Part shown: positions 1 to 64,000 of the stretch, piece by piece
Position numbering within the stretch: the stretch's first letter is position 1
How the letters are laid out: every line of letters begins with the position of its first letter
NCBI RefSeq assembly: GCF_000348945.1
Contig: NZ_AOCK01000005.1
Coordinates: 62,001 to 126,000 of the forward strand
Origin: Paeniglutamicibacter gangotriensis Lz1y
GTDB taxonomy: Bacteria > Actinomycetota > Actinomycetes > Actinomycetales > Micrococcaceae
DNA: 64,000 nt
Reading direction: 5' to 3'
Made by a program: the position numbers and the translations under genes
Notes under the pieces: model-generated
The model's database searches: none
What the model saw: the letters and a program-made list of their open reading frames with translations, nothing else
Told to the model about the DNA's origin: nothing

Positions 1-971
1 ACCCCGGTCATGACATCTGCCGAGAGCAACGCGTCGGGGCTTCCCGGATCGGATTCGACCCCGGTGGTGCGCATCAATGCCGCACCGCTGCCACCGACCA
101 CTGCCACAAAACTTGTCATCGCGATGCCCGAGACCTGGCGCCAAGCCTGTGCCGGGTTTTCCAGGATCATGCGTGCCGCGAGCAGATCGGCGGGCTTTTG
201 CGCGGCCTTGAGCTTACGCTTCCCGATCAAGCCCACGGCCCACGGGCCGATCAGGTTCAGGGCGCCCAGTCCAAGGGCGAAACCGCCCAAAAGCACCCCG
301 ATCACCACGGCCAAGGATTGGAAGGCAGATAGCTGAGAAAAGACCAGCGTGATCATGGCAATCAGAACCACCACGATCAGCGCGCGGATCCAGCGCGGCT
401 TGGGCGTGGTATTCCGATTGCGCACGCCCAACGGGGAAACGATGATCTTGCGCAGGCCCACGGACGCGGAGAAGGCTGCCACCAGCACCACCGCGAGCAC
501 CACCAAGGCCATGATGCCGGGGTTCAGCCACATCGCGGCGCCAATGGCCGATCCTTGGAACTGGATCAGTCCGACCACCGGGGCCAAGCCTGCATAGAGC
601 AGCACGCCGCCCACGGCGCCTACCAGCGCCGTGGCACTTGATTCGATCATCGTCATGGCGATGACCAGCCCCGGGGTTCCACCCAACAGCCGGACGGTGG
701 AGAGCCGAGTGTCTTGGCTGCGTGCCGAGAGCCGGGCCGCTGCCGCACCGAGGACCGCCAAGGGCACCAGCAGCAGCACAACCGCCAGCCCGGCAAGCGT
801 CTGGTACAGGCCGGTAAGCTCGTTTTGCACCCGGGTGAAGGACAGGGCCCCGGCGGTGACGGTGAGCACCAGGGCGGAGACCAGGGCATAGGACCCTGCG
901 GTCAGCAGCAGCGGGCCGCGACGGTCGGCAGTGGGTTTGCCCAGCAACCAGGCCAGCGAGACGGCGCGCAT
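1..971 (-). CDS. ABC transporter permease, FtsX/MacB-like (3' end cut by window edge)
   Basis: The frame is open from the ATG at 971 to the window edge, about 323 codons without a stop, so this is the N-terminal part of a longer protein. It starts MRAVSLAWLLGKP and shows several strongly hydrophobic segments, one near residues 20-45 and others further in, with the long loops typical of FtsX-like permeases. Its ATG overlaps the TAA of the upstream ATPase gene (TAATG), so the two are translationally coupled. Together they would form a MacB/LolCDE-type exporter or efflux system in the cytoplasmic membrane. The substrate cannot be read from the sequence. Family assignment rests on membrane pattern plus ATPase partner. 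Confidence 0.8.
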   Translation of the reverse strand, partial: MRAVSLAWLLGKPTADRRGPLLLTAGSYALVSALVLTVTAGALSFTRVQNELTGLYQTLAGLAVVLLLVPLAVLGAAAARLSARSQDTRLSTVRLLGGTPGLVIAMTMIESSATALVGAVGGVLLYAGLAPVVGLIQFQGSAIGAAMWLNPGIMALVVLAVVLVAAFSASVGLRKIIVSPLGVRNRNTTPKPRWIRALIVVVLIAMITLVFSQLSAFQSLAVVIGVLLGGFALGLGALNLIGPWAVGLIGKRKLKAAQKPADLLAARMILENPAQAWRQVSGIAMTSFVAVVGGSGAALMRTTGVESDPGSPDALLSADVMTG

Positions 972-1756
972 TAGTTCACTGCCCCGGGGAATCGGTTGGT
1001 TGCCGAGGATGCCGCGGCATCTTCGGAGACGATGCGCCCGTCGCGCAGCCGGATGACCCGGTCGCATCGTGCGGCGACGTCCGCGTCGTGGGTGACCATC
1101 ACCAGGGTGTTCCCGCGTCCGACGGTGGAGTCCATCAGGATTGAGAGCACCTCGGTGCCGGTGCCCGAGTCCAGTGCGCCGGTGGGCTCATCGGCGAAGA
1201 TTACCTGGGCGCCGGTGACCTGGGCACGGGCGATGGCCACGCGCTGGGCTTGGCCCCCGGAGAGCTGACCGATGCGCCGTTCTTCTATCCCGCCCAGTCC
1301 CAGGGCCACTAACCATTCGGTGGCCCGCGGCAGGGCAGCGGATCGCTGCACCCCGTTGATCATCAACGCCATCGCCACGTTTTCCACGGCGGTGAGCTCG
1401 GGGATGAGCAGGCCGGACTGGAAGACGAAGCCAAAGGATTCCCGGCGCAGCTTGGAACGCTCCGACTCCCCCAGCGCCGTGATCTCCCGTGAGCTGCCCG
1501 CCGCGGAAGTGAAGAGCACCGAACCGGAGTCCGGGCGCTCGATCCCGGCCAGGGTGTGCAGCAGCGTGGACTTGCCGGAGCCCGAAGGGCCCATAATGGC
1601 CACGGATTCCCCTGCCCGGATATCCAGGTCCACGCCGTCAAGCGCCAAGGCCGATCCATAGGCGCGGCGCAGGGCCCGGGCACCAAGCACGGGTGTTGAG
1701 GAAGGATGGGCCGCCTTGGAAGCGGCGCTCTCTGATGAAGGGTTTGCGGTGATCAT
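971..1756 (-). CDS. ABC transporter ATP-binding protein (MacB/LolD type)
   Basis: This 261-residue cytoplasmic ATPase energises the permease encoded directly downstream. Visible motifs in order are Walker A GPSGSGKST near residue 56, the ABC signature LSGGQAQR, Walker B VIFADEPTGALD, and the switch histidine in VMVTHDADVA. The phrase ADEPTGALD is characteristic of the MacB/LolD/FtsE branch rather than of importers. The stop codon overlaps the permease start by one base. The N-terminal 20 residues are poorly conserved and low in complexity, so the true start could lie slightly downstream. The family is clear; the cargo is unknown. Confidence 0.93.
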   Translation of the reverse strand: MITANPSSESAASKAAHPSSTPVLGARALRRAYGSALALDGVDLDIRAGESVAIMGPSGSGKSTLLHTLAGIERPDSGSVLFTSAAGSSREITALGESERSKLRRESFGFVFQSGLLIPELTAVENVAMALMINGVQRSAALPRATEWLVALGLGGIEERRIGQLSGGQAQRVAIARAQVTGAQVIFADEPTGALDSGTGTEVLSILMDSTVGRGNTLVMVTHDADVAARCDRVIRLRDGRIVSEDAAASSATNRFPGAVN

Positions 1757-2026
1757 GCCATTAGCTTTTCAAATCCGCGCCCCCGCGGCATCGGAGCAGG
1801 TGATGAACTGTTTTCCGCTGATCTCCTACCTAGGGTGGAGAATTCGTAAGCTTCCGGCTTGCGCTCAATTTCCTAGCGGAGAAACTTTCCTCATTGAACG
1901 CGACAATTTCAGTGACTGTTTCTCTGTCGAACCCTACCGGCAGGAGGTTGGATTCGGGATCCACGTTCTTGCTACCAAGCATTCCACGAGAACCCACGCC
2001 AACTATGCACCCGGGCGCCACCGTTG
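1757..2026. other. intergenic region, no gene seen
   Basis: This stretch is visibly less GC-rich than its surroundings. Open frames here are short, lack ribosome binding sites and do not resemble protein families. It probably holds the promoter of the leftward ABC operon. It also marks the edge of the AT-richer segment that carries the toxin-antitoxin genes. Confidence 0.5.
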
Positions 2027-2251
2027 TCAGCGCAAATTTAGGATTTCTTGAATGTGGGCACTTGTCATTCTGAGGTAGGTGGATACTTCTGAGGTGGACA
2101 CAAGTTTTAGGGACTGCCCACAACTAATATGCTCCCAAACGTAGGCATCGGGCAATGTTGGATCGTCGTAGATCTCAGCCTTGAGAAGTAGTGCGGCTTC
2201 TTCGTCCCGGCCAAGAATATGCAGGGCCAGCATACGCTGGAATGGGTCTTG
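2027..2251 (-). pseudogene. possible gene remnant, unrecognised
   Basis: A leftward frame of about 74 codons reads QDPFQRMLALHILGRDEEAA and continues with acidic, helix-prone residues. It looks like coding sequence, but the in-frame stop TAA sits immediately before QDPFQRM and no ribosome binding site precedes the internal ATG at 2233. It may be the C-terminal remnant of a larger helical-repeat-like protein damaged when the adjacent toxin-antitoxin segment arrived. The product is not recognised. It could also be a short spurious frame. Confidence 0.25.
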
Positions 2252-2266
2252 TTACAGGGGGGAAGA

Positions 2267-2563
2267 TCAAGGGTGTGGGGTTATCATAACAATGGTGATC
2301 ACGCCTGGCTCTGGCCCGTACTGCCAAAAGATTCTCCACGCCGATGGCGTGTTGTTCTCAACGTAGGAATCCCAGACATCAGTATCTGCCGGGCCCTGCG
2401 CCGAATGGTATTTGTGGGACCTCAACCCAGGATACTTAGGATCTTCCTGCAACTTACCAAGGGCCTTTCGGACCTTTTTCAACCTTTCGGCTGAGTGCCC
2501 ACTCTTACTAAGCCCTTGAAGATCCTTCTGAGCCTGTTTCGTAAAGCGCAAGTTGAACGCCAT
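2267..2563 (-). CDS. RelE/ParE-family toxin
   Basis: A 98-residue basic protein beginning MAFNLRFTKQAQKDLQGL, the standard opening of RelE/ParE-fold toxins (first beta strand followed by the QAQKDL helix). The C-terminal half has the strand pattern SAWRIFWQYGPEPGVITIV, ending TPHP, seen in actinobacterial members. RelE-type toxins cleave mRNA on the ribosome and ParE-type poison gyrase; the sequence does not say which applies. The start overlaps the stop of the upstream antitoxin (TAATG), the usual arrangement of a coupled type II module. The surroundings are AT-richer than the rest of the window, consistent with horizontal acquisition. Confidence 0.72.
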   Translation of the reverse strand: MAFNLRFTKQAQKDLQGLSKSGHSAERLKKVRKALGKLQEDPKYPGLRSHKYHSAQGPADTDVWDSYVENNTPSAWRIFWQYGPEPGVITIVMITPHP

Positions 2564-2868
2564 TAAGCGTCGTCATCTTTGTCGATGAACTGGGTGAAGT
2601 CTCCGAGATCATCGACGTCGCCAGCTGCGGCTTCCAGGAGTCCGCGGCTGAGGGCTTCGCGAACCTGCGCATTTTCCCAGATCAACAGTTCTCGGAGGGG
2701 CACGGAAGCCAACGGTGTCAACAGTATTTCCCCGTCGTCGTTGACGGCCACTGCGTATTTATCATCGTGCCGCACACCAACCTTGCCGAAGGCCATGCGT
2801 GAGCGCCCATCGGCGATCAGTTCTCCTGCAGGCACAAAGCCACGCTCGTCCATCTTGTTAATCCCCAT
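2563..2868 (-). CDS. putative antitoxin partner of the RelE/ParE-like toxin
   Basis: About 101 residues from the ATG at 2868; an alternative ATG at 2853 gives a product starting MDERGFVPAGELIADGR and is preceded by GGGGAT. A longer frame to 3000 exists, but its extra N-terminus does not look like protein. The middle part (KYAVAVNDDGEILLTPL) resembles a small beta-rich DNA-binding fold. The C-terminus is helical and strongly acidic, ending DKDDDA, as expected for the toxin-wrapping tail of an antitoxin. It precedes and overlaps the toxin gene by one base. No specific antitoxin family is recognised; the role is inferred from position and composition. Confidence 0.6.
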   Translation of the reverse strand: MGINKMDERGFVPAGELIADGRSRMAFGKVGVRHDDKYAVAVNDDGEILLTPLASVPLRELLIWENAQVREALSRGLLEAAAGDVDDLGDFTQFIDKDDDA

Positions 2869-3360
2869 CGTGGTTAGAACTGCTTGCACACCATTACAGC
2901 ACGTGTGGGTAATACCCACAAGCCCAATTGATCCTTTCTTGCTCATAGCACAACGGGTGCGCTGAACCAGTAGCGAAAGATGGTGCTTGCTGGTTCGCAT
3001 GGGTCAATTTCCCTTCTCGTCAAAGGGCTCAACCTCAGATTCCCCGCCGGTCACCAGAATCCCGGAGACTCCTTCGAGTCCAGATAGATGCGCCGGTTTC
3101 GCAGACCAAAGCCCCTTAGGCATCCGACATCAAAGCTCAACGCATGTTTTTCAGCGAGCATGAGCTGCACCTGCTCGGAACGTATGCGAAGGTCAGCCGA
3201 AGCTAGCATCGAAAAAACGTACCGTTGCTGGCGCCCATAGCCATGCGACATGATCATGCGTTACATTCTGAGGCTCCCCAAACTCGAGACAAATCCAGCG
3301 GAACCCTGGACAATCCAGTTGTAAGGGGAATCGAATGCGTTGCTACGCGGTTGTCCCTGG
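2869..3360. other. intergenic region upstream of the toxin-antitoxin pair
   Basis: No convincing gene. A 68-codon leftward frame at 3051-3257 has no ribosome binding site and no recognisable family. The module promoter is expected just right of 2868. Composition remains AT-richer up to about 3330, after which typical high-GC coding starts. Confidence 0.45.
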
Positions 3361-3684
3361 ATGATGGAACTGATTCTCTATACCTCTGCCTTCTGCGCGC
3401 CGTGCGTGCGGGCCCGCTCCGTGCTCCGCGATGCGGGCAGGCTGCTGCCCCAAGCGACGATCCGCGAGGTCGACGTCCTCTCCCACCTTGACGAGTCCCA
3501 GGCCGCAGGAATCATTTCGACCCCCACCTTGGTGGTGCGCAGGGACGGCACCGAGGTGTACAGGGCTTCGGGTGTGCCCAGCGTGCAGCACGTGTTGGTC
3601 GCGGCGGCGCTCGCATTGGACCAGGAACCACGAGACTCTGGCTGCGCGGGTGCACCCGTTCCACTTCCTGCGGCTTCGGGCTAA
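3361..3684 (+). CDS. thioredoxin/glutaredoxin-fold redox protein
   Basis: The 107-residue product starts MMELILYTSAFCAPCVRARS. The first beta strand leads into a CAPC redox motif at the start of helix 1, and the cis-proline motif follows in IISTPTLVVRRDGTEVYR near residue 60. Such proteins exchange disulfides in the cytoplasm; no signal peptide is present. A TTG at 3340 could add seven residues and lies 12 bases after an AAGGGG; the ATG pair at 3361/3364 gives the more typical N-terminus. The C-terminal 20 residues are a low-complexity tail. The specific partner is unknown and no operon mate is apparent. Confidence 0.75.
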   Translation: MMELILYTSAFCAPCVRARSVLRDAGRLLPQATIREVDVLSHLDESQAAGIISTPTLVVRRDGTEVYRASGVPSVQHVLVAAALALDQEPRDSGCAGAPVPLPAASG

Positions 3685-3767
3685 GCTGTGCTGACCAGTA
3701 CGTTTTGGGCCTTTCGAGTGTGGCCTACTGCTTGAATATCTGTTCTGCTCCGGTCAAGGGGTGTGTT

Positions 3768-3804
3768 CATTCCCCCCTGCCTGTGCATAGCCAAAGGGGG
3801 AATG
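3768..3804 (+). promoter_or_regulatory. hairpin covering the ribosome binding site of the downstream membrane protein gene
   Basis: A perfect 9-base inverted repeat, CATTCCCCC (3768-3776) and GGGGGAATG (3796-3804), encloses a 19-base loop. The right arm contains the AAGGGGG ribosome binding site that precedes the TTG/ATG start at 3806/3812. Folding would block ribosome loading. The pairing is seen directly; a regulatory role is inferred. Confidence 0.5.
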
Positions 3805-3811
3805 GTTGGAC

Positions 3812-4387
3812 ATGGAAAACACGACTTCGTGGACGCGGTACCTGGGGGTTTCGCTGCGCCCGTTCTCGGGGCATGCGCCCCTTTCATTGATTCTGCGCGG
3901 CGCGCTCCAGGCCGCGATCTGCATCGTGCTGCTGGTGGTGGGCATCAGGATGCGCGCCGAGATGCGGCAGCTCGCGGCGGTGGATGCCGGGGCCGCCCAA
4001 TTGGGCGGGTTCCTCGTCCTGGCCGGAGTCGTGCTGGTGGTGCTGGCACTGGCCGCACTGGTGAAGATCGCCGTGGGCATCCTGGATTTGGTGCCGCGCA
4101 CCTCGGTCCCCGGAACCGTCATCAGCATCTCCGAGCGCAAGTTCTTGGACTTCCTGCCCGATGTGGTGAACAACGCGCTGTGGGACCGCAAGAACAACAA
4201 CGTCGGGCTGTCCTGGGCCGAGCGGCGCAGGGTCCGCCACGAGCTGGTCATCGACACCGGCAACGGGACCCGGGCGTGGACGCTGCGGAACCGGCGGAAG
4301 GCCCGCGGGTTGCTTCCCGGGCAGGCGATCACCGTGGTCGCCAGCCCGCTGGTCGGCTACGTCGAGCGGATCGAGCCCCGGACCTGA
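3812..4387 (+). CDS. hypothetical membrane protein with two N-terminal transmembrane segments
   Basis: About 191 residues. Two hydrophobic helices lie near residues 27-45 (LQAAICIVLLVVGI) and 65-90 (FLVLAGVVLVVLALAALVKIAVGI). A soluble C-terminal part of about 100 residues follows, containing SVPGTVISISERKFLDFLPD and a basic stretch (ERRRVRHEL) and ending with an OB-like strand pattern (LLPGQAITVVASPLVGYVERI). The family is not recognised. The start is ATG 3812; the in-frame TTG at 3806 is closer to the AAGGGGG ribosome binding site and is a real alternative. The ribosome binding site lies in a hairpin (3768-3804), suggesting translational control. Confidence 0.7.
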   Translation: MENTTSWTRYLGVSLRPFSGHAPLSLILRGALQAAICIVLLVVGIRMRAEMRQLAAVDAGAAQLGGFLVLAGVVLVVLALAALVKIAVGILDLVPRTSVPGTVISISERKFLDFLPDVVNNALWDRKNNNVGLSWAERRRVRHELVIDTGNGTRAWTLRNRRKARGLLPGQAITVVASPLVGYVERIEPRT

Positions 4388-4417
4388 GAACCGGCCCCGG
4401 GCATCGGGCGCACGGCG

Positions 4418-5588
4418 CTAGGTGAGGTTTTGGTAGGCCTCTGAGAGGGAAACCGGGACCATGGCGATCCTGGGCAAGTCCGCGTGGTGGGTGGCCGCCG
4501 GCTTGTACGTGCGTAGCAGCGCCTGCCCGTCGTCGTGCCAGGAAAACCTGGGACGCGCGAGCGCTACCTGGTACAACTCGTCGACCGTGTCCGGGTGCCG
4601 GTCCGCGAGATCCTCCAGGATGAAGCAGGGGATCTGGTCATCTTCCAGGTACCCACGCAGTACCGCGGCACCCGGATCCGGGGCATCGTCGGGTGGGGTG
4701 CGGTGGGCGTCTTCGAGGGCCTCGTAGTCCACCAGGAACACCGCTGATTTCACCGGGTGATGCACCAAACGTACCTCTTGTCGTGCGGCAAACCCGGCGG
4801 GGAAACTCTCATCCGGCGCCAGCCGGAGACCGCTGCGGGCGTCGTCTTCCGGCTCGTCGTTCCCGGCCGAAGCCTCGCGCCGGCTCGCTTCAAGAAAGGT
4901 GCGGTAGGCCTCAATCATCTGGGCGCCGGTTCCCTGCAGCACGTGGGAGCCGAAGAGTCCGCCGAAGATGCGGTGGTTCTGGGCCACGGTGGCCCGGGCC
5001 GCGGCAAGCTTCTGCGGATTGTGGAACGGCAGTGCGTGATCGAGACTCAGGAGACGCGCGGCCAGGGATTTGGCGGTGGCCGCATCCTGCTGGCCGAAAT
5101 TTTTGGTGGTCCCGCTGAGCGTGTAGATGTTCCCAATCGGCACGATCCGCGTCATCGCGAATCCTCCGGAGGTTAGACTGGTGATCGCGTCCGCGCCCTG
5201 CGACGCGTAAGTCTCATAGTCGAGCTCGTCGATGAGGTTGTGCAGCAGGATCCGATCCCCCGCATGTTCGGTGACCTTGAAGACACCGAAGATCCCACGG
5301 TCGCGCCAAGACTCGTAGATGGCCCGGTCTGCATCGTCGAGCGTCTTGTTGGTGCGCAGGTAGCGTTCGATCAACGGCTCGGACCCGGGGCCCCGGTCGT
5401 AGAGAATCGATTCGATGGCTTCGAAGAGGGAATTCTCCCGGCTCAGCCCGGTTTTGAGCACGTCGCCGTAGCGTGCGGCCAGGCGTTTTTTTGAATCCGG
5501 GTGACGTGGCGTAGTCGATCAGTGCCGATTTGAGCTCGGCGGCCCGGTCCATGAGGGATTCAATGACTTCAGGTGTTGGACGTCCCAT
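4418..5588 (-). pseudogene. hypothetical protein interrupted by a one-base frameshift in an A7 run
   Basis: The 3' part (4418 to about 5485) encodes some 347 continuous residues containing IFGVFKVTEHAGDRILLHNL and, later, PRFSWHDDGQALLRTYKPAA. The true N-terminus lies in another frame: MGRPTPEVIESLMDRAAELK from the ATG at 5588, with GGGAAG about ten bases upstream. The frames join at a run of seven T (5486-5492, + strand). With six, the protein reads through as ATSPGFKKRLAARYGDVLKT and gives about 390 residues. The family is not recognised and there is no signal peptide or membrane segment. The break may be a sequencing error, a real inactivating insertion, or slippage on the A run. Confidence 0.65.
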
Positions 5589-5819
5589 GCCCGCATCTTC
5601 CCTCGCGGGACCCCGAGCACGCAAACCATTCCGTGGCACGTTGTGCCCCATCCCACCGGGGCCTCGGTCAGACCAGTGCCCTGGACGCGCCGCACCCATG
5701 ATCTTGTGCCGTGAGGTACGGAGACCATCGGTGCCAAGGACCGAAGCCAGTGGTGGCGCATGCCAGCATCTATGCGGCGGCGCGCCGCCGGTTCGCGGTG
5801 TGGGGCTTTATTGTGAAGA

Positions 5820-6473
5820 ATGGGTCAGGTGATCCCCTCGCCCGTTGAACCCGCCACTGCCGCCTGCCTGCGACGCATCGTCGCCGATTCAACGAACCGG
5901 ATCGCGTGGCTGCGAGCCCGTTCGCAGGGCATCACGGCCACCGACGTTGCCAAGTTATCGACCCCCAAGTCGATCCAGTCCGCGGCCTGGGACAAGCTCA
6001 ACGGGTCCGGCTTCGGCGGGAACCCCTACACCGACCACGGGCGGGCCCGCGAACCGGTGATCGCCGCCTGGGTGCACGAGAACTTCGCCATCCAGCCCTC
6101 CAGCCAGCTCTTCCACGCCGCGGAGAACCACATCCACTTAGCCACCCCCGATGGATTGGGAATCAGGGAGCACGGACGGGTGGAACTGGCGGAAATCAAG
6201 ACCACCAACAAACCGTTCAAGACCATCCCGCGCAGCTATCTGCGCCAGGTGTTCTGGCAGCAATACGTCCTGGGCGCCGAACGCACACTCTTTGTGTGGG
6301 AACCGCACCGCGACTTTGTGCCCACGCACGCCGAACCGCTGACCCGCTGGGTGGACCGCGACGACGCGGCAATCGCCGACTTGATTCTCAAGGCCGATGA
6401 GATGGTGGCGGTGCTGCGCGAACGCACCGCGGCCGCCCGCGAAGCCTACGGGGCCGCGGCCCTCTACCTTTAG
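5820..6473 (+). CDS. YqaJ/lambda-exonuclease-like PD-(D/E)XK nuclease
   Basis: A 217-residue protein with the ordered motifs of the YqaJ viral recombinase fold: SQGITATDVAKL near residue 35 (helix with the family's G-x-T/S-D element), GRAREPVIAAW with Glu78, the catalytic DGLG with Asp111, and ELAEIKTTN with Glu125-x-Lys127. The downstream SYLRQVFWQQYVLGAER matches the conserved Q-helix that follows the catalytic core. In phages this enzyme digests DNA ends for recombination. Here no recombinase, SSB or other phage gene is adjacent, so this looks like a domesticated chromosomal copy. It ends convergent with mscS, overlapping it by four bases. Confidence 0.85.
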   Translation: MGQVIPSPVEPATAACLRRIVADSTNRIAWLRARSQGITATDVAKLSTPKSIQSAAWDKLNGSGFGGNPYTDHGRAREPVIAAWVHENFAIQPSSQLFHAAENHIHLATPDGLGIREHGRVELAEIKTTNKPFKTIPRSYLRQVFWQQYVLGAERTLFVWEPHRDFVPTHAEPLTRWVDRDDAAIADLILKADEMVAVLRERTAAAREAYGAAALYL

Positions 6474-7564
6474 GCTTGCGCCGTCCCGGGCATCAACGGC
6501 TTGGGAAGCGCGTCGGGGTAGTCCCGACGCAGCTCGGAGATCAGATGTTCGCGGATGAAGTTCCGCAACTCCCACAAATCCCCCGGGTTCCTGGAACTGA
6601 GCATGATCGTGACCTTCACGATGCCGCCGACGGCATCGGTCACGTTCAGGGTACCCACGCGTCCGTCCCACAGGTCGGTGGAAGCCAGCAGCTGCTCGGT
6701 GCGCGAGCGCAGGTGCTCGATGGGGGCGTTCCAGTTCAAATCCAGCAGCACGGTTCCGTTGATCTCGGTGCTGCGGCGCGACCAGTTCTCGAACGGGGTC
6801 GTGGTGAAGTAGGTGGAGGGGATGATCATCCGGCGTCCGTCCAGCAGCAGCACCACCACGTAGGTGAGGGTGATTTCTTCGATGTTCCCACGCTCGGCCT
6901 CCACCACCACGGTGTCGTTGACCCTGATGGCATCGGTGAAGGCGATCTGCAGCCCGGCAAAAATATTGGCCAAGGACGACTGCACGGCGAGCGCAGCGAC
7001 CACGGAAATCAGCCCTGCGGAGGCCAATAGCCCCGCTCCCAGCGCCCTGACCTCAGGAATCGTGAGCAGCGCACCTGCCACCGCCAGGGTCACGATCAGT
7101 GCGGAGCCGACCCGGCGCAGCAAGCCGACCTGTGTTTGGATCTTGGCCAGGCGGCGCGGATTTCCCTCGTCGGTGCGGTATTTGGCCAGCAGCATGTCCT
7201 CGAGCAGGCCCATGGACACGATCAGCAGCCAGGCGATGGAGGCGATGAGCCCCAGCAGCAACAGGAACTGCCACAACTCCGTCCACTTCGTCTCCTCGAA
7301 GGCCACCGACACCGAGACCTTGGTGAACGCAAACGAGAGTGTCAGCAGCATCGGGCTGCGCCCGGGGTTCTTGGTGGTCTCCAGACCCGGGAATCGGCGG
7401 CGGAAACGGGCCATGACAAAGGCTATGACCACCGTAATGAGCAGCGCGGCCAGTAACCCGATCGCAACCACAATCCACGGGCGGAGGGGGTCAGGTAATG
7501 CGTTTGTGTTCTCCACGACCTCATTGAGGGCGTCGTCGAGTGTTCCAGGGACAAGAATCTGCAT
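6470..7564 (-). CDS. small-conductance mechanosensitive ion channel, MscS family
   Basis: About 364 residues from the ATG at 7564 (MQILVPGTLDDALNEVV); a longer frame adds non-protein-like sequence. There are three or four N-terminal membrane segments. The pore-lining TM3 follows as LGAGLLASAGLISVVAALAV, and after it the hallmark MscS beta domain AVQSSLANIFAGLQIAFTD, RVNDTVVVEAERGNIEEI and the PFENWSRRSTE segment. MscS channels open under membrane tension to release solutes on hypoosmotic shock. The C-terminal cytosolic domain is complete, ending PKPLMPGTAQA. The gene is monocistronic and overlaps the convergent nuclease gene by four bases. Confidence 0.92.
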   Translation of the reverse strand: MQILVPGTLDDALNEVVENTNALPDPLRPWIVVAIGLLAALLITVVIAFVMARFRRRFPGLETTKNPGRSPMLLTLSFAFTKVSVSVAFEETKWTELWQFLLLLGLIASIAWLLIVSMGLLEDMLLAKYRTDEGNPRRLAKIQTQVGLLRRVGSALIVTLAVAGALLTIPEVRALGAGLLASAGLISVVAALAVQSSLANIFAGLQIAFTDAIRVNDTVVVEAERGNIEEITLTYVVVLLLDGRRMIIPSTYFTTTPFENWSRRSTEINGTVLLDLNWNAPIEHLRSRTEQLLASTDLWDGRVGTLNVTDAVGGIVKVTIMLSSRNPGDLWELRNFIREHLISELRRDYPDALPKPLMPGTAQA

Positions 7565-7746
7565 ATCAACAAGGTTGTCACACACCGATGGATGCCCGCT
7601 GGACATCGGGTGCGGCACACCGTCCACATCACCTATGCATTGCAATGCGGTGCACAGTGCATAACCCCACTTGCGGCGCCCTTTGGGTGCGCGCATCCTG
7701 ATCTCACCACCGAACCGAACCACGGTCGCACTAAGCGAGGAACATC

Positions 7747-8310
7747 ATGAAAACCAGGATCGCCGCATCATTGTCCGGAGCACTGCTCTTGGCCGGTCTG
7801 GGCATCGCCCCGGCAGCACCGGCGGCACCCCACATTCCTGCCACCGTGTCGTATTGCGGCATCGTGTGGGGGTCGATGGCCGATTCGGTCGCCGGACAGG
7901 GAACCGCCACCATCTCCAATGTCCGCACCGGACGCCATGACTGCTTCGACCGAATGGTCATCGATCTCAACGGCAAGGTGAAAGGCTACGACGTCCGTTA
8001 TGTCTCGGCCGTCTACACCGAAGGACAGGGCAAGCATGTTCCGCTGTCCGGGGCAGCAGATCTGCGCATCATCCTCAAGGCACCTGCCTACACCTCCTCC
8101 GGGACTCCGACCTACTACCCCTCCAACCGGCTGAACGTACGCAACGTCTCGAACTACAGCACCTTCAAGCAGGTCGCCTTCCTGGGCAGCTACGAGGGCC
8201 AGAGTTCCTTCGGGCTAGGTGTTCGCGCCAGGCTCCCGTTTAGGACCTTCGTGCTCTCCGACGCCGACGGCGGCAGCCGGATGGTCATCGACGTGGCCCA
8301 CCGCTGGTAG
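7747..8310 (+). CDS. secreted AMIN-like domain protein
   Basis: 187 residues with a clear Sec signal peptide: MKTRIAASLSGALLLAGLGI followed by an Ala/Pro-rich cleavage region (APAAPAA). The mature part matches actinobacterial AMIN-like domains: CFDRMVIDLNGKVKGYDVRYV, HVPLSGAADLRIILKAPAY, FLGSYEGQSSFGLGVRARLP and a terminal SRMVIDVAH strand. These proteins are exported and, by analogy with AMIN domains, may bind cell-envelope polysaccharide or peptidoglycan; no catalytic residues are apparent. AGCGAGGAACATC just upstream of the ATG provides a ribosome binding site. It lies divergent from mscS, so the two may share promoter DNA. Function beyond the envelope is unknown. Confidence 0.85.
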   Translation: MKTRIAASLSGALLLAGLGIAPAAPAAPHIPATVSYCGIVWGSMADSVAGQGTATISNVRTGRHDCFDRMVIDLNGKVKGYDVRYVSAVYTEGQGKHVPLSGAADLRIILKAPAYTSSGTPTYYPSNRLNVRNVSNYSTFKQVAFLGSYEGQSSFGLGVRARLPFRTFVLSDADGGSRMVIDVAHRW

Positions 8311-8469
8311 TACAGCGGCACCACCCCAGCCCCGGGCGCGGGTCACGCTCCACCGAATCATGAGGGAGCGGGGCCCGCGCCTCGTCCCGTGCGGGACAGG
8401 TACGCCAAGCTGCATGACAAAACGACGTCATCCGGGGCAACCGACCGGCGGATGTGTCACGATTCATTT

Positions 8470-9462
8470 ATGAGTATTGCCCGCCCATACAAGCAAGTCG
8501 ATGTCTTCTCTTCCTCCCCCTACACCGGCAACGGCCTGGCCGTGGTGCTGGACGGGCAGGGGTTAAGCGATGCGCAGATGCTGAACTTCGCCAATTGGAC
8601 CAACCTGGCCGAAACGGCCTTCCTGCTGCCGAGCACACACCCCGATGCCGACTACCGCGTGCGGATCTTCACCACCACCACCGAGTTGCCCTTTGCCGGG
8701 CATCCCACCCTGGGTGCCGCGCACGCCTGGCTCGAAACCGGGGGCGTACCCAAGAACCCCGCCGCACTGATCCAGGAATGCGCTGCCGGACTCATCGAGG
8801 TCCGCCGCGTCCCCGGCGAGGAAAGCACCGACACCGAAGCACTGGCCTTCAAGGCTCCCCCACTGGTGCGGACCGGGGCCCTGGAGGAGGACGTACTCGA
8901 ATGGGCGTTGGGCGGCCTGGGACTGAAGCGTGAAGACGTGTTGGCGCACCAGTGGCTGGCCAACGGACCGAATTGGGCCGGGCTGCTGCTGCGCGACGCC
9001 GATCTGGTGCTCTCCTTGGAACCTGACTACGTGGCGTTGGCCGGGCTGGAAGTCGGGGTCATCGGACTGCACACCGTCGGCGAGCGACGGGCAGGATCCT
9101 ACGACCCGGCCCAGCGCGAACAGCGTCCCGCCGGCGCCCGCGAGGAATTGCGTCCGGTCTCCGACGCCGATGCCCGCCGCTCGGAGCGTTTCGGCAACGT
9201 TGTCACAGGTGCCCCGGCAGACTACGAGGTGCGCGCCTTCTGCCCCGGCGAGGGCTTGCAGGAGGACCCCGCCACCGGGTCGCTGAACGCGGGCTTCGGT
9301 GAGTGGCTTGCAGGGGCCGGGCTGGCCCCGGAGTCCTACACCGTGCGTCAGGGCACCCGGCTGGGTCGAGCGGCGATCTTGCACGTGAACCGCGACGCGT
9401 CCGGGGTGTGGATTGCCGGACATTCGGTGACTTGCATCGACGGTGTCGTCAACCTTCCCTAG
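8470..9462 (+). CDS. PhzF-family isomerase/epimerase
   Basis: 330 residues from the ATG at 8470 (MSIARPYKQVDVFSSSPYTG). The longer frame from 8389 adds a non-conserved extension. PhzF fold signatures are QVDVFSSSPYTGNGLAVVLD at the N-terminus, NLAETAFLL carrying the conserved catalytic Glu, FTTTTELPFAGHPTLGAAHA, and EDPATGSLNAGFGEWL in the second half-domain. PhzF proteins isomerise small acids by proton shuttling; most chromosomal members have unknown substrates and no phenazine genes are nearby. No strong ribosome binding site precedes the start. It sits upstream of an exporter with an 86-base gap, possibly co-transcribed. Confidence 0.9.
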   Translation: MSIARPYKQVDVFSSSPYTGNGLAVVLDGQGLSDAQMLNFANWTNLAETAFLLPSTHPDADYRVRIFTTTTELPFAGHPTLGAAHAWLETGGVPKNPAALIQECAAGLIEVRRVPGEESTDTEALAFKAPPLVRTGALEEDVLEWALGGLGLKREDVLAHQWLANGPNWAGLLLRDADLVLSLEPDYVALAGLEVGVIGLHTVGERRAGSYDPAQREQRPAGAREELRPVSDADARRSERFGNVVTGAPADYEVRAFCPGEGLQEDPATGSLNAGFGEWLAGAGLAPESYTVRQGTRLGRAAILHVNRDASGVWIAGHSVTCIDGVVNLP

Positions 9463-9548
9463 ACATTCGAAGCGGATCGCGGATGATGGGCTGTGAGCTT
9501 CGGCTCAGGAACCCCTCAGCACCGGATGTCCGGGCGTAAACTCTAGCG

Positions 9549-11057
9549 GTGATGGTGAAACAGGATGTGACGGCACAGACCGAGGACAAACGCGCCTGGG
9601 GTGCCCTCTGGGCACTGGTCATCGGGTTCTTCATGATCTTGGTGGACTCCACCATCGTCTCCACCGCGATGCCGGCGATCATGCATGGCCTGGACACCGA
9701 CATCAACGGGGTCATCTGGGTGAACAGCGCCTATCTGCTGGCCTTCGCCGTGCCGCTGCTGATCACCGGGCGCCTCGGCGACAGATTTGGTCCGCGCACC
9801 ATCTACCTCATCGGCCTGGTGATCTTCACGCTCTCCTCGCTGTGGTGCGGTCTGGCGCCCGATGTCACCACGCTGATCATTGCCCGGGTGGTGCAGGGAC
9901 TCGGAGCCTCGCTGATGAGCCCGCAGACCATGACCTTCATTACCCGCATGTTCCCCTACGCCCGCCGCGGCGCGGCCATGGGCGTATGGGGCGCGGTGGC
10001 GGGCATCGCCACGCTAGTGGGACCGATCGCCGGCGGCGTGTTTGTCGACACCCTGGGCTGGGAATGGATCTTCTTTGTCAACGTGCCAATCGGCATCTTG
10101 GCCATCTGGCGGGTGCTGCTCAAGGTCCCGGAGCTTGAGCGCCACTCGCATTCCTTCGATTGGCTCGGCGTATTCCTCAGCGCCGCGGCGATGTTCGCGC
10201 TGGTCTTCGGCATCCAGGAGGGCAACGGACATGACTGGAAGCCGTTCATCGGCCCCATCGGTTCCTGGCATCTGATCATCGGTGGCGTGCTGCTGCTCGG
10301 GGCGTTCATCTGGTGGCAGGCGGCGACCCGGGCCGAGCCGTTGGTGCCGCTGCGCCTGTTCAAGGACAAAAATTTCTCGCTGGCCAACATCGCCATCGCG
10401 TTCATGGGCCTGTCCATCACCGCCATGAGCTTCCCAATGATCCTCTACCTGCAGTCGGTGCGCGGGCTCACCCCGACGCTCTCGGCGCTGATGCTCGCTC
10501 CCATGGCCATTGTCGCCGGGGTGCTGGCCCCGGTCATCGGCAAAAACGTGGGCAAGATCGAAGCCAAGTACTTTGCCGTCCCCGGCTTCTTCCTCTTCGG
10601 CGCCTCGATCACCGTCTACGGGCTGATCCTGCGGGCCGACACCCCGTTCTGGGTCTTGCTGATCCCACCGGTGTTCATGGGGCTGGGCTCGGCGATGATC
10701 TGGCCCTCGGTCTCACTGACCGCCACTCGCGATCTGGGTCAGGCCGATGCTGGGGCAGGATCCGGGGTCTATAACACCACCCGGCAGGTCGGCGCGGTGC
10801 TGGGCTCGGCGTTGATCGCGTTGATGATGGAATCTCGGATCGCCGTGGAATCCGAGAAGGTCATGGCTTCGATGTCATCGAGTGCCGCGGCCGCCTCGGC
10901 CGGTGCCGGTGCCTCAAATGGGGAACCGGTTCCCGAGTTCCTGCATCAGGCCTTCTCGCTGGGCCTGGGTCAGTCGCTACTGCTTCCGGGCATCGTGGCA
11001 ATGGCCGCGGCACTTCTGGCACTGATGTTCCGTCAGGGTGCACGCAAGAGCCAGTAG
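9549..11057 (+). CDS. MFS drug exporter, DHA2 (EmrB/QacA) family, 14 TM
   Basis: 502 residues with the spacing of a 14-helix DHA2 transporter. Helix 1 carries MILVDSTIVSTAMPAI (family motif D1), followed by motif A GRLGDRFGPRTIYL, the motif B-like RVVQGLGASLMSP and motif C GPIAGGVFVDTLGWEWIFF. The C-terminus has a flexible Ala/Ser-rich stretch before the last helix and ends RQGARKSQ. These proton-driven pumps export cationic drugs, dyes or small metabolites from the cytoplasm. The start is GTG 9549 or ATG 9552. No TetR/MarR regulator is adjacent. Confidence 0.92.
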   Translation: MMVKQDVTAQTEDKRAWGALWALVIGFFMILVDSTIVSTAMPAIMHGLDTDINGVIWVNSAYLLAFAVPLLITGRLGDRFGPRTIYLIGLVIFTLSSLWCGLAPDVTTLIIARVVQGLGASLMSPQTMTFITRMFPYARRGAAMGVWGAVAGIATLVGPIAGGVFVDTLGWEWIFFVNVPIGILAIWRVLLKVPELERHSHSFDWLGVFLSAAAMFALVFGIQEGNGHDWKPFIGPIGSWHLIIGGVLLLGAFIWWQAATRAEPLVPLRLFKDKNFSLANIAIAFMGLSITAMSFPMILYLQSVRGLTPTLSALMLAPMAIVAGVLAPVIGKNVGKIEAKYFAVPGFFLFGASITVYGLILRADTPFWVLLIPPVFMGLGSAMIWPSVSLTATRDLGQADAGAGSGVYNTTRQVGAVLGSALIALMMESRIAVESEKVMASMSSSAAAASAGAGASNGEPVPEFLHQAFSLGLGQSLLLPGIVAMAAALLALMFRQGARKSQ

Positions 11058-11090
11058 TGCTGTGAGTGCTGTGGGCGCCGGCGCCTCTTC

Positions 11091-11327
11091 TCAGAAACCC
11101 ATGCCGCCCAGCCACCCGAGCAATTCCTCCTCGCGTTCGGCCGAACGCTGCCGACTCCATGGCCCCAGATCACGGGACTCGACCAGCTGGCCGTCGCGGA
11201 GGTACAGCCTACGGTCCATCAGGAATCCGCTCAGGACCAGCAGCACTCCCAGCGCGAGCGTGACGGATATGTTCTTGGTCAGGTCGTTGATACCGTACCG
11301 AAGGTAGAGGAAGTCAGGCTTTTTCAT
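11091..11327 (-). CDS. small single-TM hypothetical protein
   Basis: 78 residues: MKKPDFLYLRYGINDLTKN, a transmembrane helix near residues 22-40 (VTLALGVLLVLSGFL), then a basic/acidic cytosolic tail with RSAEREEELLGWLGGMGF. The positive residues flanking the helix suggest an N-out or N-in single-span protein. No family is recognised. No strong ribosome binding site is visible. It lies convergent with the DHA2 exporter, with 33 bases between the stops, so it is not part of that operon. Confidence 0.5.
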   Translation of the reverse strand: MKKPDFLYLRYGINDLTKNISVTLALGVLLVLSGFLMDRRLYLRDGQLVESRDLGPWSRQRSAEREEELLGWLGGMGF

Positions 11328-11742
11328 GGCAAGCTGCGAGATTCTTGGCTGTACAGGCCGCGGATCAGAACCCTGCCACCGACTCGGAGCCCGGGGACCC
11401 GGTGAAATTCAAGGCCCAGCTGCGGTGCGGTCGTTCCTCGTCCTGAATCTGCGTGTCTCATGGACAATAACCTAGGCGGGGGCGCTGCCCGGAACATCGG
11501 GGATGACCCCGATCTTGGCCCCTGTCCGGCCCTGAGCGCCGCAGGCCCACCACGGCCTCGGTCCGAGGAGGCCCCTCAGCATGAATCAACGTGGGTGAAA
11601 CCTGCGGGAGGATTCGAGGACTAGAATCCCCTGATGATCTTCGCTGCTCTTTTCACCTATCCGCTGAGCGGGACGGATGATGGCACATGGCGAGATCGGC
11701 CGGCCGCCTTACAACGGACCCGGCCCGCGTCTTCGCCCGCTC
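11328..11742. other. intergenic region with small hairpins
   Basis: About 415 bases without a convincing gene. It contains the hairpin ATCGGGG-ATGA-CCCCGAT at 11496-11513 and further GC-rich dyads near 11530-11575. Short frames here have no recognisable product. The region likely holds the promoter of the leftward small protein. Confidence 0.4.
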
Positions 11743-11790
11743 ACAAGACAGCAGGCACCGGGCCGATCGGCCCGGTGCCTGCTGTCTTGT
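11743..11790. terminator. perfect 48-bp palindrome, probable transcription terminator
   Basis: A perfect inverted repeat of two 24-base arms meeting at GATC (11765-11768): the left arm begins ACAAGACAGCAGGCACCG and the right arm is its exact complement. It lies 15 bases past the stop of the leftward doxX-like gene. There is no clear U-tract on either strand, so termination would rely on stem strength (about 22 bp, GC-rich). Confidence 0.6.
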
Positions 11791-11805
11791 TACTTCGCTG
11801 TGGCG

Positions 11806-12255
11806 CTACTTCTTGGCCTTGACGGGTACTTCCTTGATCTTTGTCTTGTGCTTGCCGCGACCGAAGACCAAGGCCACGGCGATGCCGGCCAGCCAGAAGT
11901 CCTTGGCCATCGGCACACCGTTAGGTGTGGGGCGGATGCCGTCGGACTCGGTCAGTCCCGGAGTCTTCAGGTAGGTCGCCACAAGTCCCGCGGCGAAGGC
12001 GCCCAGTCCCAGACCCACCAGGCGGGAGGGAAGGAACGGGGTCAGCAATGCAGAACCCACGGCGATTTCTCCGACGGCCAAGGCCTTGCCGAATACCGCA
12101 GGTTCCATGTTGTCCACCTGTGGGATGGCGTTGGAGGCCATCGACTGCAGGCCTTCGGCCGATTCGGCAGGAATGCGCAGCTTGCCGATGCCGCTGTTGA
12201 GGATATAGGCACCCGAGACGAGTCGTAGTGCTACGTTGGCGATGTTCAGGCCCAT
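11806..12255 (-). CDS. DoxX-family membrane protein
   Basis: 149 residues with four hydrophobic helices. The first carries the DoxX-like pattern VALRLVSGAYILNSGIGKL, followed by VFGKALAVGEIAVGSALLTP and RLVGLGLGAFAAGLVATYL. The C-terminus is very basic (GRGKHKTKIKEVPVKAKK). DoxX-like proteins are integral membrane proteins associated with respiratory or thiol-redox functions; no specific partner is visible here. CAGGAGAAACCCCC lies before the ATG at 12255. The TetR-type regulator at 12472 is divergent, so a shared regulatory region of 216 bases is possible. A perfect 48-bp palindrome follows the stop. Confidence 0.78.
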   Translation of the reverse strand: MGLNIANVALRLVSGAYILNSGIGKLRIPAESAEGLQSMASNAIPQVDNMEPAVFGKALAVGEIAVGSALLTPFLPSRLVGLGLGAFAAGLVATYLKTPGLTESDGIRPTPNGVPMAKDFWLAGIAVALVFGRGKHKTKIKEVPVKAKK

Positions 12256-12471
12256 GGGGGTTTCTCCTGGTCGTTGACTGCGGATCGTGCATTGCGTACT
12301 ACCCCCACCTTATGGTTTTCACCGCCCCCGCCGCTAGGGCCGCCCACGGTGTGGCGCGCCGGGTTGGGCTCCCCCGGGACCTAACCTGCCTCACATTGGG
12401 TTGGCCACACTTTTATCCCGCACCGTCATGCAGGGGCCGACCCACGGGTGCCTCGTGCTAGATTCGCGTGC

Positions 12472-13155
12472 ATGATCACCTCCTCCGCGGTTCCCGATTC
12501 CGCGCTGCGCCTGCTCGTCGAAAAGGGCTTCGATGCCACCAGCGTCGATGCGTTGGCCCAGGCCGCGGGCATCTCTCGTTCCACCTTTTTCCGGCGTTTC
12601 GGTTCCAAGGAAGAAATGGTCTTCGCCGACATGGAGACCATCATCCACCACTTAGAAACGGTGCTGGCCACCTCCTCGGCAGGACCCGTGGCCTCATTGG
12701 TGCACGCCGGGCTGACGGTCTTCGACCAACACACCGCCAGGCCCGAGGCCGCCGAGCTGCGTCACCGGCTGCTACTCGATGTCCCCTCGCTGCGGGACCG
12801 GGAGCTGGTATCCATCCACCGCTATGAACGGGTCTTCCGCAACCACCTGCGCGACCGTGGCCTGTATTCGCTGACCCACGGCCGGGCCATGTGCATCGCG
12901 TTTGCTTCCGGGGTGGTCTCGGTACACAACGACCACCTGCGTCGCTGGCTGCGGCACCCCGAGGATGCCCGACGTCCCGAGCTGGAGCGCGAGCTCACAG
13001 CGCTCGGCTCGCTCTTTGCCCCGGTGCTCGAGCCCTCCACGGCGGCCCCGGCACCCGAACCGACCACCGTGGTCATCACCATTGCCGGTGGCACCCCGGA
13101 CACCGAATCGGTGCTGTCCCAGGTGCGCGACGCCCTGGACCGCAACCACAAATGA
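12472..13155 (+). CDS. TetR-family transcriptional regulator
   Basis: 227 residues from the ATG at 12472; the frame could extend to 12448. The N-terminal helix-turn-helix is typical: ALRLLVEKGFDATSVDALAQ, then AAGISRSTFFRRFGSKEEMV. The C-terminal ligand domain (about residues 60-190) is all-helical. A Pro/Ala-rich linker (PSTAAPAPEPTTVV) and a short extra tail of about 30 residues at the end are unusual for the family. It precedes an acyl-CoA dehydrogenase gene by 88 bases in the same direction and is divergent from doxX; either could be its target. The ligand is unknown. Confidence 0.88.
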   Translation: MITSSAVPDSALRLLVEKGFDATSVDALAQAAGISRSTFFRRFGSKEEMVFADMETIIHHLETVLATSSAGPVASLVHAGLTVFDQHTARPEAAELRHRLLLDVPSLRDRELVSIHRYERVFRNHLRDRGLYSLTHGRAMCIAFASGVVSVHNDHLRRWLRHPEDARRPELERELTALGSLFAPVLEPSTAAPAPEPTTVVITIAGGTPDTESVLSQVRDALDRNHK

Positions 13156-13243
13156 AACGCAGTCCCTTGACGTGACACTGCGTTCCAGTATGCTGGTGCT
13201 CTAGCGACATTTCCGTCGATTTCGAAAGGGCACCAGCCACCCC

Positions 13244-14476
13244 ATGAGCACTGAAGCCAGCCTGAACACCGAATTCCCTGCAGGCGTCGTTGAACCCGAG
13301 TACGAAGTGTGGGGCGAGGTGGACGTCGACCCGGCAGGACTCTTCGAGGACATCAACGCCGCGGACCGCGAATACTGGGACCGCGCCCGCGCTTTCGGGC
13401 TCGATGAGGTCCGCCCGGTCATCGACAAGTACTGGGACGCCGCCGACTACCCGTTGGACCTGGCCACGCGCCTGGGCGAACTGGATTTGCTGCGCGACGG
13501 CCTCCCCCTGACGGGCTACCCGGACATGAGCGTGCTCGCCGCCGGATTAGTGAACATGGAACTGTCCCGAGCCGATGGCTCGGTAGGCACCATCGCCGCC
13601 GTACAGGCGGGGCTGGCCCTGCGCTCCATCACCGAGTGCGGCTCCCCCGAGCAGATCGCCACCTGGGGTCCCAAGCTGGCTAACGCCGAAATCCTCGGCG
13701 CCTTCGCCCTGACCGAGCCCACCCACGGCTCGGACTCGGTCTCACTGGAAACCCGCGCGGTACGTGTTGACGGCGGATACCGGATCAGCGGCGAAAAGAA
13801 GTGGATCGGGAACGGATCCACCGGCGGAATCACCATCGTGTGGGCTCGCGACGAAGAGAACAAGGTCCGCGGCTTCATCGTCCAGCAGGAGTGGGAGGGC
13901 TACACCGGCACCACCATCGAGGGCAAGCTTTCGCTGCGCGCCATCTGGCAGGCTCACATCCGCATGGAAAACGTCTTTGTCCCCGACTCCCACGTGCTGC
14001 CCGGCGCCAACAGCTTCAAGGACACCGCCAAGGTCCTCTTCGCCACCCGGCTGGGTGTCGCCTGGTCCGCGGTGGGCCATGCCACCGCCTGCTACGAAAC
14101 CGCCGTGCAGTACGCGGCTCAGCGCATCCAGTTCGGCCGCCCGCTGGCAGCTAGTCAGATCATCCAGGAGCGTCTGGCACGCATGCACTCGGAGCTGGCC
14201 ACCATGCAGCTTTCTGTCATGCAGGCAACCCGCCGCGAGGAGGCCGGCACGCTGTCCCCGGTGCAGGCCTCACTGGCGAAGTTCACCTGCACCAGGTTGG
14301 CGCGCGGCATCGCGTCCAACGCACGCGACATGCTCGGCGGCAACGGTATCTTACTCAAGCACCGGGTCGCCCGGCATATCGCCGACATCGAGGCCATCCA
14401 CACCTATGAGGGCACCGAAACCGTGCAGGCCTTGATCATCGGACGTTCCATCACCGGGATCTCCGCCTTCGCCTAG
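13244..14476 (+). CDS. acyl-CoA dehydrogenase, glutaryl-CoA dehydrogenase-like
   Basis: 410 residues with the complete fold: N-terminal helical domain, the FAD-contacting ALTEPTHGSDSVSLETRA, the beta domain ISGEKKWIGNGSTGGITIVW, and the C-terminal helical domain QRIQFGRPLAASQIIQERLA with DMLGGNGILLKHRVARH. The catalytic base is Glu389 in HTYEGTETVQ, the position used by glutaryl-CoA dehydrogenases and related class members. FAD-dependent oxidation of a CoA thioester is expected, with electrons passing to ETF. The substrate could be glutaryl-CoA or a branched/short acyl-CoA. A strong hairpin terminator follows. The TetR gene upstream is a plausible regulator. Confidence 0.9.
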   Translation: MSTEASLNTEFPAGVVEPEYEVWGEVDVDPAGLFEDINAADREYWDRARAFGLDEVRPVIDKYWDAADYPLDLATRLGELDLLRDGLPLTGYPDMSVLAAGLVNMELSRADGSVGTIAAVQAGLALRSITECGSPEQIATWGPKLANAEILGAFALTEPTHGSDSVSLETRAVRVDGGYRISGEKKWIGNGSTGGITIVWARDEENKVRGFIVQQEWEGYTGTTIEGKLSLRAIWQAHIRMENVFVPDSHVLPGANSFKDTAKVLFATRLGVAWSAVGHATACYETAVQYAAQRIQFGRPLAASQIIQERLARMHSELATMQLSVMQATRREEAGTLSPVQASLAKFTCTRLARGIASNARDMLGGNGILLKHRVARHIADIEAIHTYEGTETVQALIIGRSITGISAFA

Positions 14477-14485
14477 GAACACGAC

Positions 14486-14524
14486 CCGGGGGCAAGGACA
14501 CCACGATGGCGTCCTTGCCCCCGG
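14486..14524 (+). terminator. hairpin terminator after the acyl-CoA dehydrogenase
   Basis: Perfect 14-base arms CCGGGGGCAAGGAC (14486-14499) and GTCCTTGCCCCCGG (14511-14524) with an 11-base loop, starting ten bases past the stop codon. No long U-tract follows. Confidence 0.7.
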
Positions 14525-14578
14525 CAACCAGACCGGCCCAGTTCGCGGCGGGTAGACGAATTTTCATATGATCATTGG

Positions 14579-15159
14579 ATGATTCAATCCCCCGCGCCGC
14601 CGCTTGCCCGGTACGTCACCGAGATCTTGTCCCCGGCAATCCTGGTCAGCGTACTCTTGCTGCTCCAGCCGTTTCTCACCTCCGCAGTCACCTGGCCTCA
14701 GGCCATGGTGGCTTTTTCTTTGTTACGGGGCTGCCCTTTGGCTCGATGCTGTGGATGAAACACCGGGGCAAGATCTCCGATCACCACGTCGGGGATCGCC
14801 GGCAGCGGGCACCGGTGCTGATCATGGCCGCACTTTCGTTGCTGGTCGGCACCGTCCTGCTTTGGGTGCTTGATGCTCCCGCCGGACTGTTCAGCGCCGT
14901 CGGCACCATCTTTTTGGGGCTGCTGCTGTGTTTCCTGGCGAACCTCGTCTGGAAGCTTTCGGTCCACAGCGCTGTGGCTGCCTATGTGGCGTTGGAGCTG
15001 CTGACACCCGTGGGGCAGATCGGCTCCGCATTGGCGCTAGCGCTGGCGGCAACGGTGGGATGGTCACGCGTCGAGCTGAAGGACCACACCTCTACCCAGG
15101 TGCTGGCCGGGCTCGCGGTCGGCTGCGCCGTGTATGCGGTGGGGCTGCTGCTTCCCTGA
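14579..15159 (+). pseudogene. PAP2-family phosphatase/membrane protein with a one-base frameshift
   Basis: The N-terminus from ATG 14579 reads MIQSPAPPLARYVTEILSPA with a first membrane helix, then loses frame at the T5 run 14713-14717. With six T the sequence joins to FFFVTGLPFGSMLWMKHRGK and continues to 15159 with five membrane helices. PAP2-like motifs are KHRGKISDHHVGDRRQR (phosphatase motif 1), KLSVHSAVAAY (motif 2) and SRVELKDHTSTQVLAG (motif 3 with the catalytic His). A lipid-phosphatase or related membrane role is expected; the weakly conserved motifs fit the divergent actinobacterial branch. The break may be a sequencing error. It is convergent with the DMT transporter gene. Confidence 0.7.
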
Positions 15160-15192
15160 GCTCAGGGGCTGCGCCACCCGCGGCCGGTGCTG

Positions 15193-16176
15193 TCAGTCAG
15201 AGCCGGGAACAATGACTTCATCCGGTGTACCGTCTGCTACCGGCCGCTTGGGGCGCCGCCCCAGCGTGGCGATGGCCGCGATGATCAAGAAGAAGCCAAT
15301 GCTCGAGGCCACCGTGGGCTTGTCCCCCAGAAAAAGCACCGCGATCAACACCGCCGTGGCGGGTTCCAGCAGCGTGGCCACCACGGCATTGGCGCTCGAG
15401 GTGGTGCGCAGCCCGGCGTAGAGCAGCCCATAGGCCAGCGCCATGGTCACCACACCCAGGTAGATGATCATCAGCCACGATCCGGTATCAGTGGTTCCCA
15501 GCGGCTCGGCATTCACCCAGGCCACCACCAGTCCGGCCGGGACCAGACAGGCCGCAGCCACGATCATGGTGATGACCGTCAGAGCAAAAGGATCCAACAC
15601 CCTCGACAGCGGCACCGCCGCATCGGTGGCCAGCGCAAAGGCAGTCCCCGAGATCAACGCGGCGATGATCCCGGGTACCGGGTGCGGCGCGGCCGAAACC
15701 TCGGTACCTGCCAAGCTGACCAGCAGCAACCCGGTCAGGGCCACTGCCACCGTGGCCAACTCACCGAGCCGCGGAAAGGCCCGGGACCGCAAGGCCTTGA
15801 GCACCAGCAATAGCATCGGGGCCAGACCCAGCGCAATCACCGTGCCAACGCTGACACCCGCCCACACCACCGCCAGGAAAAAGAAGAACTGGAACGCCGC
15901 GGTCAGCGAGCCCACGGCGAGGGCCGGCCGGGCGTGAACCCGGCCCAACACCCAGCATTCGCGCAGGCGCCCGGCCACCGCTGCGGCCACCAGCAGCACG
16001 AACGCCGCGGCAGCGGCCCGATAGGAGCCCAGCATCGAAGGGGAAAGCCCGGAGGCCTGGTGCGCGAGTTGTACGGCCGGGCCGATCGTTCCCCAGGCGA
16101 TTCCCGCCAGCGCCACCAGCAGCAGGCCGGAGGGACGACGCCGTTGCGCCACGGGGGTCGGGGTGGGTGCGCTCAT
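15193..16176 (-). CDS. EamA/DMT-superfamily transporter
   Basis: About 327 residues from the ATG at 16176 (MSAPTPTPVAQRRRPSGLL); an ATG at 16206 is possible. Ten hydrophobic helices form two EamA repeats, the first opening LLVALAGIAWGTIGPAVQLA and the second GIIAALISGTAFALATDAA. Conserved signatures include GSYRAAAAAFVLL and the terminal LLEPATAVLIAVLFLGDKPT. DMT transporters move metabolites such as amino acids or nucleotide bases, usually outward. The final segment is basic (GRRPKRPVADGTPDE). It stands alone, divergent from nothing obvious; its substrate is unknown. Confidence 0.92.
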   Translation of the reverse strand: MSAPTPTPVAQRRRPSGLLLVALAGIAWGTIGPAVQLAHQASGLSPSMLGSYRAAAAAFVLLVAAAVAGRLRECWVLGRVHARPALAVGSLTAAFQFFFFLAVVWAGVSVGTVIALGLAPMLLLVLKALRSRAFPRLGELATVAVALTGLLLVSLAGTEVSAAPHPVPGIIAALISGTAFALATDAAVPLSRVLDPFALTVITMIVAAACLVPAGLVVAWVNAEPLGTTDTGSWLMIIYLGVVTMALAYGLLYAGLRTTSSANAVVATLLEPATAVLIAVLFLGDKPTVASSIGFFLIIAAIATLGRRPKRPVADGTPDEVIVPGSD

Positions 16177-16222
16177 GCCCACCAGTGTGCCATGGGGGCC
16201 TGACATGGGCGGATTAGGGCTG

Positions 16223-18859
16223 TCACATGCGCTTTTTCACATGCCGGGTGGCGGGCGCGCTCCACGGGTCCTCGGGCCATGGGTGCTTGGGGTAGCGGCC
16301 ACGGTTCTCCGCTCGCACCTGGGTGTAGGGCCCCGACCAGAAGGATGCCAGGTCGTCGGTGACGGCCAGCGGGCGCCCGGCCGGGGAGAGCAGGTGGAAG
16401 AGCACCGGCACCCGGCCACGCACCAAGGTCGGAGAAAGCGCCAAACCGAAGCATTCCTGCAACTTCACCGCCACCACCGGAGGTGCGGCCGGGTCGGCGA
16501 CGTCAGGGTAATCAATGCGGATCAGCGAACCACTGGGCACCGCCAGGCGTTCGGGCACCAACGCATCCAGCTCCGTGGCCTCGGGCCAGGGCAGCAACCT
16601 GCGCAACGCATCGGTCAACGCCAGGGACCCGGCGGGCTTGCCGCCGGCGAGCGCCTCAAGTTCCGGGGCCAACCACGTCTCTGCACTCTCCAGCAGGGAG
16701 GCCTCATCCATGGCCGGCCAGGGGGCACCAAGTTCGCGGTGCAGCAGGGAAAGCCTGTTGCGCAGCAGCGTCGCGGAGGCGGAGAACTTCAGCATGCCCA
16801 GTCCTTGCTCCCGCAGTGCCGCCAATACCGCGGCGCGTCCACCGGCGCGGGTGGGCGCCACCGGGGTGCTGGATAGTTCGATGGCGCCGAGCCGGTGGAC
16901 CCTGCGGGCACTGAGCTTGCCGCGGGCATAGACGGTGCTGGTGTCCTCGGTGTTAAGGTGTGCCGCGGCAAGTAGTGCCGTGTCTTCGTTCAGGGGTGCC
17001 GCGGCGCGGATCAATGCCCCGGTTCCTGCGGCATCGCGGCCCGCGGCCCGGGCGACCTCGGCCACGGCGATCCAATCGTGGTGGGCCAGCGGGCTTGAGG
17101 CAGGTAAGCCCGCCCGGGTCCCGGAGGCCAGCAGGTAGGTGGTTCCCGACGCGCCGTGGACGCGGCGGGCCACCTGGGCGGGATAGGCCAGCGCTACCAC
17201 CAGACCCAAGCCGTCGGCGGCGGGTGATGCTGGACGCTGGGTTCCTGCTGATTGTCGGGCGAAACGCTCCAGCCGGGCCGTTTCACGTTTCCATGCTGCG
17301 GAGCCGGGGTGCCCGCCCTGGCGCAGCGAAGTCCATAGTGCCCCGAGGTCAGCAGCCTGCGCCCGGTAGTCTCCGGCCAGCAGTGCCACTACTTGCGCGG
17401 CCTGTGCGGCTCCCAACAGCCCCGTACCGTCGAGCAGCGCCCTACCCAACCGCGGGTCTGCGGGGATCAAGGCCAGGCGGCGGCCCAACGCGGTGGCGTG
17501 CCCGGCATCGTCGATGGCCCCGAGCTGGGCCAACACTGTGGTGGCAGCCTCGAGGCTGGAGACCGGTGGGGCCTCGGGCAGCCGTAGCCCCTGTCCTCCT
17601 GGGGAACCCCAGCAGGCCAGCAGCAGGGCCGCGGAGGTCAGGTCCGCCACGCTGATCTCGGCCCGTGGGTGTGCGGGGGCCGCGGCGAAGGTCTTTTCCC
17701 CGAAGCAGCGCACCACGGTGCCTGGGCCCTGGCGTGCGGCACGGCCTGCACGCTGGATGCTCGAGGCGCGCGAGGCGGAGACGGTGACCAGCCCGCTCAT
17801 GGAGCGTGCTGCATCCCGGCGGGGTTCACGGGCCAGACCGGAGTCGATGACCAGGCGCACTCCGGGGACCGTGAGTGAGGATTCGGCCAGTGAGGTGGAG
17901 ACGATAATGCGCGCAAGCCCGCCGGGTTCCCGTCCGGAGACCGCACGATCCTGCAGGGCCGGGGTGACTTGCCCGTGTAGTTCCAGCACCTCGGTGTCTT
18001 GCACCCGGGTGCGGATCTGCGCGGCGACCTCGGCAACTTCCCAGGCCCCCGGCACAAACACCAACGCGTCGATTCCTTGCTCCCGGCCCAGAGCCTCGGT
18101 GTGCGCGGCGGCGGCGGTGGCAGCCACATGACTCAGGAAGGTGCGTGAGACCCCGCGGTCGGTCAAGCGCGGTGCCGCGGCAGGCACCCACACGATTTCC
18201 AACGGGTGCAGCGCCGCGGGGCAGTCGATGACCGGGGCACTGCCTTCCCCGTTGGCTGACCCCAGCAGGGCCGCGAAGCGCGGCGCATCAAGGGTCGCGG
18301 ACATCGCCACCAGCATCAGGTCTCCGCGCAGCTCATGGACCTCGCGCAGCAGGCCCAGCAACAGATCGGTTTCCAGCCCGCGTTCATGTACTTCGTCCAC
18401 GATCACCGCGTCGACGGACTCCAACCCCGGATCCGCTAACAGGCGGCGCAGCAGGATCCCCGGTGTCACAAATTCGACGAGGGTCTCCGGGCCCGCGGTG
18501 CTTTCTCCGCGCACCGTGAAGCCCACTCGCTTCGCCGGGGCGCCGGCATCGAGGGAGGACAGCCGGCGGGCCGCGGAACGGGCCGCGACGCGGCGCGGCT
18601 GGGTGACCACGATGCGTGCCGGTACCCCGGTACGTGCCGTGATGTGGTTGGCCACCAGCGGCGGAACCAGGGTGGTCTTGCCGGTTCCCGGTGGGGCCTG
18701 GATCACCGCGGTGGCGCCGGCGCCCCCGGCCTCGAGCGCCGCGGCAAGCTCGGGCAGCGATTGGGCAAAGACCAGCCCGCGACCGATGGCGCCTAAGTCG
18801 AAGTCGTGGATGGGTCGGGGGGTTTCCTGCCGGATCTGCTGCGTGCTCACCTGCCCCAT
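16223..18859 (-). CDS. hrpB: ATP-dependent helicase HrpB
   Basis: 878 residues from the ATG at 18859 (MGQVSTQQIRQETPRPIHDF); the frame extends 34 codons further with a less typical sequence. DEAH-box helicase motifs appear in order: APPGTGKTTLVPPLV (I), QPRRVAARSAARRL (Ia), VDEVHERG (II, DEVH), MSATLDAPRF (III), STSLAESSLTVPGVRLVID (IV/V) and QRAGRAARQGPGTVVR (VI). The C-terminal HrpB-specific domain follows with RIDYPDVADPAAPPVVAVKL and LSPAGRPLAVTDDLASFW, ending PKHPWPEDPWSAPATRH. HrpB proteins are cytoplasmic RNA/DNA helicases of poorly defined role. Length matches the family. Confidence 0.95.
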   Translation of the reverse strand: MGQVSTQQIRQETPRPIHDFDLGAIGRGLVFAQSLPELAAALEAGGAGATAVIQAPPGTGKTTLVPPLVANHITARTGVPARIVVTQPRRVAARSAARRLSSLDAGAPAKRVGFTVRGESTAGPETLVEFVTPGILLRRLLADPGLESVDAVIVDEVHERGLETDLLLGLLREVHELRGDLMLVAMSATLDAPRFAALLGSANGEGSAPVIDCPAALHPLEIVWVPAAAPRLTDRGVSRTFLSHVAATAAAAHTEALGREQGIDALVFVPGAWEVAEVAAQIRTRVQDTEVLELHGQVTPALQDRAVSGREPGGLARIIVSTSLAESSLTVPGVRLVIDSGLAREPRRDAARSMSGLVTVSASRASSIQRAGRAARQGPGTVVRCFGEKTFAAAPAHPRAEISVADLTSAALLLACWGSPGGQGLRLPEAPPVSSLEAATTVLAQLGAIDDAGHATALGRRLALIPADPRLGRALLDGTGLLGAAQAAQVVALLAGDYRAQAADLGALWTSLRQGGHPGSAAWKRETARLERFARQSAGTQRPASPAADGLGLVVALAYPAQVARRVHGASGTTYLLASGTRAGLPASSPLAHHDWIAVAEVARAAGRDAAGTGALIRAAAPLNEDTALLAAAHLNTEDTSTVYARGKLSARRVHRLGAIELSSTPVAPTRAGGRAAVLAALREQGLGMLKFSASATLLRNRLSLLHRELGAPWPAMDEASLLESAETWLAPELEALAGGKPAGSLALTDALRRLLPWPEATELDALVPERLAVPSGSLIRIDYPDVADPAAPPVVAVKLQECFGLALSPTLVRGRVPVLFHLLSPAGRPLAVTDDLASFWSGPYTQVRAENRGRYPKHPWPEDPWSAPATRHVKKRM

Positions 18860-19055
18860 TATCCAGTGTTGCCACTGGGTCTCGGATTTACGAGACTGCT
18901 GAAGCCGATGCGCAGCCGGTGACGGAGGCTTTTCTCGGGGCCTTGGGACGCTGGCCGCCATGAGCCCTCCCTATCGGGGCCCGGTGTGGCCCGGGCATAC
19001 TGGGAGGAACACGCTGCTCACGGCACCGCCACGACCACGAGCCAGGGAGGGCACC

Positions 19056-19583
19056 ATGACTGAACTGCGCGGAACAGAAAATATTCACCGGCCCCATCCG
19101 GTGCTGGTGGGTGTTTTCCCGCACCCGCATCCCGAAGTGCTGGCCACTGCCGCCCGAATGGCCGTGGCCCTGGAGCTTGATCTGGTCTGTGCCTACGCCG
19201 TCTCTGGTCTGGAGCCATCCGAGTGGACGGCGACGGACAGCATCGATTTTGAAACACTGGACCGCGACGAGCAGCAGGAAATCGGTGCGGTGGCCGTGAA
19301 CCAGCTGCGCCATGAGCTCGGTGCGGCGTTAGTGGATTCGCCGGTGCGTTGGAGTCTGCGGCTACTGGTGGGAGATCCTGCCGCCGCGCTTGAGGCGTAC
19401 GCCGTTGAATTGGACGCCTCGATGGTGGTCCTGGGATCTCCCCGGCCGCGGCGCCTGGGCTTCACTTCCACGCGGCTGCGCACCTCGACTTTGGCTAAAG
19501 TACTTTCCCGCCGTTCGGTTCCGGTGTTGGTGGTTCCCCCGGTACTGCCGCCCGGGAAATCAGGAAGCAGCATGCTGCCCTGA
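19056..19583 (+). CDS. universal stress protein family (UspA) protein
   Basis: 175 residues from the ATG at 19056, with AGGGAGGG as a strong ribosome binding site. The single Usp domain begins PVLVGVFPHPHPEVLATAAR and ends with the family's nucleotide-loop region: SMVVLGSPRPRRLGFTSTRL and SRRSVPVLVVPP. The canonical ATP-binding GxxGxxxxxxxxGS pattern is degenerate (GSPRPRRLG... RTSTLAK), so ATP binding is uncertain. These proteins support survival under starvation or stress in the cytoplasm. It is divergent from hrpB and convergent with the hydrolase at 19600. Confidence 0.85.
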   Translation: MTELRGTENIHRPHPVLVGVFPHPHPEVLATAARMAVALELDLVCAYAVSGLEPSEWTATDSIDFETLDRDEQQEIGAVAVNQLRHELGAALVDSPVRWSLRLLVGDPAAALEAYAVELDASMVVLGSPRPRRLGFTSTRLRTSTLAKVLSRRSVPVLVVPPVLPPGKSGSSMLP

Positions 19584-19599
19584 GCCAAGGGGGGGCTCG

Positions 19600-20391
19600 T
19601 TACGCGGTGGCTCGCAGGAACGGGAGCAACTGCTCCAGGATCGGTTGCGGCGGGAAGAGCGTGCCGCCGTGGGTACGACCTTCCAGTTCGACCAACCGGG
19701 CGTGGGGCATCACCGCGGCCATAACCCGTGAGTGGTCGATGCGCGGCCGGTCTCGGGTGCCGGTCATCAGCAGTGTCGGAGTTTTCATCTGCGCCAGCAG
19801 CAGCTCGCTCACTGCGCTTCCGGCTTCGGTGGACTCGAAGTAGGCAGCCAAGGCCAGGGCATCGTTGGAGGCGAAGGCCAAACGAGTCGCCGGGTCCAGT
19901 TTCCCGCCGTCGGATTCCATGCCGGCAATGAAGGCGTTCATGTCACCCGTCTTCAGGGCCTCGAGGTAGCCTTCGAAGAAAAGCGTGCTGATGTGTTCTG
20001 CCTCGATGGCATGGGTCCCTCCCAGCATGGTCAGCGAACGGACCATCGCCGGGTGCTTGATGGCCAGCGACAGTCCCACTCGTGCGCCAAAGGAATAGCC
20101 CACCAGGTGCACCGACTCATGCCCGGTGGCTTCGAGCACCGCCAAGACATCCTGGAGCACCAGATCTATGCAATACGAGGCAGGATCATGCGGCTTGTCA
20201 GATCGTCCGTGGCCGCGCAGGTCCATCCGAATAGTGTCGAATTCCGGTTCTAGGGCCTTGACGTATCCCAGTCCACGCCAGATCGAACGCGACAGCGCGG
20301 AACCGTGCAGCATCAACACCGGTGGGGCCCCTGTATCGCTGGCGTCGAAGTAGATAGTCTGGGCATCAACCGGGTTCACTGCATGGGGCAT
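19600..20391 (-). CDS. alpha/beta hydrolase
   Basis: 263 residues from the ATG at 20391; an upstream in-frame start at 20442 would overlap the divergent thiolase promoter. Fold landmarks are the oxyanion-hole LMLHGSALSRSIW, DLRGHGRSDKPHD, the nucleophile elbow GYSFGARVG with Ser100, the acid region LLMTGTRDRPRIDHS, and the catalytic His near residue 241 in EGRTHGGTLFP. Substrate cannot be inferred; lactonase, esterase or enol-ester hydrolase are all possible. It shares a 53-base divergent promoter region with an acetyl-CoA acetyltransferase gene, suggesting linked expression in acyl-group metabolism. Confidence 0.88.
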   Translation of the reverse strand: MPHAVNPVDAQTIYFDASDTGAPPVLMLHGSALSRSIWRGLGYVKALEPEFDTIRMDLRGHGRSDKPHDPASYCIDLVLQDVLAVLEATGHESVHLVGYSFGARVGLSLAIKHPAMVRSLTMLGGTHAIEAEHISTLFFEGYLEALKTGDMNAFIAGMESDGGKLDPATRLAFASNDALALAAYFESTEAGSAVSELLLAQMKTPTLLMTGTRDRPRIDHSRVMAAVMPHARLVELEGRTHGGTLFPPQPILEQLLPFLRATA

Positions 20392-20444
20392 AGGTACGAG
20401 CCTATGACATCGAGCCGGTCTTTTCCCAAGCGAAGGAAGCACCG

Positions 20445-21632
20445 ATGAATGACGATCTGACTCCCGTGGTTATTGGCGGGGCACGCACGCCCTTTGGAAA
20501 ATTCCGTGGGGCTCTTTCCTCGCTGTCCGCCGTCGAGCTCGGCGCCCACGCGATCACCGCGGCACTTGAGCGCAGCGGAGTTCCAGCAGAGCGCATCAAC
20601 CACGTCATCATGGGTCAGGTCATCTTGGCCGGCACCGGCCAGGGACCTGCCCGTCAGTCCGCGCTGAAGGCCGGAATCGGCTGGGACGTTCCGACGGTGA
20701 CCATCAACAAACTCTGTCTCTCCGGGCTGACCGCTGTGATCGATGCGGCCCGGATGATCCGGGCCGGCGAAGCGGATTTCATCGTGGCCGCGGGACAAGA
20801 ATCCATGTCCAACGCCCCGCATCTGGTCCGCGGGATGCGCACGGGGCTGGCCATGGGAGATAAACCCCTAGAAGATTCGTTGAACCACGATGCCTTGGCC
20901 GACCCGTTTACCGGAGAATTGATGGGGTCGGCCACCGAGGCCGGCAACGCGAAGCTGGGCATCGGCCGGGCGGAGCAAGATGAGTATGCGGCCCGCTCGC
21001 ACCAGCGTGCGGCTGCCTCCGCCCAGCAGTTGGGGGCAGAGATCGCCCCGATCACCATTCCGCAGCGCCGTGGCGAGGATCTCGTGATCAGTGCCGACGA
21101 AGGCATCAGGCCAGGCACCACCGCCGAACAGCTGGCCGCACTGCGCCCCGCTTTTTCCAAGGATCCTGCCGCCACCATCACCGCAGGTTCGGCCTCTCCG
21201 CTCTCGGACGGGGCCGCAGCGGTGGTCATTTCCTCCAAGGCGGCCGCACGCCGGGCGGGCCTGAGCTGGATGTGTGAGATCGGTGCCCATGGCCAGACGG
21301 CCGGGCCCGATGGCCAACTCCATTCCCAGCCGAGCTCCTCGATCCTGGCCGCGCTGGCCAAGGAGGGCCTTGCCGCCGAAGATTTGGATGCCATTGAAAT
21401 CAATGAGGCCTTCGCCTCCGTGGTCCTACAGTCCGCAGCCAACCTGGGTGTGGATCCCTCGCTGATTAATACCGAGGGCGGCGCCATCGCCATGGGCCAC
21501 CCGGTGGGGGCCTCGGGCGCCCGATTGGTCCTGCACCAAGCTATGGAGCTGGCCCGGCGCGGCTCCGGGACCGGAGTCGTCTCGTTGTGTGGCGGTGGAG
21601 GCCAAGGGGACGCCTTGGTCCTGCGCGCCTAA
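20445..21632 (+). CDS. acetyl-CoA acetyltransferase (thiolase)
   Basis: 395 residues, full length for thiolase II. Catalytic residues are in place: Cys91 in TINKLCLSG, His352 in GHPVGASGAR and Cys382 in VSLCGGGGQGDA, plus the NEAFA motif (IEINEAFASVV). The enzyme condenses two acetyl-CoA or cleaves acetoacetyl-CoA / 3-ketoacyl-CoA in the cytoplasm. CGAAGGAAGCACCG before the ATG is a good ribosome binding site. It is divergent from the alpha/beta hydrolase. Whether it works in synthesis or in degradation of the aromatic-derived CoA esters suggested elsewhere in the window is unknown. Confidence 0.93.
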   Translation: MNDDLTPVVIGGARTPFGKFRGALSSLSAVELGAHAITAALERSGVPAERINHVIMGQVILAGTGQGPARQSALKAGIGWDVPTVTINKLCLSGLTAVIDAARMIRAGEADFIVAAGQESMSNAPHLVRGMRTGLAMGDKPLEDSLNHDALADPFTGELMGSATEAGNAKLGIGRAEQDEYAARSHQRAAASAQQLGAEIAPITIPQRRGEDLVISADEGIRPGTTAEQLAALRPAFSKDPAATITAGSASPLSDGAAAVVISSKAAARRAGLSWMCEIGAHGQTAGPDGQLHSQPSSSILAALAKEGLAAEDLDAIEINEAFASVVLQSAANLGVDPSLINTEGGAIAMGHPVGASGARLVLHQAMELARRGSGTGVVSLCGGGGQGDALVLRA

Positions 21633-21704
21633 TTTCACACGTGGTTACCGGGCACCATACAGCTGGCGTAAAGGTTTGGTTCCTAGAGTAGTAACTACCT
21701 CATG

Positions 21705-21770
21705 AAGGTGCGAGTGATGAGAGCACCGGTCGGATATAAGGCATTCCCCCAAGCCTTCCGACTGGTGCTC
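21705..21770 (+). repeat. structured repeat element, copy A (conserved 14-mer plus hairpin)
   Basis: The 14-mer AAGGTGCGAGTGAT (21705-21718) is followed directly by a hairpin: GAGCACCGGTCGGA (21721-21734) with TCCGACTGGTGCTC (21757-21770), one wobble mismatch. An inner stem AGGC/GCCT surrounds a C-rich loop (ATTCCCCCAA). The identical 14-mer recurs at 22126 and a variant at 37020, each ahead of a hairpin. It lies in the 279-base gap after the thiolase and before the small acidic protein. Confidence 0.5.
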
Positions 21771-21911
21771 AACCCTTTAAAGCTCGCCCCGAGGTTCGGG
21801 TCCGAGTGCCCCTTTCAGCCCTCGACAAGTTCAGAAGTTCGGACCAGACTGAAACAACAGGCCTCACCGGCCCGACGGACCAGATGTTCTACGGATCAAG
21901 GAGCACACGTG

Positions 21912-22055
21912 ATGAGCGAGAAACCAGTCGGCAACGACAACGAAGAAGAGACCGCCACGGAACCCGAACAGGTGGCCAGCGAACACGACGAGGCGTTGGT
22001 CGAGGAATGGGAAGACGAATCGTTCCCGGCCTCGGATCCGCCCTCAAATTATTGA
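21912..22055 (+). CDS. small acidic protein ending in the SFPASDPP motif
   Basis: 47 residues from ATG 21912, or GTG 21909; AAGGAG at 21898-21903 is well placed. A longer frame to 21702 crosses the structured repeat and is not credible as protein. The product is strongly acidic (NDNEEETATEPEQVASEHDE) and ends VEEWEDESFPASDPPSNY, a C-terminal motif I recall from many short actinobacterial hypothetical proteins. It is probably intrinsically disordered apart from the tail. Function is unknown. It is bracketed by two copies of the same structured repeat (21705 and 22126). Confidence 0.65.
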   Translation: MSEKPVGNDNEEETATEPEQVASEHDEALVEEWEDESFPASDPPSNY

Positions 22056-22125
22056 TTCCCTGCTCACTACCTACCTATCCCCAGCCTCCACACAGATTCT
22101 CCTCTTAGGCTGAAGAAACCTTCTC

Positions 22126-22195
22126 AAGGTGCGAGTGATCAGAAGAACCGGTCGCGGCGGAGTTTCACCTCCTTAGCCGTCTCGACCGGTTCTTC
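22126..22195 (+). repeat. structured repeat element, copy B; likely terminator of the small acidic gene
   Basis: AAGGTGCGAGTGAT (22126-22139), identical to copy A, is followed by a perfect 13-base stem: GAAGAACCGGTCG (22142-22154) with CGACCGGTTCTTC (22183-22195). Inside it is a second stem (CGGC/GCCG, GGAG/CTCC). A short T-rich stretch (ACTTTAAG) follows, so the hairpin could end transcription of the small acidic gene. Confidence 0.5.
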
Positions 22196-22363
22196 ACTTT
22201 AAGCGGGATCGAAGGCCCCCAACGGCAAATTCTGTTTTCCACTGGATCAGGGCACGTCGGCATGGACTATCTAGGGCATGTGGGACAAGAATGGATGCGG
22301 ATGAAGCCCTCAAGGCTTCGAAGTATTTCCTCCCCACCCCTCTGTCAGGAGAACACCACCACC

Positions 22364-23428
22364 ATGGCCGAAGAACTCCGTTATGACCCCGTCCCCGATA
22401 CCCACGCACCCTTCGTGGCGGCCGCGGACCGTTATGCCTCCACCGGGTACCGCCGGGTGGGAAACTCCGGGCTGATCCTGCCCCCGATTTCCCTAGGCCT
22501 CTGGTGGAACTTCGGTGACAACCGCCCCTTCGACACCCAGCGCGAGGTCCTGCGCCACGCCTTCGAGCACGGCATCACGCACTTCGATCTAGCCAACAAC
22601 TACGGCCCGCCCCATGGATCCGCCGAGGAAAACTTCGGCCGGATGATGCGCACCGACTTCAAGGCCTACCGCAACGAACTGATCATCTCGTCGAAGGCCG
22701 GCTGGGACATGTGGCCGGGCCCATACGGCATCCTGGGCTCGCGCAAGTACATCATGGCCTCCGCCGACGAGTCCCTGGCCCGCATGAACCTGGACTACGT
22801 GGATATCTTCTACTCGCACCGCCCGGACCCGGACACCCCCATCGAGGAAACCATCGGAGCCCTGGACACTCTGGTGCGCCAGGGCAAGGCACTCTACGTC
22901 GGGATTTCCTCCTACTCGCCCGAGCGCACGGCACAAGCAGCCCGCGTGGCCAAGGACCTGGGGACCCCGCTGGTCATCCACCAGCCCTCGTACTCCATGC
23001 TCAACCGCTGGGTCGAGGACGGGCTGCTGGACACCCTGAGCGAACACGGCATGGGATCGATTGCCTTCACACCGCTGGCCCAGGGGCTGTTGACCAACAA
23101 GTATCTCTCCAACGAAGCGGCTGTACCCTCCGGCGGACGCAACTCGCTGCAGGGGCATCTCACCGAGGAGAATCTCTCCAAGGCCCGCGCTCTGGCGCAG
23201 GTCGCCGAATCCCGCGGCCAGTCACTGGCCCAGCTGGCCATCGCCTGGTTGCTGCGCGAGGGCGGAGTGACATCCGTGCTGCTGGGTGCTTCTTCGACGG
23301 CACAGCTCGATGAAAACCTCGGCGCGCTGGGCAACACCACCTTCAGCACCGAGGAACTGGAAAAGATCGACAGGATCGTTGCCGGCGAAGCGGGGATCGA
23401 TCACTGGCGCTCCGCCGCAACCAGCTAA
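22364..23428 (+). CDS. aldo/keto reductase, YghZ / glyceraldehyde-3-phosphate reductase-like
   Basis: 354 residues from the ATG at 22364 (MAEELRYDPVPDTHAPFVAA), preceded by CAGGAGAACACC. The TIM-barrel AKR tetrad is visible: Asp and Tyr in HFDLANNYGPPHGSAEENFG, Lys in IISSKAGWDMWPGPYG, and His in VDIFYSHRPDPDTPIEE. NADPH-binding elements appear near the C-terminus in SVLLGASSTAQLDENL. SRKYIMASADESLARMNLDY is typical of the YghZ/AKR14 branch, which reduces L-glyceraldehyde-3-phosphate and methylglyoxal. The neighbouring semialdehyde dehydrogenase suggests a carbonyl-detoxification pair, though a terminator lies between them. Confidence 0.9.
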   Translation: MAEELRYDPVPDTHAPFVAAADRYASTGYRRVGNSGLILPPISLGLWWNFGDNRPFDTQREVLRHAFEHGITHFDLANNYGPPHGSAEENFGRMMRTDFKAYRNELIISSKAGWDMWPGPYGILGSRKYIMASADESLARMNLDYVDIFYSHRPDPDTPIEETIGALDTLVRQGKALYVGISSYSPERTAQAARVAKDLGTPLVIHQPSYSMLNRWVEDGLLDTLSEHGMGSIAFTPLAQGLLTNKYLSNEAAVPSGGRNSLQGHLTEENLSKARALAQVAESRGQSLAQLAIAWLLREGGVTSVLLGASSTAQLDENLGALGNTTFSTEELEKIDRIVAGEAGIDHWRSAATS

Positions 23429-23446
23429 ACACCGATCCAGACCTCC

Positions 23447-23483
23447 ACGGAACCCTACGGACACTAAATCCGTAGGGTTCCGT
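23447..23483 (+). terminator. rho-independent terminator after the aldo/keto reductase
   Basis: Perfect 15-base arms ACGGAACCCTACGGA (23447-23461) and TCCGTAGGGTTCCGT (23469-23483) with a 7-base loop, followed by CACTTTTG. It begins 18 bases past the stop codon. Confidence 0.85.
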
Positions 23484-23654
23484 CACTTTTGCCACCGATA
23501 CCGAAGTTCCTCACTAAGCCGACAGCGGATATCCGCACAAAAATCGCGTGACCGGCTTCACAAATCGTCGCATTCACGACATGATGGACGAGTACGTGGC
23601 GCGCATCGCAGTTCCCTGCGGAACTCCGCCGCCCCAGCGACTACCAGAAGGAGC

Positions 23655-25064
23655 ATGGCCGTGACCGCCAACGCCCAGACGCCGACCGCCACCGGATACC
23701 GAGTCCAAAACCCCGCCACCGGAGCCGTGGAGGAGGAATTCGATACCGCCACCGACGCCGAGATCCAAGACGCGATCACCGCCGCCCAGACCGGATTCCA
23801 GGGCTGGAGGAACGTCGACATCAAGGAACGTGCCAAGATCGTTGCCCGCGTCGGTGAGCTCTTCGCCGAACGCGCCGACGAATTAGCCGCGACCATCACC
23901 CAGGAAATGGGCAAGCCGCTCTCCGAGTCCAAGGGCGAGGCGGAGTACTGCCAGGAAATTTTTGAATACTTCGCCACCGAAGGGCCAACCTTGGCCGCGG
24001 ACGCGGAAGTCAAGACCCTCAGTGGCGGCAAGGCCATCATCCAGCGGCTGCCCGTGGGCCCGCTGCTGGGCATCATGCCGTGGAACTACCCGTACTACCA
24101 AGTGGCCCGCTTCGCCGCGCCCAACCTGATGCTGGGCAATACCATCGTGCTCAAGCACGCCGAGACCTGCCCACGTTCGGCCTTGGCCATCCAGTCGATC
24201 ATGGACGATGCCGGGGTGCCGGCTGGTGTGTACAACAACGTCTTCGCCTCGCACGACCAGATCTCCACCATCATCGAGGACCCGCGCATTCAGGGTGTCT
24301 CGCTGACCGGCTCCGAGCGTGCCGGGGCCATCATCGGTGAACAGGCCGGACGCAACCTGAAGAAGGCAGTGCTGGAACTGGGCGGTTCGGATCCGTACGT
24401 CATCCTGGATTCGGCAAACATCGCCGAGGACGCAGCCACCGCCTGGGCGACCCGCATGGAGAACACGGGCCAGGCCTGCAACTCGAACAAGCGCATGATC
24501 GTCATGGAGGACATCTTCGATGACTTCGTGGGCGAGCTGACCAAGCTGGCTATCGATCTGGTTCCGGGCGATCCTGCAAAGGAGGACGAGGGCACCTTCG
24601 GTCCGCTTTCTTCCCGCGCCGCCGCCGAGGGCCTTGCAGCCCAGATCCAGGACGCCGTCGACAAGGGCGCCACCGTGCACGCAGGGGGAACCCTGCACGA
24701 GGGTCCGGGCGCCTACCTCTCCCCGACGGTGCTCACCGGCATCACTAAGGGCATGCGCGCCTATTACGAGGAGCTCTTCGGCCCGGTTGCCGTCGTCTAC
24801 AAGGCCACCTCCGATGAGGAAGCCCTGGAGATGGCCAATGACACCCAGTACGGTCTGGGCGGTGCGGTGTTCGCCACCGATCAGGCTCGCGCCGCTAAGG
24901 TCGCTTCCGGGCTGGATTCGGGCATGGCCAATGTCAATGTGCCATCTGCCGAGGGCGCAGAAATGCCCTTCGGCGGGGTGAAGCGCTCGGGCTTCGGTCG
25001 CGAGCTGGGCCCGTTGGGCATGGAAGAGTTCGTCAACAAGCGTCTCTTCTACGTGGCCGACTAA
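23655..25064 (+). CDS. NAD(P)-dependent aldehyde dehydrogenase, succinate-semialdehyde dehydrogenase-like
   Basis: 469 residues from the ATG at 23655 with AGAAGGAG upstream; the open frame runs further left, across the terminator, and that part is not coding. ALDH landmarks are LLGIMPWNYPYYQVARFAAP, the cofactor-loop LTGSERAGAIIGEQAGRNL, the general base Glu near 241 in VLELGGSDPYVIL, and catalytic Cys275 in NTGQACNSNKRMIV. NTGQACNSNKR is characteristic of the YneI/Sad-type succinate-semialdehyde dehydrogenases. It oxidises semialdehydes to acids in the cytoplasm and is a candidate for oxidising any aldehyde produced by the catabolic island further right. A bidirectional terminator follows. 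Confidence 0.9.
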   Translation: MAVTANAQTPTATGYRVQNPATGAVEEEFDTATDAEIQDAITAAQTGFQGWRNVDIKERAKIVARVGELFAERADELAATITQEMGKPLSESKGEAEYCQEIFEYFATEGPTLAADAEVKTLSGGKAIIQRLPVGPLLGIMPWNYPYYQVARFAAPNLMLGNTIVLKHAETCPRSALAIQSIMDDAGVPAGVYNNVFASHDQISTIIEDPRIQGVSLTGSERAGAIIGEQAGRNLKKAVLELGGSDPYVILDSANIAEDAATAWATRMENTGQACNSNKRMIVMEDIFDDFVGELTKLAIDLVPGDPAKEDEGTFGPLSSRAAAEGLAAQIQDAVDKGATVHAGGTLHEGPGAYLSPTVLTGITKGMRAYYEELFGPVAVVYKATSDEEALEMANDTQYGLGGAVFATDQARAAKVASGLDSGMANVNVPSAEGAEMPFGGVKRSGFGRELGPLGMEEFVNKRLFYVAD

Positions 25065-25089
25065 CCACCTGCCGCACGCTGAAACACTC

Positions 25090-25141
25090 AAAGCGCGGCT
25101 GCTTCCATCCCCCGATTCGGGGACGGACGCAGCCGCGCTTT
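25090..25141. terminator. bidirectional terminator between convergent genes
   Basis: Perfect 13-base arms AAAGCGCGGCTGC (25090-25102) and GCAGCCGCGCTTT (25129-25141) enclose a second stem CCCCGA/TCGGGG. Flanking A and T residues (TCAAAG ... CTTTTCTG) suit termination in both directions, for the dehydrogenase and the leftward lipoprotein gene. Confidence 0.85.
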
Positions 25142-25157
25142 TCTGCTCTCGGAGCTG

Positions 25158-25520
25158 TTACCGGTCCCGGTCCAACGTGCCGATGGGCTGGTCAGCAGCA
25201 TTGTAGATCTGCAGGGAATCGGTGCCCAGGGTCGCTGAGGCAGCATCCGCGAGCCAGGTGTCCACGCCCTCGCACAACATCCGGGTTCCGCCCAGCGGGC
25301 CGAACTCCAGGGTGTCGCCGGTGCGTTCCCAGCTTCCAATCAGCCGGTTACACCCATCGGTGCCGCTGAGCTTGCCGTCCTGTTCCAAGACCAAGTTGGG
25401 TTCGCCGGGTACATCCGAACCCCAGCTACCCACCGGATCCAGTGGCGCATCGCCCGAGGAAGCACAGGCAGTGCTCAGCAGCACGGCGGCCAACACGGCG
25501 ATCAATGCGGTTTTTTTCAT
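25158..25520 (-). CDS. META-domain lipoprotein
   Basis: 120 residues from the ATG at 25520: MKKTALIAVLAAVLLSTACA is a lipoprotein signal with lipobox LSTAC, so the mature protein would be acylated at Cys19. The META-like (HslJ-type) domain follows: GSWGSDVPGEPNLVLEQDGK, LSGTDGCNRLIGSWERTGDT and LEFGPLGGTRMLCEGVDTWL, with the paired cysteines of the family. It is anchored on the outer face of the membrane; function is unknown. Its ATG lies one base after the stop of the SH3/VanY peptidase gene, so the two are co-transcribed and probably translated by re-initiation. Confidence 0.88.
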   Translation of the reverse strand: MKKTALIAVLAAVLLSTACASSGDAPLDPVGSWGSDVPGEPNLVLEQDGKLSGTDGCNRLIGSWERTGDTLEFGPLGGTRMLCEGVDTWLADAASATLGTDSLQIYNAADQPIGTLDRDR

Positions 25521-25521
25521 T

Positions 25522-26838
25522 TTATTTACCCACGTATTCGAAGTGCCAGGCCTCGGCGTACGGCGATCCCTCTTCAAGGTTCTTTCGGTGCACCCAATTG
25601 AACTTCTTGGAATGCGTCTTCAGCCATTTGTAATATTTGCCGCGAAAGGAATAATTGTAGGTTTCGGGAGTATCGATCGCCGTGCCCCAGCCATGGTTGG
25701 AGGTGCCGGGACGCGCGGCAATATACGGGCCGAGCTCGCCCCAGTAGTAGTCCTGCGTCGCACGGGTCCGGTAGGCCAGGTCGATGTCCATGTTGCGGCC
25801 GAACTTCTTCTTGAAGGCGGTGTTCAGCCGGGTCAGGTCCCTCAGCGCGGGGGCCGCGATGAGGGTTTTTTCCTTATCCCAGCCGATGGCCACGAGCATC
25901 TTTTCCTGGATTTTACCGTTTGGCTGCGCCTTCAGCGTTTTCGCCCGGTGCTTGCCGGGGTTGGTTGAAGCTCTGGATTTGCGCGCTAACTGGCTGGTCT
26001 TCATCCACCCGGTCATGCCCTGGGTGCGTACGAAGACCCAGCCCTTGACGGAACCGGCGGTCTTCTCCGATTTCTTGTCCCGGTACACCACCGAGTTCCG
26101 CGGGATATCCCCGACGCGGATCTTGCCCTTGACGCTTTCGTACAGATCCTCGCCGGAGACCTTGGTCCAATATCTATCGGTCAGGCCCGCACGGTTGGTG
26201 GTGTATTTTTTGTCGCTGTAGATTTCCCGTCCCGGCTTTTTCGCGACGATCTTCAGGTATTTGCTTTGCACCCATCCGGTCTTTCCGCGACGGGTGATCT
26301 GGGCGTATCCCCTCGAAATTCCTTTGACGGTGTAGATACCGTGCTTAGGCACCGTGGCAAGACTCTTGGAAGTGGTGTTGGGCTTCGTCCGCAGGCGCAG
26401 TGCGGCGGAGGTCTTGCCCAGATCCCCGCGCATGAGGCTTTTGGGCGCGGCCGTGACCGCGCGCAGGTACGTGTTCGAGGCCCAACCGTTCTTGCCTGCA
26501 TAGCGCAGCTGGCTCCACCCGGATTTCGTTGAGCTCACCACCAGAGTGGTGCCCTTGGGGATGACGACCAGCTTTTTCCCGACCGTTGACGGCTTGGAGC
26601 GCAAGTTCAAATTCGCTGTGGTTTTTACCGACTTGGCCTTGGCGCTCTGAACCTTGGATGAGGGAACCAACGTCGAGGTGATCCCGCCCGGAGCCAAAAC
26701 TGCATTCCCCACTGGCCGCGGTGCCTCCATGGCCTGAGCCGGAGCCAACGTGGAAACCACGAGGACGGCGCCCAGCACCCACGCTGCGCCACGGCGCTTG
26801 ATTCCCCAAGAATGCGTCCTTCGGTGTTCATCTTGCAT
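25522..26838 (-). CDS. secreted SH3-domain protein with C-terminal VanY-type D,D-carboxypeptidase
   Basis: 438 residues. A twin-arginine-like or Sec signal lies at residues 10-35 (IKRRGAAWVLGAVLVVSTLA). Bacterial SH3 repeats follow: TANLNLRSKPSTVGKKLVVI with GWASNTYLRA, ALRLRTKPNTTSKSLATVP with GWVQSKYLK, and a third diverged copy ending GWMKTSQLAR. The C-terminal 120 residues are a VanY/M15 zinc peptidase: RTRATQDYYW, SNHGWGTAIDTPE (zinc His and Asp) and EAWHFEYVGK (zinc His). It would bind the cell wall through SH3 domains and trim D-Ala from peptide stems. It is coupled to the META lipoprotein downstream. Confidence 0.9.
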   Translation of the reverse strand: MQDEHRRTHSWGIKRRGAAWVLGAVLVVSTLAPAQAMEAPRPVGNAVLAPGGITSTLVPSSKVQSAKAKSVKTTANLNLRSKPSTVGKKLVVIPKGTTLVVSSTKSGWSQLRYAGKNGWASNTYLRAVTAAPKSLMRGDLGKTSAALRLRTKPNTTSKSLATVPKHGIYTVKGISRGYAQITRRGKTGWVQSKYLKIVAKKPGREIYSDKKYTTNRAGLTDRYWTKVSGEDLYESVKGKIRVGDIPRNSVVYRDKKSEKTAGSVKGWVFVRTQGMTGWMKTSQLARKSRASTNPGKHRAKTLKAQPNGKIQEKMLVAIGWDKEKTLIAAPALRDLTRLNTAFKKKFGRNMDIDLAYRTRATQDYYWGELGPYIAARPGTSNHGWGTAIDTPETYNYSFRGKYYKWLKTHSKKFNWVHRKNLEEGSPYAEAWHFEYVGK

Positions 26839-27005
26839 GTTTCCCCCAGCTCACGCGGTTCTACGTCTCCTCCGGACACGGGGTCGAGTGGACACCGCGC
26901 GGTTCGCTATTAGACTAACCTTTTTCCTAAGAGGTTAGTCTGGCAGCCGCGCCGCGTCACCAAGTGCGTAGTGTGGTGTTTTTGTCAATTACGAGGAGTC
27001 ACTGG

Positions 27006-28316
27006 ATGTCAGCCAAATTTGGATTCAAGAGGAAGCCGCGCCAGCGCCCGGCTCTCGAGCCCACCGAGGCTGGTTTGGTCGCTGTCCCGCCGTCCCATAG
27101 CGTCCCGGGGATGTGGATCGACCCGTTGGGTCGTGTGGCCACCCGTTCGGTCCAAATGTTGGTAGTTCTGGTGCTTGCCTCGGCGGTGGTCTTCAGCCTG
27201 CTGCGATTGAGCCTGATCGCCCTGCCGGTGCTCATTGGGCTGATCCTCTCCTGCGCTTTGTGGCCGTTGGTGCGCCTGCTGCGCAAGGTCATGTCGCCGC
27301 TGCTGGCCGCATGGTCCGTATTCCTTGGCTCGTTGCTAGTGCTCGGAGGCATCGGCACCGCACTGGTCTACTCGGTAATCGCCGAATGGCCGGATCTGGT
27401 GGACAAGGGCGCCGAGGGCTTTGGAACACTCCAAGAGATGCTCAACCGGCTGCCGTGGAGCGTCTCTGATGACCAGATCGATCAGGCCGTCAGCCAGGTC
27501 ACAGGCTTCCTGACCAGTTCACAGTTCGGTGCCGGGGCGCTGAGCGGACTATCCGCCGCCGGCAACTTCTTCACCGGTCTGGTGTTGCTGCTGGTGATCT
27601 TGTTCTTCTTCCTGAAGGACGGCGACAAGATCTGGGCGTTCTTCCTGTCTTGGATGCCGGACCACCAGATGCATCGTTGGCTGTCCACCGGTGAACGCGC
27701 CGTCCAGACGTTGGGCGGTTACATGCGCGGAACCGCGACCATCGCCGCCGTCGATGCCATCGGCATCACCGTCGTGCTGTTGATCTTGCGGGTGCCGCTG
27801 GCCATTCCGCTGGGCGTGGTGACGTTCATGGCCTCGTTCATCCCGATGGTAGGTGCGACCTTCGCCGGGATCCTGGCGACCTTGATCGCGTTGGTGACCA
27901 ACGGTCCCGTGGTGGCCTTGATCGTGTTGGGCGCGGTGATCGTGGTGAATCAGTTGGAAGGCAACTTCCTGCAGCCGGTGGTCATGGCGCACGCATTGAA
28001 CCTGCACGCACTGGTGATTCTGCTCGCGCTGGCCGCTGGAACCGTGCTCGGAGGCCTGGTGGGCGCCGTGATCGCGGTGCCATTGACCGCCGTGGCGTGG
28101 GCGCTGGTGAAGATCTGGTCCGGCCGTGACGTACCTGCGGCCCTCTCCGATGCCGAAACTCGCAAGAGTAAGAAGAAATCGGACGCGCAGCCGAGCGAGG
28201 AACAGGTCCTGGCTCATGCCGAGGTCGGTGCCGCCGATGCGGCTAACTCGGTCAACGCCGAACGCGAATCCGTCGCCGGGAACCCGGATTCCACCACCAA
28301 GGGACCCCTGAAGTAG
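27006..28316 (+). CDS. AI-2E family transporter (PerM/YdiK-like membrane protein)
   Basis: 436 residues from the ATG at 27006, with GAGGAG upstream. A short cytosolic N-terminus is followed by about eight hydrophobic helices with the family layout: LVVLVLASAVVFSLLRLSL and VLIGLILSCALWPLVRLL first, then an extracytoplasmic loop, and the conserved LPLGVVTF-like segment AIPLGVVTFMASFIPMVGAT with NQLEGNFLQPVVMAHALNLH. The C-terminal 80 residues are charged and disordered. Family members export small molecules such as autoinducer-2 or act in Na+/H+ exchange; the substrate here is unknown. Confidence 0.92.
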   Translation: MSAKFGFKRKPRQRPALEPTEAGLVAVPPSHSVPGMWIDPLGRVATRSVQMLVVLVLASAVVFSLLRLSLIALPVLIGLILSCALWPLVRLLRKVMSPLLAAWSVFLGSLLVLGGIGTALVYSVIAEWPDLVDKGAEGFGTLQEMLNRLPWSVSDDQIDQAVSQVTGFLTSSQFGAGALSGLSAAGNFFTGLVLLLVILFFFLKDGDKIWAFFLSWMPDHQMHRWLSTGERAVQTLGGYMRGTATIAAVDAIGITVVLLILRVPLAIPLGVVTFMASFIPMVGATFAGILATLIALVTNGPVVALIVLGAVIVVNQLEGNFLQPVVMAHALNLHALVILLALAAGTVLGGLVGAVIAVPLTAVAWALVKIWSGRDVPAALSDAETRKSKKKSDAQPSEEQVLAHAEVGAADAANSVNAERESVAGNPDSTTKGPLK

Positions 28317-28336
28317 GGAACATTTAGAGCAATGGG

Positions 28337-28373
28337 CCGTGCAAAGCCAACCACCAAGGTTGGCTTTGCACGG
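28337..28373. terminator. terminator between convergent genes
   Basis: Perfect 16-base arms CCGTGCAAAGCCAACC (28337-28352) and GGTTGGCTTTGCACGG (28358-28373) with a 5-base loop. It sits between the transporter and the leftward SH3 protein and could serve both. Confidence 0.8.
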
Positions 28374-28399
28374 TCCGTTGTCGTTAAACGGCAGGTGGT

Positions 28400-29341
28400 T
28401 CAGCCCAGGTGCGTGCTGTGGACCCAGCCTTCAAGCCGGCCGGCCTGGACCTTGGTCCACTGTCCACGGCTGGCCAACACCCGGACTTGTTCCCCTGCCG
28501 CAAGCTGGGCCACTACCCGGTAGTTCGCGGATGACCCTCGGTACAGGGTCGTGTCAGAGGTGGTAACCGGCGTGGTGGAGGCCAGATAGCGCAATTGCAA
28601 TTGGCTCGCCGGGACCCAGCCGGAGTCTTGATCGAGCATGATCCTGCACCACGGCCCTAGTTTCCCGTTGACCCGCACCAGGGTGCCGGCCTGCATGATG
28701 CGCAGGACCGGGAACCTGTCCCCTGCGTCCCGGCGGACGTTCAGCCGCACGGTGGTGGTGTATTCGGTCGGAGCCATGGGCTGGATGCCTGTGGCCGGGC
28801 GTCGCACGGTGACCCGTGCCAGATAGGCGCTGGGAACCCAGCCGACGTCCTTGCCGGTGGAGAGCTTGGTCCAGGTGCCAACCTCTTCGAGCTTGCGGAC
28901 CTGGATGTTGGCGCCCAACACCCGCAACACCGAGTAGTTGGTGCCCGAGCCCTTGCGCAGGTTCAAATCAGCGGTGCTGCGATGCGTGGGAACGAAGTCC
29001 TCGTCTGGAACCTCCGGGGCGCTGGGTGCACCTGCGGACCGAGAATCGTGTTGCCCAGAGACCGGGCGCACCGGCACCTGGGCGCGAGCACGGGGCGCTT
29101 CAAGTTTTTCGAGGCATTGGGTCGGGAGCCAGCCGAAAGCCTGTCCGTGCTGCACGCTGGCCCACAATCCACTCACACGCAGCAGCTGCACCGGGGTGTC
29201 GGGTGCCAGCAGGTATTGAGTGGCGTAGTGTCGCCCCGCGCCCTTGCGAAACTTCAATTCGACGGTGGTGCGGTGGCTGGGTCCAGTGAGCCGGTGAGGT
29301 TCGGGAAGGTTCTCGGTGCGTGCCGAGTCGAACTTCTTCAT
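28400..29341 (-). CDS. protein with four bacterial SH3 repeats, no signal peptide seen
   Basis: 313 residues from the ATG at 29341 (MKKFDSARTENLPEPHRLTG). Four SH3b-type repeats share the same spacing: TTVELKFRKGAGRHYATQYL with FGWLPTQCLE, STADLNLRKGSGTNYSVLRV with VGWVPSAYLA, TTVRLNVRRDAGDRFPVLRI with SGWVPASQLQ, and SDTTLYRGSSANYRVVAQLA with EGWVHSTHLG. Such repeats normally bind cell-wall peptides outside the cell, yet no signal peptide or transmembrane helix precedes them in this or the longer frame. The ATG overlaps the stop of a short upstream frame (ATGA at 29338-29341), implying coupling. Confidence 0.78.
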   Translation of the reverse strand: MKKFDSARTENLPEPHRLTGPSHRTTVELKFRKGAGRHYATQYLLAPDTPVQLLRVSGLWASVQHGQAFGWLPTQCLEKLEAPRARAQVPVRPVSGQHDSRSAGAPSAPEVPDEDFVPTHRSTADLNLRKGSGTNYSVLRVLGANIQVRKLEEVGTWTKLSTGKDVGWVPSAYLARVTVRRPATGIQPMAPTEYTTTVRLNVRRDAGDRFPVLRIMQAGTLVRVNGKLGPWCRIMLDQDSGWVPASQLQLRYLASTTPVTTSDTTLYRGSSANYRVVAQLAAGEQVRVLASRGQWTKVQAGRLEGWVHSTHLG

Positions 29342-29511
29342 CGTTTCCGGCCCGGGGTTGGCGCACTGGGGCCCGGGTTGCACGACGCGAGGCGTGAACG
29401 GACGTGGAACACGTTGTTGATGACCTCGCTGGGTAACTCGATGGGATGGGACACGGACGTGTGGAACCAAAACTGCCCCGGGACGCCGACATTCGACGCA
29501 GACCGGGGCAT
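29338..29511 (-). CDS. possible small upstream gene coupled to the SH3-repeat protein
   Basis: 57 codons from the ATG at 29511, or 70 from 29550, ending in an ATGA overlap with the SH3-repeat gene. The product contains GVPGQFWFHTSVSHPIEL and HVRSRLASCNPGPSAP. Third codon positions are strongly G/C, as in real genes here. The family is not recognised and there is no signal peptide. It begins right after the ferritin terminator hairpin (29554-29586). It might be a real short protein, or the displaced 5' end of the SH3 gene after a frameshift. Confidence 0.35.
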   Translation of the reverse strand: MPRSASNVGVPGQFWFHTSVSHPIELPSEVINNVFHVRSRLASCNPGPSAPTPGRKR

Positions 29512-29553
29512 GGAAAAGCAGACACGCCTTCCCCTATGGTATTGCACCAACGC

Positions 29554-29586
29554 CGAAGGCCCCCAGCCAGAAGCCGGGGGCCTTCG
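29554..29586 (-). terminator. terminator downstream of ferritin
   Basis: Perfect 11-base arms CGAAGGCCCCC (29554-29564) and GGGGGCCTTCG (29576-29586), 23 bases past the ferritin stop in the leftward direction. No obvious U-tract follows. Confidence 0.7.
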
Positions 29587-29609
29587 TCACATCATTTTTT
29601 CAGCGCTGA

Positions 29610-30104
29610 TTAAGCCTGGCGGGAGGCCAGTTCGCTGTCGAGGCGAAGCAGCCCGTTGCCGTCATTGCTGATCATCTTCACGCGGTCGAGAATCTCGCCA
29701 ACAGTGGCTTCCTCTTCGACCTGTTCCTCGATGAACCAGTTCAGCAGCGGTATCGAATCGATTTCGCCCTCGTTCTGGGCCAGGCGGTAGAGGTCCCGGA
29801 TCGATTCGGAGACCTTCTTTTCGTGGGCAAGCGAGGCCTCAAAGGCGGCCTCAACTGTGAGCACGGACAAGGCCGGGGCACCGATGGCGCCGATGGCCGG
29901 GTGCGCGCCACGGTCGGACATGTGCGTGATGAACTTTTCCGCGTGTTCCACTTCCTCGGCGGCCTGGGCACGGAACCATCCGGCGATGCCTGGCAAGCTG
30001 AGCATATCCATTTCGATGGCCAGCTGGCGGTACACCGTCGAGGCTGCAAGTTCCAGGGTGATTTGGTCGTTGAATGCGTCTGCGAGCTTTCCATTGAGTT
30101 CCAT
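29610..30104 (-). CDS. ftnA: ferritin (FtnA-like, non-haem)
   Basis: 164 residues from the ATG at 30104 (MELNGKLADAFNDQITLELA); upstream in-frame starts to 30140 are less typical. The four-helix ferritin bundle carries ferroxidase ligands: a Glu in the first helix (QITLELAAS), EEVEHAEKF in helix B giving the Glu-x-x-His pair, and WFIEEQVEEEATVGEIL in helix C/D. It oxidises Fe(II) and stores ferric iron in a 24-subunit cytosolic shell. No haem-binding Met of bacterioferritin is evident at the usual position. Iron-dependent regulation would be expected, but no operator was identified. Confidence 0.92.
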   Translation of the reverse strand: MELNGKLADAFNDQITLELAASTVYRQLAIEMDMLSLPGIAGWFRAQAAEEVEHAEKFITHMSDRGAHPAIGAIGAPALSVLTVEAAFEASLAHEKKVSESIRDLYRLAQNEGEIDSIPLLNWFIEEQVEEEATVGEILDRVKMISNDGNGLLRLDSELASRQA

Positions 30105-30215
30105 GGCACTCACGCTACCGACTCTTTCATCCCTTGTCACCGAAGTATGGCCGTACTTACCTCGCGGTAATTATGGCATGATTCGGAGCATTTCGGAGGC
30201 AAAGCAAGGTGATGC

Positions 30216-30626
30216 TCACCTTGGTAGCTGGGCATCAGGGTGTTGATTCTCCGGGTGCAGGTTGCGCGCTGCCGCGTTCGCTTTGTGTGCCGCGGCGACC
30301 ATTGCTGCCATGATCCAGCTGAAGCCAACAGCCAACATGGCGTAGGCGGGCACCGGACCGCTCACTGATTCAAGGAGTGTTGCAGCCAAGGCCGCCAGGG
30401 CGAGCAGAAGCACCGGGGGAAGCATGTGGCACAGCGGGCCGGCCGCGGCATGGTGCCCGGCCCTCCAGCAGTCTTCGCAGTGCATGGTGGAGCTGGTACG
30501 GATGCCAATCGCCGGGTTGATATCGTATTTTCCGCGCTCGACCGCGCCGTTGATCGCCGCTACCGACCAAGCGAACAGCGCCACCAGCGGAGCCATGACC
30601 AGCACCGTGATCTGGTGTTCGCTCAC
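30216..30626 (-). CDS. SdpI-like membrane protein, second copy of a tandem pair
   Basis: 136 residues, starting at GTG 30626, which overlaps the TGA of the preceding paralogue (GTGA). There are three hydrophobic helices (residues 5-28, about 65-85 and 95-115). Between the first two lies INPAIGIRTSSTMHCEDCW followed by RAGHHAA. The N-x-x-IGIRT...W...GH...A framework is that of SdpI/YhfL-family proteins, known for immunity to SdpC toxin in Bacillus. The HCxxCW-xx-GHH residues are unusual for the family, suggest a metal or redox site, and are shared with the upstream copy. Function is unknown. Confidence 0.75.
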   Translation of the reverse strand: MSEHQITVLVMAPLVALFAWSVAAINGAVERGKYDINPAIGIRTSSTMHCEDCWRAGHHAAAGPLCHMLPPVLLLALAALAATLLESVSGPVPAYAMLAVGFSWIMAAMVAAAHKANAAARNLHPENQHPDAQLPR

Positions 30627-31018
30627 CTATCGGCGCCCAATTCATCGGTGTGCATCTTGGCCAGCATGGTGTTTCCGTCACGCATTCCTAGCAACAGGCC
30701 AACGAGCATCACGAGAACGCCCAGCATCAGGGAAACCGGCTGAAGGTAGTCCAGGCTCGGGGCCAGCAGCGCGGCGACGCCGCCTGCTGCGATGATCACC
30801 GCGGCGGCCACGCAGCCGATAATGCCTTTGTGGGAGGCTGCGTGGTGTCCCAGCAACCAGCATTCATCGCAGTGCGAGAAGCTAGCGGTGCGGATCCCAA
30901 TCCAGGCGTTTCGCTTAAGCTGCCCGGTGCCAGCAGCCTTCATCGACCAGGCCAGCCCTGCCATGATCAGCACCAGGAAAAGGCTCGTGATCAATTCGGT
31001 TAATGCCTCGCCATTCAT
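30623..31018 (-). CDS. SdpI-like membrane protein, first copy of a tandem pair
   Basis: 131 residues starting MNGEALTELITSLFLVLIMA. It has the same architecture as the gene it overlaps: helix 1, then RNAWIGIRTASFSHCDECW and LLGHHAA, then two further helices (IIGCVAAAVIIAAGGVAAL and PVSLMLGVLVMLVGLLLGM). The pair arose by tandem duplication and is translated as a coupled unit. Conservation of both cysteines and the double histidine in diverged copies suggests they matter. A heteromeric membrane complex is possible. No toxin gene of the SdpABC type is nearby. Confidence 0.75.
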   Translation of the reverse strand: MNGEALTELITSLFLVLIMAGLAWSMKAAGTGQLKRNAWIGIRTASFSHCDECWLLGHHAASHKGIIGCVAAAVIIAAGGVAALLAPSLDYLQPVSLMLGVLVMLVGLLLGMRDGNTMLAKMHTDELGADR

Positions 31019-31071
31019 TCCTGCTCTTTCCTACGGTTCGGATGCCTACATTTGGCCCCGAGGGGCGGGGT

Positions 31072-33417
31072 TTAGCCACTGAGTCCGGCGCGGCGCAGGG
31101 CCTCGGCCATAGCGGTGTGGCCGCCAGCAGCCTTGGCTACCGGCGTTGCTGCCGGTTTGGCTCCCCGCTGCTTTGTCGGTGTCTGGCGCGGGCCACGTGG
31201 TCCGCGCTCGACCTTCTCCGCCTTGGCACCGGGCTCGTCATCCAGACGCAACGTGAGGGAAATGCGTTTGCGTGCCGGATCCACTTCCAGGACCTTGACC
31301 TTGACCACTTGTCCGGAGGTGACGATCTCGCGCGGATCAGAAATGAATTTGTTGCTCATGGCCGAGACATGCACCAAACCGTCCTGGTGCACTCCCACAT
31401 CCACGAACGCGCCGAAGGCAGCCACGTTGGAAACTGTCCCTTCAAGGATCATGCCGACTTCCAAGTCGCCGATCTTCTCCACGCCCTCCTTCAGGTTTGC
31501 GGTTTTGAAGTCGGGGCGCGGGTCGCGGGCCGGGCGCACCAGCTCGGCGATTACGTCCTTGACGGTGGGCAGACCGAACTGTTCGGTGACGAAGTCAGTG
31601 GCGTTCAACGACCCCACCGAGGTGTTCGCCGCGGTGGCGGCCTTGAGCAGGGCCTCGGCGAGCCCGTAGGCCTCGGGGTGCACGGCCGAGGCGTCAAGCG
31701 GTTGTTTGCCGCCGGTGATGCGCAGGAAGCCTGCGCACTGCTCGAACGCCTTGGCTCCCAGTCGCGGGACCTTCAACAGTGCCTTGCGGCTGATGAACGG
31801 ACCGTTGGTGTTGCGGTGCTCGACGATATTGCGGCTGAGCAACGACCCAACGCCAGCGACCCGGGCCAACAATGCTGGGGATGCGGTGTTCACATCCACG
31901 CCCACGGCGTTCACGCAGTCCTCGACCACCGCATCGAGCGACCGGTCAAGCTTTGCCGGGGTCAGATCGTGTTGGTACTGGCCCACTCCGATGGATTTGG
32001 GCTCGATCTTCACTAGCTCGGCCAGCGGGTCCTGCAACCGGCGGGCGATCGACACCGCCCCTCGGATCGAAACGTCTAAGTCTGGCAGTTCGGCGCTGGC
32101 CAGTGCCGATGCCGAATACACCGAGGCGCCAGCCTCCGAGACAATGACCTTTGCGGGCTTGTTGGTCAGCTTGGTTATCACTTCTCCGGCCAGTTTGTCG
32201 GTTTCCCGGCTGGCGGTTCCGTTGCCCACGGCGATCAATTCGGTGCCGTGCTTGGCGGCCAGAGCCACCAACGTGTCAACGGACTGCGACCACTTGTTGG
32301 CCGGGGCGTGCGGGTAGATCGTGGCGATGTCCACCACCTTGCCCGTCGCATCCACCACGGCGACCTTCACCCCGGTACGCAGCCCAGGATCCAGGCCAAG
32401 CACCGCGCGGTTCCCTGCCGGTGCGGCCAGCAGTACATCGCGAAGGTTCGCGGCGAAGACCTTCACGCTGGCTTCCTCCGCGGCCTCGAACAACCGTGTG
32501 CGCAAATCAGATTCGAGCCGTGCGAGCAGGCGCCCGCGCCAAGCCAAGCGCACGGTCTGGGCCAACCATTTCCCGGCCGGGGCATCGGCGGCCGCGGTGA
32601 TGCCCAGGGATTTGGCCACTGCGGCCTCATAGGTGGCACGGGCTTCTGCCAGTCCCGCATCGTCGCGCGGATCTGCCTCGGCCAGTTCAAGGTTCAGCAC
32701 TCCCTCCCGTTCCCCGCGCAGCAGCGCCAGGATCCGGTGCGAGGGCTGGGTGGCCACTGGCTGGACGAAGTCCTCGTAGTCGGAGAACTTGGCGGCTTCC
32801 GCCGCTGGGGCCCCTGCCATGGTCCGGGAGGCGATCTTGCCGCGGGTCCAGAGCCGCTCACGCAATTCTGAGACCAGTACCGCGTCCTGCGAGGCGCGTT
32901 CGGTGAGGATGGCACGGGCCCCGGCCAAGGCTTCGCTGGCGGCGTTGATCTCGTGTTCGGGGCTCAGGAAGGCTGCTCCGAGCGTCTCGGGGTCTTGGGA
33001 GGGATCGGCGATCAGTGAGTCCGCCAACGGTTCGAGTCCCGCCTCCCGGGCGATCTGCGCCTTGGTGCGTCGCTTGGACTTGTAGGGCAGGTAGAGGTCT
33101 TCGAGCTCGGCCTTCGTGGTGGCAGCCCCGATGACCGTGGCCAACTCCTCGGTGAGTTTGCCTGCCTCATCGATGGCTTTAAGGATGGTTGCACGGCGTT
33201 CCTCGAGTTCGCGCAAGTAGCGCAGCCGTTCCTCGAGCATCCGCAGTTGCGTATCGTCGAGGGTCCCGGTGACTTCTTTGCGGTACCTGGCAATGAAGGG
33301 AACGGTCGATCCGGCATCAAGCAACTCGACGGCGGCTTTCACCTGCCATGGAGCGACGCTTGCCCCGGCTACCGATAGTTCTGCGGCGATGGTCTGGATT
33401 ATTCTGCTCTGGCTCAC
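31072..33417 (-). CDS. tex: transcription accessory protein Tex (S1 RNA-binding)
   Basis: 781 residues from GTG 33417 (VSQSRIIQTIAAELSVAGAS); the longer frame to 33510 adds non-conserved sequence. The standard Tex layout is present: N-terminal helical domain with FIARYRKEVTGTLDDTQLR, LYLPYKSKRRTKAQIAREAG, the YqgF/RNase H-like domain AVLGLDPGLRTGVKVAVVDA, tandem helix-hairpin-helix (VNTASPALLARVAGVGSLLS), and the C-terminal S1 domain GTVSNVAAFGAFVDVGVHQD with DGLVHVSAMSNKFI. A basic tail follows. Tex binds RNA/DNA and the transcription apparatus in the cytoplasm. It is divergent from the TPP-riboswitch operon. Confidence 0.95.
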   Translation of the reverse strand: MSQSRIIQTIAAELSVAGASVAPWQVKAAVELLDAGSTVPFIARYRKEVTGTLDDTQLRMLEERLRYLRELEERRATILKAIDEAGKLTEELATVIGAATTKAELEDLYLPYKSKRRTKAQIAREAGLEPLADSLIADPSQDPETLGAAFLSPEHEINAASEALAGARAILTERASQDAVLVSELRERLWTRGKIASRTMAGAPAAEAAKFSDYEDFVQPVATQPSHRILALLRGEREGVLNLELAEADPRDDAGLAEARATYEAAVAKSLGITAAADAPAGKWLAQTVRLAWRGRLLARLESDLRTRLFEAAEEASVKVFAANLRDVLLAAPAGNRAVLGLDPGLRTGVKVAVVDATGKVVDIATIYPHAPANKWSQSVDTLVALAAKHGTELIAVGNGTASRETDKLAGEVITKLTNKPAKVIVSEAGASVYSASALASAELPDLDVSIRGAVSIARRLQDPLAELVKIEPKSIGVGQYQHDLTPAKLDRSLDAVVEDCVNAVGVDVNTASPALLARVAGVGSLLSRNIVEHRNTNGPFISRKALLKVPRLGAKAFEQCAGFLRITGGKQPLDASAVHPEAYGLAEALLKAATAANTSVGSLNATDFVTEQFGLPTVKDVIAELVRPARDPRPDFKTANLKEGVEKIGDLEVGMILEGTVSNVAAFGAFVDVGVHQDGLVHVSAMSNKFISDPREIVTSGQVVKVKVLEVDPARKRISLTLRLDDEPGAKAEKVERGPRGPRQTPTKQRGAKPAATPVAKAAGGHTAMAEALRRAGLSG

Positions 33418-33544
33418 CCACCCTAGTTTGCCGCATGGACCCCACACCTTGCATCCACCGGGACCCGGATCCGGGTGTGTCGCTCCCGCGGCGTTCATAT
33501 GGTTGGGCAACGGGATCCACCGGTGCTAGGTTGGGCCAAGGACT

Positions 33545-33622
33545 CGACACGGGGTGCCGCCTGGCGGCTGAGAGTTAGACCCGTTGAACCTGATCTCGAT
33601 AATCCGAGCGAAGGGATGCCGG
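33545..33622 (+). promoter_or_regulatory. TPP (THI-box) riboswitch aptamer
   Basis: The conserved THI-element core is present in order: ACACGGGGTGCC (33547-33558), GGCTGAGAG (33566-33574), GACCCGTTGAACCTGATC (33578-33595), then ATAATCCGAGCGAAGGGATGCC (positions 33599-33620, given here as landmarks). These match the CUGAGA and ACC-UGAUC/GCG-AGGGA signatures that bind thiamine pyrophosphate. It precedes a short-chain dehydrogenase and an LLM monooxygenase rather than a standard thiamine gene. Confidence 0.92.
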
Positions 33623-33678
33623 TCCGGCATGGCCCCTGGTCGTACCCCGATTCCGGGGCGCCCGTGAGCGGGTTCAAT

Positions 33679-33707
33679 GGCATCCTTTCGCCCAACCGAA
33701 GGATGCC
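33679..33707 (+). promoter_or_regulatory. ribosome-binding-site sequestering hairpin (riboswitch expression platform)
   Basis: GGCATCCTTTCG (33679-33690) pairs with CGAAGGATGCC (33697-33707) across a 6-base loop, burying the GAAGGA ribosome binding site of the SDR gene that starts at 33713. The left arm GGCATCC can alternatively pair with GGATGCC at the 3' edge of the aptamer (33614-33620). TPP binding would tie up the aptamer strand and so favour sequestration. This predicts translational repression by TPP. Confidence 0.7.
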
Positions 33708-33712
33708 TCAAA

Positions 33713-34477
33713 ATGCTTATCAAGGACCAAATCGTACTGGTAACAGGTGCCGGCCGAGGGCTGGGCAGCGAACTGGCACGGGCTTTTGCGCGCGAAGGCG
33801 CGCGCCTGGTGCTGAACTACCGATCCAGCGAATCCACGGCGCGGGACCTTGTTGCCGAAATCGGTGCCGACCGTGCTCTCGCCCTCCGTGCCGACGTCGC
33901 TGATGCCGGGCAGGTCGCCGCGCTGGTGGCCACTGCAACTGAACACTTTGGCACCCCGATCACCACGGTGATCAACAATGCCCTTCCTGATTTTTCCTTC
34001 AACGGTGATGCCCGTGCCAAGGCCGAGGGAATCGATTACACGCAATTCGGTGCACAATTCACCGGAGTCATCGGAGGTGCCCTGAACACCATCCAGGCAA
34101 CGATCCCGGGCATGAAGGAAGCGGGCTTCGGCAACATCGTGAACATCGGCACCAACCTCTTCCAGAACCCCGTGGTCCCGTACCACGACTACACGGCGGC
34201 CAAGGCGGCGTTGCTGTCTTTGACCCGCACCTTCGCAGCGGACCTCGGCCCGGAGAACATCCGAGTCAACATGATTTCCGGTGGCCTGCTGCGCACCACC
34301 GATGCCTCGGCCGCCACCCCGGAAGAGGTCTTCGAGCTGATCGCTGGCTCCACTCCCCTGCGCCGGGTTACCTCCCCCGCCGAGTTTGCCGACGCGGCAC
34401 TGCTCTTTGCGTCGCCATGGTCGCGTGCGGTGACGGGACAGAACCTGGTGGTCGACGGCGGACTAGTGATGAACTAG
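33713..34477 (+). CDS. short-chain dehydrogenase/reductase under TPP riboswitch control
   Basis: 254 residues from the ATG at 33713 (MLIKDQIVLVTGAGRGLGSE); the frame to 33677 would run into the sequestering hairpin. Classical SDR features are TGAGRGLG for NAD(P)H binding, NNAL in place of NNAG, the active-site pair Tyr-x-x-x-Lys in YHDYTAAKAALLSL, and the terminal TGQNLVVDGGLVMN. The substrate is unknown. The riboswitch ties it to thiamine metabolism; a thiamine-regulated SDR (OarX, as I recall) was predicted in earlier comparative-genomic work. It is followed after 18 bases by the monooxygenase gene, forming an operon. Confidence 0.9.
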   Translation: MLIKDQIVLVTGAGRGLGSELARAFAREGARLVLNYRSSESTARDLVAEIGADRALALRADVADAGQVAALVATATEHFGTPITTVINNALPDFSFNGDARAKAEGIDYTQFGAQFTGVIGGALNTIQATIPGMKEAGFGNIVNIGTNLFQNPVVPYHDYTAAKAALLSLTRTFAADLGPENIRVNMISGGLLRTTDASAATPEEVFELIAGSTPLRRVTSPAEFADAALLFASPWSRAVTGQNLVVDGGLVMN

Positions 34478-34495
34478 ACGGGAGGGTAAACAGCC

Positions 34496-35830
34496 ATGAA
34501 CAGCACACGTCAATTGCATCTAAATGCCTTCATCTATGGGGCAGGGCACCACACCATGGGCTGGCGCCACCCCGATTCCAGTGCCAACCGTGTCGGAGAC
34601 ATCGCCTACTACGAGGAACTTGCCCGGCTGGCCGAACATGGTTGCTTCGACGCGGTCTTCTTCGCCGATGGCCAAAGCGTCAACCACGAATATGCTGCCG
34701 GCATCCCCTGGTTCCTGGAGCCGGTGACGGCGCTCAGTGCCATGGCTCGGGCCACCAGCAACATCGGGCTGGTCACTACTATTTCGGCCAGCTTCTACAG
34801 CCCGTTCCACGCCGCCAGATTGTTGGCCTCGCTTGATCACATCAGTTCCGGACGCGCGGGGATCAACGTGGTGACTTCCATGTTTGATGCCGAGGCCCGC
34901 AACCATTCCATGGATGCCCTGCCCGGGCATGCGCAACGCTACGAACGAGCCGAGGAATTCGTTGAAGCGATGCAGGGGTTGTGGGATTCGTGGTCGGATT
35001 CGGCGCTGCCCGTCGACCGCGAGGCCGGCAGCTATCTTGACCCCACGCAGATTCGCCCCATCAACCACCGCGGGAAGCATTTCTCGGTGGCAGGCCCGCT
35101 GAGTGTCCCGCGGTGTCCACAGGGGCGTCCGGTGCTCTTCCAGGCTGGCTCCTCCGAAGCCGGCCGGTCCTTTGCCGCTCGGCATGCCGAAGCCATCTAC
35201 TCGGTGTCCTGGGACCTGGAATCGGCTCTGGAGTATGCGGTCGACCTCCGAGCGCGGATTGATGATGTCGGAAGGGCGGGGACACAGGTCCCCATCCTTC
35301 CGGGGCTGGTCGCCTACATCGGGGCCACACGAGCCGAAGCCCTAGGCAAGAAGGAAGCCTTGGATTCCTACCTGGATTTTGACTCTGCCATTAAGCAGCT
35401 CAATATGTTTACCGGACAGGACTACTCCTCGCATCCATTGGGGGCGCTGGTTGCTCCGCTGCCGCCGGTCTCTGAGTTCTCCGGACCGCAGGGCCGCTAC
35501 CTCACGGTGCAGCGCATCATCGAGACCAAGCAACCCACGCTGCGAGAGTTGTTAGGATTCCTGGCGGCAGGTGGCGGACATGCCACGATGATCGGCACCC
35601 CGACGGAGATCGCCGATGAAATCGAGCAATGGTTCCTGGCCGGTGCCTGCGACGGCTTCAACCTCATGTGTCCCAGTTTTCCCGCGGGTTTGGAAGACTT
35701 CGTGGATCTGGTCGTGCCCATCCTGCAGGAACGTGGCCTGTTCCGCACCGCGTACCCGGGGCAAACTCTGCGCGATTCCTTGGGCCTGACCAGGCCGGAG
35801 CGGTTGGACTCGGCGATGGTTCGCGGTTAG
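34496..35830 (+). CDS. LLM-class FMN-dependent monooxygenase, NtaA/SnaA/DszA type
   Basis: 444 residues, with GGGAGGGTAAACAGCC upstream of the ATG. The NtaA/DszA branch of luciferase-like monooxygenases is recognised by the start HLNAFIYGAGHHTMGWRHPD, FADGQSVNHEYAAGIPWFLE, the flavin-site ISSGRAGINVVTSMFDAEAR, HRGKHFSVAGPLSVPRCPQG and VLFQAGSSEAGRSFAARHAE. These enzymes use reduced FMN from a separate reductase to cleave C-N or C-S bonds or oxidise heterocycles. Co-regulation with the SDR by a TPP riboswitch suggests salvage or turnover of thiamine-related compounds (inference). No flavin reductase is adjacent. Confidence 0.9.
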   Translation: MNSTRQLHLNAFIYGAGHHTMGWRHPDSSANRVGDIAYYEELARLAEHGCFDAVFFADGQSVNHEYAAGIPWFLEPVTALSAMARATSNIGLVTTISASFYSPFHAARLLASLDHISSGRAGINVVTSMFDAEARNHSMDALPGHAQRYERAEEFVEAMQGLWDSWSDSALPVDREAGSYLDPTQIRPINHRGKHFSVAGPLSVPRCPQGRPVLFQAGSSEAGRSFAARHAEAIYSVSWDLESALEYAVDLRARIDDVGRAGTQVPILPGLVAYIGATRAEALGKKEALDSYLDFDSAIKQLNMFTGQDYSSHPLGALVAPLPPVSEFSGPQGRYLTVQRIIETKQPTLRELLGFLAAGGGHATMIGTPTEIADEIEQWFLAGACDGFNLMCPSFPAGLEDFVDLVVPILQERGLFRTAYPGQTLRDSLGLTRPERLDSAMVRG

Positions 35831-35904
35831 GTGTGCCCATGCTCCGAGGGGAGGCACCGGGTTTTCCCAGTGTTCTCCCTTCGGTGGCCACTATTATGGA
35901 GCTC

Positions 35905-36261
35905 ATGAAATTTACACGCTCCACCGGAGCCACGCTCCTTGCCTCCGCCGTTATGCTGCTCTCCGTGACCGGCTGTGCGACGATCGCCGACACGGCTTCC
36001 TCCGCGGCCTCGTCGGCCGCCACGCAGCTGGTCGATGGCGCCAAGAAGGAACTGATCAAGAAGGTGTGCGAACCCATCAAGGACGGCAGCATCAATGCCT
36101 CCGACCTCAAGATTGTCTCGTCCATGGTGGACTCGGTCCGCGAGGGCGGTCTGCCCAAGGAATTCGTCAGCGCCCTAGACGATGTGGCTGCTTCCGGTGA
36201 CGAGGTTCCCGCCGAGCTTCAGGAGCGACTCGTCACGGCTTGTGACAACGCGTTGGTCTAG
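35905..36261 (+). CDS. putative lipoprotein, all-helical
   Basis: 118 residues from ATG 35905 (MKFTRSTGATLLASAVMLLS); ATG 35896 is an alternative. The signal ends at lipobox SVTGC, so the mature protein would begin with an acylated Cys and be membrane-anchored on the outside. The rest is helical and amphipathic: SSAASSAATQLVDGAKKELI, KKVCEPIKDGSINASDLKIV, ending LQERLVTACDNALV. Two further cysteines (VCEP and TACD) could form a disulfide. The family is not recognised. It stands alone with its own short upstream region. Confidence 0.75.
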   Translation: MKFTRSTGATLLASAVMLLSVTGCATIADTASSAASSAATQLVDGAKKELIKKVCEPIKDGSINASDLKIVSSMVDSVREGGLPKEFVSALDDVAASGDEVPAELQERLVTACDNALV

Positions 36262-36323
36262 TGCACGCAGGTAAGAGTCGCAATCACCAACAGCCGGACC
36301 CCACGACTGACTAGACTGGCGGA

Positions 36324-36728
36324 ATGAAGCAGGCATCAAAGGCAGTCAGGATCGACGCATGGCTGTGGTCGATTCGAATCTATAAGACCCGTTCGGCGGC
36401 GACGACCGCTTGCCGTGCCGGCCATGTTCGGTTGAACGACAAGCCCGCCAAGGCCGCCCAAATCATTGTTCCCGGTGACACCATCAGGGTCAGACAGTCA
36501 GGCTTCGACCGAATCCTGGAAGTTTCCGCGGTGATCGCCAAACGGGTTGGTGCCGACATCGCTGCCCGTTGCTACATTGACCACACCCCGGTCCGCCCCA
36601 AGGAAGTCATTCCGCAGGTTCCCGTCAGGGACCGGGGAACGGGGCGCCCGACCAAGAAGGACCGGCGTGAGATGGAAAGGCTTCGAGACCAGTTCCATCA
36701 GACCGGCGACTACCATGGGAATAGCTAG
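36324..36728 (+). CDS. S4-domain RNA-binding protein, Hsp15-like
   Basis: 134 residues. The S4 domain occupies the first 70 residues: RIDAWLWSIRIYKTRSAATT, ACRAGHVRLNDKPAKAAQII and VPGDTIRV. The tail is basic (GRPTKKDRREMERLRDQFHQ), as in Hsp15 (HslR), which binds stalled 50S subunits carrying nascent peptide. Length matches the family. Start ATG 36324 is supported by the immediate match of MKQASKAVRIDAWLW to family N-termini. It is followed after 53 bases by a small membrane protein gene in the same direction. Confidence 0.88.
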   Translation: MKQASKAVRIDAWLWSIRIYKTRSAATTACRAGHVRLNDKPAKAAQIIVPGDTIRVRQSGFDRILEVSAVIAKRVGADIAARCYIDHTPVRPKEVIPQVPVRDRGTGRPTKKDRREMERLRDQFHQTGDYHGNS

Positions 36729-36781
36729 CTGAAAATGCGGCTGTGACCTTGTCATGGCTGTTGTCGCGACTGAGGAGAACT

Positions 36782-37009
36782 ATGAGCCGGAACAAGTCCT
36801 GGAACGAACTATCTGTCGTATCGCGCTGGCGCATCGCCGTCATGGGCATCACGCAGTTGACTCTCCAATTCGTGGCATTGCGAGATCTTGTCAAACGTCC
36901 CGCCGCCGAAGTCCGGGGAGCAAAGAGTGCCTGGGCCGCGGCCTCATTCATCAACTTCCTCGGCCCCGTCGCCTATTTGGTATTCGGACGCATGCGCCGA
37001 GTTAAGTAG
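36782..37009 (+). CDS. small membrane protein with PLDc_N-like domain
   Basis: 75 residues from the ATG at 36782, with GAGGAG upstream; an in-frame upstream start at 36743 is weaker. Two hydrophobic segments are joined by a polar loop: MGITQLTLQFVALRDLVKRP and AWAAASFINFLGPVAYLVFG, ending in RMRRVK. This matches phospholipase-D-nuclease N-terminal (PLDc_N) proteins, widespread short integral membrane proteins with no known activity of their own. Possibly co-transcribed with the S4 protein. A repeat element and a strong terminator follow. Confidence 0.8.
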   Translation: MSRNKSWNELSVVSRWRIAVMGITQLTLQFVALRDLVKRPAAEVRGAKSAWAAASFINFLGPVAYLVFGRMRRVK

Positions 37010-37019
37010 TTCCTACTCG

Positions 37020-37033
37020 AAGGTGGGAGCGAT
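37020..37033 (+). repeat. structured repeat element, variant copy C
   Basis: AAGGTGGGAGCGAT at 37020-37033 differs at two positions from the 14-mer at 21705 and 22126. As there, hairpins follow: a short CCGGAAG/CTTCCGG dyad near 37058-37081 and then the terminator at 37084-37128. Confidence 0.35.
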
Positions 37034-37083
37034 CTGACGAACGTCACGACCCGACCATCCCGGAAGTCGACACCGCTTCCGGA

Positions 37084-37128
37084 AAAGACAGGGTCCTTCG
37101 GAAGTTTCTTCCGAAGGACCCTGTCTTT
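37084..37128. terminator. strong hairpin terminator
   Basis: Perfect 21-base stem: left arm 37084-37104 begins AAAGACAGGGTCC, right arm 37108-37128 ends GGACCCTGTCTTT, with a TTT loop. It follows the small membrane protein gene and is flanked by A and T residues, so it may act in both directions. Confidence 0.85.
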
Positions 37129-37715
37129 GCTTTGGAGTATTGGCTTCAGTGGAATTCAACGATCGGTGCTTCGTGTTGGCTTTGTCGCTCTCTGAAGTGG
37201 AAATCGGCCACCGCCGTTTGCCAGCCGCGCTCAGATTTCCTGCACCCTTGCCGGAGCACAGTCAGCGACGTCTCTTCGGCTCATTCGGAGTTCGCATTGC
37301 TGCCCGCGTTAGCCAACCGTTCCTGACGAGCGGGGCTGCGGATTCTTCACTGTCATTACTTCCCACTGGTCCGGTCGATGACGCCTGAGCATTCGTTGAC
37401 GACCGCTTCATCGATCTGGACATTCGATTCGCCCCCGCCGCTCACCACATCGGAAAGCTCAAATTACTGTTCATCATATAACCGATGCTCAAAGTCGTTA
37501 GCGCGTGTATGCTTCGCCTTCCAGCGCACCCGATCGATGTCTTCGCCGAAGTAGGCTGTGGCGAAGATCGTGGAACCACTCGGTGTCAGCAACCGTGTCC
37601 AGCTGACAGTGCTAGCTGTCCAGGCCGGCCTATTAGAAGAATCGCGCACCAGCGTTCCACTGAGCACCGGCCCCAAACGACACGCGACTCCTCGGGCCTG
37701 ACCACTTAGCCAGCA
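37129..37715. other. intergenic region without a recognisable gene
   Basis: 587 bases with only short overlapping frames on both strands. None has a ribosome binding site or a family match, and stops are frequent in all frames. Base composition is lower in GC than neighbouring genes. It could be a decayed gene; no specific origin can be named. The hydroxyacid dehydrogenase gene ends at its right border. Confidence 0.45.
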
Positions 37716-38732
37716 TCAGTAACCCAGCCGAGCATCAAAGACGTTGATCATTTCCTCGCCAGAGAGGTATCTATGCAGGTTCTTGGTAAAGAGCTCCACG
37801 AGGCGGGCATTTTCCGCGTCGACGTTTGCCGCGGTGTGCGGCGAGAGGATGAGGTTGGGCGCGTTCCACAAGGGGTGTCCCGCCGGCAGCGGCTCCGGAT
37901 CCGCAACGTCTAGAATCGCGCCACCCAGATGGCTACCGGCCAGGGAATCAACGAGTGCCTCTTGGTCAACGACCGGTCCTCGCGACAGATTAACGAGCAG
38001 CGCACCTCGCTTCATTTCCGAGATTCTCTGCTTGGAAAAAAGTCCCACAGTTTCATCCGTCAGTGGGCAGGAAAGCACGACGATGTCGTAGTTCCCCAGC
38101 TCGCAGTCTTCTAGGCGGATGGACCGTTCGAACGGTTCTCCTAGCGTTCGCACTCCGCGTGTTGTCCCGTCACACGCCACCCCCATGAAAGTCAGGGTTT
38201 CGGCCACTTCTCGGCCGATGCTTCCGGCACCGATGATCAAGGCTTTATGGCCATGTAGCGTTCGTGACGAACCGTTGGTCCATTTCTGATTTCGTCGCTG
38301 GGATTCCAGGCGCGGTAGTTCGCGAACAAAATGCAGCAACCCGGCAAGCGCAAATTCAGCCAGAGGCTTGGCATGGACACCCGCAGCAGTAGTGATCCGG
38401 ACGTCTCCGTCGGTGTGCCCCATGGCTTCGGCGCGGGCACCTACCCCTGCTTGGGTGGCCTGGATCCATTCAAGACGTGGGCTATGTTGCTGCCAGGCAG
38501 CTGGTTGCCACCAATCGAAATCAAACATAATAGTCGCCTGGCCCAGGAAGCCGTGCCATTCGTTCAGCTGATCCTGTGTGAGTTCGCGCGGTACGCCCCA
38601 GTGATCGGCACCGAACTGCGGGATGGGCAACAGCTCGGGCCGGTAGATGACATCAACTTCGGGGACGTCTGCGATAAGACGGTCAACCAGCTCCGGTTGG
38701 AGATACGAACAAATCAACACCTGTGGGCGCAT
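37716..38732 (-). CDS. D-isomer-specific 2-hydroxyacid dehydrogenase
   Basis: 338 residues. The NAD-binding Rossmann fold has ALIIGAGSIGREVAETL. Catalytic residues are Arg in LLVNLSRGPVVDQEAL, Glu in DVADPEPLPAGHPLW and His in LILSPHTAANVDAEN. The N-terminal substrate domain is about 100 residues. Enzymes of this family reduce 2-oxoacids such as glyoxylate, phenylpyruvate or hydroxypyruvate to D-2-hydroxyacids. The gene is divergent from the PaaX regulator (142 bases between starts), which suggests linkage to the aromatic-acid cluster to the right. The substrate is not evident. Confidence 0.9.
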   Translation of the reverse strand: MRPQVLICSYLQPELVDRLIADVPEVDVIYRPELLPIPQFGADHWGVPRELTQDQLNEWHGFLGQATIMFDFDWWQPAAWQQHSPRLEWIQATQAGVGARAEAMGHTDGDVRITTAAGVHAKPLAEFALAGLLHFVRELPRLESQRRNQKWTNGSSRTLHGHKALIIGAGSIGREVAETLTFMGVACDGTTRGVRTLGEPFERSIRLEDCELGNYDIVVLSCPLTDETVGLFSKQRISEMKRGALLVNLSRGPVVDQEALVDSLAGSHLGGAILDVADPEPLPAGHPLWNAPNLILSPHTAANVDAENARLVELFTKNLHRYLSGEEMINVFDARLGY

Positions 38733-38873
38733 GGAACTCTTTGACCTCTTTCTTGTGGGTGGCCGGGATGCGTGAACAACATCAGCGGTAGTTTTTCTGC
38801 GTCACGAGAGCGACACGTCCAAAACCGGGCTCGCCCAACAGGCTATCGTGCCTGATTTCGATAGGCTGAGCTC

Positions 38874-39755
38874 ATGACCACAAACGTCGATGATCGCACT
38901 GGACCTCGAGAGAACCCGGTTCCACGGCACCATCAACTCATCGTTTCGTTGTTCGGTCTATATGCCCGCCAACACGGGGGCGCTTTGGCCGTCGCCACGA
39001 TTATTTCCCTGATGCAGGACATCGGAGTGGAGTCCAGCGGAACCCGGTCATCGATCTCACGGTTGAAGAAACGCGGGGTCATTGACAGCGTGCAGGTCAA
39101 TGGCCGCAACGGCTATGCGCTGGCACCATCGGTCATTGAAACGTTCATCGAGGGTGACGAACGCATTTTCCACCCGCGCCGGGCAGCAAAGGGCGACCAA
39201 TGGCTGCTGGCGACTTTCACCGTCCCGGAATCTCAACGCAATATCCGGCATAAGATCCGCTCTTCTCTGGTGCGTATGGGTTTTGGTTCGGTCACCCCGG
39301 GATTATGGATAGCCCCTGGTCACCTGCGCGACGCGGTCTTGGCCTACTTTGATACCCGCGGTCTGACCGAATTTCTCGAGTTTTTCATGGCCGACCACGT
39401 CGGTGGTGCCGATCTTCAGCAGAACATCGGCTCATGGTGGGATCTGCCCGCCCTTGATGACTTGTACTCCGACTTTCTGGCCCACAACCGCGGACTGTTG
39501 GAATCGTGGACGCGGAGGGTGGAGCTCAGTAACGATACGGAGTCCGATGCCAGTGCCTTCGCCGATTACCTAGTCTTGGTCACCCAATGGCGACGCTTGC
39601 CGTATCTGGACCCGGGACTCCCGATCGAGTTCCTTCCGGAAAACTGGAATGCGTTGGAAGCGGAAGAGCTGTTCCAGAAGCTCCACGCCCTCTTGGCCTC
39701 TCGCGCCGAACGCCACGCCGACCGCGCCATCGGCGAGCATATGCTCGCCGGGTAG
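38874..39755 (+). CDS. PaaX-family transcriptional regulator
   Basis: 293 residues in the PaaX layout. The N-terminal winged helix is HQLIVSLFGLYARQHGGALA with VESSGTRSSISRLKKRGVID. The central PaaX-like domain follows with GDQWLLATFTVPESQRNIRH, KIRSSLVRMGFGSVTPGLWI and APGHLRDAV, and the C-terminal helical domain carries LVTQWRRLPYLDPGLPIEFL. PaaX represses phenylacetate catabolism and is released by phenylacetyl-CoA; relatives sense other aryl-CoA esters. Its position beside an aryl-CoA ligase and monooxygenase operon suggests an aryl-CoA thioester (for example 2-aminobenzoyl-CoA) as inducer. A terminator follows. Confidence 0.92.
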   Translation: MTTNVDDRTGPRENPVPRHHQLIVSLFGLYARQHGGALAVATIISLMQDIGVESSGTRSSISRLKKRGVIDSVQVNGRNGYALAPSVIETFIEGDERIFHPRRAAKGDQWLLATFTVPESQRNIRHKIRSSLVRMGFGSVTPGLWIAPGHLRDAVLAYFDTRGLTEFLEFFMADHVGGADLQQNIGSWWDLPALDDLYSDFLAHNRGLLESWTRRVELSNDTESDASAFADYLVLVTQWRRLPYLDPGLPIEFLPENWNALEAEELFQKLHALLASRAERHADRAIGEHMLAG

Positions 39756-39776
39756 CCAAGCGGCTACGCCACATGC

Positions 39777-39836
39777 AAGAAGCCGTGCCATGCAGCCATT
39801 CCCGCAAAGGGATTTGGTTGCGCGGCACGGCTTCTT
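39777..39836. terminator. terminator between PaaX and RidA genes
   Basis: Arms AAGAAGCCGTGCC (39777-39789) and GGCACGGCTTCTT (39824-39836) with an inner TCCC/GGGA dyad, followed by TGTTGTT on the + strand. It separates convergent genes and may work both ways. Confidence 0.75.
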
Positions 39837-39863
39837 TGTTGTTAAAAGATGCCCCGGCGAAAG

Positions 39864-40283
39864 CTACGCGCGGTCCTGAATCACCGCAACGCCCTGAATT
39901 TCGATCAAGGCTTCCTTCTGCCACAGGCGGCTGACACCGATTCCGGCCAGCGCGGGGTATTTGCTGCCCGCCATCTCGCGCCACAGGCGGCCAATCTCGC
40001 GACCATTGGCCAAGTAGTCATCCACGTCGGTGAGGTAGATGGTCACCGATACCAGGTCCTCGGGGAGCCCGCCGGCCTCGACGAGCGTGGCCAGGACGTT
40101 GGAGAAGGCCTGCCGGAACTGGTCCACGATGTTGCCCGGGACGATCTTCATGTCCTTGTCCAAGGCCGTCTGGCCACCTAAATACACAGTATTTCCCGCG
40201 AGCACTCCGTGCGCGAAGCCCGAGGGCTTGCCCAACGTCTCGGGGTTGATGGTGAGGTTCTGGATGAGGGTGGTTTCGGTCAT
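39864..40283 (-). CDS. RidA-family enamine/imine deaminase
   Basis: 139 residues, full length for the YjgF/YER057c/UK114 family. Signature segments are GKPSGFAHGVLAGNTVYLGG, QFRQAFSNVLATLVEAGGLP, EDLVSVTIYLTDVDDYLANG and the C-terminal EALIEIQGVAVI with the conserved Glu. The active-site Arg of RidA proper (usually in a NPRAAR-type motif) appears replaced around SRLWQKEALIE, so it belongs to a divergent subgroup. RidA proteins hydrolyse enamines or imines. It is divergent from the anthranilate/aryl-CoA operon, where a nitrogen-bearing enamine intermediate is expected. AGGAG precedes the start. Confidence 0.88.
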   Translation of the reverse strand: MTETTLIQNLTINPETLGKPSGFAHGVLAGNTVYLGGQTALDKDMKIVPGNIVDQFRQAFSNVLATLVEAGGLPEDLVSVTIYLTDVDDYLANGREIGRLWREMAGSKYPALAGIGVSRLWQKEALIEIQGVAVIQDRA

Positions 40284-40425
40284 CGTGCTCTCCTGTGGGT
40301 TTCGTTGGCGATCGCGGGTGTTCCGCTCTGGCGCCGGACTAGTGATGCGTGTTACATTGAGGATACGTGACGGCAGTCAAAAAGTCGACACAATAGATTT
40401 GTTAGATGGCGAAGGGGCCTAGAGA

Positions 40426-41277
40426 ATGAAACTCGCAACGGTACGACACGGTGGACGCACCACCGCCGCGCTGGTGGTGGCAGGCGGCTACCAGCCTCTG
40501 CCCGCACGAAACCTCAGCGAGCTGCTCTCTCTTCCGCAGTGGAAGGAAATCCTCAAGGATGCATCCTCCGGCCATTGTGGACCCGATGCCCTGCCCGCAT
40601 CTGCGATCGAGCTACTGAACCCGGTCCCGAACCCGACAAAGGTCATTTGCTGCGGTCTGAACTACGCCGACCACATCCTGGAGATGGGCAGGGAACTCCC
40701 CGAGTACCCCACGCTTTTCGCCAAATTCGCCGATACCCTCACCGACCCCGAGGCGCAGATCCCGGCCGATGAATCCATGGATCTGGACTGGGAAGCGGAG
40801 CTGGCCGTTGTACTCGGTTCCACGCTGCAGGACGCCACCGAGGACGAGGCCGCGGCGGCAATCGCCGGGTACACCGTGGCCAACGACATCTCCATGCGCG
40901 ACTGGCAGCGCCGCACCCTCCAGTGGTTCCAGGGCAAGTCCTTTGACCGCACCACTCCGCTGGGCCCGGTGCTGGTCACTGCCGATGAACTCGACCCGGT
41001 GGCCGGCCTCGAGGTCATCTGCACTCTCAACGGCGAGGAAGTCCAACGCGGCAACACCAAGACCCTGGTCTTCTCCGCGGCCCGCCTGTTGTCCTATATC
41101 TCCACTTTCACCATCCTGCGTCCCGGCGACGTCATCCTCACCGGAACCCCCGGAGGGGTCGGCATGGGCATGGTCCCGCCGCGCTTCCTGCAGGACGGGG
41201 ACGAGCTTCTCACCGAGATCCCCGGAATCGGGACCCTAAAAAACCGCATCAGCCTGCGCGTCGCCGCAACCGCCTAG
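40426..41277 (+). CDS. fumarylacetoacetate hydrolase (FAH) family protein
   Basis: 283 residues. The FAH catalytic domain runs from about residue 70: KVICCGLNYADHILEMGREL, the metal-binding Glu pair in DLDWEAELAVVLG, NDISMRDWQR, QWFQGKSFDRTTPLGPVLVT, and the terminal TGTPGGVGMGMVPPRFLQDG. Members hydrolyse C-C bonds of 3-oxo or 2,4-dioxo acids (fumarylpyruvate, fumarylacetoacetate, 2-oxo-hept-4-ene-dioates). It is first in a five-gene operon with cupin, thioesterase, ligase and monooxygenase, so it probably cleaves a ring-opened aromatic product. GAAGGGG precedes the ATG by about 11 bases. Confidence 0.93.
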   Translation: MKLATVRHGGRTTAALVVAGGYQPLPARNLSELLSLPQWKEILKDASSGHCGPDALPASAIELLNPVPNPTKVICCGLNYADHILEMGRELPEYPTLFAKFADTLTDPEAQIPADESMDLDWEAELAVVLGSTLQDATEDEAAAAIAGYTVANDISMRDWQRRTLQWFQGKSFDRTTPLGPVLVTADELDPVAGLEVICTLNGEEVQRGNTKTLVFSAARLLSYISTFTILRPGDVILTGTPGGVGMGMVPPRFLQDGDELLTEIPGIGTLKNRISLRVAATA

Positions 41278-41333
41278 ACATGTTTCCACACACCACAACC
41301 ACGCATCGAACCACAGAGGCAGGAGCCGAACCC

Positions 41334-41819
41334 ATGAGCAATTCCACCCCCATCATCCACCGCAGCGAGGGTGACAACTCGATCTACGCCGGCGCCGACG
41401 GGAACGTCGTGCCGGTAGTCACCCGCAAGGGCGAAGAAGACACCAACACCGCTCAGTCCGGTGACTGCATCCGCGTCTCTGGGGTCAGCGTCCAGCACAC
41501 CCCAGCCACCAAGATCTGGTTCGGCCAGGTATCCAACACCCCCGGCTACCGTTCGCTGCCGCACCACCATGGCGAGGCCGAGACCGGCGGCTACGTGCTG
41601 CGTGGGCACGGACGGATCTACTTCGGCGAAGACTACGGACAATTCCTGGATATGACCGCCGGAGACTGGGTCTTCGTCCCGCCGTTCATGCCGCATGTTG
41701 AGGCCAATATGTCCGTCACCGAGGAACTGGTGTGGCTGACCGCCCGGACCCCGGAAAACATCGTCGTAAACCTCGACGAAGTAGCAGATTCAACGTTGGA
41801 AGGATACCGCCGGGCATGA
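41334..41819 (+). CDS. cupin-domain protein, possible ring-cleaving dioxygenase
   Basis: 161 residues from the ATG at 41334, with GGCAGGAG upstream. A single cupin barrel has both motifs: LPHHHGEAETGGYVLRG (two metal His and a Glu) and GDWVFVPPFMPHVEAN (third His). This completes the usual three-His/one-Glu iron or manganese site. It is shorter than bicupin gentisate dioxygenases (about 340 residues), but single-cupin aromatic dioxygenases exist. Located between the FAH hydrolase and the thioesterase, it is a candidate to open the ring of the hydroxylated product. An isomerase or non-enzymatic role is also possible. Its stop overlaps the tesB start (ATGA). Confidence 0.85.
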   Translation: MSNSTPIIHRSEGDNSIYAGADGNVVPVVTRKGEEDTNTAQSGDCIRVSGVSVQHTPATKIWFGQVSNTPGYRSLPHHHGEAETGGYVLRGHGRIYFGEDYGQFLDMTAGDWVFVPPFMPHVEANMSVTEELVWLTARTPENIVVNLDEVADSTLEGYRRA

Positions 41820-42685
41820 GCTCACAAATTTTTCTCGACGCCATCGACCTCACCGCTTGCGAGGCCGAGGTCTTTGACACCGCCTTCACCGCGATTCCCC
41901 AGCATGTGCCGTGGCCCAAGGCCTACGGCGGGGACATGGTCGCCCAGGGTGCCTCGGCCATGATGCGCTCGGTGACCGATGACCGGGAACTGCACTCCAT
42001 GCACTCCTACTTCCTGCGCCCGGTGGATATGCACGTACCGGTCCGCTATGAAGTCGAGCTGATGCGTGATGGCCGCGGATACTCCACCCGGCAGGTGCGC
42101 GGCTTCCAAAATTCGAAGGCCGTCTACACCTCCATCGGCTCCTTCCATGTCCCGGAAGAAGGTCCCGAGCATGCAAGCACGGCCCCTGCCGAATACCTGG
42201 ATATTGATCCCGAGACCCTGGCCAGCGCCGCCGCGGTGCTCGCCGAGGCCGAGGGCCCGGCCGCCGACTACTGGTCAACGGGCAGGTCCTTCGACATGCG
42301 CCATGTCCCCGGTCCCCTGTACGTGAAGTCCGACGGTGTCGAATCCGCCCACCAGGCGGTTTGGGTCAAGGCCTTCACCGAACTTCCCGACGATCCCATC
42401 ACCCAGCGCGCTGCCCTGGCCTATGTCTGCGACTACACCATCCTCGAACCCCTGCTGCGCACCCAGGACCTGTCCTGGAGCACCGAGGGACTGATCACCG
42501 CCAGCTTGGATCACTCCATGTGGTTTCACCGTGCCGGGCGCGTGGATCAATGGGTGCTCTACGTCCAGGAAGCGGTCTCCAGCCAGAACAACCGTGGCCT
42601 GGCCCTGGGCCGCTTCTACACCCGAGAGGGTGCACTGCTGGCCACCGTCGCCCAGGAAGGCATGATCCGCGCACCGCGCGGCTGA
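41816..42685 (+). CDS. tesB: acyl-CoA thioesterase II (TesB family)
   Basis: 289 residues from the ATG at 41816, overlapping the cupin stop by four bases. The double hotdog fold is recognised from PWPKAYGGDMVAQGASAMMR, LHSMHSYFLRPVDMHVPVRY with YSTRQVRGFQNSKAVYTSIG in repeat 1, and ALAYVCDYTILEPLLR with ASLDHSMWFHRAGRVDQWVL (catalytic Asp region) and YVQEAVSSQNNRGLALGRFY (catalytic Gln region) in repeat 2. It hydrolyses acyl-CoA to free acid and CoA. In this operon it would release the CoA ester after hydroxylation, before ring cleavage, or it may rescue stalled CoA intermediates. Confidence 0.92.
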   Translation: MSSQIFLDAIDLTACEAEVFDTAFTAIPQHVPWPKAYGGDMVAQGASAMMRSVTDDRELHSMHSYFLRPVDMHVPVRYEVELMRDGRGYSTRQVRGFQNSKAVYTSIGSFHVPEEGPEHASTAPAEYLDIDPETLASAAAVLAEAEGPAADYWSTGRSFDMRHVPGPLYVKSDGVESAHQAVWVKAFTELPDDPITQRAALAYVCDYTILEPLLRTQDLSWSTEGLITASLDHSMWFHRAGRVDQWVLYVQEAVSSQNNRGLALGRFYTREGALLATVAQEGMIRAPRG

Positions 42686-42747
42686 CCCTTCAGAACCGGC
42701 ACCAACGCCCCCACTGACATCGACTCCTGGAAAGAGACGGCACGTTC

Positions 42748-44379
42748 ATGGAACTGACACATTCGGCCCACCAAGACACCTTCACCCGCGACCACCTGCC
42801 CCCGCACGACTTGTGGCCCACCTTGGAATTCACGCTGCCCGAACTCCAATACCCCACCCGGCTCAACGCCGCCACGGTGCTGATCGACGAGGCCGTAGCG
42901 AAGTTCGGGGCGGACTCCCCCGCACTGCTGGCCCCGGACGGAACCCGGCAAAGCTACGGCGAACTGCTCACCCGCGCCAACCAGGTGGCCCAGGTCCTCA
43001 CCGAGGACTTCGGAATCATCCCGGGAAACCGGGTGATGCTGCGCGCCCCCAATAATGCTTGGCTGGTCGCCTGCTGGCTGGGAGTGCTGAAGGCCGGCGC
43101 GGTGGTCGTCACCACCATGCCCGCCCTGCGCGCGGCGGAAATCACCAAGCTCGCCGAGCTGACCGGGCCCTCACTGCTGCTCAGCGACCACCGGTTCATG
43201 GACGATGCCCGCCTTGCTGCGGGCACCAACTTCCCGGTCGTGTCTGTCGGGTCCAGTGATGCCGCCGATCTGGTGGCCCTGACGGCAACCAAGTCCGGAT
43301 CCTTCACCAACGTTGACACCGCTGCAGATGATGTGGCGCTGCTGGGACCCACCTCCGGGACCACCGGGGTCCCGAAGATCACCATGCACTTTCACCGTGA
43401 CATCCTGGCCAACGCCGACACCTTCGCCAAGCACATTCTTGCGCCCACCGCCGACGATGTTTTTGCCGGCTCCCCTCCGCTGGCCTTCACCTTCGGACTC
43501 GGCGGACTGGTGGTCTTCCCGCTGCGCTTCGGCGCCAGCACCCTGCTGACCGAACGCACCACCCCTCTCGAGTTGGCCCAACTCTCCCACGATGCCGGGG
43601 CCACGATCTTGTTCACCGCTCCCACCGCCTACCGGGCCATCCTCAAGGAAGGCCAAGCCGAACTGCTGCGTCCGCTGCGGCTGGCGGTCTCGGCCGGGGA
43701 ACACCTGCCGGCGGCAACCTGGCAGGCAGTCAAGGACGCCACCGGGCTGGAACTGATCGACGGCATCGGCTCCACCGAACTGCTGCACGTCTTCATCTCC
43801 GCCGCCGGGGACGCCATCCGCCCCGGCACCACGGGCAAGGCGGTGCCAGGCTACCGCGCCACCATCCTGGACATGGAGGGCAACGAGCTGGGACCCGACG
43901 AGGTCGGCCGGCTGGCGATCATCGGCCCCACGGGCTGCAGGTACCTCGACGACGAGCGCCAGCACGCCTACGTGTCCAACGGCTGGAACGTCACCGGGGA
44001 CACCTTCGTGATGGACGCCGAGGGCTACTTCACCTATCAGGCGCGCAGCGACAACATGATCGTCTCCTCCGGCTACAACATCGGTGCCCCCGAGGTCGAA
44101 GAGGCCCTCATCCAGCACCCCGACGTGCTGGAAACCGCGGTGGTGGCCAGACCCGACGAGCAGCGCGGATCGGTGGTCTGCGCGTTCGTGGTGCTCACCG
44201 AGGGCATCGAAGGAAACCCCGCCAAGGCCAAGGAACTCCAGGACTTCGTCAAGTCGGTCATCGCACCCTACAAGTACCCGCGCGACATCCGATTTGTCGA
44301 GGAACTGCCCCGGAACCCCAGCGGCAAGCTCCAGCACTTCAAGCTCCGCGACGCCTTGGTCCAGTCTCCCGCCTCCTGA
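42748..44379 (+). CDS. 2-aminobenzoate/benzoate-CoA ligase family protein
   Basis: 543 residues of the ANL superfamily. The N-terminus (FTRDHLPPHDLWPTLEFTLP, then PTRLNAATVLIDEAVAKFGA) is typical of 2-aminobenzoate-CoA ligases. Motifs include the P-loop LLGPTSGTTGVPK at 198-210, the adenylate-site IDGIGSTELLHVF, NGWNVTGDTFVMD, and the catalytic Lys527 in NPSGKLQHFK. The reaction is ATP + aromatic acid + CoA giving aryl-CoA. It directly precedes a 2-aminobenzoyl-CoA-type monooxygenase/reductase, supporting anthranilate as substrate; salicylate or another 2-substituted benzoate is the alternative. Confidence 0.9.
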   Translation: MELTHSAHQDTFTRDHLPPHDLWPTLEFTLPELQYPTRLNAATVLIDEAVAKFGADSPALLAPDGTRQSYGELLTRANQVAQVLTEDFGIIPGNRVMLRAPNNAWLVACWLGVLKAGAVVVTTMPALRAAEITKLAELTGPSLLLSDHRFMDDARLAAGTNFPVVSVGSSDAADLVALTATKSGSFTNVDTAADDVALLGPTSGTTGVPKITMHFHRDILANADTFAKHILAPTADDVFAGSPPLAFTFGLGGLVVFPLRFGASTLLTERTTPLELAQLSHDAGATILFTAPTAYRAILKEGQAELLRPLRLAVSAGEHLPAATWQAVKDATGLELIDGIGSTELLHVFISAAGDAIRPGTTGKAVPGYRATILDMEGNELGPDEVGRLAIIGPTGCRYLDDERQHAYVSNGWNVTGDTFVMDAEGYFTYQARSDNMIVSSGYNIGAPEVEEALIQHPDVLETAVVARPDEQRGSVVCAFVVLTEGIEGNPAKAKELQDFVKSVIAPYKYPRDIRFVEELPRNPSGKLQHFKLRDALVQSPAS

Positions 44380-44455
44380 GCACTCCCTCCTATTTCTTCC
44401 CCGCTATCCCCCCTGGATTCCAGGCAGCACCGCACGCCCCTTGAAAGGAACCACC

Positions 44456-46852
44456 ATGAAAATCGCAGTTGTTGGCGGCGGCCCCGGCGGCCTCTACTTT
44501 TCGGCCCTGATGAAGCAGCTGGACCCCACCCACGAAGTGACTCTCTGGGAGCGCAACGCCGCCTCGGACACCTTCGGCTTCGGTGTGGTGTTCTCCGATG
44601 AGACCCTGGGCGGAATCGGCAACGCCGATACCGTGATCGCCGATTACATGTCTCGGCGCTTCGCCCGCTGGAGTGATATTGACATCCACTTCCGCGGTGA
44701 AATGCACACCGTTGGAGGTCAGGGCTTTGCCGCGATGGGCCGCAAGGAACTGCTTCAATTGCTGCAGCGCCGCGCCATCGAGCTCGGTGTCGACGTGCGT
44801 TTTTCCACCATCGCCCCGGATGTCGAGGAACTCTCGGCCAGCTACGATCTGGTGCTCGCCGCCGACGGGTTGAACTCCTCTATCCGCACCCGCTATGCAG
44901 AGTCCTTTGTACCGTCGCTGGATCCGCGTACCTCCAAGTACATGTGGCTGGGCACCGACCAGGTCTTCGAGGCCTTCAAGTTCTTCGTCAAGGAAACCGA
45001 CGCCGGCACCATGCAGATCCACGGCTACCCGTATTCGGATGAAGGCTCGACCTTCATCGTGGAAATGCATGAGGATGTGTGGCACGCCGCGGGCTTCGAT
45101 GAGACCGCCAACGAAACCTTCGCCCCCGGGGTCAGCGATGAGAAGTCGGTGGCCAAGGTCAAGGAAATCTTTGCCGAGGAACTGGCCGGTTACAACGTGC
45201 TGACCAACAACTCGAAGTGGATCAACTTCACCACCGTGCGCAACGAAAACTGGCGCCACGAAAACATTGTGCTGCTCGGAGATGCAGCGCATACCGCGCA
45301 CTTCTCCATCGGCTCGGGCACCAAGCTGGCCATGGAAGACTCGCTGGCCCTGGCTGCCTGCCTGCACGAACACGCCTCGGTCGAAACGGCGTTGGAAGCC
45401 TATGAGACCGAGCGCCGTCCGGTGGTCGCCTCCACCCAGCGCGCGGCCCAGGCCTCTCTGGAGTGGTTCGAGAACATCGGTCAGTACAAGAACCAGGACC
45501 CGGTGCAGTTCTGCTTCAACCTACTCACCCGTTCTCGCCGCATCACCTACGAAAACCTCAAAATGCGCGACACCGACTTCGCGGCCACCGTCGATAAGGA
45601 CTTCGCGAGGCTCTCCGGCTCCGAGCAGATCGCTCCGGCGATGTTCCAGCCGTACAAGATCGGCCAGATGGAACTGGTGAACCGCGTGGTGGTCTCCCCC
45701 ATGGACATGTACTCGGCGACCGATGGGGTACCAGGGGACTTCCATCTGGTGCACCTGGGTTCCAAGGCCATGGGCGGCGCCGGGCTAGTGATGACCGAAA
45801 TGGTCTGCGTCTCGGATATTGGGCGCATCACCCCCGGTTGCACCGGCCTGTACACCGACGAGCAAGCCACCGCGTGGAAGCGCATCACCGACTACGTGCA
45901 CAGCAACTCGCGTGCCAAGATTGGCGCGCAGATCGGCCACTCCGGCCGCAAGGGATCCACCCGCTTGATGTGGGAAGGCATTGATGAGCCGCTGGAGAGC
46001 GGCAACTGGGAGGTACTGGCCCCCAGCGCCATCTCCTACGGCGATGGGTGCCACGTCCCGGTGGAGATGGACAGGGCCATGTTGGATACGGTCCGCGACG
46101 AGTTTGTGGCAGCGGCCCGCCGAGCCGATGCTGCTGGATTCGACATGCTCGAGCTGCACGCCGCCCACGGCTACCTGCTCTCATCGTTCCTCTCTCCGCT
46201 GTCCAATGCGCGCACCGACGAATACGGCGGATCGCTGGAGAATCGCCTGCGCTACCCGCTGGAGGTCCTGGATGCTGTGGCAGCGGTGTGGCCGGCGCAC
46301 AAGCCCATCGGCGTGCGCATCTCCGCCACCGACTGGACCGAGGGCGGGAACACCGAGGACGATGCCCTGCTGATCGCCGAGGCGTTCATCGCCCACGGGG
46401 TCAAGTCCATCGATGTGTCCTCCGGGCAGATTGTGCGCAATGAACGCCCAGCGTTCGGGCGCAGCTACCAGACCCCGTTCGCTGACAAGATCCGCAACCA
46501 GATCGCCGCCGCGGCCGGGGTCGCGGTCATCGCGGTGGGTGCAATCTCCTCCTACGACGATGTGAACTCGGTCCTGCTGGCCGGACGCGCGGACCTGGTG
46601 GCCCTGGGCCGCACGCACCTGTACAACCCCGCCTGGACGCTGCAGGCAGCCGCGGAGCAGGAATACGTCGGCGACGGCGCCACCTGGCCACTGCCGTTCA
46701 AGGCCGGAGCCCGCAAACCGCCCAGCGCGCGCACCGACGCGGTCCGCCCACGCTTGTCGCTGCTGAAGGAAGACGAACTCGACGAGCAGGTCCACCTGCG
46801 CTGGACGCCGGCCAAGGACAAGGCAACCGAGAACTTGGTGCCGAGCGCCTGA
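44456..46852 (+). CDS. bifunctional 2-aminobenzoyl-CoA (or salicylyl-CoA) monooxygenase / Old Yellow Enzyme fusion
   Basis: 798 residues from the ATG at 44456, with GAAAGGA upstream. Residues 1-385 are a FAD hydroxylase: GGGPGGLYFSALMKQL, FGFGVVFSDETLGG, and LLGDAAHTAHFSIGSGTKLA. Residues about 400-760 are an Old Yellow Enzyme barrel: LVNRVVVSPMDMYSATDGVP, GAQIGHSGRKGSTR, LHAAHGYLLSSFLSPLSNAR and RTDEYGGSLENRLR. This fusion matches 2-aminobenzoyl-CoA monooxygenase/reductase of Azoarcus, which oxygenates and reductively dearomatises the ring; the hydroxylase half is also related to salicylyl-CoA 5-hydroxylase. It is the last gene of the operon, before a terminator. Confidence 0.92.
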   Translation: MKIAVVGGGPGGLYFSALMKQLDPTHEVTLWERNAASDTFGFGVVFSDETLGGIGNADTVIADYMSRRFARWSDIDIHFRGEMHTVGGQGFAAMGRKELLQLLQRRAIELGVDVRFSTIAPDVEELSASYDLVLAADGLNSSIRTRYAESFVPSLDPRTSKYMWLGTDQVFEAFKFFVKETDAGTMQIHGYPYSDEGSTFIVEMHEDVWHAAGFDETANETFAPGVSDEKSVAKVKEIFAEELAGYNVLTNNSKWINFTTVRNENWRHENIVLLGDAAHTAHFSIGSGTKLAMEDSLALAACLHEHASVETALEAYETERRPVVASTQRAAQASLEWFENIGQYKNQDPVQFCFNLLTRSRRITYENLKMRDTDFAATVDKDFARLSGSEQIAPAMFQPYKIGQMELVNRVVVSPMDMYSATDGVPGDFHLVHLGSKAMGGAGLVMTEMVCVSDIGRITPGCTGLYTDEQATAWKRITDYVHSNSRAKIGAQIGHSGRKGSTRLMWEGIDEPLESGNWEVLAPSAISYGDGCHVPVEMDRAMLDTVRDEFVAAARRADAAGFDMLELHAAHGYLLSSFLSPLSNARTDEYGGSLENRLRYPLEVLDAVAAVWPAHKPIGVRISATDWTEGGNTEDDALLIAEAFIAHGVKSIDVSSGQIVRNERPAFGRSYQTPFADKIRNQIAAAAGVAVIAVGAISSYDDVNSVLLAGRADLVALGRTHLYNPAWTLQAAAEQEYVGDGATWPLPFKAGARKPPSARTDAVRPRLSLLKEDELDEQVHLRWTPAKDKATENLVPSA

Positions 46853-46864
46853 GCCTGACGGCAA

Positions 46865-46922
46865 GAAGGGGCAGTGGTTCAAAACGCCAAGCCGGCTCAA
46901 CGAATCATTGCCCCTTCGTTTT
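46865..46922 (+). terminator. terminator of the aryl-CoA operon
   Basis: GAAGGGGCA (46865-46873) pairs with TGCCCCTTC (46909-46917), followed by GTTTT. The loop is long (35 bases) and partly structured. It begins 12 bases after the stop. Confidence 0.6.
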
Positions 46923-46985
46923 CAGCGTCCCACCAAACGATCATGGTGTTCCCCAGCGCTCCCGGCGTGTTGAAGGCTTCCGGTA

Positions 46986-47387
46986 TCAGAGTCCCTCGGG
47001 CGAATCCGGAATCTCCCGGCCGATGCGCCTGCGCAACAAAAAACTGCGAGGATGCCCAGAACAACGGTGACAACGAGGCTAAGTGCCAGATCCCACCCAG
47101 GCTCATGGGATAACACCAGGCGCGGCAGTCCCACGCCGAGGACGATGAGCCCGGTAACGGCGAGTGTCTTTGTGGAGCTGCCCAAAAAATAACCGGTTCG
47201 TGGTGCCGGGCTTGCGAACCAGACGGCTATGCCCACCGCGCAGGCCACGACCGCGATCACTGTCAATTGCGGAATCAGGTCATGGTTGTTGCCGGTGCGA
47301 GCTGGCCTGACGATCGAACAAACCGCCCCCCCATGCCAGCGATAATGAGCACGGAAAAAGCCAGAGGGCGAAGAGAAACTTTGGCAT
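46986..47387 (-). pseudogene. small membrane protein gene with three homopolymer frameshifts
   Basis: Three frames join to a coherent protein of about 133 residues if one base is added at each of three runs: A5 (47355-47359), C7 (47326-47332) and A6 (47038-47043). The result is MPKFLFALWLF + SVLIIAGMGG + AVCSIVRPARTGNNHDLIPQ + LTVIAVVACAVGIAVWF, a second and third helix (TLAVTGLIVLGVGL and LSLVVTVVLGILAVF), then LLRRRIGREIPDSPEGL and a stop at 46986. It has four hydrophobic helices, so it is an integral membrane protein of unknown function. All three defects are one-base undercalls in homopolymers, which points to sequencing error at least as much as to decay. Confidence 0.55.
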
Positions 47388-47626
47388 GACCTCACCCTAG
47401 GGCATTCCCCTTGGCGCACGTTTTACACGTTCGGAACGATCAGCCCACCCTTAGCCCGGATCCTGGGCATCGGCTGCGGGTGTTCGGAAGTACGGGGCCG
47501 TGCTGGAAGCGATGGAGGCGATCGCGGCCACGGTGGCCACGGTGGCCGCAGCCGGGCGTGGGAAAGTATGAGTCCAATCCGGAGGATGCTGCGGCCGTGG
47601 CCGCGGGGTCCGAGGACCGTGTCCGT
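47388..47626. other. intergenic region left of the Fic operator array
   Basis: No gene is seen. The stretch is high in GC with a short repeated GCCACGGTGGCCACGGTGGCC tract near 47528-47548. Together with the operator-like array it makes a gap of 412 bases before the Fic start. Confidence 0.45.
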
Positions 47627-47763
47627 AAGTGATAGTCGTCGGGACGCTTTCTATCAGATAGCCCTGCAAGTGATAGGAGTCATGATCTTATCTAACAGGT
47701 CGTTCAGCTCAAGAAGTGATAGTCATAGCCAGAACTTCTATCAGATAGATGCATAAGTGATAG
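47627..47763 (+). repeat. tandem operator-like array upstream of the Fic gene
   Basis: AAGTGATAG occurs four times (47627, 47668, 47714, 47755) and CTATCAGATAG twice (47651, 47738). The order AAGTGATAG - CTATCAGATAG - AAGTGATAG forms a unit of about 50 bases that is repeated with an exact 87-base offset. The last motif ends 36 bases before the Fic ATG. The dyad symmetry (GATAG ... CTATC) and placement suggest binding sites for a repressor, possibly the winged-helix domain of Fic itself. Confidence 0.6.
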
Positions 47764-47799
47764 AATGCGGTGAGAACTCTTACAGATAACGAGACCAGG

Positions 47800-49077
47800 A
47801 TGACTCAGCAACCGCTCCATGTAGATGGGAAATTCGGGCACGTCCATAAGGACGAGGTCGACATCTCGCTTGCGTCCAGCAATTCATGGCCAGAAGCTGA
47901 GTTTGAAGAAGTGACCTGGAATGGTGGAGCCGGAGATTTTCACGACCTCAGATTCGTGTCCGGAATGCGGGGCCAGAATTACAAAGCCTTCGTCCCTCCG
48001 CGCATCGCAAATGTTGACTACACACCTTCGTCTGCAGTTGCGTCTCTCGCCGAAGAAGCGAGCCGCGAGATCAGTCGCTTTGATGAAAAATATGGTGCCA
48101 GAGTCGGCCCGTTTGCAACGATCATGCTCCGGTCCGAGTCCGTTGCCTCGTCCCAAATCGAAAACTTGACTGCCAACGCCCGTAGCCTGGGCGAGGCCGA
48201 ACTTGGCGTCGAAGATAAGCTGAACGCCACACTCGTGGTGCGAAACGTTCGGGCAATGGAATCGGCTCTTGCGGCCTCCGAGAGTCTTGACACTGGAAGC
48301 ATTCTCGATATGCATAAGGCCCTGATGGAGGGCACGAGAGACGAAGCCACCGCTGGTTCATGGCGGCAGGAACAAGTCTGGATTGGAACTAGTTCAAGCA
48401 GCCCCATCGGTGCGGACTTCATTCCTCCCAATCACGACAGAGTCCCCGCTTTGATGGAGGATCTGACGGTCTACGCCCGAAGAGTTGATGTGCCCCCTAT
48501 GGTTCAGGCTGCGATCGCCCACGCCCAGTTTGAGACCATCCACCCCTTCACCGATGGAAACGGCCGAACAGGGAGGGCGTTGATCCACTCGATGCTCAAG
48601 CGGCACGGCGTTGCTCGCAATGTATCAACGCCGGTTTCGGCCGGACTGCTTGCGAACATCAGCTCCTACCACCGCTCTCTTGACGCGTACCGCGACGGAA
48701 ACCCCGAGCCGATTGTCACGCTCTGCTCGGAAGCCTCGTTACGGGCCATCAAGAACGGCACACAGCTTGCCGAGGACGTCACTTCCATTGCAGATTCCTG
48801 GACGACCACAATCAAGGCTCGCAAGGACGCTGCCGTCTGGAAAGTGCTCGATCTGCTGGAAAGTCGTCCAGTCGTCAACGCCGCGGTCCTGGAAAAAGAG
48901 CTAGGACTCGACTACCTCAGGTCCAAGCGAGCTATGGATCTGTTGGCTGAAAATGGAATCGTCATCGGTGTCGACAAATACAAGCGGGGCAGATTCTGGC
49001 GCGCCCCCGAAATGCTGACCGCTTTAGACGCCTTCGCAGAACGTGCAGGGCGCCGGCAGCAGTCGGGCACCGTCTAG
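47800..49077 (+). CDS. Fic-domain AMP-transferase with N-terminal inhibitory motif and C-terminal winged helix
   Basis: 425 residues from the ATG at 47800; an in-frame start at 47770 adds ten residues. The Fic core motif HPFTDGNGRTGR starts at His248. The N-terminal inhibitory helix fits the (S/T)xxxE(G/N) rule: RSESVASSQIENL with Glu121. This makes it a class II Fic protein, auto-inhibited in cis. After the Fic domain a winged-helix segment (VLEKELGLDYLRSKRAMDLL, then RGRFWRAPE) probably binds DNA. Fic enzymes transfer AMP from ATP to target proteins; the target is unknown. A striking repeat array lies immediately upstream. It is convergent with the ThDP gene. Confidence 0.93.
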   Translation: MTQQPLHVDGKFGHVHKDEVDISLASSNSWPEAEFEEVTWNGGAGDFHDLRFVSGMRGQNYKAFVPPRIANVDYTPSSAVASLAEEASREISRFDEKYGARVGPFATIMLRSESVASSQIENLTANARSLGEAELGVEDKLNATLVVRNVRAMESALAASESLDTGSILDMHKALMEGTRDEATAGSWRQEQVWIGTSSSSPIGADFIPPNHDRVPALMEDLTVYARRVDVPPMVQAAIAHAQFETIHPFTDGNGRTGRALIHSMLKRHGVARNVSTPVSAGLLANISSYHRSLDAYRDGNPEPIVTLCSEASLRAIKNGTQLAEDVTSIADSWTTTIKARKDAAVWKVLDLLESRPVVNAAVLEKELGLDYLRSKRAMDLLAENGIVIGVDKYKRGRFWRAPEMLTALDAFAERAGRRQQSGTV

Positions 49078-49122
49078 ACGTGAGTTGTCGGCAACGGGCG
49101 CGCGACTCCCGCTGGCAAATAC

Positions 49123-50781
49123 TCAGTGCCCCTTGAACGCCTCCGCGAGCCACCAGGATCCTGAGTCCGAGGCGATCTTCGCGTCGATCACCAGAGGCTT
49201 GGCAGGGTTTGAATCCAACCACGTTTGCACGGCGTCCAAATCAGCCAAGCTCCGCACGGTGATCCCCTCGGCACCGAAACCGCGCCCGATCGCTGCGAAG
49301 TCCGTGTCGGGGAACTGCACCGAACTCATGTCAGCATCTGCGTCATCGGCCCCGAAGTGGTGGACCTCCGCCGAATATGCAGCGTCGTTGTAAACGATGC
49401 ATACCAACGGCAGAGAAAGGCGCACAGCGGTGTCCAGCTCGGCGATGGCCATGTGGAAGCCGCCATCCCCGGTGCCCAGCACCGGCATCCTCCCCGGTTG
49501 GGCCAGCGCCGCACCGATGGCCGTCGATAATCCCAACCCGATGGACTGAAATGCCTGGGTGAAGCAGAACCCGAATTCGTCGGGCACCGAGAGGAACTGG
49601 CTGGGATAGCCCATGAAATTCCCCGAATCCACACTCACGATCCGCTCGAGCGGCAAAAGCTCGTCAAGCCGCTTGGTCAGGGCCCGTGGATCGATGCGCC
49701 GGGCATCGGAGAGGTCCTCAAATTCGACCTGGTTCCAGTCGATCGATTCCTTGATACGCGCGGCGACCTCGGTGCTGCGGTAGCCCTCGCGGGCCTGAAC
49801 GTTTCGGTCGAGCAGAGATTCAAGAACGTCCGCGGCACACTGCGCAGAGTCCCCCACCAGCCCGAGATCGATGGGCCGATTGGCACCCAGCGCCTGGTCT
49901 TCTAGATCGATCTGCACCACTGTGGTGCCTGTACCGATCAAGTGACCGTGCCGCATCGTCCACATGTTCAACGCACACCCAAAGGAAACGATCACATCCG
50001 CCCCGGTAATCAGTTCGGCGGCCAGCGGCGAGGAGAACCCTCCGGAAATCCCGAGGTTGAATTCGTCCTCGTTGAACAACCCCTTGGCCACCGCGGAGGT
50101 CGCCACCAGTGCGCCGGTATGCTTTGCCAGAGCCAGGATCTCGTCCCTAGCGCCGCGTCCTCCACGCCCTGCCACAAACACCGGGCGTTCGGCCCGTTCC
50201 AACTGCTCAGCCAGTGCTGCCACCGACGCTCGCGAGGCCCTGATCGGCTCCAGGGTGTCAAACACCACCGGTGTGCGGGCCTGCTCCTCACTAACTTCTT
50301 GGGCTTGGACATTCAGTGGAAGACTCAGCACCACGGTCCGCCGGTCATTGACCGCCCGCTTGTAGGCACGCACGGTGTCGGCGACAGCGGTTTCAGCACC
50401 GTGAACTCGCTCGGGGATCGCGTAAACGGAGGCGGCGAAGCCGTCCTGGTCCATGGCAAAGTTCGAATACACCGCAGATGGCGCAGCCTCGGCGGCCAGC
50501 ACGATCATCGGGGTGCGGGATTTGGCCGCCTCCCCAATTCCGGTAGCCGCGTTAGTCAGCCCGCAGCCTTGATGCACCGAGACCAGTGCGACTTGGTCGC
50601 TGGAGCGGGCGAAGGCATCGGCCATGGTCGCGGCCCCACCCTCGTGCCGGGTCGCGGTGTAGGGCACACCGTGCTCGATCAGCGCATTGGTGAGCGTGAA
50701 GTTTCCCGAGCCCACCACCCCGAAGCAATGTCCTACCCCCAGCTCGGCCAGGGTTTTTCCGACAAGTTGTGCAACGTTCAT
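49123..50781 (-). CDS. ThDP-dependent decarboxylase, benzoylformate-decarboxylase-like; candidate isatinate decarboxylase
   Basis: 552 residues, three-domain ThDP enzyme. Cofactor features are Glu47 in ATRHEGGAATM (activates ThDP) and the GDG...N motif from GTGDGGFHMAIAELD to VCIVYNDAAY. Ser25 (VVGSGNFTL), His70 (VSVHQGCGLTNA) and His278/280 (MRHGHLIG) occupy positions close to Ser26, His70 and His281 of Pseudomonas benzoylformate decarboxylase (numbering recalled, not checked), unlike acetolactate synthase. Isatinate is 2-aminobenzoylformate, so decarboxylation to 2-aminobenzaldehyde is a natural proposal next to an isatin-hydrolase-like gene. Its ATG overlaps the AraC stop (ATGA). Confidence 0.85.
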   Translation of the reverse strand: MNVAQLVGKTLAELGVGHCFGVVGSGNFTLTNALIEHGVPYTATRHEGGAATMADAFARSSDQVALVSVHQGCGLTNAATGIGEAAKSRTPMIVLAAEAAPSAVYSNFAMDQDGFAASVYAIPERVHGAETAVADTVRAYKRAVNDRRTVVLSLPLNVQAQEVSEEQARTPVVFDTLEPIRASRASVAALAEQLERAERPVFVAGRGGRGARDEILALAKHTGALVATSAVAKGLFNEDEFNLGISGGFSSPLAAELITGADVIVSFGCALNMWTMRHGHLIGTGTTVVQIDLEDQALGANRPIDLGLVGDSAQCAADVLESLLDRNVQAREGYRSTEVAARIKESIDWNQVEFEDLSDARRIDPRALTKRLDELLPLERIVSVDSGNFMGYPSQFLSVPDEFGFCFTQAFQSIGLGLSTAIGAALAQPGRMPVLGTGDGGFHMAIAELDTAVRLSLPLVCIVYNDAAYSAEVHHFGADDADADMSSVQFPDTDFAAIGRGFGAEGITVRSLADLDAVQTWLDSNPAKPLVIDAKIASDSGSWWLAEAFKGH

Positions 50782-51857
50782 GAATGCTTCCTTTGTAGCT
50801 GGGATGTGGCTGGTGGTGTGATTGCGGTCGTCGGTGCGCGAAGGCTCGCTTGGTGGCAGGCCAGCGTGCGCGATGGCGGCTCGCCAAAACGCTTGGTGTA
50901 GTAGGCGGAAAACCGGCCAAGATGTTCAAAGCCGACTCGTGCCGCCACGGAACTCACGCTTGGCCTGGCCTCGGGGTTCCCCGCACTGAGCAGGTCCCGG
51001 GCAGCGAGCAGGCGGACCTCGCGCAGATACTGGGCCGGGCTCATGTCAACATGCTGCATGAACACCGTCTGGAGTTGACGCGGGCTGATTCTGACCGCAT
51101 CGGCGACCGAGCCGATCCCGCTGATCTGGGGGTGGTGTTCCTTGATGAAATCCAGGGCCGCGTCCAGGTAGGCGGGACGCACGGGACCGATTTCGCGGCG
51201 CGGTTCAAAGCACTTCAAGTGCGGACCCAGGCCCAGAAGCAACGTGGAAAAGAGCGTGCTCAGCAGCGCTTCCGCGGCACCCGGCAGACTGGCTGCATCG
51301 TTTTGGTCGATGATTCGGCAGCTTTCGATCCAGGTGCTCGCAAAGAGCTCGGGGGCGGCAAGCTGCAGGGGGCGTTCGGAATCCAGGTGGATGTGGCGCT
51401 GCAATTGGCGGCCGCTGATGGTGGAAAACCTCTGGCCCGCCACGGATGCATCAAGTGCCCCAATCAGCGCGCCGCGCTCCGGGTCGGGGACCATCAGCGT
51501 GTGTTCGGTGGAGCTCAGTGCGAACGGGGTGCTTGCCATCCATTGGCGGGAGGAGGATTCGACGAACATCGGGCCCTGTGGAATGACCACCAGGATCCGT
51601 TCCCCGGAGGGCGGGGACTTGATGGTCACCCCGGCACCGTAGCGGACGTCGACAAAGGCGATGGGTCCCAGTTGGGTTCCGTGCACGCGACCCTGCAGCT
51701 GATGTCCTTTGTGCAGCTTCACCAAGTGCTCGTCGTGGGTGAGCTCGTTGACGGCGTGGCGGATCACCGCGGGATCGGTGCTCGATGCCACGGGGTGCTT
51801 CCCGAGAAGCTGTTCTTGCTCGGGGCGTTCCGGCGCCACTACCTTCAACGAGCTCAA
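50778..51857 (-). CDS. AraC-family regulator with AraC-binding-like N-terminal domain
   Basis: About 359 residues from TTG 51857, chosen because AGGAG lies seven bases upstream; GTG 51872 is possible, and the longer frame to 52022 enters the LLM gene. The C-terminal double helix-turn-helix reads ISGIGSVADAVRISPRQLQT and SSVAARVGFEHLGRFSAYYT, ending KRFGEPPSRTL. The N-terminal 200 residues match the AraC-binding-like domain found in regulators of aromatic catabolism. It is embedded in the operon, 88 bases after the LLM gene and overlapping the ThDP gene by four bases. The inducer is probably a pathway intermediate. Confidence 0.88.
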   Translation of the reverse strand: MSSLKVVAPERPEQEQLLGKHPVASSTDPAVIRHAVNELTHDEHLVKLHKGHQLQGRVHGTQLGPIAFVDVRYGAGVTIKSPPSGERILVVIPQGPMFVESSSRQWMASTPFALSSTEHTLMVPDPERGALIGALDASVAGQRFSTISGRQLQRHIHLDSERPLQLAAPELFASTWIESCRIIDQNDAASLPGAAEALLSTLFSTLLLGLGPHLKCFEPRREIGPVRPAYLDAALDFIKEHHPQISGIGSVADAVRISPRQLQTVFMQHVDMSPAQYLREVRLLAARDLLSAGNPEARPSVSSVAARVGFEHLGRFSAYYTKRFGEPPSRTLACHQASLRAPTTAITPPATSQLQRKHS

Positions 51858-51945
51858 CGACGCTCTCCTCACATGTGCTTTCTTGCTGGTGCTTGTCGTG
51901 CTGGGCGGCGGGCTCGTCCGTTGAAAGGCAAACCCGCCGATTTTC

Positions 51946-53088
51946 CTAGCGCGGCAACCGGATGCCGCGTGCTTCCAGCCGCGGCAAGACTTCCTGGCCG
52001 AAATACTCCAGTTCGCCCACATAGTCGACGAACGCCAGCGTCATGCCGTCGAAACCTGCCTTGTGCAGTGCCACAATCTGGTCCGCGACGTCGTCGGGTG
52101 TGCCGACCAGCGGCAACGAGCCGTGGCCGGATGCAAAACGGTCGCGCATGGTGGCGAGCATTTCCGGGGTGAAGGACTGGGCATGCATGCCCTGGAGCGT
52201 CATCAGGTAGTCCACGGCACCCCAGTCGGCATTCTCCCGGGCGTAGTACTCGAGGTATTCCTCGGCTTCGGCCCGGGTGGGGCGGCAGACGACGTGTCCC
52301 AGCGTGAACACCCCGACTTCCCTGTTGAAGTGCTCGCGGGCCTGTGCCTTCACGGTGGAGACGATCTGCGCGCCGGTTTCGGCGTCGGGCACGATCGTGA
52401 ACACGAAGTCAGAGTTCCGTGCCGCGTAGGCTCGGCCCTGTCCCGAGGAACCGGCATTGAGGATCGGCACCCGATTGCCGTGCGGCTTCGGCTCGGACTC
52501 GGCGCCACGCAGCTTGAAGTGCTTGTTTTCAACATCGAAGATGCCGGGCTCTTCCCAGGCCTTGAGCACCACATTGCACCATTCCTGTGCGAATTCGTAG
52601 CGTGCGTCGTGTTCGTGGTCCAACAGCGCGCCCATGGCTTCATATTCGGGCTGGTTCCAGCCTGCAACGATGTTTAGGCCGGCTCGCGAGCCGCCGCCGA
52701 GCTGATCCAGGGTGGCCATCTGCTTGGCCGTCACCATCGGGTGGTTGAACGCGGTGTGGACCGTCGAAAAAACGCTGATTCGCTCCGTGCTGCTCAGAAT
52801 AGCAGCGGCCCAGACGATCGGGTCGAGCACGCTTCCGTGGAAGTTGGTGTCGCCCTTGTAGCCAATCCACCGGGCAATGGGCAGCAGGAAATCGATGCCG
52901 ATCTTGTCCGCAAGCTGTGCCATTCGCAGATTTTCACCCCAGGTGGCACCCCAGCGTTCTTCGATCTTGGTTACCGCTAGGCCACCCGAGCAGTTCGAAG
53001 AGAAGAGCCCGAGCTTGAAATCCTTGCCATCAAGAATCTGACGAGTCACGATTTTGTCCTGTTCTGTTTCGGTGGTCATGGTGGTCAC
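51946..53088 (-). CDS. LLM-class FMN-dependent monooxygenase, RutA-like
   Basis: 380 residues from GTG 53088, which overlaps the flavin reductase stop (GTGA); ATG 53079 is an alternative. RutA-type features are KLGLFSSNCSGGLAVTKIEE, ERWGATWGENLRMAQLADKI, GLNIVAGWNQPEYEAMG, RVPILNAGSSGQGRAYAARN and a C-terminal VGTPDDVADQIVALHKAGFD. Such enzymes use reduced FMN and O2 to oxygenate heterocyclic amides (uracil for RutA) or aldehydes. The reductase is encoded in the overlapping upstream gene, making a two-component oxygenase. Candidate substrates in this island are isatin-type amides or 2-aminobenzaldehyde (inference). Confidence 0.9.
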   Translation of the reverse strand: MTTMTTETEQDKIVTRQILDGKDFKLGLFSSNCSGGLAVTKIEERWGATWGENLRMAQLADKIGIDFLLPIARWIGYKGDTNFHGSVLDPIVWAAAILSSTERISVFSTVHTAFNHPMVTAKQMATLDQLGGGSRAGLNIVAGWNQPEYEAMGALLDHEHDARYEFAQEWCNVVLKAWEEPGIFDVENKHFKLRGAESEPKPHGNRVPILNAGSSGQGRAYAARNSDFVFTIVPDAETGAQIVSTVKAQAREHFNREVGVFTLGHVVCRPTRAEAEEYLEYYARENADWGAVDYLMTLQGMHAQSFTPEMLATMRDRFASGHGSLPLVGTPDDVADQIVALHKAGFDGMTLAFVDYVGELEYFGQEVLPRLEARGIRLPR

Positions 53089-53543
53089 CTGTTCTCAATG
53101 GCGTGCACTTCGCCAAGCATGATGAGGTGGTCTCCACCGTCATAACGCTTGACCAATACACAATCCATGCGCGTTCCTGCCAGTACCAATGCGGGACTTC
53201 CCACCGACGTCAGGGGTGCTTCCAGACCGCGGAATTTCTCCGCGCCTCGCTGCGCGAACCGCGTGATCCATTCCTGTTGGCCTTCGTCGAGAATGTGGAC
53301 CGAGAAGGCCTCGGTGGTGCTCCACGATTCGATGGATGAAGACTTGCGGTCCACGCACCAGGAAACGAGCGGCGGATCCAGCGAAACGGAGTTGAAGGAG
53401 TTGCACACCAGGCCGACGGGTTGGCCGTGTGCGCCAGTGGCGGTCACGATGGTTGTCCCTGTTTTCCAGGCCTGCATGCCCGCTCGCAATTCCTCGGGCC
53501 GGACCGTGGTGGTCCGGCCCCCGTCAGTGGAAGAAAGACTCAT
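53085..53543 (-). CDS. flavin reductase (HpaC/StyB-like)
   Basis: 152 residues from the ATG at 53543 (MSLSSTDGGRTTTVRPEELR). An ATG at 53594 would put the shared AraC-type motif (53581-53602) inside the gene and is less likely. The flavin reductase fold shows AWKTGTTIVTATGAHGQPVG, LVCNSFNSVSLDPPLVSWCV, HILDEGQQEWITRFAQRGAE and the terminal GDHLIMLGEVHAIE. It reduces free FMN/FAD with NAD(P)H and supplies the overlapping LLM oxygenase; it could also feed StyA1, whose partner StyA2B already carries its own reductase domain. Confidence 0.9.
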   Translation of the reverse strand: MSLSSTDGGRTTTVRPEELRAGMQAWKTGTTIVTATGAHGQPVGLVCNSFNSVSLDPPLVSWCVDRKSSSIESWSTTEAFSVHILDEGQQEWITRFAQRGAEKFRGLEAPLTSVGSPALVLAGTRMDCVLVKRYDGGDHLIMLGEVHAIENR

Positions 53544-53580
53544 ATTGGCATCCCTAGCAACGACAGATTTCCCAACGCAA

Positions 53581-53602
53581 TTGCGCTGTTGCATCCATGC
53601 TG
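53581..53602 (-). promoter_or_regulatory. candidate AraC-type operator upstream of the flavin reductase/LLM genes
   Basis: On the + strand TTGCGCTGTTGCATCCATGC closely matches TTGCGCACATTGCATCCGATGC in the divergent AraC/SDR promoter at 60191-60212. It lies 38 bases upstream of the reductase ATG. Such a shared long motif within one catabolic island suggests a common regulator. Confidence 0.45.
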
Positions 53603-53675
53603 TCAGCGACTGTGACGCGGATCTATCCGTTTCCGGATGACCGTTGTCCGCTTTGCGCTGCGTACCGGAGCTGAA

Positions 53676-54449
53676 CTATTTCTGGACCATGGCCAGCACA
53701 CGGGTCGGCGCACCGGTCCCGCCGACGATCGGCAGCGGGGCCACCACGATCAAGGCTCCGTGGGTGGGCAGCTTGTCGAGGTTCTTCAGCGAGGTAATCC
53801 CATACTTGTCGGCTCCCAACAGGTGGTAGTGCATCGGGAACGGCGGGTTCAGCACGGCGGCGTTGCCGGCGTCGATGCCCACGGTTTCCACGCCGATGCC
53901 GGAGATCTCCAGCTCCTCGGCGATCCACTTGGCACACTCGGCGGTGAAGCCCGGGGTGTGGGAGCCGTTTTCGTCCAAGTTCAGGAAGGCCTGCTTGTCG
54001 TGTCCGAACTTGTCCCAGCCGGTCCGGAAGAGCAACCAGGCGTTCGTCGGGAAGTCACCGTTTTCTTCCTGCCACGCAACCAAGTGCTCCACGTCGATGA
54101 GAAAGTCAGGGTCCGCCGCGGACTCGGCACTGAAGTCCAGCACCACGGCCGGTCCCACCAGGCGAGCCGGATCCAGCTGGGAGACGTCCTTGCCCTCACG
54201 ACCGGAAATCCAGTGGATGGGGGCGTCGATGTGCGTGCCGATGTGCTCGCCGGTGTGGATGTTGTGGTGCTTCCAGAACGGGCCGGTCTCGTTGTATGCG
54301 GAGACCTCGTCGATGCTGAAGTCGATCAGGTTCGAGAACGGCTCGGGCAGCACCAACGTCGGGGTCTCTGCGGACAGCGGGGCCGTCAGGTCGTGGATTT
54401 CAACGGCACCGGTGGCCAGCGACGCAAGGACTTGTTGTACGGGACTCAT
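53676..54449 (-). CDS. cyclase-family metal hydrolase, isatin-hydrolase-like
   Basis: 257 residues, ATG 54449 preceded by CTGGAG. The diagnostic metal site HIGTHIDAPIH is complete: His69, His73, Asp75 and His79 in the HxGTHxDxPxH pattern shared by isatin hydrolases, kynurenine formamidases and related Mn/Zn amidohydrolases. The fold elements ALIVVAPLPIVGGTGAPTRV and GVETVGIDAGNAAV fit as well. In this neighbourhood, with indole-monooxygenase-type genes, ring opening of isatin to isatinate is the best guess; formyl-kynurenine-type amide hydrolysis is the alternative. It belongs to the leftward operon, with a 146-base gap on its upstream side carrying a palindrome. Confidence 0.88.
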   Translation of the reverse strand: MSPVQQVLASLATGAVEIHDLTAPLSAETPTLVLPEPFSNLIDFSIDEVSAYNETGPFWKHHNIHTGEHIGTHIDAPIHWISGREGKDVSQLDPARLVGPAVVLDFSAESAADPDFLIDVEHLVAWQEENGDFPTNAWLLFRTGWDKFGHDKQAFLNLDENGSHTPGFTAECAKWIAEELEISGIGVETVGIDAGNAAVLNPPFPMHYHLLGADKYGITSLKNLDKLPTHGALIVVAPLPIVGGTGAPTRVLAMVQK

Positions 54450-54513
54450 CGGAACTCCAGTGTTTGGGATGGAGGGCGCCTACGCGTCCACCGGTCTTGA
54501 CTGTCGAAATATT

Positions 54514-54527
54514 GTGACGATCGTCAC
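54514..54527. promoter_or_regulatory. 14-bp perfect palindrome upstream of the cyclase gene
   Basis: GTGACGATCGTCAC is fully palindromic and sits 65 bases upstream of the cyclase ATG, in the only sizeable gap of the leftward operon. A TTGACT-like hexamer lies just left of it. It may mark an internal promoter with its own operator. Confidence 0.35.
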
Positions 54528-54595
54528 GGACATGCGACTTATGAACAACCTACCAGCGCGTCGGGGCTAACAGAACCCCCTTCTCACATTGCGGA

Positions 54596-56218
54596 TCATA
54601 GGCGTTTGGAACGTTTACCCGCGCGGATCAATTGCTGGGCCACCAGGTGCCCGGAACCTCCGCCCAGGCCGGGTCCCGGATGCGTTGCCGCGCCGATGTG
54701 CCAAAGGCCCTTCACCGGCGAGCGCCCCTTGCCCAGCCTCGGAAGCGGGCGCCACAAGAGATTTTGATACAACTCGGCAGCCCCGCCGTACGGGTCGCCG
54801 GCCACGGCATTCCGGTTTGCCTGGCTGAGCTGCTGCGGGCTGAACGCCTTGGTGCCCAGCGCCAGTTCGCCAAGTCCCGGTGCATACTGCTCAATGGTGG
54901 ACAGCACGCGCTGGATGAATGCTTCGGTGAGTTTTTCGTCCCACCCCGCACTGGTGTCGAGTTCCCCCGCGGCGTCGCCGTCGGGTTCGAAAGGAAGCTC
55001 CTGCAGTTGGAGCCACAGGGTTGCTTGGCCCTCCGGTGCGCGCGAGGGATCGAGCACGCATTGCTGGCCCACCACGATGGTCGGGTTTGCCGGAAGCAGC
55101 CCGGCCTCGGCCTGTGCGCAGGCGATGGCAGTTGAATTTGAACCCGTAGAGATGTGGACCAGCGGGGTTTGGGCCAGCCGTTCGTCGCTCCACGGCACGG
55201 GGCCCGAAAGCGCGACGTGTATTTGCATGGCTGCGCGGCCGGGCCGGTGGGCGCGGACCTCCCTCCGGGTTTGTTCCGGAACCACGGGTGCCTCGAGCAA
55301 TTCGGTGTAGAGCTGCGGCACCGAGACGGAGGCCAGCACGCCCTTGCGTGCAGTGATGGTTTCATTTGCGGTCCGCACGGCCCTTGCCCTGCCGCCGGTG
55401 ACAACCACGCCCTCGGCGCGGGTGCCTTTGCGGATCACCACGGCGTGGTCGGTGAGCAGTGATTCAAAGGCCGCAACGAACCGCGCGGCCCCGCCCTGCA
55501 CCACGGGCAAGCCGAATTGATGTATACTCGCCGACATCACGGGAAGCATGACTCCGCCGCTGGCCTGTTCGGGGCCGATCCCCGCATGCAGAAGCCAGGG
55601 CGCCCACAACTGGTCGACCTCGTTTCCGGTGAAGCTGCCGCGAGTCAGATTCCGCCCGCTCATCAGGCCTTGGCGTACCAGTTGCTGCGCCTTCGACAGG
55701 CCCATGCGCACCATCTTGAAGCCAAGCCTCGCGGCGCTTGGCAGGTTCATTTCGCCGCCCAGTGCCCCGAAGACGACCGGGGCTTGGTCCCCGAAATCCA
55801 TTAGCAGGCGTGCATAGGCTTCGCGGTCGGAGCGGTGTTCGAAGGCGCTTGCCGTGGCTTCCGGGTCCCGGGTCGCCAGCACCGTGGTGGTGGCGCCGGC
55901 CGCGTCGGTGCCGATGCTGGCGCACACCCATGGGATGCCAGCATCCTCGGTGTTTCTGTAGCGTAATCCCCGCACATGCAATTCCCGGCCCAGCTCCGCA
56001 TAGGCGGCACCCGCAATGAACAGTGGATGCCAGGAGGAGAACGTGTCGTGGATGAACCCGGGCACCGTCAGTTCGCCGGAATCGATGAAACCGCCGAGCT
56101 TGTCATGTTCCTCGAGCAGCACCACGCTTGCCCCGCTGCGCGCCAGTTCGGCCGCCGCGACCAGGGAGTTGATACCCGAGCCAATCACCACATAGTCGGT
56201 TTCCATGTTCTCACTCAT
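54596..56218 (-). CDS. FAD-dependent oxidoreductase of the phytoene-desaturase type
   Basis: 540 residues. The N-terminal FAD-binding signature is YVVIGSGINSLVAAAELARS followed by GASVVLLEEHDKLGGFIDSG. The C-terminal part carries the second flavin-contact motif GLWHIGAATHPGPGLGGGSG. The architecture is that of phytoene dehydrogenase / CrtI-like amine oxidoreductases. No carotenoid genes are present; the gene lies 15 bases downstream of the StyA2B gene in the same operon. A dehydrogenase acting on hydroxylated indoline or indoxyl intermediates is possible (inference). This class of enzyme is not a usual member of known indole pathways that I recall. Confidence 0.88.
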   Translation of the reverse strand: MSENMETDYVVIGSGINSLVAAAELARSGASVVLLEEHDKLGGFIDSGELTVPGFIHDTFSSWHPLFIAGAAYAELGRELHVRGLRYRNTEDAGIPWVCASIGTDAAGATTTVLATRDPEATASAFEHRSDREAYARLLMDFGDQAPVVFGALGGEMNLPSAARLGFKMVRMGLSKAQQLVRQGLMSGRNLTRGSFTGNEVDQLWAPWLLHAGIGPEQASGGVMLPVMSASIHQFGLPVVQGGAARFVAAFESLLTDHAVVIRKGTRAEGVVVTGGRARAVRTANETITARKGVLASVSVPQLYTELLEAPVVPEQTRREVRAHRPGRAAMQIHVALSGPVPWSDERLAQTPLVHISTGSNSTAIACAQAEAGLLPANPTIVVGQQCVLDPSRAPEGQATLWLQLQELPFEPDGDAAGELDTSAGWDEKLTEAFIQRVLSTIEQYAPGLGELALGTKAFSPQQLSQANRNAVAGDPYGGAAELYQNLLWRPLPRLGKGRSPVKGLWHIGAATHPGPGLGGGSGHLVAQQLIRAGKRSKRL

Positions 56219-56233
56219 CTCTAGGTCACGGTC

Positions 56234-57967
56234 TTAACTGAAATCAGGGTGCAGGGCGGTGCGGTGGTAGGCCCCGGCGTGGAACACCAATGGATCCCCG
56301 GAGGTTTTGGAGTACTTTTCCACCTCGCCCACGTAGATGACGTGGTCGCCGGCCTCGTGCCTGGCCACGGTACGGCACTGAAACGTGGCCACGGCGCCCT
56401 CCAGCAGCGGAACCCCGGCGATTCCCTCCGAGCAGTCGACGCCCGCGAATTTGTCGTCGGCAGGGGTTGCGAATTGGCGCGAAAGCACATGCTGAGAGGA
56501 TTCAAGCACGTTGATGGCAAAGTGCGTTGAGGATTCGAAGTCATCCAACGACGGGGCGAACTTGCTGGGGCACCAGAGCACCAACGGCGGATCCATCGAC
56601 ACCGACGTGAACGAGTTCGCGGTCATGCCCGCCTTGGTCCCCTGTGGGGTGCGGGTTGTCACGACGGTGACGCCGGTGGCGAATTGGCCCAGCGTGGAGC
56701 GGAAGTCGCGCATGTCGAAGGTTGCGCTTTCCTCGGCCACGGCGCGTTCGACGAACGCTTGGGCTTCCTCCGGTTCGAACCACCACGGGAAAAGGGTGCG
56801 CGGGTCGTCGAATCCATTGGTCAGCGCGGTGGCCAGGGACTCGTGGTCTTGCGCCTTGGCGAGCACCTCCAGCTGCCAGGGTTTGCGCTCTCGCAGCATG
56901 GAGTTGGTCCACACCGTGGAGAATTGTCCCCAGCCGCGCCAGAATTCATCGAAAGTGTGCTCCATCCACGCGGAGTCGAAGTCCTTTTCGCCCCGGGCTT
57001 CTATGGCACGGGCATAGTGGTCGGCGGCAAGCGTTGCGTTGTTCGAACCCTGGCCGGTGAGTGAATCGTTGAGCATGATCGCATCACCCAAGCCCATGAT
57101 GGTCCGGCCGCTCGGCAGCGTGCCCACGGCCGAACGGACCACTGGGTTGATGCGGCCACGCAAGCCCGCTCCGGGGTCATTCAGGGTTGAAGTCTCGAAG
57201 CGCGGGTATTCGTGAGGGAAATGCCGGCGCAGGATGTCCAGGGTCATCGCCAGGTGTTCCTCGGGGCTGGACACGGTGTCCCAGCAATCCATGGGCCCGC
57301 CGGGGACACCCTCGAAAACCATCATCTGGCAGGGACCGTGGATGCTCATGCCGGGGAAGGTGAAGAACTCTCCGACGCCGGGCACCATGTTCATCCTGAT
57401 CTTCGTGGCGTCCTCGCGGTCCTCGGTGCCCTGCGCCGGCTTCACATAGGTGACGGCAACCGCGCGCTGCGCACGGTCGAAGGGCGACTTGGCGCGGTCG
57501 GTGGCGAATATCTGGCCCAGTTGGCCCTTGCCGGTGCCCACCACCACGAGTTCGTAGAGCGCGGTGAGCTCTTCGAGCCTGCGCACGGAGAGCTTCTCGA
57601 TGCGGAAGTCGCCCCCGCGGCCAATGAAGGTTTCGATCCAGTGCGCGCATTTCACGCGTTGGTCAACCGACAGCGCCGGGCGGTCAAGTGTGCCTTGCCA
57701 ATCGATTTCCTCCCGGTCCGGCCCCGCCGCGATGTTCAGGTGCAGCCCGGTGATACCCATTTCATGGGTGGTAGCCAGCGGAATTTCCAGCGGTTGCTGG
57801 ACCCGCAGCGAGGAGGAGAAGACGCATTGGCTCGAGGTGATCGAGCCGGTGCGGATCTGTTGGGCCGGGCGGTCGGAGAACAGTGTGACGTTGTGCCCCG
57901 AGCGCTGCAGGGCGAGGGCAAGCTGGGCACCGGATTCTCCGGCCCCAACGATGGCGATCGTACGCAT
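56234..57967 (-). CDS. StyA2B-type fused indole/styrene monooxygenase and flavin reductase
   Basis: 577 residues from the ATG at 57967, with GGAG seven bases upstream; the longer frame is non-coding. Residues 1-410 are a StyA-like FAD monooxygenase: IAIVGAGESGAQLALALQRS, RTGSITSSQCVF, MNMVPGVGEFFTFPG and MLNDSLTGQGSNNATLAADH. From about residue 418 a flavin reductase domain follows: DFRSTLGQFATGVTVVTTRT, GMTANSFTSVSMDPPLVLWC and AGDHVIYVGEVEKYS. This fusion is the StyA2B architecture described in Rhodococcus opacus 1CP, which works with a separate StyA1 encoded alongside, exactly as here. It epoxidises styrene-like or indole C=C bonds. Confidence 0.93.
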   Translation of the reverse strand: MRTIAIVGAGESGAQLALALQRSGHNVTLFSDRPAQQIRTGSITSSQCVFSSSLRVQQPLEIPLATTHEMGITGLHLNIAAGPDREEIDWQGTLDRPALSVDQRVKCAHWIETFIGRGGDFRIEKLSVRRLEELTALYELVVVGTGKGQLGQIFATDRAKSPFDRAQRAVAVTYVKPAQGTEDREDATKIRMNMVPGVGEFFTFPGMSIHGPCQMMVFEGVPGGPMDCWDTVSSPEEHLAMTLDILRRHFPHEYPRFETSTLNDPGAGLRGRINPVVRSAVGTLPSGRTIMGLGDAIMLNDSLTGQGSNNATLAADHYARAIEARGEKDFDSAWMEHTFDEFWRGWGQFSTVWTNSMLRERKPWQLEVLAKAQDHESLATALTNGFDDPRTLFPWWFEPEEAQAFVERAVAEESATFDMRDFRSTLGQFATGVTVVTTRTPQGTKAGMTANSFTSVSMDPPLVLWCPSKFAPSLDDFESSTHFAINVLESSQHVLSRQFATPADDKFAGVDCSEGIAGVPLLEGAVATFQCRTVARHEAGDHVIYVGEVEKYSKTSGDPLVFHAGAYHRTALHPDFS

Positions 57968-58017
57968 TGAAAACTCCAGTGGTGTGGGAAGTATGTGGAG
58001 GGGAGGGCGTGCTGGCG

Positions 58018-59253
58018 CTAGTGCACCGTGTTGAAGGATCCGAGATAGGCCTCTGCCGCCTGTTCGTCGAGAAACCACTGGGCGAAGTCCGGCGGGAAGT
58101 CAAACCCGTTGGCAAAGCGTTTGGCGATTTGGTCGTTTTCCTGTGCCGCGCCCAGCAGCGTCATCGCGTGCGGCGTGGGTGGCGCGAGCATTGCATTGGT
58201 CCAGGCGGCCACGTGTTGCGCGTCTTCCCAGTAGCTTTCGAATAGGCCCTGCTTGAAGGCATCGTCGAAGGCGTTTTCGCCCCGTTCGAGAATTCCGGCC
58301 AGGTAGGCTGCTGCACACTTGGAGGCATTGTTGGAGCCCTGCCCGGTGATCGGGTCGTTGAGCACCACCACGTCGGCCATGCCCAGCACGGTCTTGCCGG
58401 AGGGCAGGGTGGCCAGCGGGTGGCGCACGGTCGGCGGGAAACGTCCCTGAAGCACGCCGTTGCGGTCGGTGAGCTGGACATCGGCACAGCGTTCCGCTTC
58501 CCATGGCAGATAGGTGCGCAGGATGCGCAGCGAATTTTCCAGGTGCTCCTGTGGGCTCAGCCCCTTCCATGAATCTATGTCGGAACCCGGCAGCCCCTCG
58601 AACACCATGATCTCGCAGGGGCCGGTGACCGTGAGCGCAGGGAAGACGAAGTACTCCCCGACACCCGGGATCACGTTGAAGTTCACGGCCGAGAATTCCT
58701 CGCGCGGCTTCATGCCGGTCACGTAGGTCAAGGCGAGGGCCCGCTGGGGTGCGGCGTACTGGCTCCGCTCGGCATCGCGTTCGAAGAGCTGGGCAATCTC
58801 GCCCTTGCCGGCAGCAACGAGCACCAGTTCGCTGGTCTCGGCGTAGCGTTCGAGGTCCTCGACACCAGCGTCCTCGAAGACCAGTGTTCCTCCGCGGGCC
58901 TCGAAGATTCCCATGAGTGCGGGAAACTTGACCCGCTGGTCGATGGATTGGGCCGGCGCATCGAGCCGGTGAGCCCAGCTGATGGCCTTGACGCCCGGTG
59001 CTTCCGGCGGGGCGACAGCGAAGGATATGCCCTCAACCCGCGGGGCGTCGGGCCACAGGTCAAGACCCAGGTTGCGTTCGTGCCCCAGGGCCGCGTCGAA
59101 CATACACTGGCTGGAAGCTATGGAGCCGGTGCGAATTTGTTCCGGGGTGCGGTTGGAGATCAGTGCGACGTCGTAGCCGGCGTCGATCAGTCCGATGCCG
59201 AGCTGAAGTCCGGATTGTCCTGCTCCAACGATGGTGATGGTGCGTGGTGCCAT
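58018..59253 (-). CDS. StyA1-type flavoprotein monooxygenase (indole/styrene monooxygenase)
   Basis: 411 residues. FAD-binding ITIVGAGQSGLQLGIGLIDA is followed by RTGSIASSQCMFDAALG, FNVIPGVGEYFVFPALTVTG, and VVLNDPITGQGSNNASKCAA. Ser47-x-Gln49-x-Met51 aligns with the S-Q-M fingerprint that, as I recall, separates indole monooxygenases from styrene monooxygenases. It has no reductase domain and would use reduced FAD from StyA2B (50 bases downstream) or the stand-alone reductase. The product from indole would be the 2,3-epoxide / 3-hydroxyindolenine, leading to indoxyl and, with further oxidation, isatin. Indigo formation is a typical side reaction. Confidence 0.92.
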   Translation of the reverse strand: MAPRTITIVGAGQSGLQLGIGLIDAGYDVALISNRTPEQIRTGSIASSQCMFDAALGHERNLGLDLWPDAPRVEGISFAVAPPEAPGVKAISWAHRLDAPAQSIDQRVKFPALMGIFEARGGTLVFEDAGVEDLERYAETSELVLVAAGKGEIAQLFERDAERSQYAAPQRALALTYVTGMKPREEFSAVNFNVIPGVGEYFVFPALTVTGPCEIMVFEGLPGSDIDSWKGLSPQEHLENSLRILRTYLPWEAERCADVQLTDRNGVLQGRFPPTVRHPLATLPSGKTVLGMADVVVLNDPITGQGSNNASKCAAAYLAGILERGENAFDDAFKQGLFESYWEDAQHVAAWTNAMLAPPTPHAMTLLGAAQENDQIAKRFANGFDFPPDFAQWFLDEQAAEAYLGSFNTVH

Positions 59254-59309
59254 GGTCTTGGTTCCTTGCTCTCGCTAAACGGTGTGTGGGAGTGTGTTGC
59301 GCAGGACGA

Positions 59310-60098
59310 CTAGTTTGCTGCCAACAGCGGGATGGCCGGCTCATTGCGCTCCGGTCCGAGCGCCGAGTATCCGCCATCGACGGCCCAGTCGGCGCCAGTG
59401 ACAAATGAGGTTTGGTCGGACAGCAGGAAGGCCACGACGTTGCCTACTTCTTGGGGGCGCCCGACCCGGCCAAGGAGGTGGAACGGGGCCGCCACGGCAT
59501 CGGTCTTGGCCAGGTCGCCGCCGGTGAGCGTGTCCATGATCTTGGACCAGGTCCAGCCCGGGCTGACCGAGTTCACCCGGATGCCCTCGGCCGCAAGGTC
59601 CGCGGCCATGGAACGGGTGACCTGCACGAGTGTTGCCTTGCTGGCGGGGTAGAGCCAGCGACCGGTCTGCGAGATGCCGCTGGAAATCGAGGTGAAGTTG
59701 ACGATCGACCCGTGTCCGGACGCCGCAAGCATCGGGCGTGCCAAGCGGGCAAGCATCACGGCGGAGACCACGTTGATGTTCAGCGCGCTGAGCCAGTCGG
59801 CCCTGTTCGATTCGATGCCGTCATCGAGGTAGCTGCAGGCCAGGTTCACCAACCCGTCGAGCCGCCCGTGGGTCGCCTCGATGCCAGCCATGAGGGTTTC
59901 AAGGGCAGCGTCGTCGGTAATGTCCAGCACATGGAATTCAACCTCGGGATGCTGCACCTGCAGCTCGGCCCCGCCGACTTCATCGATGTCTACCACGATG
60001 ACGCGGGCTCCCGACTCGATGAGCGATCCGGCAACCCCGGCGCCGACCTTGGTGGCTCCTCCTGTGAGCAATACGACGCGATCCTGCAGCGAATTCAT
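59310..60098 (-). CDS. short-chain dehydrogenase/reductase of the indole-oxidation operon
   Basis: 262 residues from the ATG at 60098, with GGGAGGAAAGCC upstream; the longer frame to 60341 crosses the divergent promoter. SDR features are VVLLTGGATKVGAGVAGSLI (cofactor), LDITDDAALETLMAG, the NLAC variant of NNAG, and the active site GRWLYPASKATLVQVTRSMA with Tyr-x-x-x-Lys, ending TGADWAVDGGYSALG. By analogy with the SDR in the Acinetobacter iif operon, it could oxidise an indole-dihydrodiol or related hydroxyindoline. It is the first gene of the leftward operon. Confidence 0.9.
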   Translation of the reverse strand: MNSLQDRVVLLTGGATKVGAGVAGSLIESGARVIVVDIDEVGGAELQVQHPEVEFHVLDITDDAALETLMAGIEATHGRLDGLVNLACSYLDDGIESNRADWLSALNINVVSAVMLARLARPMLAASGHGSIVNFTSISSGISQTGRWLYPASKATLVQVTRSMAADLAAEGIRVNSVSPGWTWSKIMDTLTGGDLAKTDAVAAPFHLLGRVGRPQEVGNVVAFLLSDQTSFVTGADWAVDGGYSALGPERNEPAIPLLAAN

Positions 60099-60189
60099 GG
60101 CTTTCCTCCCGACAGACGATGTGTGACCTGTGTCATAATTAGTGGCCTGAGAAAAACCTACGTGCCGGGACCACGTCTCCACTATCCGT

Positions 60190-60219
60190 TTTGCGCACAT
60201 TGCATCCGATGCGCGCAAA
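60190..60219. promoter_or_regulatory. inverted repeat / candidate AraC-type operator in the divergent promoter
   Basis: TTTGCGC (60190-60196) and GCGCAAA (60213-60219) are exact complements, with an inner GCAT-CCG-ATGC dyad. The same sequence shares a long motif with 53581-53602. It sits between the divergent SDR operon and the AraC gene that starts at 60254. Confidence 0.5.
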
Positions 60220-60253
60220 GCAAAAGCACTGCACATGCGAAGGAGAACTCTGC

Positions 60254-61270
60254 ATGCTGAGCCAGCAGCACGCCATTCCTTCAGCCATCCGCGTGCTTGA
60301 CGCTTTGCCGACACTGCAAACCCCGGACCCGATCGAAGCACAGGAACGCATCAGCCAGCTCTTTTGCCCGCACACACTCCGGCCACTTTCGAGCCGCGGC
60401 ACGGTGAAGCTGAACCTGCGCTCGACCGGCACGGGTTTCGGGGTGCACCTGCTGGACTATGGAACGGCGGTGCGCATATCCCCCGGCGCATTGGAAACGT
60501 TCTTCATGGTCCAGGTTCCGCTCGCCGGCAGCGCCCAGCTGCACAGTTCGGGATCAGTGGTCGAATCGACGCCCACCGTGGCTTCGATTCCCCCGATAGA
60601 CGATGACTTCTCCATGACCTGGCAGGCGGGAACGCCGCAATTGATTGTCACGGCCCCGCGCGAGCTGCTTAACAATGCAGCCTCGGCCCTCTACGGGGCA
60701 AAATTGGAGGCTCCGCTGAAACTGGCGAAGAGCATGAACATCGACACCCCGGAGGGCCAGTCGTTCATGCGCGCAGTCTTTGAATATCACGACGTGGTCA
60801 ACACCCAGGGCGCCGCACAAACCCCTTACGCCCGGCGCCTGCACGAAGAGTTGGTGCTGGCACGTTGGCTCATGGCGGCGAAATCCAACTTTTCCGCGGC
60901 CCTGGCCCAATGGGAGGCCCCGGTGGAAGAAACCAGGAGCTCCCCACTGGTCATGGCATTCACCGACCTCCTGGAAATCCACAGCGAAGAGGACCTCAGC
61001 GTTGGCGACCTGGCCGAGGCGCTGGGCGTATCGATTCGCACCCTTCAAGTCGCGCTAGCCAAGGAACTGGGCTCCACCCCGTCGCAGATGCTGCGCGAGG
61101 CGCGCCTGGTCCACGCCCACGCTTTGCTCACCGATGCCGATCCGCGCACCGATAGTGTGACAAGCATTGCCGAGCGCTGCGGATTCGGGCACCTGGGCCG
61201 TTTCGCGCAGTCCTACCGTAGGCACTTCGGCTTCCCGCCCTCGCAGACCCTGCGCGGCTCCTCCAGGTAA
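60254..61270 (+). CDS. AraC-family regulator, divergent from the indole-oxidation operon
   Basis: 338 residues from the ATG at 60254, with AGGAGA upstream. The N-terminal 210 residues form an AraC-binding-like domain (GTVKLNLRSTGTGFGVHLLD, ETFFMVQVPLAGSAQLHSSG). The C-terminal DNA-binding part has EDLSVGDLAEALGVSIRTLQ and VTSIAERCGFGHLGRFAQSY, ending RHFGFPPSQTL. It resembles the AraC at 50778 in architecture; both carry the G-F-x-H-L-G-R-F core. Divergent orientation and a dyad in the shared promoter mark it as the likely local activator. The inducer is expected to be indole or a derived acid. Confidence 0.9.
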   Translation: MLSQQHAIPSAIRVLDALPTLQTPDPIEAQERISQLFCPHTLRPLSSRGTVKLNLRSTGTGFGVHLLDYGTAVRISPGALETFFMVQVPLAGSAQLHSSGSVVESTPTVASIPPIDDDFSMTWQAGTPQLIVTAPRELLNNAASALYGAKLEAPLKLAKSMNIDTPEGQSFMRAVFEYHDVVNTQGAAQTPYARRLHEELVLARWLMAAKSNFSAALAQWEAPVEETRSSPLVMAFTDLLEIHSEEDLSVGDLAEALGVSIRTLQVALAKELGSTPSQMLREARLVHAHALLTDADPRTDSVTSIAERCGFGHLGRFAQSYRRHFGFPPSQTLRGSSR

Positions 61271-61281
61271 CCCTTCGTCTG

Positions 61282-61767
61282 CTAGTTCTCCAGGGCCGCG
61301 CGAAGAGCTTCCGGCCAGGGCGCAGATTTCTCGCTGCCTTTGGGCACGCAAACCGTAATGAAGCGTCCCTCGGCCGCCAACGCCCAGCCGCGGTTCCCGT
61401 GGGGGTGCCCCCACACCTTGAAGGCGAAGTTCATCGAGCTGGTTCCGAGGCGTTCCACCACCACGGCTGTGGTGACTGCCTGCCCGAAGTAGAGTTTCGC
61501 GCGATAGTCGATTTCATGGCGCACCCGCGGTGCGCTGCCGAAGTACTCATCAACGCCCATTTCCCGGAAGAGTTTGGCTTCGGCGGCCTCCACAAACCGC
61601 ATGACCACGGAGTTGTGCTGGTGTCCTGCGGCATCGGTGTCGACCCATTCGATATGGCGTTCAAGTGCGCTTCCGGCCAGTCCGGAAGCCAGGAACTCCT
61701 TCACCGCGGCGGAAACCTGGGGCATCGATCCAGTGGCCTCATCTTTCGAGTTTTCGTTCATCGTCAA
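61282..61767 (-). CDS. hotdog-fold acyl-CoA thioesterase (4-hydroxybenzoyl-CoA thioesterase-like)
   Basis: About 161 residues from TTG 61767, or 159 from ATG 61761; GGAGA lies just upstream. The single hotdog domain has the HBT signature HIEWVDTDAAGHQHNSVVMR with catalytic Asp, followed by FVEAAEAKLFREMGVDEYFG, HEIDYRAKLYFGQAVTTAVV and GWALAAEGRFITVCVPKG. It would hydrolyse aryl- or acyl-CoA esters, fitting an aromatic pathway that passes through CoA thioesters. Convergent with the AraC gene and divergent from the aromatic acid permease gene, with which it shares about 110 bases of upstream DNA. Confidence 0.87.
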   Translation of the reverse strand: MTMNENSKDEATGSMPQVSAAVKEFLASGLAGSALERHIEWVDTDAAGHQHNSVVMRFVEAAEAKLFREMGVDEYFGSAPRVRHEIDYRAKLYFGQAVTTAVVVERLGTSSMNFAFKVWGHPHGNRGWALAAEGRFITVCVPKGSEKSAPWPEALRAALEN

Positions 61768-61878
61768 CCAATCTCCATTCAGGTCTTGTAACGTACGTCA
61801 CTTTAACGCCATAATACAAGCGTTCGTTGTTCCACCACCATCATTTCGCGAAACCTTTACCCACAAGGAGCTCTCAGC

Positions 61879-63222
61879 ATGGCGGCAACACCAACCAGCA
61901 GCGACTGGAAGATCCCCAAACGCACCACCTCCATGGTCCTCTTCGCTTGCTGGCTGGCCATCCTGGCCGAGGGCTACGACGTCGGAGTCCTCGGAGCGGT
62001 CCTCCCGGCCCTATCGGAATACAAGGAGTGGTCGTTGACGCCGATGGAGCTGGGCGGGCTCGGGGCCTATGCCTTGGTCGGCATGCTCTTTGGTGCATTG
62101 TTCATCGGAACTCTCAGCGACATCATCGGCAGGCGCAAGATGCTGCTGCTCTCCATGGTGATCTTCACGATCACACAGGCCGGTGCGGCACTGGCCCCGA
62201 CCCCGGAAGTGTTCGGCGCCTTCCGCTTCCTCGGCGGTTTGGGCATGGGCGGCATCATCCCCGTCGCTGCGGCACTGACCATTGAGTACTCGGCTCCCCG
62301 GAAGCGTTCGCTTAACTACGGGATCATGTACTCGGGTTACTCACTGGGCATCGTCGCTGCAGCCCTGGTCGCAATGGCGCTGCTTCCCGTTTTGGGCTGG
62401 CGCTGGGTGGTAGCCGTGGGCACCTTGCCCGTGTTGATCCTCCCGGTGGTCGCCTGGATGCTTCCCGAATCCCTTGAGTACTTGGTCTCCAAGGGCCGGA
62501 TCGCCGAGGCCAAGACCTTGGCCAAGAAGTTGAATGTCCGCGACTACCGTCCCGTGGCACCGGCGAACCCCGGCCGACGCATTCCCTGGCGCGAGGTTAT
62601 GGCCTCAATGTTCTCCGCTAAGTACTTGCGATCCACGGTGTTCTTTTGGATCTCACTCTTCTGCGGCATGGTGCTGGTCTATGGCCTAAACACCTGGCTG
62701 CCACAGATCATGCGCAAGGCCGGTTACGACCTGGGCTCCTCCTTGGCGTTCCTGCTGGTCTTCTCCCTCGCCTCGGCGGCCGGAGGTCTGGTACTCGGAT
62801 CATTGGCCGACAAATTCGGACAAAAACCCATTCTCGTCATTTTCTATCTCTTGGGTGCCGGCGGCATCCTGTTGCTAATGTTCCCGAACACTATGTTCAT
62901 CAACCTCTGCTTTGTGGCATTTGCCGGTATCGGGTCAATCTCCACCTCACTGGTACTCACCGGATACATCGCCGATTATTACCCCGCCGCCCAGCGTGGC
63001 ACGGCCACGGGATGGGCCTTGTCCTTCGCCCGCATTGGAGCGATCTCGGGGCCGATCATTGGCGGCTGGATTGCCTCGACCGGCCTGAGCTTCGAGTTCA
63101 ACTTCGTTTTCTTCGCCATCGTCGGGGTGGTTGCAGCCATCGCGGTGGCACTGATCCCCAAACGGGTCGTCGAATCGCCATCCGCGATGCCGAGCCTCGA
63201 GCGCGAGGCCGCGCTGGACTAG
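61879..63222 (+). CDS. MFS aromatic acid:H+ symporter (AAHS family)
   Basis: 447 residues, AAGGAG upstream of the ATG. Twelve helices with AAHS signatures: EGYDVGVLGAVLPAL in helix 1 (the D-x-x-x-x-G charge motif needed for aromatic acid transport in PcaK/BenK), IGTLSDIIGRRKMLLLSMVI between helices 2 and 3, and GSLADKFGQKPILVIFYLLG between 8 and 9. It would import an aromatic acid such as anthranilate, benzoate, indole-acetate or a hydroxybenzoate with protons. Its place beside the indole/isatin genes suggests a nitrogen-containing aromatic acid. A terminator follows. Confidence 0.93.
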   Translation: MAATPTSSDWKIPKRTTSMVLFACWLAILAEGYDVGVLGAVLPALSEYKEWSLTPMELGGLGAYALVGMLFGALFIGTLSDIIGRRKMLLLSMVIFTITQAGAALAPTPEVFGAFRFLGGLGMGGIIPVAAALTIEYSAPRKRSLNYGIMYSGYSLGIVAAALVAMALLPVLGWRWVVAVGTLPVLILPVVAWMLPESLEYLVSKGRIAEAKTLAKKLNVRDYRPVAPANPGRRIPWREVMASMFSAKYLRSTVFFWISLFCGMVLVYGLNTWLPQIMRKAGYDLGSSLAFLLVFSLASAAGGLVLGSLADKFGQKPILVIFYLLGAGGILLLMFPNTMFINLCFVAFAGIGSISTSLVLTGYIADYYPAAQRGTATGWALSFARIGAISGPIIGGWIASTGLSFEFNFVFFAIVGVVAAIAVALIPKRVVESPSAMPSLEREAALD

Positions 63223-63237
63223 GACCACAAAGTACCA

Positions 63238-63282
63238 TACCCACCGCCTGTCGCACCACAAAGGTGCGAGGGTCGGTGGGTA
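63238..63282. terminator. terminator between the permease and the VanZ-like gene
   Basis: TACCCACCG (63238-63246) pairs with CGGTGGGTA (63274-63282), and CGCACC (63252-63257) with GGTGCG (63263-63268) inside. It lies between convergent genes. Confidence 0.75.
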
Positions 63283-63298
63283 CGGGAGGTCCGAAGCG

Positions 63299-64000
63299 TC
63301 AGGCAGAGATGCGGCCGCGCGCCTGCACCCGGATACGAGCATCCTCAAGCTCCATGCCCGCCACCATGGCAGCGAACCCGCGGTGATTGCGGCTACTCCA
63401 CACCATCACCAGGATCACGATCACCAAGCCGGTGAGCAGTAGCCCACTGAACGGGAAATCCAGTCCGGTGAGGATGCCATAGCCACCGATCCCTGCGACA
63501 AAACGCAGCGGGCGTGCCAGCACCGCGGGAATCCGCGTGGGACGTCCGCGCAACAAGGTGGCGCTTTCACCGACGGTTTGCCCGCTGGCCATGATCCAGA
63601 TCAACTGAACCGCCAGCGGCACCCACAGCGCGAGCATGGTCTGGATGTTTTGGTCGAGCTCTTCAAAGGGGACGTGCAAAATGTACCTCTGCCAGGCTGC
63701 CCAGCCCATAGCCAACAATGAGCCCAACAGCGCCAGGAAGAGCATGTCGCAGAGCATTCCCAGTAGGCGCCTGCCGGCCGTCACTGCACGTGGCTGCGCA
63801 GGGTCGATGCGCGAGGTACGAGGGCGGACGAACACCAGCGCCACAATAGAACCGATGAGCGCTCCGAGGGTGTTGACCATCAGGTCATCTACGTCGAAGA
63901 GTCGGTAGGCGCACGGGAACAATCCCCATACCCCGGTTTTTTGGGTCACCTCTATGAATAGCGAGATGGCCGCCCCGGTCAAGGTCGCTGCCACAATCTC
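63299..64000 (-). CDS. VanZ-family membrane protein with RDD-like C-terminal part (5' end outside window)
   Basis: The frame is open to the window edge (reading EIVAATLTGAAISLFIEVTQ before an internal GTG at 63994), so the N-terminus is missing. The VanZ signature is clear: AAISLFIEVTQKTGVWGLF with YRLFDVDDLMVNTLGALIG. About 50 residues later a second block resembles an RDD domain: TAGRRLLGMLCDMLFLALLG, LIWIMASGQTVGESATLLRG and ARPLRFVAGIGG. VanZ-like proteins affect glycopeptide or envelope properties; RDD proteins are membrane proteins of unclear, sometimes transport, function. Fusion of the two occurs in actinobacteria. It is convergent with the permease. Confidence 0.85.
   Translation of the reverse strand, partial: EIVAATLTGAAISLFIEVTQKTGVWGLFPCAYRLFDVDDLMVNTLGALIGSIVALVFVRPRTSRIDPAQPRAVTAGRRLLGMLCDMLFLALLGSLLAMGWAAWQRYILHVPFEELDQNIQTMLALWVPLAVQLIWIMASGQTVGESATLLRGRPTRIPAVLARPLRFVAGIGGYGILTGLDFPFSGLLLTGLVIVILVMVWSSRNHRGFAAMVAGMELEDARIRVQARGRISA

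Follow-up and report, generated by a model that had tools for sequence, protein, structure and literature searches.

A gene island of Paeniglutamicibacter gangotriensis with candidate enzymes for indole breakdown through isatin

Does indole breakdown truly pass through isatin, or is isatin a dead end? A 2018 review, in the part considered here, raised this question because the iif cluster carries no isatin genes (PMC6221969), and section 5 of a 2025 preprint gives the step from isatinate to anthranilate in the iad auxin route without a gene (PMC12633357). Both points are brought up by a locus of the soil bacterium Paeniglutamicibacter gangotriensis Lz1y, located in the 64,000-nucleotide stretch that we analysed (the window), where a seemingly full gene set for consuming the signal molecule indole through isatin is found. 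A sequence-only reading had proposed a candidate enzyme there for each step of an isatin route, and all genes that it named at 49123-63222 were found by profile families and coordinates, with position and strand correct. We consider it likely that this island encodes a modular pathway by which indole is degraded aerobically via isatin. The assignment of a candidate to each step is supported by the homology of StyA1 and of IsaH, the isatin-hydrolase-like cyclase, and by the pairing of IsaH with a ThDP enzyme; it is favoured further by anthraniloyl-CoA genes that adjoin the run here and recur in relatives, close to the ThDP gene or to the pair. The island is larger than the extent proposed earlier, 49123-63222: these latter genes, located on its left side (39090-46852), had been overlooked.

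The minus-strand run at 49123-60098 comprises, starting from its first gene, SDR, StyA1, StyA2B, a CrtI-like enzyme, IsaH, a flavin reductase, an LLM (luciferase-like) monooxygenase, an AraC regulator and the ThDP enzyme. From the coordinates, the intergenic gaps from SDR to IsaH-flavin reductase are 56, 50, 15, 146 and 81 bp; flavin reductase and LLM overlap by 4 bp, a gap of ~106 bp follows between LLM and AraC, and AraC and ThDP genes again overlap by 4 bp. A neighbourhood search for co-occurrence of these families had been suggested, and indeed the order SDR-StyA1-StyA2B-CrtI-IsaH-ThDP recurs in other genera, as seen in a Paenarthrobacter nitroguajacolicus strain (L206) and in P. aurescens TC1 (L178). 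Of the 25 family genomes in the sample that have a CrtI-like gene (the window's genome counted), 24 furthermore carry StyA2B. Because of these two observations, we do not regard the arrangement as a product of chance.

The oxygenases at the front end are StyA1 (58018..59253, minus strand; PF17885), of the IndA1 type of indole monooxygenases, and StyA2B (56234..57967, minus strand; PF17885 and PF01613), an IndA2B-type monooxygenase fused to a flavin reductase; the StyA2B reading frame can open at 58078, and the alignments with relatives begin at the first residue of the 577-aa form. The best solved structure for StyA1 is 7z4x (E 1.3e-163, 548 bits), which we take to be the indole monooxygenase VpIndA1, compared with E 1.5e-41 and 146 bits for the styrene monooxygenase 3ihm, placing StyA1 nearer the indole monooxygenases (group E) than the styrene monooxygenases. 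Its VEGI segment aligned to VDGI of 7z4x. An indole monooxygenase fingerprint is quoted in part of PMC13101512 as S46-Q48-M50-V/I73-I76-A96. The SSQCM segment of StyA1 supplies S46-Q48-M50, while StyA2B has V at 50; at positions 73, 76 and 96, taken at a fixed offset, StyA1 has E, S and L, a reading that depends on the numbering. From the close homology, StyA1/StyA2B are predicted to oxygenate indole, which as step 1 would take place at C2-C3.

An oxygenase module of this kind could also serve another aromatic (styrene, an aryl sulfide, skatole or a substituted indole), with IsaH and the ThDP enzyme acting on the matching derivative and indole as a side substrate. Relatives in strain Rue61a are tied to styrene co-metabolism (PMC3534580, in part), and VpStyA1/A2B were reported as sulfoxidases (PMC6017014, in part). 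However, the scanned genes of the run include neither an aldehyde dehydrogenase nor a styrene oxide isomerase family, the enzyme type of Rhodococcus opacus 1CP is described in part of PMC13101518 as not styrene-induced and is named indole monooxygenase there, and the isatin-hydrolase-like and anthraniloyl-CoA genes best fit an indole skeleton. We consider this explanation unlikely, and return to indole as the substrate.

The SDR dehydrogenase (59310..60098, minus strand; Pfam/NCBIfam SDR) adjoins StyA1 in 14 of the 40 family loci that were hand-picked from the family hits and mapped. In L111, L162 and L226 it lies beside an FMO-like oxygenase instead, and the SDR-oxygenase-CrtI trio is retained with this oxygenase; the trio also occurs in one alphaproteobacterium (L225). 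By analogy with IifB, the SDR would convert indole-2,3-diol or the oxide to 3-hydroxyindolin-2-one (step 2). Judging by its position, the CrtI-like FAD oxidoreductase (54596..56218, minus strand; family search) may then convert this compound to isatin (step 3), a role for which we know of no functional precedent. In a moderately confident model (pLDDT 72.8), its nearest fold is gamma-carotene desaturase 4rep (TM 0.68), and the fold search with this model gave nothing beyond the broad desaturase/amine-oxidase superfamily.

IsaH (53676..54449, minus strand) is a PF04199 cyclase with isatin hydrolases as best PDB matches (5nnb, 5nna, 5nmp and 4j0n; E 5e-72 to 1e-63). It had been described as a cyclase with the isatin-hydrolase metal motif, and the residues are present: the metal and catalytic set (HxGTHxDxPxH, D193 and H207; for their roles see the part of PMC6117287 considered here) is complete, and H69, G71, T72, H73, D75, H79, D193 and H207 are invariant in 18 sequences. 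The GLQC/GLAS motif, said to mark isatin hydrolase activity, is altered, however, reading GITS in the window and GITS, GVTS, GLTQ, GITQ, GVTQ or GLAQ in the other 17 sequences. Because of this replacement by GITS, we label IsaH isatin-hydrolase-like rather than a proven member. In its pocket, Trp59 is retained and Trp61 of LaIHA is replaced by His; Trp61 is present in the IsaH of L080, a cluster of the same modules. Given its family and catalytic residues, IsaH is predicted to hydrolyse isatin to isatinate (step 4).

The anthraniloyl-CoA genes could account for the other end of the route. They start with a PaaX-like regulator (39090..39755, plus strand; PF20803/PF08223) and a RidA-family protein (39864..40283, minus strand; PF01042), and continue on the plus strand with an FAA-hydrolase family protein (40426..41277; PF01557), a small cupin that is a possible ring-cleavage dioxygenase (41334..41819; PF07883; no PDB sequence match at E 0.01), a TesB-type acyl-CoA thioesterase (41816..42685; PF02551, with TIGR00189 below cut-off), an aryl-CoA ligase, and a bifunctional salicylyl/2-aminobenzoyl-CoA hydroxylase-reductase of the ACMR type. 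The ligase (42748..44379) is probably an anthranilate-CoA ligase by its PDB matches, the best being anthranilate-CoA ligase 4wv3 (5.2e-71) with benzoate-CoA ligase a close second (4.8e-68). The ACMR (44456..46852) scores 1207.9 bits against NF006101, over the cut-off of 1078, and has an FAD monooxygenase (PF01494) fused to an OYE-type reductase (PF00724), as expected of the family; the ACMR and ligase models do not tell anthranilate from salicylate or benzoate. Ligase and ACMR would turn anthranilate into (hydroxy)anthraniloyl-CoA (step 6), while TesB, cupin, FAA hydrolase and RidA point to a release step and to ring cleavage. Of 38 fetched family loci that include a ThDP gene, 17 have ACMR-set genes close to this gene or to the IsaH-ThDP pair, as counted from labelled heuristic gene calls that missed some genes; outside the family, such genes lie close to the pair in 7 of 18 loci. 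A 20 kb region of Caballeronia holds a set of IorAB, thioesterase, ACMR, cupin, FAA hydrolase and IsaH, without the CoA ligase.

The step between isatinate and anthranilate falls to the ThDP enzyme (49123..50781, minus strand; TPP N, M and C domains), a putative isatinate decarboxylase. It had been called benzoylformate-decarboxylase-like, and S25, E47 and H70 indeed align with S26, E47 and H70 of benzoylformate decarboxylase (1bfd) in 15 of 15 sequences, but H281, a residue with a role in that enzyme, corresponds to T275 and is Thr in all 15. Together with an identity of 22%, this replacement ruled out benzoylformate decarboxylase itself.

Support for ThDP chemistry on isatinate comes from the pairing with IsaH, which we counted on tblastn maps. 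In a phylum sample, IsaH was matched at 1e-30 in 37 of 296 Actinomycetota genomes; besides the window's own, 26 were kept (E < 1e-60) and 10 weaker ones (34-40% identity) left out. An adjacent ThDP enzyme accompanies IsaH in 24 of the 26, namely 17 by coordinates (among them G672 and G652, with a partial ThDP gene match only), G577, where a contig end cuts, and 6 with a split ThDP enzyme; in G511 and G611, IsaH is present and no ThDP enzyme was found nearby. The best-scoring 80 named loci, which are biased to near relatives because they were picked by likeness to the window IsaH and are partly the same genomes (e.g. L138 = G001, L215 = G474), gave 75 uncut loci after five with a contig end near IsaH (L177, L205, L207, L208, L209) were set aside. 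The pair occurs in 72 of these 75 (67 with a full-length and 1 with a split enzyme within 1.5 kb, and 4 with an indolepyruvate-oxidoreductase-like one), and IsaH has no ThDP enzyme nearby in L149, L153 and L183, the last on a short contig. Among 121 other family genomes with the ThDP enzyme, IsaH lies within 2.5 kb of it in 97 and within 250 bp in 91; a threshold of E 1e-50 yields no IsaH in 19, and G256 carries the two genes at a distance of 2.9 Mb. Plasmid records with IsaH numbered 57 (8 regions examined) and those with the ThDP enzyme 9 (two more regions examined): the pair is also on two Deinococcus plasmids, and a Bosea vaviloviae plasmid region has a 43% ThDP enzyme and no IsaH. A ThDP gene adjoins IsaH in none of four proteobacterial IsaH regions (3 iad-type, 1 Azospirillum), a weaker IsaH (40%) lies 4.3 kb from a ThDP gene in Agrobacterium pusense, and the oxidoreductase genes of Caballeronia are in the same set as IsaH at a distance of about 8 kb. 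Three ThDP architectures are thus found at IsaH: full-length, split sulfopyruvate-decarboxylase-like and indolepyruvate-oxidoreductase-like.

The nearest structures of the ThDP enzyme are benzaldehyde lyase, the HKA synthase BbmA and 2-hydroxyacyl-CoA lyase, and in four fetched ThDP loci from genomes without IsaH (L095, L100, L105, L107) ACMR-set genes still adjoin the ThDP gene. Both would suit a carboligase or lyase acting on another substrate, whose link to IsaH arose from co-regulation with anthranilate degradation. Of the three architectures at IsaH, however, two are nearest to 2-oxoacid decarboxylase/oxidoreductase models, and isatinate belongs to the 2-oxoacids; we find the carboligase quite improbable. 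The cross-genome comparison instead supports ThDP enzymes as new candidates for the step after isatin ring opening.

Simple ThDP decarboxylation of isatinate yields 2-aminobenzaldehyde, not anthranilate. The step on isatinate proposed by the sequence-only reading is supported by the pairing, but its direct anthranilate product has to be corrected accordingly. Based on pairing and active-site residues, step 5 would most simply produce 2-aminobenzaldehyde, which a general aldehyde dehydrogenase could oxidize to anthranilate; alternatively, the ThDP enzyme may decarboxylate isatinate oxidatively. C8H7NO3 and C7H7NO, the formulas of isatinate and 2-aminobenzaldehyde, are reported for Variovorax as probable intermediates preceding anthranilate (PMC12633357, section 5). 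No dedicated aldehyde dehydrogenase lies near the window island, and with two such queries from its own genome we found one in 4 of 148 loci at 1e-25 (5 at 1e-10); in Sulfitobacter, one annotated aldehyde dehydrogenase and IsaH are separated by about 1.8 kb. The window's genome has 21 PF00171 match rows, so that a general enzyme may fill this role.

Flavin reductase (53085..53594, minus strand; PF01613) and LLM monooxygenase (51946..53088, minus strand; PF00296) had been counted as part of the indole route, where they have no clear place: the cassette is a separate insertion between IsaH and ThDP. Together with the second AraC regulator (50778..51839, minus strand; PF12833/PF14525; start uncertain, ORF open to 52022), it is part of the same run in the window and L077, and is absent between IsaH and ThDP in the other loci mapped; the single operon claimed earlier is an overstatement. 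The cassette may be a second front end or a helper. LLM is near IsaH in six loci (the window, L077, L092, L103, L183 and L200), accompanied by flavin reductase in L077, L092, L103 and L200, and such proximity would be expected if a type II Baeyer-Villiger-like reaction, a chemistry newly suggested here, were the main route from isatin via isatoic anhydride to anthranilate, bypassing ThDP. Yet the majority of IsaH-ThDP loci showed no LLM, the ThDP enzymes are far steadier partners of IsaH, and the nearest NCBIfam models of LLM (SfnG, NtaA/DmoA and RutA) all score below cut-off; we regard this as very unlikely, and keep the ThDP enzyme as the candidate. The second AraC (nearest NCBIfam model AndR) and the divergent one (~60254..61270, plus strand; PF14525 and PF12833; start uncertain, ORF open from 60191), likewise AndR-like, are both below cut-off and presumably respond to a pathway intermediate. 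The thioesterase and permease named earlier are present, as a 4HBT-type thioesterase (61282..61767, minus strand; PF13279) and an aromatic acid:H+ symporter-type MFS protein (61879..63222, plus strand; TIGR00895, 307.5 bits, below the cut-off of 418.55), but belong to a core common to relatives without the Sty module; the thioesterase adjoins IsaH without this module in L085-L087 and L108.

Front ends interchange at IsaH loci, being SDR-oxygenase-CrtI, auxin-like ligase/thiolase, or LLM. That the island itself degrades indole-3-acetic acid via isatin in the iad manner, as might be thought from IsaH in iad-type operons of Roseibium, Sulfitobacter and Paracoccus and from IsaH-ThDP pairs beside ligase/thiolase genes (L101, L102, L084, L227), is most improbable, since no Rieske dioxygenase, thiolase or ligase is among the genes scanned in 49123-63222 and an indole-monooxygenase-type oxygenase occupies the front end instead. 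For indole as for auxin, we lean towards isatin being a true node of metabolism, in Actinomycetota as well as some other bacteria, that front ends for indole, auxin or an LLM substrate feed interchangeably and for which three ThDP architectures were recruited, apparently independently, as isatinate consumers; the indolepyruvate-oxidoreductase-like form would give 2-aminobenzoyl-CoA directly, without a ligase. Indole and auxin removal would then be joined at one shared node, and the island and its relatives offer testable candidates, in cultivable soil bacteria, for the isatin question and the isatinate step.

Among known systems, IsaH matches the isatin hydrolases LaIHA, LaIHB and RsIHA over nearly full length with common catalytic residues, differing in GITS and in His for Trp61. 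In Rue61a, chromosomal StyA2B/StyA1 (ARUE_c02440/50) and anthranilate-CoA genes (ARUE_c41730/20) are homologous to modules of the island; the part of PMC3534580 considered here leaves the former, tied to styrene co-metabolism, unconnected to the latter. Membership of a styrene cluster was rejected, since the scanned genes of the run lack its defining families. The iad pathway of Variovorax CL14 and Bradyrhizobium also has isatin and isatinate before anthranilate, with IadI annotated as kynurenine formamidase (PMC12633357 and PMC9613470, in part), but unlike the island it begins with a Rieske dioxygenase, followed by ligase and thiolase; these three are absent among the genes scanned in 49123-63222, and iad membership was rejected. 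Section 5 of PMC12633357 names no ThDP gene among iadC-K2 and gives the last step no gene. IndA1/IndA2B (formerly StyA1/StyA2B) of R. opacus 1CP and Variovorax paradoxus EPS have the identical two-protein architecture with a fused reductase; the portions considered of the reports on them mention neither an isatin hydrolase nor a ThDP enzyme as partner, and SDR, DLH, anthranilate and indolepyruvate genes are mentioned near clusters of this type (PMC6165268, in part). The iif/ind clusters of Acinetobacter O153, Cupriavidus SHE and P. savastanoi WHOP likewise combine a group E indole oxygenase with an SDR and lead to anthranilate, and that of WHOP has an AraC-family regulator like the island (PMC6221969 and PMC12538310, in part). 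The iif clusters reach anthranilate directly through an IifA-type, DLH-like cofactor-independent oxygenase, a family to which none of the scanned genes of the run or of 49123-63222 belongs, so that iif membership was rejected as well. In the island, a CrtI-like enzyme, an isatin-hydrolase-like cyclase and a ThDP enzyme take the place of IifA, with anthranilate CoA genes alongside.

All genes that the sequence-only reading had reported at 49123-63222 were found there by gene positions and family searches, in a host genome of 4.32 Mb. The minus-strand run comprises, in order, genes for an SDR, StyA1, StyA2B, a CrtI-like FAD enzyme, an isatin-hydrolase-like cyclase (IsaH), a flavin reductase, a luciferase-like monooxygenase (LLM), AraC2 and a ThDP enzyme (49123-50781). 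AraC1 is divergent from this run, and beyond it lie a thioesterase gene on the minus strand and an MFS gene on the plus strand.

The proposed route combines every step into indole → diol/oxide → 3-hydroxyindolin-2-one → isatin → isatinate → (ThDP) → anthranilate → anthraniloyl-CoA. The observations cover which genes are present, the families they belong to, their conservation and their pairing; each reaction is inferred. The weakest links are the CrtI-like enzyme (step 3), assigned at superfamily level only, and the exact product of the ThDP enzyme. A plain ThDP decarboxylase acting on isatinate would yield 2-aminobenzaldehyde. A search for ALDH genes at 1e-25 was positive in 4 of the 148 loci, and the host genome itself has many such genes. 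In Variovorax, C7H7NO is a likely intermediate ahead of anthranilate, according to section 5 of PMC12633357.

The pairing of IsaH with a ThDP enzyme is the chief new result. In a sample of 296 genomes of the phylum, 26 other than the window's own have a good IsaH, and in 17 of these a window-type ThDP gene lies within 0.7 kb on the same contig (the match covers the gene only partly in G672 and G652). In one more (G577) the window-type gene is present, cut by the contig end; six carry a split ThDP enzyme directly upstream of IsaH, and at the IsaH of the other two (G511, G611) neither type was found. In the one split pair tested, the closest models for the subunits were those of sulfopyruvate decarboxylase alpha and beta, which scored below cut-off. 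Among the 80 named loci scoring best by likeness to the window's IsaH, a ThDP gene lies within 1.5 kb in 68 cases (67 window-type, 1 split), an indolepyruvate-oxidoreductase-like pair adjoins IsaH in four (L150, L162, L192, L200), five are cut by contig ends, and in three (L149, L153, L183) no ThDP enzyme was found. Within the family, 121 genomes besides the window's own carry the ThDP gene; IsaH was detected at 1e-50 in 102 of them, within 2.5 kb of the ThDP gene in 97 and within 250 bp in 91. Two Deinococcus plasmids carry the pair as well, and in the one region read it stands alongside ligase, ACMR (bifunctional salicylyl/2-aminobenzoyl-CoA hydroxylase-reductase) and RidA genes. Since the phylum-sample genomes listed hold about 6-36 ThDP-like candidates each, chance neighbours should be rare. 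That three different ThDP architectures stand at IsaH argues that the IsaH product is a substrate for ThDP enzymes, and isatinate, a 2-oxoacid, would be one such substrate. All three contain ThDP domains that are distantly related to one another; the types may have been recruited independently.

The genes on the left flank (39090-46852) form an anthraniloyl-CoA set. They encode a PaaX-like regulator, RidA, FAA hydrolase, a small cupin (without a PDB sequence match at E 0.01), TesB, an aryl-CoA ligase and an ACMR-type protein, and are separated from the ThDP gene by a Fic-domain gene (47770-49077) that had no labelled homologue among the called genes of 40 family loci. The ACMR-type protein scored above the cut-off for salicylyl-CoA 5-hydroxylase/oxidoreductase, and the best solved relative of the ligase is the anthranilate-CoA ligase 4wv3, although benzoate-CoA ligase scores almost as well. 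In Arthrobacter sp. Rue61a, the breakdown of anthranilate is reported to run solely via CoA thioesters (PMC3534580). TesB, cupin, FAA hydrolase and RidA together hint at 5-hydroxyanthranilate release and gentisate-like ring cleavage, as against a purely CoA-bound lower pathway. Of the 38 family loci fetched that have a ThDP gene, 17 carry genes of this set close to it or to the IsaH-ThDP pair; outside the family such genes are close to the pair in 7 of the 18 loci (L111, L112, L114, L116, L122, L125 and, with the ligase only, L117); they also accompany all four ThDP loci fetched from genomes lacking IsaH (L095, L100, L105, L107). On a plasmid of Caballeronia sp. SBC1 (L231, 6700-19086), indolepyruvate-oxidoreductase-like genes, thioesterase, ACMR, cupin, FAA hydrolase and IsaH stand together, and no CoA ligase was found in the 20 kb read, as expected if isatinate were converted directly to 2-aminobenzoyl-CoA. 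Such a ligase-free conversion is possible in this one case; the ligase is retained in other clusters with this enzyme type (L150, L226).

Comparison of relatives shows the island to be a mosaic. Four genus-mates (L085, L086, L087, L108) have an array of ACMR genes, ThDP, IsaH, thioesterase and MFS, in which no oxygenase was found, and the SDR-StyA1-StyA2B-CrtI block lies between IsaH and thioesterase in the window, L070, L071, L076 and L077. Of 15 genus genomes, 12 have the ThDP gene and four, the window's own included, a StyA2B of at least 83% identity; a second StyA2B, 44% identical, lies outside the cluster in a genus-mate (L009, G002:C1:1917549-1919267). The CrtI-like gene occurs in 25 of 395 sampled family genomes, 24 of which also have StyA2B. 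In the exception, G112, a 51% CrtI-like homologue lies at 8718-10292 of L083, with StyA, IsaH and ThDP not found within the 18 kb fetched. The flavin reductase-LLM-AraC2 cassette separates IsaH from ThDP in the window (LLM/flavin reductase, 51946-53594) and L077, and adjoins the pair in L092 and L103. Two further loci, L183 and L200, have an LLM gene near IsaH; across all these loci LLM recurs mostly together with flavin reductase and AraC2. A different luciferase-like monooxygenase (PF00296), not the window's LLM, lies between ligase and ACMR genes in L112 (10495-11445), with a homologue in L114. An FMO-like protein replaces StyA1/StyA2B between SDR and CrtI in L111, Pimelobacter simplex (L162) and a Tsukamurella tyrosinosolvens plasmid (L226), and a row of SDR, indole/styrene monooxygenase, flavin reductase, transporter, CrtI homologue (39%) and IsaH is kept on an Azospirillum thermophilum plasmid (L225). 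SDR, oxygenase and CrtI-like enzyme thus look like a unit delivering to IsaH, whichever the oxygenase.

Acyl-CoA ligase and thiolase genes adjoin the pair in L101, L102, L084 and L227. In L101 (7582-14740) and L102 (7151-14010) the pair lies beside an acyl-CoA ligase, a thiolase-like protein and an MFS gene, possibly an auxin front end in Micrococcaceae. Operons of the auxin (iad) kind, with Rieske dioxygenase, ligase and thiolase, hold IsaH in Roseibium aggregatum (plasmid, L222), Sulfitobacter dubius and Paracoccus saliphilus (L223 and L228 being the latter two loci). No ThDP gene is adjacent in these three operons, which places them outside the ThDP rule. The presence of isatin-hydrolase-family genes in such operons suggests that the crystallised Labrenzia type of isatin hydrolase may serve auxin degradation.

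The enzymes were also compared with known systems. StyA1 matched 7z4x at 548 bits and styrene monooxygenase 3ihm at 146 bits. We take 7z4x to be the indole monooxygenase VpIndA1; its database title reads only 'putative dehydrogenase/oxygenase subunit'. The SSQCM segment of StyA1 corresponds to S46-Q48-M50 in the fingerprint that PMC13101512 quotes for indole monooxygenases; the placement of the last three fingerprint positions is uncertain. IsaH matches isatin hydrolases over its full length (E 5e-72), and its metal and catalytic residues do not vary among the 18 sequences aligned. It has GITS where isatin hydrolases have the GLQC/GLAS motif, said in PMC6117287 to mark isatin hydrolase activity, and histidine in place of one pocket tryptophan. 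The ThDP enzyme is without a near solved relative (best PDB match, 138 bits) and is 22% identical to benzoylformate decarboxylase, whose Ser26, Glu47 and His70 are kept in all 15 aligned members of the window's ThDP type, whereas His281 is Thr in all 15. In titles and abstract starts of mostly non-subscription literature, neither an isatin hydrolase-ThDP pair nor a ThDP isatinate decarboxylase was described; indole catabolic clusters are known, and no isatin branch using ThDP enzymes is described in the literature so surveyed. Anthranilate and indolepyruvate genes do lie near indole-monooxygenase clusters according to PMC6165268, and these indolepyruvate genes would fit the third, indolepyruvate-oxidoreductase-like ThDP architecture.
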